The notes under the pieces are model-generated. The model did not search any database, was not told where the DNA came from, and saw only the letters and a list, made by a program, of their open reading frames with translations. Below, piece after piece: positions 1-64,000 of a DNA stretch of 64,000 bases. The position numbers were made by a program, and so were the translations under genes. Position 1 is the first letter of the stretch. Each line of letters starts with the position of its first letter. The stretch spans positions 1,736,001 through 1,800,000 of the forward strand of contig OZ017763.1 of the NCBI GenBank assembly GCA_963969365.1, read 5' to 3'. The stretch comes from Asterochloris sp. CNOR1 (Eukaryota > Chlorophyta > Trebouxiophyceae > Trebouxiales > Trebouxiaceae).

Positions 1-16
1 TGAGAGAGAGAGAGAG
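1..16. repeat. (GA)n microsatellite
   Basis: Seven to eight GA dinucleotides at the window edge, inside an intron of the helicase gene. Its full length is unknown because the window starts here. Confidence 0.8.
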
Positions 17-29
17 CGTCTTCCTCTCC

Positions 30-98
30 TGCTGCAGCGTGATAGTTCTCCATGAAAATCACTTTTGCAGTTTACACACCGACGTGCTTTAGGTCCCA
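30..98 (+). repeat. Decayed copy of the following exon's 5' edge (helicase)
   Basis: This intronic stretch repeats the acceptor and first bases of the exon starting at 128. CTGCTGCAGCGTGAT recurs, then degenerate ATGAA and ACACCGACGTGCT blocks match the exon text at 120-178 in order. The copy has lost the DEAH coding frame through changes and gaps. Confidence 0.65.
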
Positions 99-127
99 TG
101 CTGAGGTCCGCCCATCTGCTGCTGCAG

Positions 128-5363
<5,236 letters not shown>

Positions 5364-5727
5364 CCAGAAAAAGCCCATCTGCTAGTTTTTTAATGCCCAC
5401 AATCCTGCATTGCCGAAATGCATGCCTTGCCCTGGCTCCTGTCCCCTCCTCGAAAGATCTGAGATTTTTACACGCTCAGGTGAAAAACATCAGGCAGCAG
5501 AACATGAAATGCATGCAAAGTCACGGGGGGCTGGTGGGTGTGAATGAGGAAGGAGTTGCAGGCCAAGAAAATCAGATGTTCAAAATCAGTCCTGTGTTGT
5601 GCTGGGGCTGAAGCACTGAAACAACCCTGAACGGCCTGCAAATCATAGCACATCTAGCTCATGTGCAGAACACAGCAGCGTCAGCTCAAAACTCTGAGCT
5701 TTCTGCCATAGAATGCCAAAGAAGGTG
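5364..5727. other. Convergent intergenic region / 3' UTRs
   Basis: About 360 bp between the stop of the plus-strand helicase and the stop of the minus-strand PhoD-like gene. I see no coding exon, RNA gene or clear TGTAA signal. It presumably holds both 3' UTRs. Confidence 0.6.
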
Positions 5728-8700
5728 TCAGGCCTCCCTGCAGCTGCAGCTTTCAGGGATAAGCCTAGGGCAGGCCTCACCTCTACTGGACGCTGCACTT
5801 TTGCTTAAGGGGGGAACTCGCAGATTAAGGTAGCTCACGCCAGGGTCACGTTCACTACTGCTCTCCATTCTTAAGGTGACTAGCAGGATTGGCTCTGCAA
5901 GAACATTTCTGATGAGCATCGGCAGTCGATGAACTGTGACTTCTTGTCACAAGGTACCAGCTGTCGTCACTGATACTCCACATGACCTGCACAGGCTCAA
6001 AATGATCCAGACATCTACTTCGTTCTCGTCATCTTCAAAGAGTCTGCGGCTCCCTGCTTGAGGCAGTCATAGTTGACATGTGGAGGTGCTCAGCCTCATG
6101 TGCTGTGCAGTGCTGTGTCACATCCTCACATCAACTCCCGCCCTTAGGTCACTCTCAGAAATGAACCCCTACCTTTATGTTCATGGTCATTGCTGCCGTT
6201 GTCCTCCCCCTTGAACTCGCAGGTCATCCCCAGCCAGCAGCGCTGGGCCAGCAGCTTTCCCCCCTGGGCGCCCTGCACCTTGGTCCGGAACTTAGGGTGC
6301 AGCTCAACCCTGCGGTCAGTCACGGGGTCCAACGTCCCCTTCTGGAGCGCCCTGACCAGCTGCCGCGAGGCTGGCCGATTGGCCATGCCCCCCACCACCA
6401 CCTGACGCATGAAGGCTGGGTCCCTCTGCGGGTTGCGGGCCTGCAGGCAGAAGGCAAATGTGGCCTATGGGAGCCGCTGGGCGCTTGCAGGTTTTCAGGT
6501 CTGCATGCCCCCGTCACCATGGCTGCATGTAGGCTGGGTCCTTCTGTTGCGCTGGACTGCAGATGGGATGGGGGGACGGGAGTGTCGGCCTGTTGGTCAT
6601 CTGCTCGACGCCACCTGCCAGGTCCCATTGTGGCATGTAGCCAGGGCTGCTGGCAGCGATTGAAGATGGGACTGGTGTCTGACTGGAAGTGGCATTTGGG
6701 AACTGCTTGACTGTTCGCAAAGCGCTGCGCACGATTCTGTTGCCCATGCCCCCAGAGCGAATGCTGAACCTGATGAAGCTGGGGATCTCACACTTTGCAA
6801 GCAGACGCGCAGGTTGCATGGCCCTGCAGGCTTGTGCACCCTGCAGGCAGGTGCTATTGGCAGAGGGCAGCAAGAGCTGCAGCCACGAAGCCTATTAACT
6901 CCGGCATGGAGTCTTAAGGTGTGGGCCTGCTGTCAGAGGCCTGTCACAAACAGCTCAACACGTGCCCCTCGTAGCACTGGCAGGCCTAAGGTAGCCTGAG
7001 GAATGGGGCTGCCCGGAGGCATGCATGGCATTTCTTGTGGACTGTATGTGTGGCAACACCGGGTTTGGACACCCACCAATGATGGCGTGTATATCCGGGC
7101 GTCTGCTGAGCAGTCAGTCCCGCCAGAAAGGAAGGTGACCCTGACGCCTTGAGCCCTAGCTACTTCCTGCAGTAGTTAGTTGGCGTGAGCAAAGCTCCAA
7201 ACCCCAGCAAGGCCTGAGATGCAGGGCTCCACGTTTTAGCCACCTCCTGCAGCAACCGCTTGGCATTGACAATGCTCACAAAGCAAGCAGGGCTGAAAGG
7301 CAGGCCGCCTGCCAAGGGCAGGACGCCTCTGGCAGTACTGCTACCAGGGTTCGGGCAACTCCAGGTGACTTGACAGGCATCACGAGCGTGGCACCTGCTG
7401 CTGCTGCCGCATGCATGTAAGCAGGTACCTCCTGGAAGAGCTGCATGCTCAGGGGCTCATGCAGACAGGCCCCCGACCAGTAGAGGCGCTGTCAGGTGGG
7501 AACAGGTGCTGCCAATAAGCGCATGCAGGGAAACAAGCAGGTTATGGTCCTTGGAGGTCTGCTTCTACAAGGTGGATAGGCCCCACAGCAGCACAGGCTC
7601 TGTCAGGTGTGGGAGTCTGAGGGCGCACAGGATGGTGTGGCAACACATCGCTGTGCACACACTGCCACACACACAGCTGCACACCTGCAGCTGCTGTAGG
7701 AGCCTCTGCCGCTCTGCCTGGTTGGTCCAGCAGTCTGGCGCCTCGCTCAGCAGCTGCACTCCGTGGCTGCACAGCACCCAGGCACGTTTGACGAATCCCA
7801 GGGTGTAACCTGGAAACTTGAAACTTTCATCAAGTTTGAGACAGGCAGTCTGTAAGTACGTGAGTGCGGCAAGCCCCAACTGCAGCAAGCGCTGCATTGC
7901 ATCTGAAGGCAGGCAGGAAACCACGTCAGGCACAGGGCTATCAATTTGAAGAGGAAGCAAGAGCCTCCCCTCATGGTGGAGCAAGGTGTGACAGCTCAGA
8001 CCGTTATGCAGGACCTCAGAGAGCTATGTGACTAGGAGTGGCATGGCAAGGCAGCAGGCAGGCTTTTCTCACCATCACGACGCATTTCACCTGTGCAGGA
8101 GGTGATGCTGCATAACAACAACATACAGGCAAGAGGAAGAGAAGTGATCACCTGCGTGCCAGCTTGGCGGCCAAGTCGCTCTCCAGTGGGGGCGCTCGGC
8201 GCCTTCCATTCTGAGCGCCTTTGCTGCCATTCTGCTCAGGCTCCTGCAGCAGGCGGGACAGCTCCTTGATGGCGGGCCGAGGAAGGGCTGGCTCTGCCTT
8301 TGTGCACGCTGTGCTCAGCCAACACTGCTTGTCACTTGATTGTCTGACTGAACTCGGACATCCAACTTGTCAGAGTGCAGCCAACATCAACACATGATGA
8401 GGAGCTGGCGGCGTCATTCCAACAGCCGGGGCCTCACAGCGCTTTCAAGTGAGATTGCTGAAAGTGAATGGCACCTGACCACCTGCTCCAGCTGCTGCCC
8501 TGCACTTCTGCATGCTGTGATGCTGACTCAATCAATGCCTGCGGCTGCTGCTGCTTGATACACAATGGGCACACATTCTGGGTTTGCAGTGCACCCCCCC
8601 CATGCTTGCATCCATGAACAGGGTCACCTCTTGCTGCACCGCGCTCCCCCACACATGGGGCAACACCACCTGCGCCCACTCCCTGCTGCTGCTCTGCATG

Positions 8701-11700
8701 ACCCCACGCAGTCCATATCCATGACCAGCCTCACCTCGTGCTGCACTGCGCTTCCGGACACGCCACCTGCGCCCATCCCCTGGCTGCTGCTCTGCATGAC
8801 CCCACGCAGTCCATATCCATGACCAGCCTCACCTCGTGCTGCACTGCGCTTCCGGACACGCCACCTGCGCCCATCCCCTGGCTGCTGCTCTGCATGACCC
8901 CACGCAGTCCATATCCATGACCAGCCTCACCTCATGCTGCACTGCGCTTCCAGACACGCCACCCGCGTCCATCCCCTGGCTGCTGCTCTGCATGACAGCA
9001 CGCACGTCGTACCCATGGTCAGACTCACCTCTTGCTGCACCGCACTCCGGGGGACGTGAGGGAACACCAGCGGCACCCCTGTCAGCACCAGGAGGTGTCG
9101 TGTGCGCGGATCAAGCTGCTGTTCCAACTGGTGCGCCACCTCCTCGTACACCTGTAGCATTGCATCGCGTGTCCTTACGGGGTGATGAGTCTGGTGGGAA
9201 TGAGTCTTTCGCATCCTGCTGACACTGGGGCTGCTGACTTTCTGCCCACAGCAGAACATGTGCGAGTCCGCATGAGCAGGGGCAACCGTGCTCCCCCTCA
9301 CCAGAATGTGCTCACAGCACCCACAGCACCCGGATCCATAGCATCGTCTCACCTGTGGGCAGCATCCCTCTCAAACTTGCCAAAATACTGATACTGTAGG
9401 CAGCTCTTACCGTCCCAAGCTAAAACATGTTGGCAAAATGCAAGAAAATGCAGAAGTGGCCTGGTCATTCTACCTGCGGCCTTGAGCTGCTGAGGGAAGT
9501 GTTACTAGCCCTGCGCCCCCACCCCAGACCACCCATGGGACCCAATGTCGCAGCAAGCATCACCTTTCGCGGGCAGCACCCCTGGGAACTGCGACGGGCT
9601 CTCAGATCCAGTCCCAGAACTGCAGCTGTGGCCCCCAGCTGCCGCAGAAAGCAGTGGCAGCCATTCTGGTCCCCGAAGAGGTACCCCTGCTGTGCGGCCA
9701 GCTCTGGGGTGGTGTGGTGCTGGAAGAGCAGGTAGAGCTTCTGGGCTGCCCTAAAGATGCCTGTAGCCAGGAGCGTGAATGTTGGCAGATGTGTTCTGTC
9801 TGCCTTGTGGGCAATGCAAGGCTGTGTGAGAAACGAAGCTGGGGCCAGTGACTTGAGACGGGCTGTCTCTCAGGCTGACACCACAATGGGCACCCTTGAG
9901 GGTGCCGTGCAAGGCCAAGAGAACACACCTGCAATCCTAAAAAAGGAAACACCTGTGTAAAAATTGCTTTAGGCATCTCAGTTGGCAAACTGGCACATGC
10001 TGGTCATCCTGAAGGGATCTTGTGTGCACAGCAAGCGTCTGGGAGGCTCATGAGCCTGCATGCTGGCGGCGACGCAAGAGCTGTGCTTCCTCAAAGCTTT
10101 GCGCAGCAAGCGTCACACAGGCACTGGGCAGACGCCTAAAACTGAGCCCACCTTGGAGCACTGGCAGCTTTTGCACGACGTCAGGCAGGGTGCCCCAGCC
10201 CTGAAAGATGTCTCTGTCATTCCACAGCATCACCTGCAGCAGTCAAGAGGGCAGCTGATACAGAGTCCCGCCAGAGCCTGCCCCATGCGCTTCAGATCCC
10301 CATGCGCTTCAAAGCCCATACACTTGCACCTTTCGAGGCCTCACCCAAATTCCCAAAGATTCTCCATATTGACGTCTGTCCCATATTGCCACAAGTGCTC
10401 CCCGTGATAAGTCACACACAGACTGCTAGCAACTCCCTCTCGCCCAAGCCATGCTGAGCCCTCAGCTGCCCTTCCAGCAAATCCAACCAGCTGCTGCACA
10501 CAGGGGCCCTGTGCAAGAGCTTTGAGTCAAAGCTCTATACACCTGCACCCACGCTGAGGTCTCAGCAGAAGACCCAGCCCGGCTGCTGGACACAAAGGGG
10601 CCTGCACATCAATACTCTCACATTTCCCACTGGTGGTCCATGCTGCCAGTTCTTTCGCTGACTGCCACTCACATGAGGAATGGTAGCAAGCGCTTCGTGA
10701 ACCCCCAGCTCCCTGAAGTGCTTCAGGTAGTTGCGCAGCATGTGCTGCTCCATGTCAGCGGTGAAGTAGGCATGCTGCAGCACCTGCAGGCCAAGAAGGA
10801 GCCTGATGCACTGCATGGTACTTAGCAGGTGACATTCAGGGTGGCATGTCAGGCGTACAGCAAGCCATAAGCGTAAAAGAGGCATGCTGCAGCACCTGCA
10901 GGCCAGACAGGAGCCTGATGCACTGCATGGTACCTAGCAGGTGACATTCAGGGTGGCTGCGGCATGTCAGGCGTAACGACGCCTTCAGCAGCCCCTGCAA
11001 ACCATGAGAGCAGCCTGCCAGACTGTTTGGTTGGAAGGTAGCAGTGCAGGGGCTGCCACTGACAGCAGCGTATCCCACAGCGCTGGCTGGCAGCACAGGG
11101 TACTCCAGCCAGCCCCTACATTGCATGGCTCCTAGTACAGACCAAGGCCAGCACCCACAGGCGGGCTGCACTCACTAGCATTTGCATAGCAGCCTACTGC
11201 AGGGCATGACTGTGCCAGGACTGCCACACAGCGCTGGTGTGCAACCCACCTCATCGTTGGCTGACAGCAGCCACTCCTGCAGCGCGGGGATGGCAAAGAC
11301 GCTGTCCTGCACAACCTGGTTGCCTCCAGCCAGCATCACATGAAGGGGCCGCTTCCTATGCTGCTGCTGCACATCCGCCCACAGGGGCAGGGGCTGCAGG
11401 AAGGTCAGCAGGGTTTAGGGTTTGGGGTGTAGGTGAACAGCAGCCTGGGCACAAGCAGCAGTCGCAGCAGCGCTGCAAAGGCACAGAGACAGCAGGCAGC
11501 TTGAGCGCAAGGAACAGCAGCAGCTGCGCTGCAAAGGCACAGGCACAAACGATGCAGGCAGGCAGGCAGGGCAGCTTGCATGAGAGCCAGCAGCAGTACT
11601 GCTGGAAAGGCACAGGTCGGGGAACATGCAGCCACTGAGGAGAGCCAGGCAGGCAGGGCACGTCAAGCACAAGCGGCAGCCAGCTGTACTGCTGGAAGGC

Positions 11701-13366
11701 ACATGCTGCTTCTGGTGCCATGTTAACAGAGTGCTGCCTTGCCCCGATAAGCCAGACAGTGTCTCAACCCCACGGCTCTCTCATCTGTCAAGCAGCAAAG
11801 CAGCCATGGCACACACCAGGACAGAGCATGCACACTCAAGGCAGGCATGGCCAGAAACACTTCATGCTGCTTTTTAAGGCCAGGCCGCAGCAGCAAATCC
11901 CTTTCCCACACCCAAGTAATGTTTAGTGCCCCCTGACATCGGTTACACATCACACTTTGGGCAGGCCAGGGCAGACCTGCAGCAGGGCCGCGCCCCACTT
12001 CTCTGGGTCGGCGGCGGGGTCCAGGTAGTTGTCTGTGTAGTAGCCCCAATGCCAGGCGTCAGTGTTGCTAGGCAGGACGAAGCTCCAGCTGCAGGCAGGC
12101 GCCAACACTGTGAGCAGAAGTCAGCCTCCACCCCTCCAGCTGCAGACCGAGTTCTGTCTTCCTTAGTTTTAAGCATTTCATTGAGTGTCAATGCAGAAGC
12201 AAGGTAGGCCCCAGTGCCACCGGGCATCGCCTTTGGCCAAAGCTCTGGCGGCAGGAAGGTGCTTGTCGCTGTGAGCCTGAGACAAGCTTTGCCCAAGTGT
12301 CCAGCACCGACCAGCTCAATCCCAGAAGCAGTCCGCTGCTTCTTGAAGCTGTGGCACACTGGGGAATGCAACCCCTGACCTTCGAGCCACCCTTCCAGGT
12401 GCAGCTGCTCACCTTTCAGAAACCAAGACAGCCTGCTAGCCAGGCAGCTCAAGCCTGGACACATTCCCACATGCAGCCCCAGAGGCCCTGTCACATCTGC
12501 TTATGTTCATCCATCCTGCAACTGCAAGGGCCATGCCAGCTGTCTGAGCAAAAAGACATTGCATAATGCACTCCCACACTGACTAACAGCCAGGCTGCAG
12601 CTGCGCACCTGTTTTACGTCAACAGCCCGTTCACAAGCCACCCTGTGGTCAAGAGCTGCCAAACAAGATCCGCGGGCCGTCACACTGCTAGCCCACTAAC
12701 AGAGACCGCTTTGGCTCACCTGCTTGTGGCAGGGGCCAGGCAGCCCAGCCGGAGGCAGATGAGCGCGGGCTTTCCCCCAGCGCAAATTGTTGAGCACGGC
12801 CATGTCTCAGCATGCTTATCAGGCCCTCTGACCCACGCTCACCTCTCGTGCGACTGTGACAGCCCCGCCAGTTCCCGGATGGCAAAGCTGTATGTCACTC
12901 GGCGCTGCAGCCTTGTGAGGGAGAACCTGAGCTCATAGCGCCAGAAGGCGCTGCCATGAACCTGGTCCAGCTGCTGCCCAGGGAGTACCTGGCAGTCGAG
13001 AATGAGCTTCTTTTGCTCTAGATGGACTGCGTTAGGGGACTGCTGGGGAAAAGCATGGGCATGATGGCATGGCAGATGCTGTCTGCCCAGGAGACCGGCA
13101 AGGCTGGGTCTGTCAGGCCTCACCCCTGCAGATATGTTGCCACCGGCAGAATTGCGCGGCACCCAAGCTCAAAATTGCTGTCAGGGGCTTGGCATGCTTG
13201 AGTGAACAGCATAGCCCAGCCAAATCACCTTGCAGTGTTCGAAGTCCTCCACCAGTAGGTCAGGGGTACCAATGCTGCCAGATCCTGTGACCAGTAGGAC
13301 GGAGCCCTGCCAGAGCCCTTCGCTGGGGTTGTAGCCCAGGAACTGCACAAAGGGCCCACATGACAT
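5728..13366 (-). CDS. PhoD-like metallophosphatase family protein with altered catalytic motifs (probable pseudoenzyme)
   Basis: Minus-strand exons colinear with the eukaryotic PhoD-like family. In order: 13366-13229 (MSCGPFVQF, WQGSVLLVT), about 13045-12842, about 12100-12000, about 11371-11252, about 10790-10655, about 10235-10150, about 9756-9570, about 9180-9030, about 7809-7685, about 7150-7050, about 6430-6165 and about 5950-5728 (C-terminal strand LRMESSSERD, stop). Family landmarks include HVMLAGGNQ, a YFTADMEQHMLRNYLKHF segment, KLYLLFQHHTT and LGLDLRARR. Three signature motifs are changed: expected GGDQ is GGNQ (11327-11316), expected WDDHD is WNDRD (10224-10210), and expected LSGDVH is LSGGTD (7127-7113). 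Enzyme activity is therefore doubtful by inference. The start at 13366 and some exon borders are uncertain. A degenerate second copy of one exon may lie at 6690-6800. Confidence 0.72.
8625..9060 (-). repeat. About five tandem 98-bp units around an exon 3' edge (PhoD-like gene)
   Basis: Three units at about 8700-8993 are near identical, each with CCATATCCATGACCAGCCTC; diverged units flank them on both sides. On the minus strand each unit holds GCAGTGCAGCA(C/A)GAG followed by a GTGAG donor. That is a copy of the end of the coding exon RSAVQQE near 9030. Confidence 0.9.
10769..10980 (-). repeat. 112-bp direct duplication at an acceptor (PhoD-like gene)
   Basis: GGCATGCTGCAGCACCTGCAGG starts at 10769 and 10881, and both units continue through CTGATGCACTGCATGGTAC and GTGACATTCAGGGTGG. 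The unit includes the first bases and the CTGCAG acceptor of the exon encoding VLQHAYFTADMEQ, so the second copy is an intronic exon shadow. Confidence 0.85.
11440..11720 (-). repeat. About four diverged tandem units of roughly 70 bp (PhoD-like intron)
   Basis: Units share CAGCAG..CTGC(A/T)(A/G)AAGGCACA followed by a CAGGCAGG-rich tail and GCTTG or GTC. They lie in the intron upstream (minus sense) of the GGNQ exon. No coding role is seen. Confidence 0.7.
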
Positions 13367-14003
13367 GTTGGGTGTCTGTGCACTGCCTGCTGGAAGCTCT
13401 GCTGTATAAGAAGCCTTCTGCTTCAGTGAAATGGGGCAGCTGAAGAGAGCAGGGCTCTCAAGGGCAGAGCAGGGGCTTAGCCATGCCGGGACAAAGCCAA
13501 GAATGCCCGCTAAATGCCCCTGCTTCTGCTGCAAGCCTGGTCGGCACGCCCTGCCTTCTCAGTGGGTATCCCTGGCCTGCCTAGCTGTCTGTGTGTGGCA
13601 GGGAGTGCTGCACCACCCCTGCACAGGCAGTTGCATAAACTTTCAGTTGACCCACTGCAGCATACCTCTGGCATGCCCACCAATGCAGATCTGACCTGTT
13701 ACAATGGAAGGGGGGCCGACATGCCTCTCTTCTTCAAGGCACGCTGACTAAAGGGCACGCTGCCCCTTTTTAAAGAATTCCTGAAAGCCCTTTTCAACCC
13801 GCAAGCTGATTACAACACCGTCGGATCAAGGCCAGTGAATGCACTGAACGCTGGGAGGGTACAAACAGATGGACAGGAGTGCTGCAGGAACAAGCACCCG
13901 CACTCAGCACTCTGCCCCAGAGACTTCACCAAATGCAGGCAGAACAGCTGCAACACCCAACCGAGCAGCATTATTCAGATGGAATCTCAGGCGCATGCAG
14001 CTT
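13367..14003. other. Intergenic region between two minus-strand genes
   Basis: About 640 bp between the kelch gene stop and the proposed PhoD-like start. It should contain the 3' UTR of the former and the promoter of the latter. No recognisable exon or promoter motif was found. An extra 5' exon of the PhoD-like gene cannot be excluded. Confidence 0.5.
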
Positions 14004-17000
14004 TCAGATACGCAGTCCCTCGGAGTGTGCTGAAATTGCGCTGGCAAACGCACGCCTTTTTATGAACGTCTCAGGCAGGTCCAGGTAGGACCAGGCAGTT
14101 CTGGCAGGATCGTACACCTCCACACTGGCGCTGAAGACTGCCTGATTATTGGACAGCCTGAGCCCGCCGAGGGCAAAGATCTTCCCATTGCATGCCGCAG
14201 CCGCCAAGTAGCTCCTGCAGAAGTCATAGCTGCAGATGTGAAGGCTCAGACAGCAGCATGGATGGTGCCAGCACACCAATGCACCTCGTGCAGCAACAAT
14301 CTGGATGGCGTCAAGCCTCAGGCGGCCAGCAGAACGGCGTCAGGGCGCAAGCAACCCACAAGTACACTTCAAGCAAGATGGACAGCGTTTAGCCTCAGGC
14401 GGCAAGCAGAAGTGTCACGCGCAGCGGCAGCTGGCAAGCCCCCTATATGAACACGAATGGCAGCACAGGCACATCACTGCAACAGAGGTGCCCAGCGACA
14501 ACGATGCCAACCTGGTCTCTTGCATGGGAGGGAGTGGCGCCCATTTGTCTGCACGCTCATCATACTGTTCAAACTGATCCTGCAGGAGCAAGCAGGTCAC
14601 TTCAGCCTGACGAAGACACGCAGAACATCAAGCAAGGGCTTCTGCCACCAGCAGCAATAACCACAAGCAAGCAGCTGAAACAGCTGGGCAGACCCACCAG
14701 AGCACTTGAGAGGGCCCATCCCCCAGCTGCGTACAGGACGCCATTGAGAAGCACACAGGAATGAGTTCCTCGCGCTTGTGTCATCTCAGCCACCTGCGGT
14801 GAAGGTAGAAGGCATTAATGGCAGGCACAGAGGGGTCTGGTGCAAGCCCTTCAGGATGATAAATTCACCGTGACGCTCCTCTTCATGCGCGGGTCAAGGC
14901 GTTCCACGCTTCTCTGGTACTCCATGCCATCAAAGCCACCAGTGACAATGATGCCAGAGCCGAGCACGCCGCCCGCGCATGCAAAGCGCCGCGTCTGCAT
15001 CTCAGGGCCGATGACCCACTGACCAGAGGCCAAATCCAACCTCTCTGTGGAGGAGTGATAGACTGCATCGCGGCCGCCAATGGCCCAGGGAGAACCATCG
15101 TGGATGACCGCCATCAGGCTACCCCGCCCCCTGTGCATCTCTGGCATCTGCAACAAGCACAGGACATCAGGAGTCACCACCTGCTGTATCAAGCCGACAA
15201 CTGATCAGCTCCAAACAGAAGACAAGAAGAAGGTCTCACTTGCTGCCATGTGCCACCAATCGTGGCCTTCAAGCACTGCCTGGACCAGATCGTCCCCTTG
15301 CCCCCCCCCAAGAAGAAGACGTCAGAGCCCATCTTAGCAGCTGCACCATAGGCTGAGACCTCTGGCAGGCTGAACAGAGGGGTGTGAATGCCTGTGGCGG
15401 GGTCCCAGGCGTCCACGGTATCAATCCAGGGATCCGAGGGGCTAGGCACGCTGCCACCCATCATGAGGATGGACTCCTGCATAGTATTGCAAGGACATAA
15501 ATGGCCATCCTGCCCACATAGGTGTAAAAAGGACTGAAGGAGCCTCACCGATGTTTGCGGCTGGCTCGGAGCAATCGCTTTTGCAGCCCCAGAGATGGTG
15601 GCGCGCCCTTTCTCCTGGGTCGGTAACTGGCGGGGCTTGGGGCGCGGCTTGGGCATGGCCTGCTGAGGCTGGCTCGTTGCTGAGGGTGTGGTGCTCCCAC
15701 TCTGCCTGCCTCCACTGAACTGGCAACTGCCATCAGGGCTCTCAGAACGCTGACTGGACGAGTCCCAGCCCTCTTGCTTGATGCTTACTGGGGTTTCAGA
15801 CGCTCTAGCAGCCTTTGACTGGCTCTGCACCAAACATGAGGGGGCTGGCACGACGCGGGCACAATTTGGGAAAGGTGGCCCTTCTGGTGGCCAAGCCTTA
15901 CCTCAGCAACTTGGGGCCTTGGCTGCTCTTGTTCCCATGACATGACTGGCGTGACCATGCCCACAGAGGCTTGCTCCTCCCAACCCTGTAGCCAGCCAGA
16001 TGGCATTTCAAACGCTTAAGCAGCCTTTGACTGGCTCTGCACCAAACATGAGGGGGCTGGCATGACGCGGGCACAATTCAGTGAAGGAAACCCCTTTTAG
16101 TGGCCAAGCCTCACCTCAGCACCTTGGGGCCTTTGCTGTCCTTGCTCCCAAGACATGGCTGGCGTGGTTGTGCCTAAGTGACTCGCTTGCTCCTCCCAGC
16201 CCTGTAGCCAGCCAGGTGGGTTGTTGCACAAAGGCTTCCCAGTGACATGGGAGACACCGAAGAACACAGCTTAGCCTCACCTGCATTAGTGTCTGGTGGG
16301 CCTTGAGGCTGAAGGCTTTGCAAAGAGCCATGGCCTCATCATGTGTGAGCTGATAGCTGAACTTGCCGTGGGCAAAGTAAGCGCCCTCAATGAACTTGCT
16401 GAACTGCCTGCATTGGTGCACTGTGTGAGGCAGCTTGACATGGGAACTTCAGTCAGGAACATTGGCAGCTACTGATGTAAGTCTAGGTCGAGCTTCACCT
16501 CTCTGGCATGGCTGCACATCGCTCCAATACCTTGACTTTGACTTGTGCTGGGTACCTCGTCTCCTGAGTGTTGCTCACGCTTGTCCAGCCTGTGCGGCAT
16601 GGCAGCTGAGTCAGCGGCCTGGCGGGCCCAGCATGACATGATTGATTGCATGCAGTCATAGCTCACCACAAGGGTTGATGTTCATTTGGCCTGAGGTGGT
16701 CGCCACAAAAATGCCGTGCAGCATCTGCACTGCAGACAAGACGGCTGACACAGCATCACGGCGCAAGGTGCAAAACAACAGACGCTTGCCTTGGTGTTGT
16801 AATTGAACAGGAAGATGGGCATGCCGCTCGCCACATACTTGACCTATGAGCAAGGGCTGGCCACCTGGAGCAGTAACTGTAGCAGCAGGCAAGGCGAAGC
16901 AGGTGGGCAGTCTTACCCATCTCATGTTGCTAGCAGGCAGCCCAAACACCAGCCCTGCATGTCAAGCAGGGCAGCAGAGTTGGGCTATGAGCCAACAAGG

Positions 17001-17247
17001 CAACCATGCCAGACCAGGACTGCTCAAGGCACGCCCTCAGAATGCAACTCACCGTCGACACACTCCCTGTAGGTTTTGTCGATGCAGCCTGCAGCATTGG
17101 GCAGACAGATGAAGAGGTGGAGCATCAAGCCAGCGCGCATGAGCTTGGCGCACAGATCCCACCAAAGATGGCGCCCCCAAGGCTGTCTTTCAGGTCCCGG
17201 TGATCACATGACTGCCCACTACCCCGGCCTCCTCTTGGGGCCCCCAT
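14004..17247 (-). CDS. DCD domain plus kelch-repeat protein
   Basis: The first exon, 17247-17163, reads MGAPRGGRGSGQ... then LKDSLGGAIFG. Short exons continue the DCD (development and cell death) domain: CIDKTYRECVD, LVFGLPASNMRW, VKYVASGMPIFLFNYNTK (16843-16790) and MLHGIFVATTSGQMNINP. The exon with FIEGAYFAHGKFSYQ and a helix (DEAMALCKAF) follows. A Gln/Pro-rich linker (about 16205-15500) includes two copies of one exon. Kelch blades come last, with GG motifs: MMGGSVPSPSDPW, WAIGGRDAVYHSS, IIVTGGFDGMEY, LNGVLYAAGG and IFALGGLRLSNN; stop near 14004. DCD-kelch proteins occur in land plants, where DCD proteins are linked to stress and cell-death signalling; a role here is inference. The exon ending at 16790 uses a GC donor (AAG|GCAAGC). 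Confidence 0.85.
15811..16225 (-). repeat. 212-bp tandem duplication containing a whole exon end (DCD-kelch gene)
   Basis: GCCTTTGACTGGCTCTGCAC starts at 15811 and 16023, and similarity runs through both units. On the minus strand both encode GWLQGWEEQAS, then a TPxMSWEQ block, then RPQxAE before GTAAGG or GTGAGG. Both copies remain open, so both may be spliced in. Confidence 0.85.
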
Positions 17248-17779
17248 GCAATCTCGATGAGGTTTTCAGAGCATGAGGCGCAGCTAGTGTCGCTTGCTGG
17301 AATGGCTTGCAGGCCGACTTTGACAAGACGTTGACAAGACGGGGGTGGGCACTATAGAGTTTCTATCCTCTTGGAGGCTGCTACGTGATTCGGCAATTCG
17401 AACGTCTGAAGTATCAGCCTTGTGCTGGCGCAGAGTTGCGGGACAGTCAATGTGGGGCAATATTGCAAAAAGTCGTGAAACCTACAGCAGACTGCACATG
17501 GCAACATCCGAACAAAAGTCCCCCTGCACGCCCCTTCACCCCATGGCCCGGGCTTCCCAGTCTCGACTAGACAAACTTTGGCTGCTGACATGAATGCTTC
17601 ATCCTTGAATTCCTTTTTCGTGGGTCAACCACCCAACAGATCAACGCCATTGCAGCAAGCCTGCAACAAACTGCTGAGACTCAGAGGTGTGACCGCAGAT
17701 CTGTGAGTCAGGATCTCGCACAATGTCTGGCAGGTCATTCCGGACTCTCGAGTGAGGGCCCCCCTGCCTCTTCCCTAGC
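17248..17779. promoter_or_regulatory. Bidirectional promoter region between DCD-kelch and the kinase
   Basis: The 532 bp separating two divergent start codons must hold both promoters and 5' UTRs. A TATAGAG string at 17353 and GACAAGACG repeated near 17325-17340 are visible, but neither is convincing as a core element. No exon is seen. Confidence 0.45.
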
Positions 17780-20700
17780 ATGGGAGGTTGCGGTTCCAAG
17801 GAGCCAGAGACCAAAACCAGCAAGCCCGCGCCCAAGGGCAAGCCCAACCAGCACAGCTCAAAGGGTCACCCGGACTTTGGCTTGGATGAGACACATGACC
17901 TGGTCAAGTTCCTTGGCAAGGGAGGACATGGAGAGATCTGGCTGTTCAAGGACAAGGCCAGCGGCGAGGAGGTGGCAATCAAGCTCATCAAGCGCCCCAT
18001 CCCAAAGCTGGTGATGCCAGACATCCTGCGTGAGATCAAGGTGAGGCTGCAGCTTTGTCAGTTAGGGGCATGATTGTGCTGCCCAGTCTCAGGTTGCAAA
18101 GCACACCGAGGCCTCACGGGACCCAAATGATTGTTGCATCTGTTGACCATGTCAGGGGCATATGCAATGCTGTGCGCTCTGCTGCCAGCACCACCCTGCC
18201 TGCCATGCTCCGCCAGACACACCTGACCATATTCTTTGACCTCACTGCCTGCCGGGCGTCCCTGGGTGGGAAAAAATACTCCTGTACCCTGTCAACAGCT
18301 TGAGCGCCTTCTCAGTGCTAGACTTTCATGGCAGGTGCAGGCACTGGGCCGGGCACAGCTGCCAGGAATACTCGCTTGCCTGCCAGCTGCAGGTGATGGG
18401 TAAGCACAGCTGCCAGGAGGGCACCCTTGCCCGCACAGCTGCAGGGAGGAGCATCAAGCTGAGCTGATCAAGGACCACCTCAAGCAGCCATAGCCAAGGA
18501 GATGCGGTTTGCTGATCAGTTTCCTCAGTCAGGGTGGTGATCTGCGTGCGCCACTGTGCTGCAGGTGCAAGCTGAGCTCGGTGAGGGCCACCTCAACCTG
18601 ATCACAGCCAAGGAGGTGCTGCTCACGCGCAGCCACCTGGCCCTCTCCCTGGAGCTGGCCGCTGGGGGCAGCATGACGTCCTACGTCGGGGATAAGCTGC
18701 AGAACGCGGGACCCACTGAGCTTGTGCTGAGCGAGGATGAAGCTCGCTACTTCATGAGGGTGAGAGGGGTGGGGACCAGCTGTGAAGATTGCGCTGTGGA
18801 GATTGCCTGCACTGGCTGCCTGGGCCGGCAAGGGCCGCCATGTAGTAACAAGCAGACTGGCGTGGCGCTGCCAGAAGGGGATGTTTACCAGCAGACCGCA
18901 CACAGGCAGAGGGGGATGTCAAAGCGGGTTTGAGCCAAGATGAGCCAGCAAAATTCTGGCATGGGATGGCAGGCTGGCGTGGTGCTACTGGAAGGGGTTG
19001 TGCATTGCATGCCGCATGGCAGCCAGCCTGTGAGTGCAAGTGCACTTTGTTTTGCTCTTCACAGGCAGCGCACAATGGGCTGCGCCTGCTGGTGCATTCC
19101 TTGCAGCAGTACCATTGCTGCTCACTCTGTGGAGGGCAAATTGCGGCGCATAGCGCTGTGCAGTCAGGTTAGCAAAGGGCCATTCCGAAGGCAGCCTGGT
19201 GGCTGCCTGGCACCCAGCCTGCACTGCATGATGCCTTCTATGACCCGAGCGTTGTGTACTTCCCAGACCGTGGGGCCTCACACCGTGGGGCCTCAGACTT
19301 GGCCATTGTGTGCTTGCGGGGCCTCAGAGTGCAGCCCCAGCTTGTCTGAGGGGACTGGCCCAGGCTGAACCTCAGACACAACACCAATCGCAGCCTCCCC
19401 CCTGCTCATGTCTGTCAAATCTGTCTTGCTGATTCCGCCTTTTCTGCTGCAGCAATTCATCCCCGCCGTGGAGTACTGCCACAGCCATTCCGTCGCCCAC
19501 AGGTGGGTTTCCCCTAAAAGCTGTAGCCTGGCTGCCTGGCTCCTTTGCTCACCCTGGCAGGCAGCAGCTCTGCCAAGAGTCTGGTGCTGTGGCGGCCAGG
19601 CGACTTTGCGGTGTGCACTGCAAAGCCGCTACTTATGCACACATGCATCAGGCAGCTTGCTGTTGAGCCGAGAGCGCCTGCAATTCTAGCATGGCGCAGA
19701 TCAATCGTGCAGTATTCGTTTGTCAAGTGCAAACCTGCACCATGAGCCCTGCAGAGATCTAAAGCTGGACAACACCCTGTTGGACGGCAGCCACCCCCCG
19801 CTGCTGAAGCTGTGTGACTTTGGCTTTGCCAAGAAGTGGGAGGGCGCTGGCGATATGTACACATACATTGGGTGAGTGATTTGTGCGTATTTGATGCCTT
19901 GTTGGGAGGTCAGCTGGAGGTTGCTGGCTTTCCTGCTGCTGCCAGAAGGGTGCTTTCCAGGCTTCATGTAACTTGAGCTGGGAGATCGATGGCTTTTGTT
20001 GTTGCCACAGTGGGAGGACGCCTGCATGAGAAGCTTGCCTTGCTCAAGTGCAGTGTTTGGAATGCGCATGACAGCATATGCGTTGATGGGGAGCGCACCT
20101 CTGTGGGCATCAGCAGAAGCCGATTTGCCTGGCCATCAACAGAAGCTCCAGAGCTGGCATCCCACCTGTGCCCCCAGACCTCATGCGCACCTGTTGGCCA
20201 CAGCCGACCAACGCAGCAAGACCAAGAATCAACATGTCGACCTGAAGCAAGCTTAGCAGCAGTCACATGTTCTGCTGATGGTGCCGCCCAGCAGTGTCGT
20301 CTCCTATGGCCAGGTTGCAGGCGCCTGGACATAGGCCTGACGGCAGTAGAGAAGATACTACATAAAGCACACTCACCTGGCATATCCTGTACCCAACCCT
20401 AAACCTGTGCCTGCTGTACAGGACCCCTGTCTACATGTCTCCCGAGCTGATTGGCAACAGGGAGGACACCAAGGGCTATGATGGCCGCCTTGTGGACGTG
20501 TGGGCAAGTGGCATACTGCTCATCGTCATGTTGCTGGGGGACTTTCCCTTTGACCACACTGAGCACCCAGACCCCACCAGCAGCGAAGCCCATCTCGAAG
20601 TCTGGTGAGCTGCTGACATCGTGCTGAGCTCAAGGTGTCTGTTGCTGCTAACAAGATTGAGAGCAGCTTGTCTGGCTTGGCACTGCTACCTTCGCCGCAC

Positions 20701-23700
20701 AGCGCACACCCCAGACCCCACCAGCAGCAATACCCTCTTCAGTGTCTGGTGGGCCGGCAACTGGCAGCTGTCTCCTGTTGTCAGTGGGCATGTTGCTCAG
20801 TGTTGGGCTCCTGGGCAAGATTCCCTCCGACCCCAGCAGCAGTGAGGCCCACTTTGGGAAGCTGTGAGCACCCAGTGTGGCAGCTACATCAGGGGCGCTC
20901 ATCAGCAGCTTTGGAGGTTTGATGTGTTCCTCGCTGGCCAACTGTCACCACCAGCAATACCTGCTGCTCATCTGTTGAGCTGATGCACTGCGGCCTGACA
21001 GCGGGCTGCGCTCGCTGACAGTCACTGCTTCCTCAACCTGGTGTTTGGGCGGCAGCAAGTCAGGTTTAGATATCTAGTCACAGATAGGCCGGGGGTGTGC
21101 AACGGCCGCACCCAACCCTCCAAGGGCCTGGTTACTGAAGCCAGTGAGTGGACATGCCCTGCAGCCGCCATAAGCTGCAGCAGGTGGCCCCTTAGTGCGC
21201 AAATTCTCTGTCAGACCTCCGTGTGTGGCCTCCCTGCTCATCGCAGCAGGTCACCTGGTGGATGCATCAGCAACCAGGCTGTACAGTACAGCACTGCAAC
21301 TCGCCTCACGCTGCAGGTCAGCTCCAACAGACCACGCTGCAACTCAGCCGCACTGGGGCAGCAGTGTATGCCCCTGAGTTAAACCCTATGACTGACCACC
21401 TGGTGCCCTCCATGCTGCAGGCAGCAGCAGGTCAGCTCCCAAAGACCATGCTGCACTTTGGCAATGCTGGGGCAGCGGTGCATGCCGCTGACCGACCCTA
21501 CACCCACAACCCTGAACGTAAAGCGCCTGCTGCCCTCCATGCTGCAGGCAGCAGCAGGTCAGCTCCCAGTGGTCGGACATGCCCCGCATCGGGCAGGCGG
21601 TGCAGCAGCTCTCCCGCGAGTGCATGGACCTGCTGAACAAGATCTTTGTTGTGGACGAGAAGACGCGCATCAGCATCCAGGGCATCAAGGAGCACCCCTG
21701 GTGAGCATGTGCCCGTCTTCACCTGTTCCTAGGTGGTGTAGGGTGAGCCCCTACCTGTTTGCTGGTCTCAGTTGCTGCATAGGTATTGCGGCAGATCAAG
21801 TTGGGTTTCATGCTGCCGCAAAGTGTGACGGTAGTGAATCCAGGTCGTCAAGCAGCACACCAGATGAGCAAGATGTCTTGCAATCTGTGTCGCTGTGTGC
21901 TGGTCCAGCACCTCTGAGGCTTTGTGCAGGCCAGTTTGCAGCAGACAGGACAGTCTCGCTTTGCCTGGCTGCTGCAATTAGTGCTGTCTGGCCCCTGCCC
22001 CCATGCCATACCAACTCAGCATTCAGGGCTCAAGTCAAGCAGCCACCCTGGATTTAGTGTTTACAACCTGCAAGAAAGGCATTGGCAACACCAACTGGCC
22101 GGCAGCTCGTTTGTTTTACTCAGTGGGGCTCATCAAGGGCAACCCTGCTGCTAACTGCAATGAGGGTACTCAGCATTTGTTGCCGCCTGAGGGCAGCTCA
22201 TCTCTGAGTTCTTCTCAGAAAAGCTGCATGCCAGGGCAAGCAAGTCACATTTAGCCATTGAGTAGCAATCCTGGTGGCCTTTTGAGTGCCTACAGATTGG
22301 AGTTGTTGGCTGCCTGTCTGTCTGCCTGCAGTGGGCCCCTTCAGAGTCATGTACGGATTGTGTGGCAAGCTGCATTAGAGCATTCAGCAGCTGACGCTGC
22401 CTGGAGACACTTCTGTGCCACAGATCCTGCACGGCTGGACCGGCAAGGTGCATTCTAGGCGTCAGGCAGCCTTCCTGGTGAGCACTCATTTGTGTACACG
22501 CAGGGACGAGTGAGAGCTGTTTTGGACCTCTGGGGGCGCTGCAATGTGACATGGGCCCTGTCAAGGGTTAGTTTGCCTACAAAAAATTCAGCTTGACTGT
22601 ATGGCATGGTGCAGGTACAACAAGCCGCTGTCGCCTGAGTACCAGAAGGCCCTGGAGCGTATTGCCAAGGAGCAGTACCAGATAGACTCCCACCAGCAAT
22701 CCCGGCGTGTGAATGATGTGAGAATTATTGGTGGCTTTGTGCTGGGAACGAGCAGGGGCGGGGGAATGACTCTTGATAGCACGTTGCACCAGCAGCTTGG
22801 TACAGCAGGTCTAGCACTGGGCGCCTTGTTTGAGTCATGGTGCGGATGTGGGGTGCAGCTGCAGACAGAAACCAGCACAGTGCTGGTGCGCAGCAGCAAG
22901 CTGCGCAGCCGGTGCTTAAGAAGCTCCCTGAGTCTGATTGTTGACAGGGTGTGCTACTATCAGCTCCTCAGATTGGAGAAGGGGCTCATGATGAGCCTTC
23001 AGGGCGCTGGCTGGATGATCTTTTGGTCAGCAGGTACCTCTGCAGAGCACAACTCAACAGCTGCGGTGCCCCTGCTTTGCACCTACCTCTTTAGTGGCGG
23101 CTTGCATTGAGACCCTCACGCTCTGGCTGCACCAGCTCCTGTTCAAGCCTGCATGCTACCCCATGACAGGCAGGGAATTTCATGTACCCTAGGCTGACCG
23201 TCACTCTCTGCATGGCATGAGCTTCTTGCGGAGAGCAACATGCAGCTACAGTCCATGGTGTCTCATGCAACATAACAGACCTTATGTTGACCCAGGTGAA
23301 TGGTCATGCAGGAGGCTCCTGGCACAGCAAACTAAGCAGCTGGCGTCCAATGTGGTGCAGGCAGTAGCGGTTGGTGAAGTTCACATGAGTGGAGTCATGA
23401 CTCAACCCAGCTCCAGAACCACTGACTCAACCTGTTGCCCTGCAGGAGCTCCTGGCGGAGCGCAACAAGCAGCTGGTGTCGATGATGGCCCAGGCCGAGA
23501 AGCGGGGCGCGACAGGGGAGGGGAGCCCCTCAGGGGTGCTCATGCGCATCAACCTGCAGGAGCGTCCCGTCACCGAGCGTGTGCAGCCAGGTGTGCACAC
23601 CTGCAGTGCCTTCTTCCTGCTGCACCAGCCTGCAGCACCATAGCACGGGCATGTCAGGGGTCTTGACAAGCCAGGTGCATTGAGCTGCTGGCCTCAGAGG

Positions 23701-24422
23701 GGGCTTATTGCTTGGCTTGCAGGTCAACCCTGCTGCTGCAGCCCCCCCATGCCAGGCCTGCTTGCAGTTCCACACTCAGACCACCAGCTGCATCTGCTTT
23801 GGCTAGGCATTCCCAGTCAGGTGCACACAGCTGTGGGCTTGGCCTGTGGGAACGCTCTGCTGCTGCCTTTGCTTGCCAGGCCTGTGCCTGCTGTCCTGGA
23901 GACCCAGACTGGCATTGACTCTGGCGCTATGGGGCGTGAAGTTTGCCACCAGGCAGCAGCAAAGCCCACAAGAGAGCAGATGCACTTGCCCCCTGCAGGA
24001 CTTTTGTGCTGATCACTGTATCCAAGAGCTATGGATGCATTGTTGTTCTTTGGCGGCATGTCCCTCCTGGGGTCTCTGGTCGTCTGTGCCCCAAGTGCTG
24101 CAAGGAATGGCAAAAGCTACAAACACTCCTCCTTCCTGTCATCCTGTCTGCCCTGAGCATGCAAGCGGGGTTAATGCGCGCAGCTGAGTCGAAGCGCAGC
24201 GGCCAGCAGCCCACATCAGGGCCTCTGCGCCTGCCTGGCGGGGCTACCAATTGATCTTCAAGATCGTGCAGATTGTAGCACTGTGGGTCTCATCACACTG
24301 TCGATGGTGCAGAGTCCTGAACAAGAAGCCATGTGTGTGCTGCAGGCAGTAGGGGTGCGGGCGAGCGAGTCTCGCTCGACTTCAGCCGGCAGGCCAACGG
24401 AGGGGCAGAGCACCTACCGGAG
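17780..24422 (+). CDS. SnRK2-like serine/threonine protein kinase with an N-terminal acylation signal
   Basis: Exons: 17780-18040, 18565-18759, 19453-19502, 19755-19871, 20422-20604, 21548-21700, 22615-22717, 23446-23590 and 24346-24422. Phases match, giving 428 residues before an unresolved last exon. Kinase landmarks: glycine loop GKGGHG (46-51), lysine 68 in VAIK, HRDLKLDN (Asp170), DFG (190-192) and [11 protein letters not shown] with SPE in place of APE. The block [20 protein letters not shown] and the [11 protein letters not shown] region fit the SnRK2 family of plant osmotic-stress/ABA kinases. The N-terminus MGGCGS has Gly2 and Cys4, a possible myristoylation plus palmitoylation signal not typical of SnRK2. 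The C-terminal tail ([14 protein letters not shown] and beyond) is not recognised. The stop is probably between 24430 and 25130. Confidence 0.85.
20550..20870 (+). repeat. Decayed copies of an exon 3' edge (kinase)
   Basis: The exon end at 20565-20604 (CAGACCCCACCAGCAGC, then a GTCTGGTG donor) recurs near 20710-20752 and more weakly near 20828-20865 (CCCAGCAGCAGTGAGGCCCA). The copies lie in the following intron. Confidence 0.8.
21314..21600 (+). repeat. Three units of an exon 5' edge, the last one coding (kinase)
   Basis: CAGGTCAGCTCC occurs at 21314, 21428 and 21555, about 114-127 bp apart, each followed by a diverging GGGCAG..GTGCA block. Only the third is coding ([15 protein letters not shown]). 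CCCTCCATGCTGCAGGCAGC precedes the last two. Confidence 0.85.
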
Positions 24423-25432
24423 GTGAGGAGTGCCGCTCACTGTCTTCTTGCTTTTGTTTGGTGGTGCTTTAGAAGGGTGCTCACTTTTTGAATCCTGAAA
24501 GGTTTTGAAGGCTGCCAAGGGCCTTGGGCAGAGCTGGCTGCCCAGGCTGAGGAGCTCTCACCAGCTGTCATGGGCATGGCAGCGGCAAGGTCAGCTGCAG
24601 CGCTCATGTCTGTGGCGCTGCTGCCTATGTTGCCATTGTCAGGCCGGCTGTTTTGGGATGGAGGTTGGCACGTTGTATGAACTGTGAATAGCCCACTTCA
24701 CCAACCAATAGTGAGAACAAAGTAATGGCTGGATTTGCTGATCACGGCTGGAGGGCGGCAATTTTTTGATACCATGACTGCCTCACAGCGCGGGTGTATT
24801 CAAGGTTGATGTTATGTGCCACTTTTGACAGTGTCAGCTTATTGGCGCCGTGGTTGTTCCAGGTGAGGGAGGAGGAGTGAGGAGTCTGGCGTTCATTCCT
24901 GGCAAATGAGCCCCCAAGGCATTAGATGGAGTGCCTGACAGCACCACCATTGTGCTTTTCCTGACGGCAAGGGCTGCTTGCTGTTTTGACTTATGCTGAG
25001 CTGACATATCATCAGCCGCCACATCGAGCTTGACAAGACCCTCACAAACATTGACTACCCCTACCCTCTCCTGTCACAGTCCATCAGCTTTATCATCTCC
25101 TGCTTCGAAGCCAAACAGTACTTTTGCTTGAACTAGTGGGTCTGACAGGAAAGTGCACAGCGTTTTTCTCCTCCCTTACGCGTCGACTGGCTGCCAGCAG
25201 ACGTTGCAAACCCTTTGAGCAACTGTCCCACATAAAAGTGGTCACCACTATCTAGAGTGTTTTCTGCTAGCCTCAGTGTTGTTTGTAACGCTTTGCCAAG
25301 GAGTTCTCTAAGGGTTGTCAGGCAGACATCGAGTCAGTCTTATGTTCGACTTTCAGGGTTCAAACTACTGAACTGGGAGTATTGCTGGGAGTTTTATGTG
25401 AGTGGCCACTTGCTGTTGGAGGGCTGCTGCGC
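24423..25432. other. Unresolved 3' end of the kinase and convergent intergenic region
   Basis: One or more terminal kinase exons may lie here. Open stretches exist at about 24537-24687 (ELAAQAEELSPAVMGMAA) and 25021-25129 (HIELDKTLTNIDYPY, stop TAG), but neither joins convincingly in phase to the exon ending at 24422. Using the ATCAG acceptor at about 25014 would add only a five-residue tail. Confidence 0.4.
25284..25288 (+). terminator. Candidate TGTAA polyadenylation signal
   Basis: TGTAA is the usual poly(A) signal of chlorophyte algae. This one lies in the right place for the kinase transcript, but the kinase stop codon is not fixed. Confidence 0.35.
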
Positions 25433-28400
25433 TCTAGCGTGCTGCTGTGATTCCGCCACGAACGGCAGGAATGGACAGGCCACCAGACTGGGGCATCTCC
25501 CGCCCCTCAAGTTCCTGTAAGAGGCAGCGTACAGCGTGCTTTGAGCGTGAGCAAATGCCTGCAAGGGCCTACTTGCGGAGGGCTGACCTGCCATAAAGTG
25601 GCCAGGCCTCAAGCAGCTTTTGCGAAGCAGCATAGCACAGCAAGCAGTTTATACACACATACGCAGCTCCAGGAGCAGGCATCATCTTTTCCAAAGTGGC
25701 CAGGCTCATGGCAGCAAAGCTGAACTTTTGCATGCTTGTGCGCCTGCTTGCTGTCAAACAGTGGGTATGCTGCCACAGGACGGCTGCCTGGCTGCATGTC
25801 GGCAGGCCCACCTTGACACGGCTCTTCAGCAGGTCCAGCTCTGCCGTGCCTGGCTGGCGCAGGGCCTGGGCATGGCGAGCCGCTCTGGACTGGGCAGCGT
25901 CATCCTGCAACACCATGGGTCTGCAGGTAAAGTCCAGGCGCCAAATCAGGTCGGGGTTTGAGCCATGCATCGTAGAATGCTACAGAAGGCTGCTAATGCA
26001 GCACTTGAAGTGGCAACACAGCCCAAAGCATCAGCTCAAACCTGCACAGCAAAGCAGACAATGGCCCAGCAGCCCGCCGGCAGCCCTGCCCCCAACCCAT
26101 CTGCTGCCTGCTTCGTTGCCTGCTGCTGCAGCACTGCTGCGACCTCGACCACGTTGAACCCTTCAGCGTTCATTCAGCCCTGAGAAAACTCAGTAACACA
26201 GCCTCCGCCAGCTGGGCCACCCCATGTTTAGCGAAGCAGCCACCATCAGATCCTCAGCCCAGCCAACTCCCCCTTCAGGGCAGCCACCACTTGACCTTGT
26301 GCCCAGCCAGCTTCCCTTCCAGTGCAGCCTGCAGTTCACCTTGAGCCTGCCAGCTCCCCTCAGAAGCTGCCACCACGTCACCTTGACCCCTGCGAGCGCC
26401 CCCTTCCAGTGCACCCACCATCTCACCTTGAGCCCTGCCAGCTCCCCCTCCAGGGCAGCCGCCCGAGCTGCCTGCTCCGCCACCTGCTGCTGCAGCGCCT
26501 CGGCGGCCTCCTGCAGCTGGTCGATGATGGCGCGCGCCTCGCTGTGGGACGCGGAGATCTGCTCCTCCGCTGCCTGGCGCACCTCATCCATCTCCACCTG
26601 CACATGTGCAGATCGCAGCTCTGCAACACGTCACCGCTGGAGTGTCTCATCTGTGGCAACCTTGCATGGCACTCCGTGCACCTGCACCAGAGCAGCTCTT
26701 GACTGTCTACATAAGGGCACTTTGCTGGGTTGCACAAAGTTGCTCCTCTCCAGCCTGACACACTTCCAGCTTCAGCAGCACAGTGGGAGCGACATCATGA
26801 TGAGGTGTGGGGCCAGCAAATGACTGTTGGCACCATCAAGCAAACCTTGTTAAGATCTTGTGCTGACATGATGCATCTCATCACATATCACGCCCCGACG
26901 AGCCACAGCAGGCAGAGACTGGGCTGGCCTCCTCCAGCTGCTGGGACACAAGATGCCAGGCCCAGCTCAGAGGTGCAGCACATGTTGCGTCCATCACGGA
27001 GCCATGCTCAGGCAGAGACTGCCCCAGCCCTGGCACACCTGGCACCCTCCACCCTCTGCCTCACGGCCTCAACCTCCCGCCACTCTGGCAGCGCCCATTG
27101 TCTGGTGGCTTTTCAGTGAACAGGCCAAGCTGGTGGGCTGCTGATCCCTATCAACCCACACACCACCCAGCAGCTCCCTTGAACCAGCGGCTGCCATGTC
27201 AGACTTCAGACCCACAGCTGTCAACCCCTCACACCCACCTGGTAGGTCTGCTTGGCGTCCTCCAGCTGCTGCCTCATGGCCTCAACCTCGCGCCTCAGCG
27301 GCTGCACCACCTCCTCACGGGCGGCCTCAGTCACAGCCCGCCCGTCCTGGCGCAGCTTGTCTATGAGAGCCTCATGCCTGCAGGACATGCATTGTGCCCT
27401 GTTGGTGTATAATTACAATATATACTGCAGTCCAGAGGACCAGACAGAGGGGGCTGCATGCTGCCAACCTGAGAAACAGAGCAGATGCAAAGAGAGGGTC
27501 AGATGACCTAGCCTCAGCCCATGGCCCAGCTGGCGCAGCTTACTGATGTAAGCCTGGTGCCTGCAGAACATGCACCGGGACCTGAAGCCAAGAGCAGACG
27601 CAAAGGAAGGGACAGATGACCACAAGCCTTGGCCACACCCCGGCTGTCCCGGCGCAGCTTGCTGATCCAAGCCTGGTGCCCTTCAGAGGCAGCCAGGAAC
27701 TGTCTCAGCAATGGCAGGCGCAGGGAACGGGACAAAAGAACTGGCCTCAGCTGTGGCACCACAAGCCTGGCGCAGCTTGTTGATGTGAGTCGTGAAGCGC
27801 ACCTGGTCCAGTCCCTCACACAGCTTCCCGATGTATTGCTGACGCTGTGACTGTGTGCATGTCCATGCAGCGCTGAGAGGCTTCTCTGACACAGGCATGT
27901 CACCCTGCTGTCGTGATAACTCTCTCATGTCACCAACATCACAAAGCCCACTCACATGGTACAGCCCACACACAGCTGCTTGACGTGCTGCTGCAGCTCA
28001 GCACAGACAACAGGACAATGCAAGACATGCGCTGTTTGCCCGGGGTCATGCCAAGGAGGGGACTGTTGTGGCCCCACACAACCAGGCCTGAACACATGCA
28101 TGTGCAAGCAGCACGGCTGTGAAAAGCTTCTTATGACTACAGTGCACCAACGACTGTCTTATGCTCTGGGCAGCGCCGAGCTTCCAGTCTCCTGGCGCAC
28201 TCACTTGGTCCAGTCCTCACACAGCTCCTCGATGCGGGAATTTCGTTCCCGCAGCTCAGCCACTGCTGCATCCACCCTGGCGGCAAAGGCGGCGCTGGGC
28301 TGCACCTGGAGAGGACAGGCACACCAAGCTTGGCCACTGCTGTACCGGCCACAGCTGCAACCATCCTGCCCGCGAGTATGGCACTGGGCTGCAGCTGCAG

Positions 28401-31400
28401 ATGGTGAGCCCAACAGCGTCAGCCACCGCTGCATCCACCCCCCTGGCCGGGGAGTATGTGCGGCTTGTGCACATCAAGTGAGCGCAGAAGGTTCAGCCAT
28501 TGCTGCTTTCACTCTGGCTGCAGAGCCGGCGCTGGGCTGTACCTGCTGTGCAGACGGCGGGCAATGCGGGGGGAAGGCCTGATGCATGCACTCAAGCAGC
28601 AGCCCTGCAAGACCCTGTTGTACCATTTGGGTGATTGAGGACTTCACCCATCAGAGCGGGGTGTGCTGCATTTGCGGCAGGGCCATGGAATATGTAACGC
28701 CAGGCCGGCCTCCCATCAAGCTGACATGTGCTCTCCTGCATCACCCTTTGCGCGTCCATAGCCCACTGCCTGGAGCTTTTGCCCCCCCAGAGACTGTTCA
28801 GCCAGCAGTCAAGCTGAGCCAGCTGCAGAGACTGCACTGCAGACCCCTGTAACTCTGTTTTTGCAGGGTCCTTGTGGGCAGGTTACGCGCAGCCACCTGC
28901 TGTCCACATATGTGCCCATGCCTTGCATGCAGCATACCTGTGCCAGAGGAGATAGCCATGTGGTTGACTACATGCACTGAAAAGATGTTCACCTCCATGT
29001 GAAGTGCTCAACAGCAATGCAGCCTCCCTGGACTGGCAGTTCAGCATGATGGCCTTGCCGCCCAGTGAAACTCGGCACACACCACTAACCACATGGTGTC
29101 CTTTCTAATGCAGTCAGTTTTGCGGTGTCGAAGCACCTACTTAGGCAGATCATTGCCCTGTCAATTGCTCAAATGCTGTGGCAATGCAGAGCACAACTCC
29201 CCTGCCTTGTCTGAGGTGAGTCTCTTGAGCGTGCTGCAGGTCTCTGGGTGTGCTGCAGGAGCGTCATAGGCAGTTGCCATCCTGCCAGCATGGGCGGTTG
29301 ATGTCCCGCCAGCTGCTCAGCGCAGCAGTTTGCAGAAGTCACACAGCCTCATACCGTCTCACGTACATCACAAGTTTCTGGCAGCATCACAGCCCTCTCA
29401 CCTGTGCAGGCACTCCAGCAGCATCGCCCCGGCGGCTACTGAGCTGCTGCATGAGTGACCGGGCCGAGGGGCGGTCCCGTCTGTGTGCGCCGTCCCGCTC
29501 CGCAGCAGGCGGCGTCTTCAGGATCTGCTCAATTGGATGCAGGACCAAAGCCACCGCCTGCTGCTCCACAAAGGAGCGCACCTGCACCCAACAAAGACCA
29601 GCTTCAGGTCCGGGCACAGGTGCGCACGCAGTGTTCGCAACTGGTGCTTGCACAGCAACAGATACAGTGTCCCAGCTGCCTGTGTTGGCTGCCTTTGACG
29701 GGCTGAGTGCCGTAAGTTGCAGCTTACAAAAGAGTGCATCTTCGCAGCAGCAACCACACTGTACAGTGAACGCAGGCCAACAAAAGCTGGTGTGAAGCGT
29801 GCTTCACCAGCAGCACAGTCTTGGCTGAAATGGGGAGGGAAGGGCAGCACCTGCGCAGCAACCCACCTGGTGCCGCATCTGCTGCAGCGCCTCCCCCTGC
29901 TGTCGCCGGTCGAGGGCTGCCAGGCCCTGCTGCACCTCCTGAGACAGACCAGCCTCTGCAGAGAAGGCGGCTGCAGCTGTGGCCAACCTGTCCTGCAGCT
30001 GCTGGACCTGCTGCTGCAGCCCCCGACTCTCCTGCTGCACCTGCTGCAGGGCTGCCTGCGTCTCCTCCAGAGTGCCCTGCTTCTGCAGGCACAGATGGAG
30101 TGAGTGTGAGTGCCAGACCTTCCCCAGCGGCTGCATTTGACCTGCTGTTGGCAGGGTATCCCCTGCAGGCCCAACGTAAGCTTCAGTGACAGCAGGCGGA
30201 GTGCCGGCCGGGCTTGGGGTCTGACCCAACTGCATCTGCCGCAGCGCTTTCCACAATTTCCTCCAGGGTGCCCTTTCCCTTGCAGTCACCACGGAGATGG
30301 CTGTGTGTGTCTGGCCAGGGCGCCACACTTGCTGGGCCCAGGCAGCCTGCCTTTTATCCTGGCCAGGATGTTGGCACACAGCTGTACGTCGGGGGAGCAG
30401 GGCTTGCCTGGGGCCGCCCATGTCAGGCTCCATGGGTCCACTGACTGCACCTGCTGCAGGGGTCCAGTTCCTGTGTCCAGGTGCTTTGCCCATGCACGCA
30501 GTGCTCAAGACACTGCCACAGCAACAGTTGCAAGTGATCATATCACATAGGGTGAGACTCAGCAGGGTGGTGCACCCACTTGCTTCCATGATGACGGGGG
30601 TACACGAAGCCATTGTATGGTTTGCCTGTGTACTGCTCTGTCCTGATGGCCAGATCACTGAACCTACTCACCCTCTGCAGCCCAGAGGTCTCACCTGCTG
30701 CCAGTCCTGCTCCTTGAAGGTCAGCGCAGACTGCAGGCTGTGCGACTGCGTCTCCTGGTGCTCCACCTGGGCCGCCAGCGCCGCCTTCTGCTGCTGCAGG
30801 GCCGACACCTCGGCCTTGCTCTCCAGCAGGGCGCTGTTCAGGTTCAGCAGCTCCATGCGCAGCTGCAGCGCACACAGCCAAGCAGGGTTGGCAGGCGGAG
30901 TTGGTGCTGCAGGGCCACCACCTAGCGGCATGTCTGCCTTGCTCTGCAGTCCAGCTGCTCTGTGTGCAGCTGCAGGCCACCGGTCAATGACTGGCATGCA
31001 GCGGCCAGCCTGGCAGCACAATTGTCCAGGGCCTTCATGATGATTTGGATCAGCACCGGGTTGCTGTCGCTCACAGGATCCTGCAGCTTCTCGAGACTGC
31101 TGTGCTCATGGGCGTGTTCTGCGGGGCCACCTGCTGCTACCAACTCAGCATGCACAGTGTACACTGCGCATCTGCAATATTGTGCTATTTCTCTGCCATC
31201 CATCTCATGGTTCACCTGCTGCGCCCCTGCCTGCAGCTTTGCTATGTTGGTGCAGCCAGATACCGCAGCGAGCCTTACTTGCTGCTGCTTTGCTGGCAGC
31301 CACCATCCATTTCCCTTCATTTTTAGGGCTCACCTGCTGCGCCTCCACCTGCAGCTTCTCTGCATTGGCAGCCTCCAGCCCTGCGGCCAGTGCGTGCTGC

Positions 31401-34400
31401 TTGAAGCGGTAGTGTAGCGTCTCCACCTGCAGCCAGCACAAGTGAGCCTGGCACCATTCCCAGTTGAAACAAAGACAAATTGCCTGGAGCTGGAGCCTGG
31501 CACACTTCAAGCCAATGAGAAGACCAATTCTGCGGAATGAGCTGCAAACCTGTTGGCTGGGCAGCCTTTGCACAGCAACGGGCAGGGCTTGCTTCGACGT
31601 TTGTGGTGCAGCATGCTGGAAGCCTGGCATGAAGCGCTTAGATGCTCCTGCATGGATGCAGTTCCCAAGCCCCGCTAAAGCCCCTAGCTCGCAGGGCAGG
31701 CAGGCAGCTGGCACCCAACTGGGCAGACCCAGCAGCAGAAGCGAGCTGACTGTATAGCACCTAGGCTGGTGGCAGGCCTGCCTAGAACAACTCTGAAGCA
31801 GGCAGTCTTGATGTGCTTGCCAGCCTATCATCTGATCCCATTCCACACTGTCACACTGTTTCGGCAGGCAGCACACCAGACAGGCAGCCCACCTGGTGGC
31901 AGACCTCCCCTGAGCAGCGCGCCACCTCCCCTTCCACGTTCATGCGCAGCAGCGCCTGCTGCTGGCGCAGACCGCCCAGCTGTGCCAGCACCTGTAGTGA
32001 CAGGCAGGCCGCTTGGCTGGGGCTGCAGAGCAGAGCATATCAGGAGGTCTGCTGCTGAGGCAGTGGGCCAGCGCCTGCAGGGCCAGAGGGGCGCACATTG
32101 TGAAGGTGCAGGTTGAACTTGGCAGGTAATCGACTGGCTATGTCCCACAGCATGATGGCGAGGCGCTGCCAGAGTGCAGAGCCAAGTCCGCAATTAGTGT
32201 GAAGTGGGGAGTGTCGCCGGCGCATTGACACACACAGCCGCAGTCATGCACATCAGCGTGGTACACAGGGCTTCTGCTGCAGAGGTTAGTCAGCCGTGGA
32301 CTGCAACCGCATGGTGAGCTGGACCAGGATTGGCAACGGGCACCAGCTGCATAGTGTAGCAGCATGCATGGCAGCCATGCTCATGTGGCCTCCTGCCCAC
32401 CACCTTGCAGGGCCAAACCAGTCTGCAGCAGCTGCACGATCCCCACATCATCCCAAAGCAGATGTGAGTTCTTTTTCATCTGTTCAACTTCTATTGTTCA
32501 GAGATCCCTTGCCGCCTTGTCTATGTCGGGATCCGCAGGATTCAAGTTCGCACCTTCATTTGCGCTTACTCACATCGCGACTGATCCTGTGCCGAGCCGC
32601 TTCCAAGAAAATCAGAACCCACCTGCATGCCGAACTTGTTCAGGCGGCTCCTGTGCTGCGCGACGAGCCTCTCCCGCTCGTCCCGCTCCAGCTGAAGCGC
32701 AGCCTCAGCCTGCACCAGCTCCACCGCTGTCTTGGCGCCGCGCTCCGAGTCGCCAGTCAACTTCTTGTTGGCGGCGGTCAGCTGCTCTGTCAGAGAGCGC
32801 GCCGCCTCCAGCTCATGGCTGATTTTCGCGCCGCTCTCCGCAGCCACCTGCTGCGTGTGCTGCAGCTCTGTGACCTGCTGCTCCAGCTTGGCCAGGCGGG
32901 TGCCTCGGGCCTCCAGCTCCTGCTTGGCCGCCCGCAGCTCTCCCTGCAGCGTCTGCAAGCGAGGCACGATGCACTCAAGATCTCAGCGAAGTCAGACTCA
33001 GAAGTTGCTGTTGGACCTTGTGTGGACAGGCTACATGTGCCTCCCGCTTAGCCTGGCTGCATGCAGCTCTACTTGCACTGTTCACAGAACAAATAGTGGT
33101 GTTTGGGTGTCGGCAAGGCAGGCTGCAGTTTTGTGACGTGCTGCTCCAGCGCCTGCTTGGCTGCGTGCAGCCAGCTCCCTTGTTGGTGCCTGCAACGCAG
33201 AATTAGCCTGGTCACACGTCACTTCAACAAACCCATGTCAGCCCTCTGGCTCATGCTTATGTGCGGCCTGCTGCTCCTATTCTGGCTGGCCAGGCGGGCC
33301 TCCCAGCTCCTGCTTGGCCCACAGATCAACTTGCAGTGTCTGCTGGGCCAGCATCATGCACTACAAGCTGCGCATTGGCCACTTGCATTTCACGGGTCAC
33401 ATGCAGAGCAAACACAAGAAAGGTAGCCTCGCCAGGGTGCTGTAGCTACCCCCATCTGCAGGGCAGGAGGATTTGTCAGTCACCACAGTGTTGCAGGTCT
33501 CTGCCGTGCTTCTGCAGCTTAGCTGTTGGCCTGGACAGAGCACCAGCACCTGCTTGGCTGCCTGCTTGGCTGGACCTTTTGGACGCTGAACCACACACAA
33601 CGCAGTTCAATAGAGGGCCGTTCTGTGTAAACCATGTCAATCTCCGAACCAGCCCTCACCTGCTCAATATGCACATGAGCAGCCTGCAGGTCCCGGGTTT
33701 CCCCCTCCAGCCTCCTCGCCTTGTCCTGATCCGCTGTCGCCCCTGCGAGCTTGACCGCAAACTCCTGCGCCTCCTGCACAGCGAACCCAAAGGGCTGTAC
33801 CCAGCCAAAGCAGAATCTGCGTGGTGGAACACTGGAGGTCATCGTGGCCACCCTTTATGGCACACCACCAGCCGGTCAGCTGGCACCAATGGGGACACAG
33901 CATCGTTGAGAAGGCACGGTCAGCGTATCTGCCCCATTTCACATCACGCATCACGCCTGATGCAGATGACGCCTGCCTTGCAGGCAACAGTCTCGGCAAG
34001 CTCAGGCACTTGCCACCACAGCTGGCAATTTTGCCAGTCCTGCACATGGCGCCCTTAGGGTCTCCCACAACGCATTACAGCAGCTATCTGCACAGCAAGG
34101 GTTGCAGCCATGCCATGATTGTCGTTTGAAGCCAAGTTGCCTGTCAAATGCTCACCTCCTGAGCTGCCCGTAACTGGTCAGAGACCTCCCGCAGCTGCTT
34201 TTCACAGCGGGCCAGCTTGCGTTCGGCGTCAGCCTGGGCCTGCAGAGCCTCGTCCCTCAGCATCTTGACCTCGCCAATGGTTTCCTGCACAGCAGGGAGT
34301 TGTGCAGCTGATAGGTGTGCAGCTTGCTTGTTCGGATGGGTAGCTTGCAGTGGCTGAGCTGGCTCATGCTTGACGTCGTCCCAGGCATGATCTTTCCTGT

Positions 34401-37400
34401 GGGACCTTGCTTCTCGCAGCAGGCCAATCTGTACTTGGCTTCAGCCTGCGCCAGCAGAACCTTAATTCTCAAAATGTGACCTCGTCAATTGCCTGCAGGA
34501 CAGTCACCCCTGCCTGGGTGAAGACTCTGGCTGCCACCATACCAGCAGGCTAGTGCCTACATACTCCCTCCTCTGTCTAGGTTGCATGCCTGCGTCATTA
34601 GCTGCCCACTGCAGCTTGTCAGCTTCAGGCTCGCTGCCAGCGCACCTCTTACTGCTCACCCCCAGCCTGCCTGCCTGGGTTCTGTGGCCACTGCTTGCTA
34701 CAGACTGCCCTTCTCAGCACCACGCCCCAGCGAGCAATCTCTCAGCCACCAGATCCCATCCAGCCTCAGCTGCAGGCATGCAAACCCTTTTGCTGCTCAG
34801 TTGCCGCGCCCTCTCGTCCTCAGCCGCACTTGCAGCTGACTTATCTGCAGCATAGCTAGCAGCTATGCTAGCACTTACGATGCTCCACACTCAACCAGAC
34901 TGCTACAATTGCAATCCCAAGTAATGCCCCACCCAGAAGTCCCTGACCCAACACATCCCGCCCAGCCTCACCCGCAGGCGTGCAAACTCTTTGCTGTGCA
35001 GGTCGCGCGACTCCTCGTCCTCCGCAGCGCTCTGCAGCTTGCGGACCTGTGCTTCCAAATCGTCAACCTCCCGCTGCAGGCGCTTCTGCTCCACGTCAGC
35101 GTCCTCTTGGGCCTGCACGGCAGCTTTGCCTAAATTTCAAGCAACTGCAGCGTTTGACAGGTACAGGGGTGGTGCCTTGCGTGCTACAGGCAATGCTGAC
35201 CGGCATCAGCGACCTCCCAGGCCGCTACCCATCCAGACACAGTGCTGTCAGGTAGACATGAGAATGCAGGTATCAACCTCCCGCTGTGTGGGTCATCAAC
35301 AGCCTGCTGCAGGTGTCTCTGCTCCACATCCTGATCCTCGTGAGCATGCTGGGTGGCATTGATTGAAGACCCAGCAAACGCAGGGTTCAACAGATCTGAA
35401 GTGTGGTGCACTCTCTGGGACCCCTGCGTAGCTCGGCTGAGCTTTGGGCAACTTGCCAAGCCCTACTTTGGGCAGCCACTGCAGGGCTCCACCTGGTGCA
35501 GCTTGGCCAGCGGCAGCCCCCCTTTCTGGCGCGTGCAGGGGCTGCAGCATGAAGCGCGCCCTGCGACATTCGCAGCAGGCCACTCACCTGGCGCAGCTTG
35601 ATGGGTGGAACCCCCCTTCTGGCGCTTGCAGGGACTGCAGCGTGGAGCAATGTGCGACGCAGCAAGCCCCCTCACCTGGCGCAGCTTGGCAGAGCTCTCT
35701 CACCTGGCGCAGCTTGGCTGAGCTCTGGGCCACCAGCTCGGCCTCGCGGTTCTCCATCTTCCACTTGGAGTCGCGCTCCAGCTGGGCGATGCGACGACTG
35801 AACTCAGCCTGCAGGCATGGATGGCATGGTCAGTGCATCAGTCAGAGACTGGTCAGAAGCCAGAATGGGCCTGCAGTCGGGCTTTCATGTGGGCGCAGGC
35901 AGCTGTCTATGTCTTGAATGCGCCACATGTCAAGCCTCAACCCATGCCCTGCTGCTGCGTGTACTTGGGTAAGATAAGGCGCTCAAGCTACTTGTCACAT
36001 CCTTACCTGTAGCTCGCTGTCACGAGCACTGACGCGGCTGTCGCAGACGCGGGCGTGCTCGTTGCGGGAAATGTAGTCCTGGGGATTGACTGTGACCTCG
36101 CTGATGCCGTATTGCTTGATTTGAATCTCCAGCTCCTGCATCACCAGCAGTCAGTCTGGGACCACTGAAAGCTGTAGAGCTTGCCTGAACGGCAGCACCA
36201 TCAAGATGCACATTGCTGCTGCCCCTTGCAGACCACCTTCTGGCTGCTTCAGCTTCAGCCTCATCCACAGCAGCTCCACCAGATCGGCTTCCCTCCCATC
36301 TATATCAGCAAACTGCAAGGAACCCTCGTTGCTTCACCCCTCATTCTCCAGCTCATGCTGCTGAGGAGGCCACCAGCCCTGATCTGAGAGTGTATACAAC
36401 AGCCCTACACAACACCAGCCATGCACAGAACAGCCGCTGTACCTTGATACGCCCTTCATATTCAAGCTCCTGCTGCTTGAGCTCCAGCCTCATGCGCTCG
36501 TCCAGCTTGTGCTCAAACTCAAGGCGCAGAGCCTCCCGCTCAGCCAAACGGTGCTCATGCTCGCGCTCCAGCTGAGTGTTGCGGGCCTGATACTGCTCCA
36601 CCTGCACCAGTCACCAGCGTTGGAGAGTCGATGGTGTGAACCATATAAACACATGTGAGCTTGGGCAAAGACCCTGTGGGCCTGAGGGGTGCTAGTCTAC
36701 ACCAGCAAGCAGGGTGGCTGATCCTGTGGCGGATGCCCCTGCTGTGGCTCAGTGTTGCCTGCCTGATGCTGTCCCAACTGCAGCAAGGCAGGGGCCTGCC
36801 TCGGCGCTTTGAGCTGCTCAAGCTTGAGCCAGATCCACTCATTGTCACAATGGCTGCATGTTATAGCACTGGTGTTGCTGCGCCTGCACCATTGACGGCC
36901 AGTTGCTGCGCATGATCCACTGCTGGTGCCAGAGCTTCCTCCTCAGCCGCACATGTCAAAGTTGCAGGTGGTGCCAGCACGTCTTTTGCTTCTAGGCAGG
37001 AATCCAGACCTCCACCTGCTGCGTCACCATCTGCTGAGGCCTAGTCCCTCGGGAACCAGATATTGGAACCCCACATGCTCCTGCAAACCATGCTGGCAGG
37101 CCATCATAAGCAAAGACGCGTGCTGCGCGCGCGTCTGCACGCTGCACTTTTCTCTCCAGCCTACAGGAGCCCAGACCGTGTGCCTGCAGGCGATGGACTT
37201 GGGCCTGCACCCGCTGCGCCAGCGCGCAAGAGAGTGAGCCGGCAACTGCACAACCCCCAGCGCACCTTGTGCTCGCAGGCGGTGGTCTGCACCTCTGCAC
37301 GCTGCGCCAGCGCCTGCAGGTCCTGAGACGCCTTAGCCAGTTTGGCGCTGCGATCCTCCAGCTTCTGACGCAAGTCAGCGGCCTCCTTCTCAGCACCTGC

Positions 37401-40400
37401 AGGCAACAGTGTAGCCTTCTATTGAGTGCCGTGCCCTTTGACAGTGTTTCATACAGGTCACCTGCACTCTCCAGCTTCTGTTCAGCACCCTCTGTGGGCA
37501 CTCAGGATGAGATTAGGTCAGCTTGCCTAAGGCTGTAAGAGGCTAGCTGTTGTGCTGTGCAGGCCCTTGTGCTCTGCACGCTGCAGCAGGTGCTTCTCAG
37601 ATGATGATGCCACAAGAACCCACACCTCTGTGTTGTGCAGCAGGATACTGCCAGCCCTCACCCTCTGCGCGCTGCAGCAGACGTTTCTTGCCCTTGCGTC
37701 GAGCATGCTGCTCCTCCTCTAGTGCCCTCTCCACCTCCTTCAGCTGAGCTGCCAAGGCGTTGCGCTCCTGAGCGACCTGCAGACACGACAGCAGGGCAGG
37801 TGACAGACGTACGATGATTGCGGGTGTTGACAGGCGAAGGGCACAGGTGTTGAACTTGACAGTCGAGTAGTGCAGGGGCTTTCGATGTGCTGTGCTGCTG
37901 GGAGATCTCCACAAGCACTGCACCGTTCAAGCAGACTACAGCGAGTGCTGAAATGGCCAGTACAAGATAGGCCTGCTGCGTGTCAGCACTGCGCACCACC
38001 TGCTATAGGCCGCTGCGGCAGAGCAATGTGCCCCTCCTGCTCCAGAGCGCTGACAGCCTTGCAAAAAGCCACCATGGCAGCCTCCCTGTTGCTGCTCAGG
38101 GCTCAGCTGACTGTGCCCTTCTCAGGCAACATGGTGCCCCTCCCACTGCCCCTGAATCCAATTCAGAGATGCACCTGCTCAAGGTCGCTGACTGCCTCCC
38201 GCACAGCTATCCGGGCAGCCTCGCTGTCCCTCTCGGCTGCATCGCGCGTGCTTGCCTCCTCATGCAGCAGCAGCTCAACCTTCTCCCCAAGAGCAATGTA
38301 CTTGTCCCGAATCTCCTTGCGCTCAGCTTCAGACTCTGCCAGCACATCTTCCAGCTCCTGTGGCCACGAGAGGGACAATGCTCTTCCATGTGTCTCAGAT
38401 GCAAACAGAAACAGAGGCTGAGCAGGGCAACACATCTGCCATGGTGTTTTCTGCGCTTACCTGCGTGTCCTCCAGCCACTGTAGCAAGCAGGCATGCAGG
38501 CATGTGTACAAATGAACTACAGAGACAGAGGTAATGCAGAGCAATTCACACCTCTGCCAATGCAACAGGTGAACTGAGCAGCTGACCTGGAGATCTGCCA
38601 GCAGTTGCGTTTTCTGCTTCTTCAGGTGGGAGTGGCTGCGCTCCAGCTTGTCGTTGCGGGCGCGCACCTCCTCCAGGGTCAGTCTGAGCACATCCAACTC
38701 CGAGGTAGCTGCACTGAGCTGCTCCCGAGCGTGGTTCTGCAACAAGACAACATAGACGCTGGGAAGCCCTGCCGGCCAGCTCTGAGGCTACTGGGCGCAG
38801 CTGCTCACGAGCATGGCTCTGCTTTACTACTCAGAGTCAGCTGCAGTGTCAGGCTTAGGTGCAGCACTTTGAGCTCTAAACTGGCAGGTCTCAGGCATAA
38901 CTTTGCAGGACATGAGACGATAGTCAGTCTGGACTGGCCAACTTCGCAGAGTCAAGCGCAGCGTGTTCAGCGCAGAGGCGACAGCACTCAGCTGCTCCCA
39001 GGGTTGGCTCTGCAGAATGTCTGAGGTCAGGCACGGACACTTCAACTGTGAGGGTCAGCAACACAATGCCCTAGTCTGGTTGACTGCGCTCATTCCTTGC
39101 AGATCTGCCCTGCAGGGCAGCACTGAGACTGCAAAACCCCGGCGCCTGGGCGCTGCTACTTGAGCTCTGAGATTGCAGCACCACGCTTGGTCTTGTCCTT
39201 CACTCTGCAAGTGCACTTGCTGCACTGAGCCTGGTTCTTGACAGGTCATATGCTTGGCAGCCAGTGATCCTGGACGTGCTACAGATGCCTCCTAGATCAA
39301 CAGCAGAGCACCTGCCCAGAGGCATCCTGGCCATGCCTCACCAGGGATGTGATGAGGCAGGGTTGCCTGGTACTGGGCAGTCTGCAGAGTTCTGTGCAAA
39401 GGCCTCAGGCTGAAACTCTCACCTGCTCAGACGCCAGGACAAGCTCGCGCTCCCCCAGGTGCGCACTCTTCTGCCCTGCGTCCGCCAGCTGCTGCTGCAG
39501 TGCGCGCTCGAGACTGCGCATGTCCTGGTCTTTGCGCTCACACATGGCCTTATAGTAGTCCCTGCAGGGGCAGGAAGCATGGGCCCTTGCGGCGAGCAAC
39601 GGCTGCCACATTTGAGAAAGCCTGGCCGCCGAGCCCTGACTCTTGCCAAGAGTAGCAGTGCACAGGAGAATATGCAGCTTGACCAACAGTCCTTCCTCTC
39701 ATAGTCAGAGCCTCCGTATCATTGTTTGCATGTGGGTCCCCTGACTTCTGTCTGCCACAGGGCTCGTTTGCTAGCTGTTGCATTTGCCCATGCATACAAC
39801 GCCAAAGTCGCTTCTGTAGACAGAGCTGATGGATGTGCAGCCTGCCCTCAGAACGAACGCACACCTAGACTGCTCCAGCTCCATAGCCCGTGTGCTGACG
39901 CTGCTTTCCAGGGACTCTGCCCGTGTCTGAGCCGCGATGAGCGCCTTCTCGGCAGCCAATTTGTCTGCGCGAGCATCCTGCAGCATGGCAAGCATTCTCA
40001 GCTGTGGCCGTCAGCTCAACTGGCAGCTGGCTGGTCTGCAGGGACGTCCTGCAACTTTATTCAGACCAGATAGTGCTGCCCTTCATTTCTGGTAACAGCT
40101 CCCAGCAAGAAATCCGTTTGCACACTCTCTGTAGCACCGCAGACCAGCATCACGCCTGCCCTGTAGACACCAGGTAGCCAGCATCACGACTGCAGGTACA
40201 TCTGAGCAGATAATGCATCCCTCCTGAGCGCGTAAGCCCCCAAGAGGTGTCAGCTGCAGTGTGGTAGCTGGAGCGCTACCTGACACCTGCATGCTTACCA
40301 AGGCTGGCCTGTTCAGGTGTTGGTTGCCATGCAGGCCCCTCGGCTGCCAGCAGAGCAGAAGGAGCAGCCTGCCTTCACTGAGTTCCTTGGAGACCTGAAA

Positions 40401-42106
40401 GCCACCAAGACCGGGCTCTCCATGGCACAGCTGGCCATCTCAGCACCCACTGCTGGACCCAGGGAATGCACACCCTGCCCGAGTTGCCAGCGCTAGCCAA
40501 CAGCCCTGTGCTGGAAGTACCGCAGCTGTGGACCAGTCAAGGCTCTGGGGTGCGCTGCTCTGCACGTCAGTCTTCAGTAGTAGACTCCACCTGCAGGTCC
40601 TTCTGCGCGAACTCCATGTCCCTCCTCAGCGCCTGCGCCTGCGCCTCGGCCTGAGAGCGCTGGGCCGCCTCCCGGGTGGCCTTCTCGCTGGCTGCACGCT
40701 GAGCGTCCTGAGACCTGTACAGCTCAGCCCTACAGGCAATCAAAGGACCGTGATACTTCTGCATCATGTGGACTGCAGTGTCACGTGCGGTGGGCACAAG
40801 CAAGCGGCCAGATACCTGCCGTCTGGATGTGTGCAGCACTTGAGGTCACCCGCTTTTCATAGGCAGCCATGAGTGTGCATCAGCCGACGCTTCACATACT
40901 GAGCCCATGTAGCAGTACTGGAGATCCTGAGGCTGTGCGTGCGCTGGCGATCCTTTCATTAGACCACCACCATGCCCATCAGACCAGCACCTGCCCTACT
41001 AGCCATGGACAGCCGACCCAGCAACCCTGCCTGCCTGGCCCTGTGTCTTCCCAGATCAGCGCATCACTGTCATTGCACCTCACAGATTCAGCAGCATGGC
41101 CACCCATGCCTCCATCGGCAGCACACAGCATGCAGAGTAGGGTGGCAGCAGACCAGCTTTCAAGAAGCGGCCTTGAAAGTGTACATCGTCTCCTGCTTGA
41201 TGCGCCAGTCGCAGCCAGCGATATGGAAGTACCTGAGGTCATCCATGCGCTGGCGCATGGCAGCAAACTCGCTGTCCCGCTGCCCCAGCTGGTGCGTGTA
41301 GTTCTGCAGCTGCACTCGCTGGTCGGCCGCCATGGCCTCGTTCAGGATCTCTGCAGCCCTGCAGGCAGTTGATGCAGGTTTGCCAGACTGGCTCTGTGAC
41401 TGTGCAGGCATGACCATCCCAGACAGGCCTTGCTGCGCCCCTGCAGGCGGCTGAGCACATCGCGGCGTCGTCCAGTGCCAGTGCATGGCTGCCTCAGGAC
41501 CAGTGTCAGTTGCCACGCTTGCTGGTCAACCAGCAGGGCATCATTCAGGAGCCTTGCATCCCTGCAGGCGCTGCAGCTGCTGTATTGCCGGGTGTCCCCA
41601 CAGCTCTGCAGGCAGTGCCAGACCAGGGCTGCCCTGGATTTTCTGCAGGCAAAAAGTTTGCAGCAACACAGTGGCTGCTCAGGTGGTCGACTAGGCTCTG
41701 CACATGGGTCATATCCAGGCTCTGGAGTTGCCTGGCCCCATAGCATCGTCCCAGCAGGACACTGCACCCACCTGGCCTCAGCATGCGCCGCAGTTGCGGG
41801 GTTCTGCTTCAGGGCGGCCAGGATCTCGTCCCCTTGCAGGTCCGAGTGGTTGCGCAGGCGATCGGCCAGGCTCTGCACACGGGCCCGGTGCGTGCTCTGC
41901 AGCCCAGCATCCAGCCCCGCCCTCACATCTGTGGGGAGGTTGGCACCCCTGTTTGCGCTGCCATTGGCTGGCTGGCGCTGGCTGGGCTGCCCCGGGTGCT
42001 GAATGTTGAAAGAGGCTTGATAGAAGTCCCGCCCTGAGGGCTGCTGGGCATCACTGAAAGGGAGCTGCCACTGCAGAGCATGGGCCTCATGGGTCTGCCA
42101 AACCAT
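25433..42106 (-). CDS. Very long coiled-coil protein, family not recognised
   Basis: A chain of more than 25 short minus-strand exons, nearly all heptad-rich. Starting at 42106: MVWQTHEAHALQW and AAHAEAR, AAEILNEAMAADQ (41365), AELYRSQDAQRAASEKA (40730), DARADKLAAEKAL (39980), DYYKAMCERKDQDM (39560), REQLSAATSELDVL (38735), VLAESEAERKEIRDKY (38350), ERNALAAQLKEVERAL (37775), EKEAADLRQKLEDRSA (37400), QYQARNTQLEREHEHR (36600) and ISEVTVNPQDYISRN (36110). Then ERDSKWKMENREAELV (35780), EQKRLQREVDDLEAQV (35095), KQELEARGTRLAKLEQ (32930), LLESKAEVSALQQQK (30825), ETQAALQQVQQESRG (30065), SRRGDAAGVPAQ (29430), DEVRQAAEEQISAS (26590) and a last exon 25516-25433 (ELEGREMPQSGG, stop TAG). No catalytic domain is seen. 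A centriole, flagellar or cytoskeletal scaffold is possible but unproven. The start may lie further upstream, up to 42323. Confidence 0.7.
26285..26475 (-). repeat. Several diverged copies of an exon 3' edge (coiled-coil gene)
   Basis: The exon end at 26433-26475 (plus-strand text CACCTTGAGCCCTGCCAGCT) recurs near 26335 and 26380, each time with CACCTTGA and a CCTGCxAGC block followed by CCCCTTCCAGTGCA-like text. Each copy keeps the CACCT complement of a GTGAG-type donor. Confidence 0.75.
27340..27800 (-). repeat. Four dispersed copies of a LRQ-encoding exon edge (coiled-coil gene)
   Basis: GGCGCAGCTT(G/A)(T/C)TGAT appears near 27350, 27532, 27652 and 27770, followed in the middle two by AGCCTGGTGCC. 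The minus-strand reading is (I/L)xKLRQ. At least the 27246-27380 copy, and probably that at 27765-27840 (INKLRQA), belong to exons. The others look like intronic shadows. Confidence 0.7.
28206..28545 (-). repeat. Exon plus two decayed copies (coiled-coil gene)
   Basis: The exon at 28308-28206 (SAAFAARVDAAVAEL) has relatives at about 28384-28445 and 28490-28545. Shared blocks are CAGCCA(C/T)TGCTG or CACCGCTGCATCCACCC, and GCGCTGGGCTG(C/T)ACCTG. Confidence 0.75.
33120..33350 (-). repeat. Intronic copies of the KQELEARG exon (coiled-coil gene)
   Basis: 33285-33345 repeats the exon text at 32885-32960 (GGCCAGGCGGG, CCCAGCTCCTGCTTGGCC, CTGCAGTGTCTG in order). 33135-33185 repeats GTGACGTGCTGCTCCAGC. 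Both lie in the intron next to that exon on the minus strand. Confidence 0.75.
35270..35735 (-). repeat. Two families of exon-edge copies (coiled-coil gene)
   Basis: 35272-35345 repeats the exon text at 35065-35125 (TCAACCTCCCGCTG, then CTGCTCCAC and CTC(T/G)TG). Separately, CACCTGGCGCAGCTTG occurs near 35586, 35672 and 35701, with a related CACCTGGTGCAGCTTGG at 35490. The coding copy is the one ending the exon AKLRQ near 35700. Confidence 0.8.
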
Positions 42107-42832
42107 GATAGTGCAGCTGATGACGTGCTGTGCCAGGCACGCGCTGCCTAGCTGCCACTAGGTGGGGTTTGAGCATGCACGGCAGCACCAGCCTGCTTGC
42201 CATAAGTAGCTGCAAGGATTGCAATTGCAGCAGCGTCTTTGATGCGCAGCCCCTACTGTGATTGTGCATGCAGGGAGCAAAGCCCACCGCGTCGGGGGAT
42301 GACACTCCCAACCCTCCTGACATGACGCTGCCCCAGCAGGCGACCTGGCCTGCCCCTCAAAGCGTGAAACTGTTATCGAGCTTACTATGACCAGCTCTGG
42401 CAGGCCATCGGCAGCCCAGCAGCTGACAGCCCGGATGTTTCCCCAGTCAATGCTTACAATCGGAGCATGAACAGCTCAAGTTAGCACCGCGATGGCTCAG
42501 CAGCCTGGAGGGGCCAAGGTTCAAGAAGGCGGTCATGCGGCTTCTGGTTTCAAGAGCGCTCGAGCGGTGGGGCTGTGGCGACGCTTCGAAAACTGCATTG
42601 GGAGTCCCAATTGGTCTCATGAGCATCGAATCAATGCTAGTTGCTGCAACTTCCGACAGATTTGTGTAGCATTCACGACAGAAGTCGGTTTTCCAAACCC
42701 ATCAGTTTGCACAATGCTGGACTTGCATATGGCCTTGCTGCATGATTATGCACACTTTCGTAATAGCACGCATCAAATACTCTCGAAGGACAATGCCCTT
42801 CTTCTGAAACGGAAGGAAGGTCCCGCAGCATG
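42107..42832. other. 5' region of the coiled-coil gene and 3' flank of the BTB gene
   Basis: Probable promoter and 5' UTR of the coiled-coil gene. An in-frame ATG at 42323 (minus, MSGGLGVSSPDAVGFAP) could begin an earlier exon but lacks a clear donor. The plus-strand open frame 42492-42860 has no family features and is antisense to the BTB end. Confidence 0.4.
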
Positions 42833-43108
42833 TCAGACATCATTGAAAAAATGGAAGTAGTCAGCTTCCAGGCAGACTTGACGCTCAATCTCACTTGTGG
42901 CATCTATCTTGGCAGTTCGTAAGAAGTTGAGAGCCTTTCTGAAGCTCAGTCCATCACGGTCAGTGAATTGGCTCCCATCAGGAGTCCTCTTGGTAGGCAG
43001 CTCACCCGAGACCTTCCTTGCAAGCTTGTTGTCAGGAACTCTACACAATGTGTCTCGACTTGTGGCGTATGGGGTGCCATCAACGTCCAGCCTGATGATG
43101 TCTTCCAT
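42833..43108 (-). CDS. Small BTB/POZ T1-type (KCTD-like) protein
   Basis: Intronless frame of 91 residues with a near-complete T1-type BTB fold. It opens with IIRLDVDGTPYATSRDTLC (strand and turn, as in RLNVGG..F.T...TL), continues with DGSQFTDRDGLSFRKALNFL (the D.DG..F..IL.FLR signature) and ends ERQVCLEADYFHFF (the EA.YF motif). Such domains oligomerise and in KCTD proteins adapt substrates to CUL3 ligases; that role here is inference. The protein stops just after the domain. A second frame immediately downstream (42816-42675) is open, so a missed splice or a frameshift could have removed a C-terminal part. Confidence 0.75.
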   Translation of the reverse strand: MEDIIRLDVDGTPYATSRDTLCRVPDNKLARKVSGELPTKRTPDGSQFTDRDGLSFRKALNFLRTAKIDATSEIERQVCLEADYFHFFNDV

Positions 43109-43747
43109 GATAGCCTGTGCAGATGGCAGATGTCAGTCGCGGCCTTGTTGACCCAGTTAGAGGCTGATTTGGCTGCACATTGCTTGTGCAATAGTCAACA
43201 ATGACTGAACCTTGCTAAAGCATGAACAAGCACCTCTGTGTGTGCATGTAGGCTCGAAATATTGTTGTGAGCCAAAGAGAGCAGACTCAGCAGCTTTGCC
43301 TGAGCATCAAGTGGGGCATGGCAGAAGGTGCTGTGCTCTGCTTCTGTTGCACTGCAGCATGCAGCTTTCTGCAGGATGGCAAGGCAAACTCTCCGTGATG
43401 CCTTAAAGACCATGATGACTGGCACGAAAGTGCATTCCTTACCGCAGTGTGCCATAATATTTGGAAAACCAATTGTCAGCAGCGGTGGGCTTCTCAAGTC
43501 CCCTGCAGGGAAGAAAGCAATGGGGACAACCTTTTTTGCATCCAAGCAAATGTGTCAAAAAAGGCAGACAGTGATGATTTGGATCGGGCGGACAAGTGAG
43601 ATCATGCAATTGTGACAGGAACATGGGTAGTGGCAGCTTGCTGAAACACAGCATGGTAACTGAAAGCCAGCCTGGTCCAGCAATATGCTGGCCATGGAGC
43701 TGTGCAGACTCACAAGGCAGGGCCTGAGGCAATGGCACAACATACAG
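43109..43747. promoter_or_regulatory. Divergent intergenic region between BTB gene and XRCC2
   Basis: About 640 bp between two opposite start codons. It should contain both promoters. I see no TATA box or other definable element. Confidence 0.4.
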
Positions 43748-46700
43748 ATGCAGAGCCTGCACGCTGAGCTGCTGAGGTTCCTGGAGCCAGATGAGACCGC
43801 GGCGTCTTTCCTGGCGCGTACGTAAGTGCTTTCTATGCTACCATGCGCATGCCTGCAAGCAGACAGGAGGCTCTCTTGGCATTGTCTTCCACGAGGGAGC
43901 CATGCCGCTATGCTGGCAGCATGCGCACAGTCCACCTGTGAGCCAGGCAGACTGCTGTGTCACCGGCATGCTCTGCATGCCTCTCTCTTACCATTATCCT
44001 TTGGGTGATTGGAGCCCCTCAGCACTGGTGTTTTCTTGCCCTACTGCAGCTTGTGTCACTGCAGCTATGCACACCTCTATGTTGCTGCGCACCTGCGGCT
44101 TTATCCAGCTGACCTCTGGCTCCTTTGAGAGTGTGCTTATACAGCCAGCATATACCTGCCAGGCCCCGGGACTGGCCTGCCATCTATGGACGGCAGCAGC
44201 TCTGCAGGCTCAATCTACTGTTTCACCTGTACCACTGAACCAATGTCATGCGCATCCAGGTTTCTAGAGGGCCGCCCAGAGTGCCCTGCCCTTCCTGGAC
44301 GGCTGCAGCTGTGCAGACTTGACACTCACCTGCGCGACTGAGCGGATTGTTGTTTACGGTGGAAGCAGATATGTGCACACCTGCAGGTTTGTGGAACCCC
44401 TCAGGACAGGCCTACCGTTCCTGGATGGCCGGATTGCTTTGAAGCCAGGGCACCTCCTGGAGGTGGTGGGCCCCAGTGGGAGCGCGAAGAGCGAGCTTTT
44501 GTTACAGGTGCGCACCTCCAGAAGCTGGGGAGGCATGTTGCAGGCAGCAATGTGTAGGAACGGCATTGGTGCAGGTGAATCCCAGTGTGACTGCGAAGTG
44601 CAAGGTGGGCTACATGACATGACTGATGCAGAAGGCCTTGGGCAGTATAGACACGGCTGGACATGTACACCATGGATGTTCACAAGAATGGACAGCAGGG
44701 GACAGGTTCGCTGCGCCATTAGCCTAGGTTCACAGTTCAGCGGAGGATGCCACCTGAAGCTGCATGATGGGCAGATACGCTCTGCTGCTCACTTCGCCTG
44801 GAGAATGAGATGGACAAGGATGCTTACAGCAGTCTGTCGTGAAGCTGGTTGCATTATGGCCTCGATGGAGGGACCTTTGTAGCATGCACAGTATGCCAGT
44901 GGCGGTTTGAACCATGCAGGCAGCTCACCATGCACTGCTGAGCTGCAGGTGGCAGCCAAGCGCCTCCTGCCCAAGCAATCTGATGGGCTCATTCTGGGAG
45001 GCGATGAGGGTGAGGCTTTGCTTGTCTGAAAATGGCTTGTTTGACTCAAGTTGGCTCAACATGCATAAGGGTGAGAGGCTGCCACACTGGCACTGCCTTC
45101 TGCACTGGTCCATGTCATGAGCGCTACTTTGAAAATTGGCCAGCAAGGCAATGAGGGTGATCAGCTGCCACCCAGATCGCACTGCCTGCCTCCCTTTTGC
45201 ACCTGTCCAGTCTAGGTTTGCAGTGTTTGGTTCCGCCCTGCTAGTGTTGCCACACTGCTCTGAGCTGCCTCATTCAGTCAAAGAGCCAGCCTACGTTGGC
45301 TGCAAGTGTCACAGGACACACTGCGTGCTTCAACCGCCCAAATTGCACTGATTGCCAGGTGTCTGTAAACACCCTCACAATGCAAGGCTGATAGCCATTG
45401 GGTACTTGCTGTTGCTTTGCAACCTGACTTGAATGGCTGCCTGGCGTGCAGGCTGCCCGGCTTTGCTTCACCATTCTTGCCAGCAGCATGCAGCCAATTA
45501 GAAGACTCGACTACTGCTCTGCAGAGGCAGTGGTCATCCTGGACCTGGATGGCAAGTTCAGCATCACACGACTGGCTCAGGTGAAGGGCACATATGTCTC
45601 CAAAGTGCAGCTCCTGGGCAGCTCTGAAGCAGAACCACTGCATCTGGGTGTGCCGCCTGCCTCCACCTGCAGGTGGCAGGGCCCCTTCCCCTTCAGCAGC
45701 CCGCGCTGGGGGCACACCTTGATGCCTGCCCACCAGCCTGCCCCACCTCTGTTTTGCTGATTTTTCTCTGAGGAATAGCCCAGCTTCCTAGCACTGTCAT
45801 TCGTGTTTCGCCTTGTCCAAGCTGCTTGCCTCCTCGGCCTGCCTCCACTGCCTGCCTCCACGGCCTGCCTCCCCTGCCTGCCTCCACTGCCTGCCGCAGA
45901 GCAGGCCAGGCGGGCTGCCTGCCCGCCCACCCCTCTCATGTGGATTGCGTAAGTCGGGCACACTGTCGCTTTGCACAGGTAGACAGCACCTATCTGCACA
46001 CGACACACTCAGCGACCTTCTGCGTACACACCAAGGCCTATCCTATAACTGCAGATTCTGAAGGGCAGGGTCGCAGATGAGGCACGCCAGCAACAGAGGT
46101 GCGTCCACTGCCGGCTCCAAGCCCATTGCAGCTGCAGAAGCACGTTGCCGGTTGCGTCTTCGCTGCATGCATCATACGTCTTGTCTAGCTTGCATGCTGA
46201 CCACAACTCTGGGCGCTCTCAGCTCAGTTCACACAGCGTGATGGCAGCTGCTTGCAGCACACAGCCTGGACTATCTTGTGGGGATGAATGCCAGCCGAGC
46301 TTTGCTGTAGCGTTCCTTGGAGGGCCCACACCAGCCGTCTGCTTGCGCTGCGCTGCCTTACACCTGCAGTCCAGGATGCTGAATGTGCTGCTGGCTGCAT
46401 GTAGGCACACTGTCAACGCAGACAGCATCATTCGAGATGCGTGCTCCCGGCTCAGGCTGGTGAGCCCTGCTGATCATGTCTCTTGGAGCTGCCCTGTGCA
46501 GCTCCTGTCCTACCTTATGAGAGGTGCACCGTGCAGTGCCTGCTGCAACTTGAGGACGCCAGCTTTTGTCATGGCAGCTACTTCAGCTGTGCTGGTGCGG
46601 CATGCTGGGCGATCTGTGGTCAGCAGCTGGCAGCCACAGTCTGCAATGAGGCATTCGTCAGACTGCAGCTATCAGCCTTGTTATACCTGAGGTAGTCTCT

Positions 46701-48874
46701 GGACAGTAGCTGTCAGCCTGGCCCTGCACCTCTCCAGCTTGCCCTCTGCTGACAACATCTCCCTCCTGTGTACTGCCTGCAGATTCAGTGCCAGAGCAGC
46801 TTCGAGCTGCTGTCAGTTCTGACAGTTCTGGATGGGCTGGTGACAGCCCTGCAGGTGACTCATAAGTGAGGCCCCATGTCTTTGCTGCCAACACAAGTCT
46901 TTTCCTTTTTGAGGACTTGGGGTCTCGCTCAGGGGCCTCGCCGCCCTTGGCTGACTGGTGCCTGCATTAGAGTCTGGCCTTGGTAACAGGGCTCATTGCA
47001 TGGTTGTTGCCTGCACAGACCAGCATGTTTGAACCTGGCGGCATCATCCACAGCTCCTGGTGTGCTGCAAACAATGCCCTGGACTGGGTGACTGCATTTG
47101 CCGGTGGCTGCTGCCTGCATCAAAATCTACACCTGACCTTGTGCACAGCTCAGGGCGCTTTTATTGCCACACTGGCTGCTGTGCCCTGCAGTGCAACCTG
47201 ACCAGTGCAAGAGCGCAGCTTCATGCCACCCTGCCTGACAGCATGTGTTGGCATCTGACGTCACTGTGCAACAGGCAGACACTGGCCCCCTTTCCTTTTT
47301 AGTATGCCTGGCAACAGTCATTCTGCTTTTGCATCTGTGCATGCAGAGATTCAGCCTCCTGTTGGCTGCCACAGCAATGCTTAGGGCTGCTGTCTCACGC
47401 CTACACATCAGTTCTGCAGGAAGATGCTGGGTGCAGACTGCTGCTCTTCACAGCTGGCCTGCCATGAAGTGGCTGCTGCTGCACTGGTTAGGCAGGCTGT
47501 CTCATGCCTCCAGAATGTCATGCCAGCCTTCCCTTCAACTCGCCGCAGTGTTCAGCCAGCTTTCAGAGACATCCATGCGGCGTTCTTGCATGCAGGCGCT
47601 GGGCTCCACACTGCTGCTCGCCACAGGCATGTCTGCCGTCACTGACCGCCACTGCGTCTTACACATGTGCAATCCTTTACATAGCAGGTTCTTGTGGCCC
47701 TGCAGGCAGACGCTGGGCTCAAGCTGCTGCTCATCGACAACGTGTCAGCCTTCTACTGGCTGGATCGTGACGTCAAGCCCTCAGCTCCTGGCGCGGGGGG
47801 GTCACCCACTGCGTCACATCATGTGCACCCCGTTCACCACCATGGGTGAGCTGCATGTGAGCTTGAGCAGAGTATGATCTGAATCTTTTCCAGCAGCAGG
47901 AACGAGCTGCACCTGAGCTCCAGGATGCAGGCGCAGTCGTCAGGTTGGGTGGGCTGCGTATGAGCTACAGCGAGGTCTTGTACGACCTCTTCATCACAAG
48001 GGTGAGGTGCATGCAGCCGAGCATCCTGAAGCAGCCGGCGCAGCAAGAAGGCGGAGAGTGCTGCTGTGCCCAGCCCTGCCCTGCTGTGCACGATGCCTGC
48101 TGTGCACTGTCACCCTGCTTTGCACGATGTCTGATAAATTCTGCTGTGCACAGGATGCCCTGCTTTGCACAATGTCTGACATACTTTGCTGTGCACCATG
48201 CCCTGCTCTCCTCAATAGTGGCCGGTCTGGCGCTGGCAGGCAGACCGCTTCAGCAGCAGACACCCTGCCGCAGCCTATGTCTCTGGCCTCGAAGTTCAGA
48301 TGCTCCTGCTGTCAGGCTCCCTTGTTGTGCTGTCAAGTGGACAAGCTTTGGGGCACGAGACTCAATCTGAAAGTGCGAACCTTCTGCAGAGAAGTGCAGC
48401 ATCTGACGCTGTGGAAGGTGCACCAGGCCATTGCATTCAAGCTGCGAGGCCTCCTGAAACACTTCAGGTGGGTAGGCCCCACCCATGTGCGCTGAACCAA
48501 CTGCGTGCAGCTGCTCCAAGCATGGAGGCAGCAACTGCGGCCCAGCTGGCATGGCACAGCGTCCCTCCCCTGCAGGCTGGTTGCGGTGGCAACCAGGCAG
48601 GCCTCTTTCGCAGCTGGTGTGTCCGAGGAGGGGAGCTGGAGTCACAAGGAGTTCATGCCCAGGCCCTGGCTTGTAAGCTAGCTATGTGCTGTTTGGCAGC
48701 TGATCGGTGCAGGTAACGGTCTCCCTGTAGGCTTACCTGTCCCTGCTGCAGGAGTTGGTCACACACAGGCTGCTGATGCGTCAGGGGTCAAGCAGCCCTA
48801 CTGACGCTGATGCCCTTGCCATAGCCAGCGGCACCCAGCAGTACCATTTCCAAGTCAAGCTTCACGTGGGCTGA
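43748..48874 (+). CDS. XRCC2: XRCC2-like RAD51 paralogue
   Basis: RAD51 paralogue of homologous recombination; in animals and plants XRCC2 works in the BCDX2 complex. Exons: 43748-43821, 44387-44507, 44949-45009, 45525-45580, 46370-46459, 46783-46854, 47706-47771 (or to 47822), 47894-48001, 48400-48467, 48576-48672 and 48731-48874. All phases agree, giving 318 residues, or 335 with the longer exon (human 280). Landmarks: P-loop GPSGSAKS (53-60), AVVILDLDGKFSITRL (cf. XRCC2 VLFIDTDYHFDMLRL), Walker B LLLID followed by NVSAFYWLDR (family: DSLSAFYWIDR), RLVAVATRQ and YLSLLQELVTHRLL. The P-loop has Ala where Gly is usual. The exon 7 donor is the only unclear junction: GTCAAG at 47772 or GTGCAC at 47823. 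Confidence 0.9.
44262..44312 (+). repeat. Decayed copy of the XRCC2 exon 2 5' edge
   Basis: GGTTTCTAGAGG..., then CTGCCCTTCCTGGACGGC, mirrors GGTTTGTGGAACC..., then CTACCGTTCCTGGATGGC at 44386-44435, with a CAG before both. Confidence 0.8.
47420..47760 (+). repeat. Three units of the XRCC2 Walker B exon edge, the last coding
   Basis: GCAGGAAGATGCTGGGTGCAGACTGCTGCTC (47417) and GCAGGCGCTGGGCTCCACACTGCTGCTC (47593) precede the real exon 5' edge GCAGGCAGACGCTGGGCTCAAGCTGCTGCTC (47702). The second copy also keeps a GTCTGCC..CACTG block in the place of the NVSAFYWLD codons. Confidence 0.85.
48050..48230 (+). repeat. Tandem repeat in an XRCC2 intron
   Basis: About four units of roughly 45-50 bp built from CTGC(T/A)(G/T)TGCAC(A/G)ATG(T/C)C, including TTGCACGATGTCTGA and TTGCACAATGTCTGACA. 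No exon is involved as far as I can tell. Confidence 0.75.
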
Positions 48875-49501
48875 CTTGCCTCAGCCCCCAGTGACTGCCT
48901 TGGATTCTTGCTGCAGTGCATGCACCCGACATAAAAAGCTTGATGCAACATGTCTGTGCTGCAGGAGCCACCTTCAGATGTTGTGGATACCTTGACAGTT
49001 CAGGCAGGCTGACATGGCGTCCTTCATCAGTCCCATCTGCCACAGTCCTGAAGAAGACTACTGTCACACTCCCATGGCCCACTGGCGATTTTAGCGCTGC
49101 AGTCTGCTCCTTATCTGCTTTGCTCCAGTGTCACAGCCTAGGCGGCGCAATGATGTGAGCAAGTGCTCACAGTCGCCGCTCCACCAATACATGGAGGCCA
49201 GGCAGCAACAGCAAATGCGTGCAAGTGCATATCTGCTGTTATTATGCAGTGCAGTGTACCCTCATCAGGTGCCTCAGCATACAAGAGGACTGCTTGTTCA
49301 GATGGTTTTTTTCCTGATTATGCCGGCCCAGCTATGTTGATCCTGCGGTGGCCTTAATCTGTCTGCTAAAACCTGGAGCAAACGTCCAGCATATGACACT
49401 CGAGTGCTGCCTGCAAGGCTTTAGAGAGGCAAGAAGGCAAGTGGAACCCTCTCCTGCAGCCTGCAGAGACTCAACTGTGGCACTTCCAGATCGAGGCGGC
49501 C
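48875..49501. other. Intergenic region between XRCC2 and the PTB-like gene
   Basis: About 630 bp in tandem orientation, holding the XRCC2 3' UTR and the PTB-like promoter and 5' UTR. No TGTAA signal close to the XRCC2 stop and no other feature was found. Confidence 0.45.
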
Positions 49502-52500
49502 ATGAAGCCTCGCGAGGTCCCTTCAAAGGTGATCTTCAACTTTCAAAGGTGGCTGGGCAGGGGTGTCAGTGCATGCAGGGCCTAGCACCAAAGGATGTAA
49601 AAGCATGCAGCAGACCCAGTAATGTCATCCTGGCAGCTGCATGGGTTGATCTTGCTCTGTCATGCTCAGATTTGAGCTGCACCGCACACAGCTGCTCTCC
49701 TGCCTCACGCAGGTCCTACATGTGCGCAATGTGCAGCCAGCCACATCTGAGGAGGAGTTGCGTCACCTGACTGCCCCCTACGGCCGCATGGTGCACTGCA
49801 AGGTGCTGCGGGCGAAGGCCCAGGCCTTTCTGGAGATGGAGCATGTTGCTGCAGCTCAACGCCTGCTGTTGGCAGCTGAGGCTGATCCTGAGCGCTTCAA
49901 GGTGCAGTTCAACTTCTGAGGCGGATCTTGACTTGAGACAACGCCCATACGGAGTCTTGCCAGGCGCCATCAGCATCCCTAACTTGCTCTTCACAGCAGC
50001 CAAATCATCCACATGCTTTGGGGTGCCAGATCAGCGTCAGGCACTGCAAAGCAGCTTTTCTGTGTGTGCACCACACACGGCCAGTGCAAAACTGAGCTTC
50101 TGCTCTTTCATCAGGTGCAAGGCAAGAAAGTCTTCTTCCAGTACAGCCATCGGGGGGAGGTGACAGATGAGCATCGCCACAAGGGTCCCCGACAGGCTCC
50201 GGTCAGCGGTGGTGCTACCGGCACCAGCAGCAGCACTGGAGCTAGCGCAGTGTTGCTGTTGGTTGTGAGCCATGCTCAGGTGAGGTTCACCAAGGCGCTT
50301 CTGTCTGGACTGTCCTGCAGCTACTCAACTGTTGAAGTTGCGGGCTCCAAGAAGCCAGATGGCTGTAAGCAAGGTTGTCACACAGTGTTGGCAGTCTCTC
50401 TGGCACCACTTGAGACCCTGCATGGCCTTCTTGGCTGCAAAAGCCTCTCACAAGCCTCTGAGGCCAGATGCAGACAACATCTGCCGGACAACTACACTCA
50501 CTTGCCTCCACAAAGCTGTGCCTTGGCTTCTGCAGTCGCTCTCAGCCCCAAAGGGGTGCGCAGCTCCGGAGACGCTGCCAGCCTCAGCTTGCACACTCTG
50601 CAAAGTCTTTGCAGGGTACCACACATCTGCCAGCATGCTCCCCTCGCTGCCAGATCTTACACCTCCACTCCTCCAGATTGGCTTCCACATCTCTTGACAC
50701 CGCTCCCCACTGTGCCATCCCTCACAGCCTTGCTGCTGACTGCTTTCTCAGCAGCAGCCAGCAGCTCTCTGATTTCTTCCCTGCGACTTCACACTTCTCT
50801 CTTGTTCACGGCACATCCTGCGAGGCCTCCTCACCTCAGCTTTGACCCTCGCTGTGCAGCAACTCCTCTCAGGCACGTCTGCTGCCTGCTTACCACAGCT
50901 TTGGCCTCTTGAATCTGCAGCCTGGCCCTACCATAACCTTGGACCAGCTGCACTCTCTCCTCAGCCAGCATGGTGACGTGGTCAAGCTGGCGCTGTTCCC
51001 TCCAGCGGGCCCTGAAATGCAGGCCTTGGTGCAGTACAGGTGGGAGCCACTCTCACGTTGATCCTTGTGGCCACACTCCTATCTGGGGCCTGTCCTGCAC
51101 AGCACGTTTGGGTCACGTCTGCACACCATGGGGCAATAACTGGCGGTTTCCGTCATTGCCAGGTGGCTGGCGCGAGGTTGGCCCTGCATGAATGTCTGTC
51201 CACAGCGCTCAGCAGCAGGCTGGCTGCCTCACGCCAGGCTGGGCCTGCATGCACAGTAGTGCACAGCTCTCAGCAGCAGGCTAGCTGCCTCATACCATAT
51301 GGCCAGCGCGAGGCTGGCCCTGCATGCACAGGCATGACCTGCAGGCGCAGCCGAGGCAGGCTAGAACAGTGCTGGGCCAAAGATCTTTGCAAGAATCAGC
51401 CCAGCTGGGCAATCTCCTGCGCACAGGGAGGAAGGGCCAGCATTGCACTGCAGCGCATGCGTGCCTCCATCCGCTCCACAACAGATGCAAGCTGCAGAAC
51501 CCTCTCCAGCAAGTGACAGGCTGCTGCTTTATCGGTGGCTCACTGAGCCCAAATGCAAGCCACTGTCAAGATTTTGGGGCTGTGGAAGGGTGGTGGCACT
51601 AACTCAATGGCTGCTGTCCTGCTGTACGGAGCCTTTCCTTGTCCTGCAAGAGCAGCACGTCTACGGTCGAAGCAAGGGCGGGCCTGGAACTTGCAGCCAT
51701 TGCTGCAACACGGAAACTGCTCCCCGCCTAGCCTGCCATGCATGTTCAGATGTAGCATGCTGTGGGCGCTTACTAGGGCAGCCAGCAATGCGGGAGTACA
51801 TTGCCTGTGCATGTTAGGACCTGCAGATGAGGCAGCCACCGCTGGTTGACAGCAGCTCCTCTGCACAGTAACGCGGGGCTCCTGAGTATCGCATTGTCCA
51901 GATCTGCAGATTGCGGCAGCCAGCACCCAGCAGCAGGGCTGTCTGTCGTGTGTGCAGCAGGGCTGTCTATCGTGTGTGCAGCACGGCTGCTGACAGTTAT
52001 TGCCTGCCCAGGACCCCACAGGAGGCTACCAGCCCCTGATGTGTGCAGCATGTGGTGGGCAGGCTTCATCCACCAGACTGCGCCTGTGCAGGCGACCACA
52101 GGAGGCAGTCAGCGCTCAGCAGCAACCCAACACCAAATCTGCATGTGGCTGCTGACTGTGCAGGTCTGCAGCGGTGGCAGCAGGTGCCAGTCTGCGGCTG
52201 CACCAGGGCGCAGCACGCTGTGGGTGTGTCTCATCACATTGGACAGTGCCGCTGCCAACTTTGTCGTCCTGTGCCTATGCAGAGTCGCAGAGGAGGCAGC
52301 CAGCGCCCGTCAGGTGCTGCACCTCGGACGTTTCTTCAGCCCGATGGATGTGACCATCACAGCCACCACGTGGAAGCAGCGCCAGCTGCACATCCAGTTC
52401 CAGAGCCACAGGTCAAGGTGCGCCTGTCGCCCTGCATTGGCGTGTATCTCAGCTGTGGTGGCAAAGGCAGCAAATGGGATGCAGGGGTCAGACTGCCAGC

Positions 52501-55500
52501 TGCTCTCAGGTCGGCAGGGGTTCATTGCCCCTGGTGATCAAGACTGCGTGCTACATGTCAGAGTGTATGGGGCCCAGTCTTGCCCATGATTGTACAGTCA
52601 GCCTTTGCATGGAGTGCACAACATGACGACAGGCTGCACCAGGTGCTATATTTTTGTCACACTTGGGTGCACAGAGGAGACAGGTGAATGTATGTGCTTG
52701 ACTCCAGCGCTAGGCATGTGCAAGTCCATTGCCTGCGTGTTACGCCAGCATGAGCTCTCTCAACCAGTCACCCATGCCCTGCAGAGACTACAGGAATGAC
52801 ACATTGCCCTGGGCTCAGAGTGAGCAGGATGTTGCCGATGCGGTGACCCATGTCAATCTGGCACCCCCTGGCGGCCGTGACCCACTGGCTGGCAATGTCC
52901 TGCTGTGCATTGTGAGTACAAGAGCAGACACAATTTTGTTGCTGAACATGGCCCCCCCTCGATTGCTGTTGTCAATGTTGCACCCCCCTACCCTCCAATC
53001 CACCTTCCCTGCTGCAATGCCTTGCCTGCAGCCATGGCTGACAGACTTCCTCCTCTGTTTCATACAATGGCTGCAGTTTTGTGTGTGTGGCTTCTGCAAG
53101 TGTTTGCGCCCCCTATTGTGGGTATGAGTGCAGCCTGCCTCGTGCCTTCGGTATCAGTCAGTTCCTGAAGCAGTGCTGCTTCGTGACTCCCATCCAAGCA
53201 GGCAGCACCAGCATTGGGTATTGGGTCACTAATCTTGCTTTGAGGGATGCCTGCGGAGGTGAGGGCCTGGGCAAAGGCCTGTGCAGAGGCTGATGCACTA
53301 GGCCCAGCGCCGGCAACGTTAGCCACCAGAGGCACAGCCAGGCATACCTGTGGGATGCATGGTTGCATGGCCGGCAGCAGTTTCTGAGCCCTGAGGTCCC
53401 TGTGCCTTCTGCAGACTAGGATGCAGATGCTGGCAAGGCCTCTCCACTTGCATGTTCATCTTGTTGCCTCCTGTGCGCAGACTGAGGAACAGCAATGCCT
53501 GTTGCTAAGTGGGACGCCACTCTTGATGTCCTCTCTCTGTGGGCAGCATACGCACCAAGTCCAGCATGTCTCTGGTGGTGCGCAGATTGAGGAGCAGGAG
53601 TACCCAGTGTTGATTGATGCGCTGGCCACAGTCTTCTCCCCATATGGGCAGCTGGAGAAGATGGCCATCTTTGAGAAGAATGGCATGTGGCAGGTGGGCA
53701 TAAGAATGCCTCACAACCTTCAACTGCCACATTACAGATCCAGGTTAGACCCCCGCAATGAGACCTCTTTGGCAGAGGCAGCTGCTGTGCCATGATTGGA
53801 TTTCAGAGCAGCTTTTGCCATCACTCACAACGCAGTGCCCACTCACCTGGCAGGCCAGCTCCGCTGCGATGGTGAGCAAAACTTGAGTGCACACAGATTG
53901 TGCGGTGGAGGCCTGCTGCATGCCATTGCCCTTGCGGTGGATGACGCGCTCCATGGACCAGTGGCAGTGGTTGTTCGCTCAATGGAAAAGCACTCCAATC
54001 CAGTCTGGGCGGTCTATCTCTGCCATGGAGGGCTCATAAGCAGCATAGAACGCCTCCTGCCATTCACCAGCTATTGTGCAGTGCCTGTCTGACAGCAAAG
54101 TACCCAAAGCAAAGCATCAAAATCTATGCTTGCCGATGGTGGGCTGCACAGTCAACAGCAGGTCACCCATAGGCGCTCAGACCAAGTTGCTGGCTCCAGA
54201 TCTCACCTTGAAAGGCCAGGGATGACGGAAGCTGCTGCCCATGTCACCTCCAGGCGCCAGGGCGGCACCCAGATGATGGTGCTGCCTGCAAACCTCTACC
54301 CAACCCCTAGGGATGGTGACAAACTGTGCTGCCCCGTCACCTGCAGGCGCTGGTGCAGTTCCCAGATGACGTCAGCGCCTCCAATGCCAAGGCTGCGCTG
54401 GATGGGCATGCAGTGTACGATGGTGGCTACAACAAGGTGAGGCTGCATCTGTGTTGCTTTGCTGAGGTGTGTTGCTGCATGGTGGCGGCTGTCACCAGGT
54501 CAGCCTGATCTGATAAGCTCTGCTATCAAACATGACAGCCTGCTCTCTCATGATCTGCACCTCAGAACTTGGTGCCAGACCTGTGCGCTTTCAACATTCA
54601 ATCTGTCATGCAATTCTGGAAAGAGGCTGCAGCAGCCATCACAGCAGCATTGCTTGGGTGCAGTACTGCTGCCTTGCTCCCTGAGTGTGCAATGCCTGGC
54701 AACCTTGGTGTGACCCTCCATGCCTGTGTGCCTGACGTGTCTCTCGTTGCTGGTTGTGCAGCTGCGCATCGCCTACTCCACCCATCGTGACCTGAACATC
54801 CGCGCAGGGGATGGCAACAGCAGGGACTTCAGGCAGGGGCCCCAGGCAGCAGGTGCGCTCCCAGCTGTGCCTTGGCTGCCCTGGCTCTGTAGCACCACTA
54901 GACGCACCACCTGCAGAGCAAGCTGACGCCACACGAAGTGCATGCTCACCTAAGAGCAGTTGGGCCAGACTTGGTGCTTTGCACACACATCAGGTACAAT
55001 GCATATCTGCAGCACCTGTTGTGCAGCTTGCAGGCTGGCTTTTGGTAGATGATTCCCAACTGAGCTGCCTGCAGCCTGGGTTGCTATGCTTGCCCCTCAG
55101 CCCATGACAGCCTGCACTCTCATGTCCCACAGCCTGCAGCCTGGGTTGCTGTGATTGCTCCCCAGTCCAGGGTTGCCTGCGATTTACGCCTCACAGCCCG
55201 CAGAGTCTGCTGCTTCGCTGTGCAGCCCGGCGCTGCAAGTGCCCCTCAGCGTGGCTGCCTCAATCAGGCATCCCGCCCGCCAATCCACCGTAAGCAAAAG
55301 TCACGTCCTGCTTGGACTGCAGGGCTATTTGTGTGGGCAGCCAAGCAGCCCGATTGCATGTGCCCCTCTGCATGGTTGCCTCAGTCTGGCATAAACCCTT
55401 CCAGGCCTAAGTCGCGTCCTGCCGTCCACTGCAGGAGCGGCTGGGCAGCCGAGCAGCCCCACGCGCAAGCGCCCCCGGAACGAGAGTGGCGGCCAGCCAG

Positions 55501-58500
55501 ATGGGGGGCACAGGGAGTCCAGGCAGCGCTTTGAGCCTGTGGCAGAGCGACCTGCACACTCCGGCTGGCAGGCGATGGGACCAGGGGGTGTACAGGAGCA
55601 GGGAGGGGTGGCTGCCTTCCACGAGCTGCCAGGGGCGCCAGCACACCACATGCCGATGCAGCAGGGCCCCAGTGCCGAATTCAGGGCGCCTGCTACGCAG
55701 TCAGGTGAACTCACCAGGGAGTCCGGCAACCCTTTGGTGGTAGCTTTCTGGGACAGGAGAGCTGCTGAAATGCGCTCATGTTGCACGACAGGCAGCTTCA
55801 AGAGCAGCGTTGCTGGACGGGATCGCATCTGCTGCCAAGAGCATATTTCTGCTCAAGTCAGCGCGCAGCACAGTCTTCAGCACCTGCCTAACTGAGCTGG
55901 TAGCTGTGGGGAGAAGCAATGCTGTTTAGCGCCCAGGCAGACCACCCCAACCCTTGTGTGTCAGCTCTTGTCTTGTCTTTTCAGGTTTACGCAACTTGTT
56001 GCTAATGTTGCTTCGCACACAAGTCTTACAATGTAAACCTTTTTGTCCTTGTGCAGGCTGGGGACATCCTGCAGCAGGCCAGCAGCCACCGGCTGGGGTT
56101 CACCAGAATGGCTTTCAGCCCAAGCAGCGCGACACCTTTGCTGAGCACGAGGGTCCCCAGCTGCACCAGGCACAGTACGATGGCGCAGCCAGGCAGCAGC
56201 ATGGCATGCCGCAGCCGGGCGTGGCCCAGTGGCAGCCAGCTGGGCACGAGCAGGCGTTCAGAGGTCCTTTGCAGGAGCCGGCAGTGGTGGCTGCTGACAG
56301 CTGGCACCAGGGGCGGCCAGGCCCCAAACCCGGGCCCTTTGTGCAGCAGGGGTTGCCAGGCCAGAGCGGGCTGCCCCTGCCACCTCATGGTGGGCTGCCC
56401 GAGCCGCCTCAGGGCCGCTTTCAGCAGCCACCCCTTAGCCAGCACCCTGTGCAGGCAGCCCCAGCGCAGGAAGCTGGCAGGGTGGCACTTCGCGGTGGGA
56501 GTGCTGGGTGGTCGGCTGGAGGTCCCGCGTTTGACGGAGGTCAGGGGCAGGGGCAGCACGGCCAATGGGCAGCGACCTCTGCAGAAGGAGAGCCCAGCTG
56601 GACGCGCTTTGACCAGCCTGGCAGGCCCCATGCAGCTGCACCAGGGCCAGGAGCGGCCGCCCTGCAGCGCCCGTTGGCGGCTGGAGCGCCAGTGCCGAGG
56701 CTGGCGGGTGCCAGGGGGCATCTCAAGCGCTCCCGGTGGGATGAGGATGGTCCACAGCAGCAGCCGGGACCTGCACAGGCAGGCAGGGGTGCTGTTGATG
56801 GGGTCCCGCGGCAGTCCGGCTTCAGCCAAGCAGGCAGGAGGCCTGAGGGCCAGCCACAGCAGCCTGGCTTCACACCAGGAGGCAGGGGCGCTGTTGCTGG
56901 GGTCCAGCGGCTCGCCTTCATGCAGGCAGGCAGGGAGGCTGGTGCTGCGGGGCCTCATCAGCCTGGCCTCGCTCAAGCGGGCAGGGGTGCTGATGCTGGC
57001 AAACTTCAGCAGTTGAACCACGTCCAGGCGGGAGTTGGTGCTGGCAGCGGGGTCCAGGCACCAGCCTGGGATCAGGCGGGCGGCAGTCCACAGCAGGGGC
57101 TGCCCTACCCTCCACAGGCAGCCCCTGCTGCTGCCCCCCTCTGGGAGCAGGGGCCCCAGCCGCGTGGGCAGCAGTATGGGCACGGACCGGTTGACGGGAG
57201 GGGTCAGGTGCAGACAGCAGCGCCTGCTCCGGCTGGCGCATGGGGCTGGGAGCCAGCCCAGCAAGCACAGCAGCCTGCGCCAGGCTATGGCACAGCGCAG
57301 GGCCAAGGTGGGCAGGTCGGTGCCCAGCAGGGCGAGTATCAGCAGGGTCGCTCGGGCACATTCGCAGACCCTGCAGCCGCTGCGACCCACCAGGGCCAGT
57401 TGCCCCTGCCGGCACACCCTGCGGGTGTGACTGCGGCACAACCAAAATGGTTCCAGGGCCAGGATCACAGCCTTCCTGCAGCAGCAGCGCCGTCTGTTAA
57501 CGGCATAGGTTGTCAGTCTGGCCTGCCTCTGCCGCCTGCCACCAATGGGTTTAGTGGTCAGCCCCGCGCTGGGCCGGCCCCTCGCAGCGGCCGCCACACC
57601 TCACGGTGGGAGGACACCAGCAGGCAGCCAAACCACGGCAGCGTGGGTGCCCAGCCGCAGCTGGTGGCAGGGCCCTCGATGTGGGGGCCGCCAAACCCTG
57701 GCCAGGGTGCGCACCATCTGGGGCAGGGGGCGCTGGGCGCACAGCAGTGGCAACAGCAGCAGCCTGCTGCGGCCCCAGCTCAGCTGACACAGGCCTCAGG
57801 GCAGTGGCAGCAGCAGCATCAGCCTGCTGCTGCGCCCGCGCAGCAGATGCGCGACATGGCGCCTGTGGGGGCGCCTGCGGCACTGGACATCTCTGCGGCG
57901 CTGGATATTTTGGGGAAGTCGCTGCCGCTGCCACTGCCAGCTGGCGGTGGTGCTGGCGCCCGGCTTGGGTGAGCTCTCCATCTGCTCTTGACTCCAAAAG
58001 CCTTGCAATGTGAGGCCTAGGCTGCTGCAGCTGGCTCTGCTGCAGCAGTGGGTGTTGTTGCTGCTGCCATCAAGTGTTCTGACTCTTTGCTATTGGTTCC
58101 CGGCCCTACCTGGTTTGCTGGCTAAGGGTGCTGGGCGCTTATGCACGCGCTCTCACTCACTGTGAGGCAGCTGGGCAGCATGTGCAGACAGCAATCAAAC
58201 ACAGCAACAGGACCCCGCAAGTGGTGGGTTTTGGAGCAGTCCTGTTTTGCTGGTGGACTGCTGGCTTTGTTCACTTGGCCCAAGATACCAGTCTCACAAC
58301 GATGCATCTTGATCTGTTGGCTCTGAGACTTGTGACTGGTCAGGATGGCTGCCACTAGTGCAAGGAGGTGCACAGGATCACACACCATCTGCGGTATGGA
58401 CATAGTCATGCATGATATGATTGGCTGCACCAGCTGAGCTGGACCAGGGCTGGCATCGCTCTATGCCTCTGGGGCTGAGAGTAACGGAGTAATTCACATT

Positions 58501-59161
58501 GCTGTGCTTGACTAACTTTTGAGCAGTCAGCCATGCAGACTCCTGGGGGCAGCATGGGGCCTCAAGCTGGCGAGAAATCATACATAGAAAGCTGGTGGCG
58601 CTGCAGTCCAATGTTCTGTCTGCTGGTCCTGCACCAGCCATCACCATCCGGCTGCAGGAACACCACCATGCAAAATCCTGGGAGCGGCATGGGGCGTCAC
58701 GCTGGCAGCATAGAGGCCCAAGCTGGCAGCATGGGGGCTCAGGCTGGCAGCTCCTACCAGCAGCCTCCTCAGGCCCAGGGTCGTGGCAGTGGCAGCGGAA
58801 GTGGCAGCAATCGCCAGCACCACAGGATGCAAGGTGAGACGTCATACACCTCCCAGCTGTGGTGGACCGTCATGTGTACAGCCATGGTGGGCAAAGGCTG
58901 CTGGCGCATGGCTGTGCCGCTCTACTGCCTTACATGCTGTACAGCTCTGGCTGGCGCCACATGTGCAGGTGGGGGCCCATGTGGGGGGGCATGTGGGGGC
59001 CTCACATGGGTGTCCCACAAAAGCTTGGCACTCCAGCTTGTGCACCTCAGTGCATCCTGTATTGCGCTGCAGGCATGCATACAGTGGGCGGCGCTTTCAG
59101 GCACGGCCAGGAGGGTGGCCGTGGTCGGGGACGAGGCAGAGACCGGTCTAGACCATATTGA
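49502..59161 (+). CDS. PTB/hnRNP-I-like RNA-binding protein with three RRMs and a long low-complexity tail
   Basis: Exons: 49502-49528, 49713-49901, 50115-50279, 50921-51039, 52283-52411, 52785-52911, 53586-53693, 54347-54436, 54762-54852, 55435-55704, 56057-57968, 58658-58833 and 59073-59161. Every phase closes, giving 1163 residues. RRM1 (about 8-90) opens VPSKVLHVRNVQPATSEEEL and has AQAFLEM and GKKVFFQYSHRGEV. RRM2 (about 115-210) has TITLDQLHSLLSQHGDV and QALVQYR. RRM3 (about 247-330) has NVLLCI, FSPYGQLEKMAIF, ALVQFPD and LRIAYSTHRDLNI. The inter-RRM text HRDYRND and the post-RRM3 text NSRDFR resemble PTB linkers. PTB regulates splicing and mRNA fate. A basic patch TRKRPR follows the RRMs, then about 700 residues rich in Gln, Gly, Pro and Ala, and a C-terminus GRGRGRGRDRSRPY. 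The tail far exceeds ordinary PTB (about 530 residues). Confidence 0.9.
51170..52300 (+). repeat. Many decayed copies of one RRM2 exon 5' edge in its intron
   Basis: The exon start at 52277-52325 (GCAGAGTCGCAGAGGAGGCAGCCAGC) has relatives near 51825 (GCAGATGAGGCAGCCACC), 52088 (GCAGGCGACCACAGGAGGCAGTCAGC) and 52170-52200, plus weaker CAGCAGGCTGGCTGCCTCA units near 51220 and 51275. A 26-bp GGGCTGTCTxTCGTGTGTGCAGCA doublet lies at 51937-51986. Confidence 0.7.
55060..55480 (+). repeat. Copies of the 55435 exon edge and a CTGCAGCCTGGGTTGCT doublet
   Basis: 55319-55370 (CTGCAGGGCTATTTGTGTGGGCAGCCAAGCAGCCC) mirrors 55430-55460 (CTGCAGGAGCGGCTGGGCAGCCGAGCAGCCC), with shared upstream AAGTC(A/G)CGTCCTGC. 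CCTGCAGCCTGGGTTGCT occurs at 55069 and 55134. Confidence 0.8.
56770..57095 (+). repeat. 60-bp minisatellite coding a 20-residue repeat
   Basis: About five to six in-frame units inside the large PTB-like exon encode variants of QAGRGAVxGVxxxxGFxQAG: AGRGAVDGVPRQSGF, GGRGAVAGVQRLAF, AGREAGAAGPHQPGL, AGRGADAGKLQQLN and AGVGAGSGVQAPAW. Confidence 0.9.
58528..58700 (+). repeat. Decayed copy of the penultimate PTB-like exon edge
   Basis: CATGCAGACTCCTGGGGGCAGCATGGGGCCTCAAGCTGG at 58532 mirrors CATGCAAAATCCTGGGAGCGGCATGGGGCGTCACGCTGG at 58668 in the coding exon 58658-58833. Confidence 0.9.
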
Positions 59162-60340
59162 GCACACGGGCGAACTTCTGCTGATGTCCCCAGATTGCAC
59201 CCTCCCCAACACTTGCATAGCTGTTCCAGGAGTTATTTGGCAGATCCTGCATCTGCCCTCCAAATGATGTGTGTGGTGAATATGCTATGGTGCACCTGTC
59301 CTTTTGGCGCCTGTAATCTGGGTAAACCTAAAAAGCCAGATTTTCCCTGATATCAAATTGCCTGCAGAGATGCAACATGTCAGTGCCAGACAGGTCACCG
59401 CAGTGCTGCCCTGCTTGCGCATGAGAACATACCAGGTGGTGCTGAAGAACGTACTTAGGTTGCAGCCAAGAGGCCCTGTGGCCTCTTCATCTAGACTGCG
59501 CAGGCAGATGGCCACATCAGCAGCAGCAGGAGTGGAGCAGGCGACCACTCAGCCCAATGTGAAAGGATCACCGCTGCAGGTGGGATGCACTCTTTGATTG
59601 CGGCTGTCATTCTGCTGCTGTCCCTGTGGGTGACTCCCAGCTGGCCCACACAACGCAGCTGGCCAGAAGCTGTGTGGCAGGTCCTTGTTGCAGTACAACT
59701 TCTGGATCGATGGTGTGGCAGGCTGACTCATTGGCAGCCTCGCAATCATGACTTGCCTTGAGCACTGTGACAAGCTGTTGCCAGTATATCTGGCCTGAGA
59801 GCACTCCTGCAGATCTGTTTTTGCTGGCAGCAGTGCAACTTGCTGGTGCCTGATCCAGTTCAGCATTGATCATGAGCTATGCTACCCCAGGAGCCAATGC
59901 TAGGCTGGTGCCTGGTGCTCTTGGGTCTGCGACAGGCCCTTGTTGATCATGAGCTGTACCACCCACAGAGGGCTGAGAGCATGAGCATGTACGCTGTGTC
60001 TGCCTATCAGCGTAGCCCAATGTCACCAGTGATCAAGCAGCCCCCCTACTTCATTGTGCTGCTCAAGCATACTGAAAACTGCATGTTTGCGGGACTGAGG
60101 ACCAGGACACAGGGTGCATGCTCAGCTGGACTTGCCAGGCCTTGTGAGCTCACCAAACAGCTGCAGGGCAAGCAAAGCTGCAGTCGGGGGCAGAAAGTTG
60201 CAGACCCCCAGCCCTTCATGCCAGGCTTTAGTGTCACTGGGACAGGGCGTGTCCACAGTACACCTGCCCATCTGTTCAATGAGCTACAACAGGCGTCTTG
60301 ACATTGCTGTGCGAATGTCAGCTTGGCCTGGCCGCAGGGC
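59162..60340. other. Intergenic region before the oxidoreductase
   Basis: About 1.2 kb with the PTB-like 3' UTR and the oxidoreductase promoter. An open stretch at 59879-60301 (MLPQEPMLGWCLVLLG) might be a 5' exon or transit peptide but shows no supporting homology. TTGATCATGAGCT is repeated at 59865 and 59942. Confidence 0.4.
59312..59316 (+). terminator. Candidate TGTAA polyadenylation signal of the PTB-like gene
   Basis: TGTAA lies about 150 nt after the stop at 59159-59161, a usual distance for chlorophyte 3' UTRs. Confidence 0.5.
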
Positions 60341-63300
60341 ATGGAGCCGTCTGTGTGGGGCCAGGACAAGCTGCAGCCCCGCTACCCTCGGTTGGGTGCA
60401 GGCCAGGAGGTGCAGGGAGATGTGGTGGTGATAGGAGCAGGCCTGACGGGACTCAGTACAGCCTACAACCTGGCCAAAGCAGGTGGGCAGGGCAGCCAAG
60501 CACCTGCAGGGGTGACAGGCCTCTGCACATGCCAGGCACCTGCCCCAACGGCTGGGCAGGCCTGACAGGTCTCAGCATTGCACCCAGGCACTGGCAGGCA
60601 GGCATGACAGGCCTCAGCACCGGCTGCAGCACGTGGACAGAGCATCTGAAGGGCCCATATGCCTCATGACTGCAAACAGGCTGGCCAGAAGCAGGTGAGC
60701 AGAGCATCTGCGGTGCTTGTGCGCCTCAAACGCAGTGTGCAGCCTGGCCAAAAGCAGGTGGGAACAGCATCTGGAGCACAGCGGATCTCACGTGCGAGTA
60801 CATGCGGGCTACCTCTGTAGCCTGCCTTAGCAGGGGCCTCCCCAAGGGGATTCTGACCATGGATACATGGTGTTGTTGGCGACGTGTTTGGCCTGCTGGC
60901 GCTCACATCTCAGGCAGGGCAGCACCAGTATGCATCGATGCTTGGCCAAAAGAAGATATGCAGTGAGGTGTGGCTGCACCGCAGCCACACGTGGCTGCTT
61001 GTAGTCACATTGATTGTTGACATGACAGGGCACTGCCTGCACCCAAGCCAGACCGGAGGTGGCCACTCCCAATTGTGCTGCAGTGCACTGTCCTGCATGC
61101 CAAGCAGGCAGGAGCGCTGTCCATACTGGGACACGTGCGTGTAACCGCTAGGGTGTCCCCAGGGAGAATTGGGCATGCTGATGTTTTGCAGCACAATTAT
61201 GCACACCAAACCCCACAAGTATGCCTCACCCCTGCAATGTGCAGTCCAGGCAATAGCTGGGGTGTTGTCACTGTTAGGCCAGGGTGTACAGTGTATGTAG
61301 CTTGAGTCAACACGTACATGTGGGCCTGCAGGCAAGAAGGTTATTGTCCTGGAGGACAGAACTGTGGCCGCGGGCCAAAGTGGCCGCGTGGCTGGCTCCG
61401 CCCAGACTTGGGTGGATGACACCTTCACAGCCATCAAAGCCAACCACTCGTCTGGCACAGCCTCCAAGGTGAGGGCTTGAGGACTTGAGGGCCTCTCTGG
61501 TGGTTCCTGGCACTACACACTATGCACAGCCTGGAAAGCCAAGCATGGTGCACAGCCGTCAAGGTGAGAGCTTGCGGGTTTTGCTGGTGCCTCCTGGCAT
61601 CAAGTGCAGCCTTTAAGGCACAAGATGGCAAAGATGCAGCCGCTAGAGTGAGGGCTCAAGCTTTGCTGGTACTTTCTGGCCCTAGGCACAGCTGTGAATG
61701 GCAGGGGATCACTCGGGCAGTGCATTGCTGCTCGTTCCGCAGGAGGACTGAGCAGTGCCGTGCATGGCTTGCTCCAAGATGAATAGCGAAGCAAGCAACT
61801 CATGCCAGTGGTGCCTGCACCTTGCTGGCTTGGCCAGGCCTGTTGAACCCCTTGCAAACGGCCTGCTCAGGCCGTTTGCAAGCCTCTATAGTGCAAGAGT
61901 TTGGTAACCTGGTATAGCAGCAAGTGTTTGGAAATCAAGAGTCAACGGTATGACCAAAGCAGTTCACCAGGTCCGTCAAAAGTCACACATGTTGGCTGTG
62001 TCTTGTCTCGGCCATGCAAGTCTGTTTACAAGCTGTCTGGGGGAGGTGGGCCATGTAATTGAAGCTGTGGCCGAATACTATTGCAGCCGGCCTTCAGCCA
62101 GCCTGTCCACAGCACCTGCACAGCCCTGGGGCAGGGGGAACAGCATTGTCATTGTGTGGTGCTCACAACTGCACGGCCTCAAAGTATAATTGCTTCTGCT
62201 TGGCTGCATGGCCTGGCAATGCCTATCTCTGTTGCTATTTCAGCGCCTGTCTAGACAGAGGTGGCCTTGCTGACCAGGTGTCAGAGGCTCACAAGGCCGG
62301 CATCGACTGGATCAGCAGCGTTGTCAGCGATGAGGGCATCAGCTGTGACCTGGAGAAGACCACAGGGTGCGCCCTCCCTCAGCCATGCTTGTCACATTGT
62401 TCGACAATTGTATCCTGCCTGGTGGCATTTGTGAGGCTGGCTGCTGGGGGGCTGGGAGCGGCCTTCTGGCAGTGCATTCTGCTTTGCTTTGCCACAACAA
62501 CATATGGTATGTTTGGTCATGGGTGGGGTCCAGGCTGATGCCCTGCCCCGTACATTGTGTGTCTAGGATGGGGCCCTGCCCAGTGCAGCCAGTGTCCAGA
62601 CTGATACCCTGTCCTGTACCGCCGGTGTCCAGACTGATGCCTTACTCTGTAAAGTTGGCGTCCAGGGGTCTGCCTCCCCCTGTGCAGCGCGCTGCACTCA
62701 GCTGCATGCTTGGGCGTGATGCCCAGCCTGGCACCACTGCTGCGGGCAACTGCGTTGTGCTGCCTGTCCTGGTGTGGGGTCCATCCTGACTTTGCTGCCG
62801 CAGGTAGCTGCAGCCAGCAGCCTGCATGACTGCTTGGTTTACCCTGGCTGTGCTGCTGCAGACTGCTGTACCCTTACGATGAGGCCTCGCAGTATCAGGA
62901 GAAGTGGGATGAAGAGGTGCAGACATGCCAGGAGCTGGGGCTGCCTCAGATTGAACAGGTGGGGCTGCCAGCAGTATGGTGCAGCTACTGCACAATACAT
63001 CAGCTGCAACTCAAGCCTGCCTCAGGTTGAACAGGTGAAGTCGCCAGCTCCCCAACTAGAGTATGGCTGGAATGCTCTCTCAGACAGAGCAGGCATGACT
63101 TTGGGTGCACAGGAAGGCAGCGTTGTCATTTTGCTGGTCTGCACACAGCCTGAGTCTTGACTGTGGGGCTACCTGATGCTGCGCCACCTGCCACCATGTT
63201 CGGATACAAGCACGTGGCGTTTGGGGTGGCAGAGGCCTTTTTGCAGCCCCAATTGGTGCAATGGGCTGGACTTTGACAGTGCACAGCTGGTGCGGCCCTA

Positions 63301-63883
63301 CAGGGGCCTCTTCAATGTGGGTTGCCCTCCTTCTGAGTTCAAGTGCCATTGCTGGATTCACAAAGGCAGGCAGGAGCTGGGGCCCTTGGGGTGGGACAGG
63401 CTGTTTTGCAGCCTCATAATGTGTTGGGCTGGCCTTCAATAGTGCGCAGCAGCAGCCGCTTTTAATAGGCCTTCTCATGACGCCCTGTCTTTGAGCCTGA
63501 GTGGCCCGGCCTCAAGCAGCCCTTCCATGATGCCCTGTCCTCTGAGGCCAAGCACCATTGCTGGGTTGGGGGTTGCAGGTGTTGCTGCCAGGTACAAACC
63601 AGTAGGAGGCTTGCGCCTCATGTGCTCAATGCGCCGGAGTCTGCAGGTGCACAGCAGAGATCAGGCTTGCTCACATTGGTAGCCTGCTCTTTGCAGAAGT
63701 GCTCAGCTGCAAGTGGAGCTCCTGGGCAGAGCAGACCCCGGTCTTGCCGACCCTCACCCTGGCCTGCTTGCGTCCTGCAGGTGCAACTCCCAGGCACGCC
63801 AGAGGTAGGAGGCCTCCACAGAGCACTCAAGTTTTCGGGCTCCATCCACTTCAACCCCATCGCCCTCTGCCAGGGTCTGGCAG
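60341..63883 (+). CDS. FAD-dependent oxidoreductase of the DAO family, 3' partial
   Basis: N-terminal half of a flavoprotein amine/amino-acid oxidoreductase (DAO superfamily). Exons: 60341-60482, 61332-61468, 62278-62366, 62862-62958 and 63781-63883; phases agree. SVWGQDKLQPRYPRL is followed by the FAD-binding Rossmann motif VVVIGAGLTGLSTAYNLAKAG, GxGxxG intact. Then come KKVIVLEDRTVAAGQSGRVAG (family: VVVLEA..IG.G.SGRTTAH), a helix with SEAHKAGIDWI, LLYPYDEASQYQEKWDEEV and FSGSIHFNPIALCQGLA (family: FP.QAQFHPLKYL.GLA). The substrate is not evident. The substrate-binding half and any Rieske-type C-terminal domain lie beyond the window. The start is uncertain because a CCGCAG acceptor just before the ATG would allow an upstream exon. 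Confidence 0.85.
60435..60780 (+). repeat. Copies of the FAD-motif exon 3' edge in the following intron
   Basis: The exon text GCAGGCCTGACGGGACTCAG (60437) recurs as GCAGGCCTGACAGGTCTCAG (60557) and GCAGGCATGACAGGCCTCAG (60599). The donor edge CCTGGCCAAAGCAGGTGGGC (60470) recurs as GCTGGCCAGAAGCAGGTGAGC (60679) and CCTGGCCAAAAGCAGGTGGGA (60742). The glycine-loop codons survive in two copies. Confidence 0.9.
61455..61690 (+). repeat. Tandem copies of an exon donor edge (oxidoreductase)
   Basis: AGCCTCCAAGGTGAGGGCTTGAG (61459) is repeated near 61556 (AGCCGTCAAGGTGAGAGCTTG) and 61637 (AGCCGCTAGAGTGAGGGCTCAAG). Each is followed by a (G/C)T(G/T)GTxxxTxCTGGC block. Confidence 0.8.
61851..61882. 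repeat. Perfect inverted repeat, 15-bp arms, 2-nt spacer
   Basis: CTTGCAAACGGCCTG (61851-61865), spacer CT, then its exact reverse complement (61868-61882), inside an oxidoreductase intron. It would form a tight hairpin in RNA or a cruciform in DNA. No T run follows. Confidence 0.9.
62530..62665 (+). repeat. Tandem repeat of about 35-40 bp (oxidoreductase intron)
   Basis: Three to four units containing GTCCAG(A/G)(C/G)TGAT(A/G)CC(C/T)T(A/G) and a CTGTACCG-like block. No link to a coding exon is seen. Confidence 0.75.
62940..63050 (+). repeat. Copy of an exon 3' edge with intact donor (oxidoreductase)
   Basis: CTGCCTCAGATTGAACAGGTG ends the exon at 62958. CTGCCTCAGGTTGAACAGGTG recurs about 77 bp downstream, near 63019-63039, with only one change, so a second usable donor exists. 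Confidence 0.9.
63230..63560 (+). repeat. Imperfect repeats in the last intron (oxidoreductase)
   Basis: TTTTTGCAGCCCCAATTGGTGCAATGGGCTGG (63238) resembles TTTTGCAGCCTCATAATGTGTTGGGCTGG (63404). GATGCCCTGTC or GACGCCCTGTC with (T/C)CTGAGxCxxAG occurs near 63480 and 63531. These may be shadows of the next exon, but the parent is not identified. Confidence 0.6.
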
Positions 63884-64000
63884 GTGAGTCCCGGGGCACA
63901 ATCTTTGAGGAGCATATGTGCAGAGCAAAGGTGTCACTGCAAGGCATGTGCGCAGCTTGTGAGTCAAAACTTGAAAGGTGTTGCGTGCGTGCAAAGGATG

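Follow-up and report, generated by a model that had tools for sequence, protein, structure and literature searches.

Decayed local copies of exon edges in the introns of an Asterochloris genome, most likely a fossil record of intron growth

Do the introns of this 64-kb stretch (the window, that is, the whole stretch of DNA analysed) hold copies of the exon edges beside them, and if so, are these copies remains of intron growth, new introns in the making or alternative exons in use? We studied the window together with 20 other loci of 10 kb each, a fraction of the genome; loci L001-L005 and L026-L028 were left out of every count. The gene models are our own predictions, with genes merged in places and some micro-exons wrong, and predicted micro-exons of ≤20 nt were counted as intron when repeats were assigned to classes. 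An Rfam scan of the window gave no match at gathering scores. The chlorophyll a/b-binding family yielded 31 matches, pointing to a photosynthetic organism; one of these, searched against the PDB, returned nothing at 1e-10.

The exon-edge copies, hereafter shadows, are real and extend beyond the window in this intron-rich genome. When 45-nt exon edges were compared with their own introns, 66 of 682 tests reached p≤0.01, against 2/335 for reverse complements of the edges and 2/122 for mid-exon pieces; these p-values assume independence among edges, and chance alone would yield about seven of the 66. Matches numbered 30/1230 in introns one exon away and 25/2083 in introns two or three away. When new random controls were drawn, the counts became 38/335 and 36/347, where the earlier run had given 33/335 and 33/347. 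Pieces of intron matched in 24/373 tests, which differs from the exon edges at p 0.08 only. Outside the window 34/515 edges matched, compared with 32/167 inside it, the window being about three times as rich in shadows; its local repeats, 57 in six chunks vs 89 in twenty elsewhere, are about twice as dense. Five of the 21 loci (L017, L019, L021, L023 and L024) had no edge at this threshold.

The same picture emerges from self-alignment independent of gene models: at E≤0.01 the window contains 55 direct repeats with copies less than 1.5 kb apart, one farther apart and none inverted. Over all chunks (the other loci and, here as in the chunk count above, the window's leading 60 kb), 146 repeats are direct and within 1.5 kb, 2 are farther apart and 3 inverted, the direct and local arrangement that small tandem duplication calls for, and 22 repeats were found between different chunks over 325 chunk pairs. 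The 151 repeats reduce to 127 non-redundant ones. Inverted or snap-back copies were rejected as a source, given the 2/335 matches of reverse complements, and so were dispersed repeats, since cross-locus matches are few and the two introns and one array searched matched, among the best candidates scored, local copies only.

Thirteen intervals of the window had been singled out in the earlier note. Twelve contain a local direct repeat at E≤1e-3 in a 10-kb search, and the remaining one, 4299-4356, holds a gapped copy of an exon tail plus donor that none of 277 controls bettered. Compared with exon edges (≥30 nt) within 1 kb, 11 of the 13 match at p≤0.02 (uncorrected, several edges per interval, minimum attainable p about 0.005; the interval at 63019 was represented by 63000-63060). 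The two misses, 8700-8993 and 21314-21600, arise because the gene finder called the copies exons and they were hence masked; both still repeat strongly (E 3e-109 and 2e-15). The shadow features of the window are as follows.

25..88, + strand: decayed acceptor-side shadow (72%) of exon 128-347 of a DHX16/Prp2-like helicase; source 115-178, lag 90.
559..719, + strand: the edge of exon 720-821 is shadowed twice on the acceptor side, with period 78 (E 1e-31); the nearer copy retains TTGCAG/GCT.
3079..3134, + strand: donor-side shadow of exon 2953-3072 with donor GTACGC; source 3025-3080, lag 54.
4299..4356, + strand: donor-side shadow of exon 3878-4001 with a GC donor; source 3947-4008; 0/277 controls as good.
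8610..9028, − strand: array of copies, spacing 98-107 bp, of the donor edge of exon 9029-9215 (E 3e-109); GTGAGG is kept in three similar copies, GTGACC in one older copy.
10873..10957, − strand: acceptor-side shadow (92%) of exon 10673-10783, CTGCAG kept; source 10761-10845, lag 112.
15789..16219, − strand: 212-bp tandem duplication enclosing a whole exon, with in-frame copies 15902-15985 and 16115-16201 (E 3e-56); it also carries a shadow of the edge of exon 15549-15824.
21310..21568, + strand: lag-114 duplication adjoining kinase exon 21548-21700 (E 2e-15); the small putative exons predicted inside it are probably copies.
28348..28431, − strand: older acceptor-side shadow (69%, lag 89) of exon 28205-28299.
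28493..28545, − strand: acceptor-side shadow (85%, lag 237), a second copy of the edge of exon 28205-28299.
33295..33362, − strand: acceptor-side shadow of exon 32623-32943 (E 5e-5).
47414..47475, + strand: acceptor-side shadow of exon 47706-47822; source 47700-47762, lag 286.
55067..55392, + strand: intron-only local duplications, lags 65 and 121, in the intron preceding exon 55435-55704, with a weak acceptor shadow (junction ~55326).
58531..58571, + strand: copy of the start of exon 58658-58886 without splice site (85%); source 58666-58706, lag 135.
60603..60773, + strand: intronic duplication (lag 62) and donor-side shadow of exon 60338-60482, junction ~60645.
63017..63048, + strand: donor-side shadow of exon 62862-62958, donor GTGAAG; source 62941-62972, lag 76.

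Exon 128-347 aligns to human DHX16, and the protein alignment is gapless at three junctions (347/720, 3072/3204 and 4001/4859). At 8670-8987 the gene finder apparently called young shadows exons. All five predicted gene blocks carry shadows (4/9, 2/20, 4/10, 13/33 and 6/29 introns, or 29 of the 101 tested). That introns throughout the window carry them goes too far, the majority having no shadow at present sensitivity.

The copies follow rules of side and frame. Of the 63 exon/intron pairs, 49 show a single clear junction, and in 48 of these the copy sits where splicing can remove it (acceptors 33:1, donors 15:0); the other 14 were left unclassed. For the 59 shadows retained (the 66 edges minus six scoring below 15 and one matching far from the edge), lags are 51-237 bp in 52, with medians of 119 for acceptor and 120 for donor shadows, and are spread evenly over the three frames (19/20/20). 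Repeats inside exons have a lag that is a multiple of three in six of seven cases.

The decay of shadows appears largely free of coding constraint. Differences from the exon are nearly flat over codon positions (156/852, 167/847 and 201/844), and 35 of the 59 shadows carry frame damage, mostly frameshift gaps but also stops, although the eight best-scoring ones have none; codon constraint as a rule was therefore rejected. The decay is graded, only 19 of the 127 repeat pairs being at least 85% identical and most copies visibly diverged from their source. The splice site, first described as part of the copy, is often lost: AG stands at 12 of 31 acceptor shadows, and of 28 donor shadows 18 have GT or GC, which does not clearly indicate either strong protection or strong removal of these sites. 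An origin from spliced RNA was also rejected, as the flank of the shadow is 28% identical to the spliced neighbouring exon (0/59 at ≥13/20), compared with 42% for the intron flank in DNA (11/59 at ≥13/20).

Taken together, we consider it most likely that shadows are decayed local duplicates, a fossil record of intron growth rather than working alternative exons, since splicing can remove such duplications from the message. At a probability of roughly 0.78, small tandem duplications are tolerated in introns and across one junction, later decay, and lengthen existing introns. Small direct tandem duplications would appear throughout genes; as described for such events elsewhere, staggered breaks or nicks probably give rise to them through fill-in end joining. 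A copy within an intron or straddling one junction would survive because splicing can remove it, provided that the outermost donor or last acceptor is used, whereas an exon-internal copy would alter the protein and survive mostly if in frame. The spare copy of an exon edge would then decay without coding constraint while the real edge stays conserved, and exon-edge copies should thus be detectable longer than intron-only ones; the net outcome would be lengthening of introns already present. What the data show is that the copies are local and direct, lie on the removable side, have the frame statistics given above, decay in a neutral-looking way and occur in most sampled loci; outer splice-site use, fixation by tolerance and the nature of the DNA event are what we infer.

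The structure of the pairs is mixed. Among the 30 pairs of at least 82% identity, five lie head to tail, the spacer being −3 to +5 bp, and six more overlap as arrays; 14 fill at least 0.7 of their lag and 16 less than half. Of the 28 intron-only pairs, 16 come within 30 bp of filling their lag. Simulated random placement combined with one-sided decay explains the youngest class and some of the remainder: for pairs at least 85% identical, the ratio of junction to intron-only pairs is 9:7 and the simulated one 1.1-1.5. Two misfits remain. Overall, that ratio, which omits nine repeats predicted as intergenic and seven exon-internal ones, is 83:28, higher than in simulation (1.6-1.9:1; tested against a share of 0.64, p is 0.018). 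In addition, the intron flank of the shadow still matches in 17 of the 56 shadows (out of 59) taken into this test, against 26-29 of 51-53 expected under plain tandem duplication (p 0.005 against a share of 0.5; 0.03 against 0.45). An earlier form with 57 shadows also gave 17 matches, and the matched simulation replaced a looser one that had given 72-74%.

These misfits are what speaks for copying biased to exon edges, the strongest competitor, which we nonetheless regard as unlikely. Edge segments would be pasted directly into the neighbouring intron, non-tandemly, by serial slippage or template switching, or shadows would be refreshed by exon-to-shadow gene conversion; copying that stops near junctions would continually seed introns with exon-like sequence. 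The 16 well-preserved pairs covering under half their lag could be read in this way, as could 28493-28545, which is farther from the exon than 28348-28431 yet better preserved, has an intron flank without match and is anomalous under plain tandem duplication. However, the junction excess is absent from pairs at least 85% identical, clean junction tandem pairs exist (for instance L018 6918-7157, spacer −2) and intron-only copies are common. Older, longer duplications of which the best-preserved bits are left may account for many of the short pairs with long spacers, and intron flanks would equally vanish by selection against duplicated splice signals. With 28 intron-only beside 63 exon/intron pairs, and a youngest class that fits simulation, a mechanism aimed at splice junctions is not supported as it stands. 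The broader proposal, that introns enlarge by local duplication across junctions, keeps its core, local duplicates that often span a junction in the window and most of the sampled loci. Introns with a shadow have a median length of 418 nt (n=63) and those without (p>0.05) 262 nt (n=303), a comparison that omits 43 of 409 tested introns of in-between p and in which long introns offer more room.

That shadows serve as functional alternative or mutually exclusive exon ends seems improbable. Good splice sites persist in the 8610-9028 array and at junctions 4345, 10895 and 61563, and differences fall chiefly at third codon positions in 3079-3134 (1/1/4) and in L009 near 1384 (2/2/8). In the mixed class, with predicted exon in both copies, 10 of 20 lags are divisible by three, and some copies may therefore be used. 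Against this stand the flat codon positions, the frame damage and the scarcity of retained AG described above. Alternative exons as a general outcome, suggested in the earlier note, thus find no backing, although the whole-exon duplication 15902-15985 / 16115-16201 is in frame.

Still less probable are new introns, whether made by AGGT-type tandem duplication of exon segments or by introner-like mobile elements. Tandem duplication within genes is an event of like kind, but in the expected register (intron head like next exon head, intron tail like previous exon tail, lag equal to intron length) two of 340 exceed the 99.5% control level where 1.7 are expected, with one outlier at L022 5831-5930, and we reject intron gain by this route in the loci sampled. 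Own-genome searches, which scored the best candidates and so set a lower bound, found for introns 348-719 and 28300-29401 no outside match except the adjacent exon edge, and for the array 8610-9028 only the array itself; cross-locus matches are few. An assembly or sequencing artefact is hardly credible: copies in the newest array, 8717-8978, are nearly identical and their number could be miscounted from reads, but most copies show graded divergence and their side and frame rules resemble nothing that an assembler makes.

Under the preferred reading, tolerated small tandem duplication, conservation of the real exon edge makes every shadow the record of a single insertion into an intron, with an orientation and a rough date. 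With about one in ten tested exon edges carrying a shadow (one in 15 outside the window), intron growth becomes countable event by event, and one may ask whether a freshly duplicated splice site is quickly silenced, tolerated or turned into an alternative exon. Shadows are also a warning for gene finders, as young ones may be called exons.

Our literature search found no genome-wide record of exon-edge copies in introns, which is weak evidence as most subscription journals lay outside it. Tandem exon duplication, as in mutually exclusive exons, also places copies of exon sequence beside the exon; unlike these, shadows are mostly partial edges, often frame-damaged and overall without codon-level constraint. 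Introner elements (PMC9860276), like shadows, supply intron sequence; they form dispersed families, whereas the introns searched here, by their best-scoring candidates, are private to one place. Tandem duplication inside genes is common to shadows, to a potato RdRp case that also crosses an intron-exon boundary (PMC4974935) and to Drosophila cases (PMC2891723); unlike in those cases, existing introns lengthen here and new introns in the AGGT register show no excess. There is a likeness, too, to the small tandem duplications arising in break repair through CST/Pol alpha-primase and end joining (PMC8355091). These are, like shadows, direct, local and small; the units here are somewhat longer, fixed and read through decay, and the repair route is drawn by analogy.

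The window, positions 1736001-1800000 of contig C18, belongs to a genome of 56.4 Mb in 21 contigs; twenty loci of 10 kb each, taken from contigs C1-C14 of that genome, served for comparison. A gene finder self-trained only on these 264 kb (window plus twenty loci) settled on strong signals for splicing (CAG|GTGAG at donors, CTGCAG|G at most acceptors), predicted a median intron of 222 nt in this sample and provided 586 introns flanked on both sides by an exon. In the resulting splice model, GC-starting donors make up about 8% of the donors predicted in the 264 kb, and acceptors are mostly TGCAG. The first gene of the window encodes a DHX16/Prp2-type helicase (E 5.5e-227 against human DHX16), whose protein aligns with human DHX16 without gaps across 347|720, 3072|3204 and 4001|4859, the sites of intronic copies proposed in an earlier note. 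Some predicted micro-exons of this model are probably wrong, since they appear as insertions in the same alignment. A domain scan of three of the other four gene blocks identified kelch and PhoD-like phosphatase, protein kinase, RRM and FAD oxidoreductase domains.

Independently of gene models, the window contains 55 direct repeats (E<=0.01) separated by less than 1.5 kb, one separated by more and no inverted repeat. Across 26 chunks of 10 kb (the twenty loci and six from the first 60 kb of the window), we counted 146 near, 2 far and 3 inverted repeats; comparing chunks with one another, all 325 combinations together gave 22 matches. Part of these 22 correspond to stretches common to three comparison loci, probably a mobile element. 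Sequence shared between loci includes:

L017 1130-4620, L023 3814-7828 and L025 2684-2936: shared stretches of at most 1.5 kb, 77-91% identity, several mutually inverted
L023 9953-10000 (locus end) and L024 1-48 (locus start): 48 identical bases, on different contigs

Exon edges were searched with 45-nt queries made of exon bases only, so that the splice consensus could not contribute to the matches. At p<=0.01, 33/335 donor edges and 33/347 acceptor edges matched their own intron, versus 2/335 reverse complements and 2/122 mid-exon pieces, which bears out the earlier claim that introns carry copies of exon edges; in a third control, intron pieces matched the remainder of their own intron in 24/373 cases. 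A repeat of the test gave 36/347 (acceptor) and 38/335 (donor). Introns one exon off were matched in 30/1230 comparisons and those two or three off in 25/2083: the match is to the edge's own intron. All 13 intervals listed in the earlier note as clear cases hold up, with qualifications. Such decayed copies, hereafter shadows, occur in 16 of the 21 sampled loci. They accompany 32/167 edges in the window versus 34/515 in the twenty other loci (p 8e-6), a roughly threefold difference in density.

Among 63 pairs combining an exon-holding and an intronic copy, a single junction is visible in 49. The intronic copy lies upstream of the exon in 33/34 acceptor-edge pairs and downstream in 15/15 donor-edge pairs; the spare copy thus sits on the side where splicing can discard it. 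The distances between source and copy (lags) of 59 shadows are spread evenly over the three frames (19/20/20), and 6/7 exon-internal repeats have lags divisible by three. Therefore, the same kind of event strikes exons as well, where it is filtered by reading frame, and frame is irrelevant at introns and junctions. When both copies contain some predicted exon sequence, the lag is divisible by three in 10/20 pairs. Two features of the window involve predicted exons:

15902-15985 and 16115-16201, minus strand: two similar exons in tandem, 28 and 29 codons long, which seem to reflect duplication of a whole exon in frame, adding a repeat to the protein
56735-57043: in-frame repeats with lags of 51, 99, 147 and 198 within a long predicted exon, low-complexity and Q/G-rich (glutamine/glycine)

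Shadow flanks resemble the intron flank present in the genome, not the neighbouring exon that splicing joins on, so DNA was what got copied. Differences between exons and shadows amount to 156/852 at first codon positions, 167/847 at second and 201/844 at third, a slight third-position excess that would be expected from synonymous drift of the real exon. The aligned part of 35/59 shadows contains a frameshift gap or in-frame stop, mostly gaps, and the eight best-scoring shadows are free of such damage. Shadow splice signals exhibit neither clear protection nor clear removal. In comparison locus L009, a shadow near 1384 (minus strand, lag 121) differs from its exon mostly at third positions (2/2/8), thereby resembling a copy that stopped coding only recently.

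The main event would be tandem duplication, because clean head-to-tail pairs (spacers of -3 to +5 bp) make up 5/30 pairs with at least 82% identity, occurring within introns, at junctions and around one whole exon, and because 16/28 intron-only pairs fill their lag to within 30 bp. The filled fraction of the lag is at least 0.7 in 14 of these 30 pairs and below half in 16. We simulated random placement with exon-internal events removed and exon edges decaying on one side. The earlier proposal that introns enlarge by local duplication across junctions is partly supported, as regards growth of existing introns; a junction preference is unnecessary for the youngest pairs (at least 85% identical), with 9 junction to 7 intron-only pairs observed versus 1.1-1.5 junction pairs per intron-only pair simulated. 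Overall, the observed ratio is 83:28 versus a simulated 1.6-1.9, the surplus of junction pairs over the simulation lying in the older classes, and only 17/56 shadows keep a recognizable intron flank versus 26-29 of 51-53 in matched plain-tandem simulations. Either selection erasing the duplicated splice signals of shadows or a small share of non-tandem copies or conversions would fit these departures. The strongest single example in favour of the latter is the pair 28256-28308 / 28493-28545, in which the copy lies 237 bp away from its source and yet is better preserved, at 85%, than a closer copy of that edge (lag 89, 69%), and in which the intron flank does not match (p 0.88); plain nested tandem duplication is hard to fit to this pair. 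A dispersed family was not found among the best candidates scored for two introns and one array, introns 348-719 and 28300-29401 returning from their own genome only themselves and the adjoining exon edge. Creation of introns from duplicated AGGT segments, also raised in the earlier note, predicts that exon tail resembles intron tail and intron head the next exon head, at a lag equal to intron length; it is disfavoured in this sample, in which only 2/340 introns exceeded the control level versus 1.7 expected.

Tandem duplication has been put forward as a route of intron gain, with a potato case spanning an intron-exon boundary (PMC4974935) and cases proposed in Drosophila (PMC2891723). Whereas those cases concern intron gain, tandem duplication here would account for the growth of existing introns. 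Our analysis adds a dense, decaying record of local copying in 16/21 sampled loci, which can be read against the preserved exon edge.
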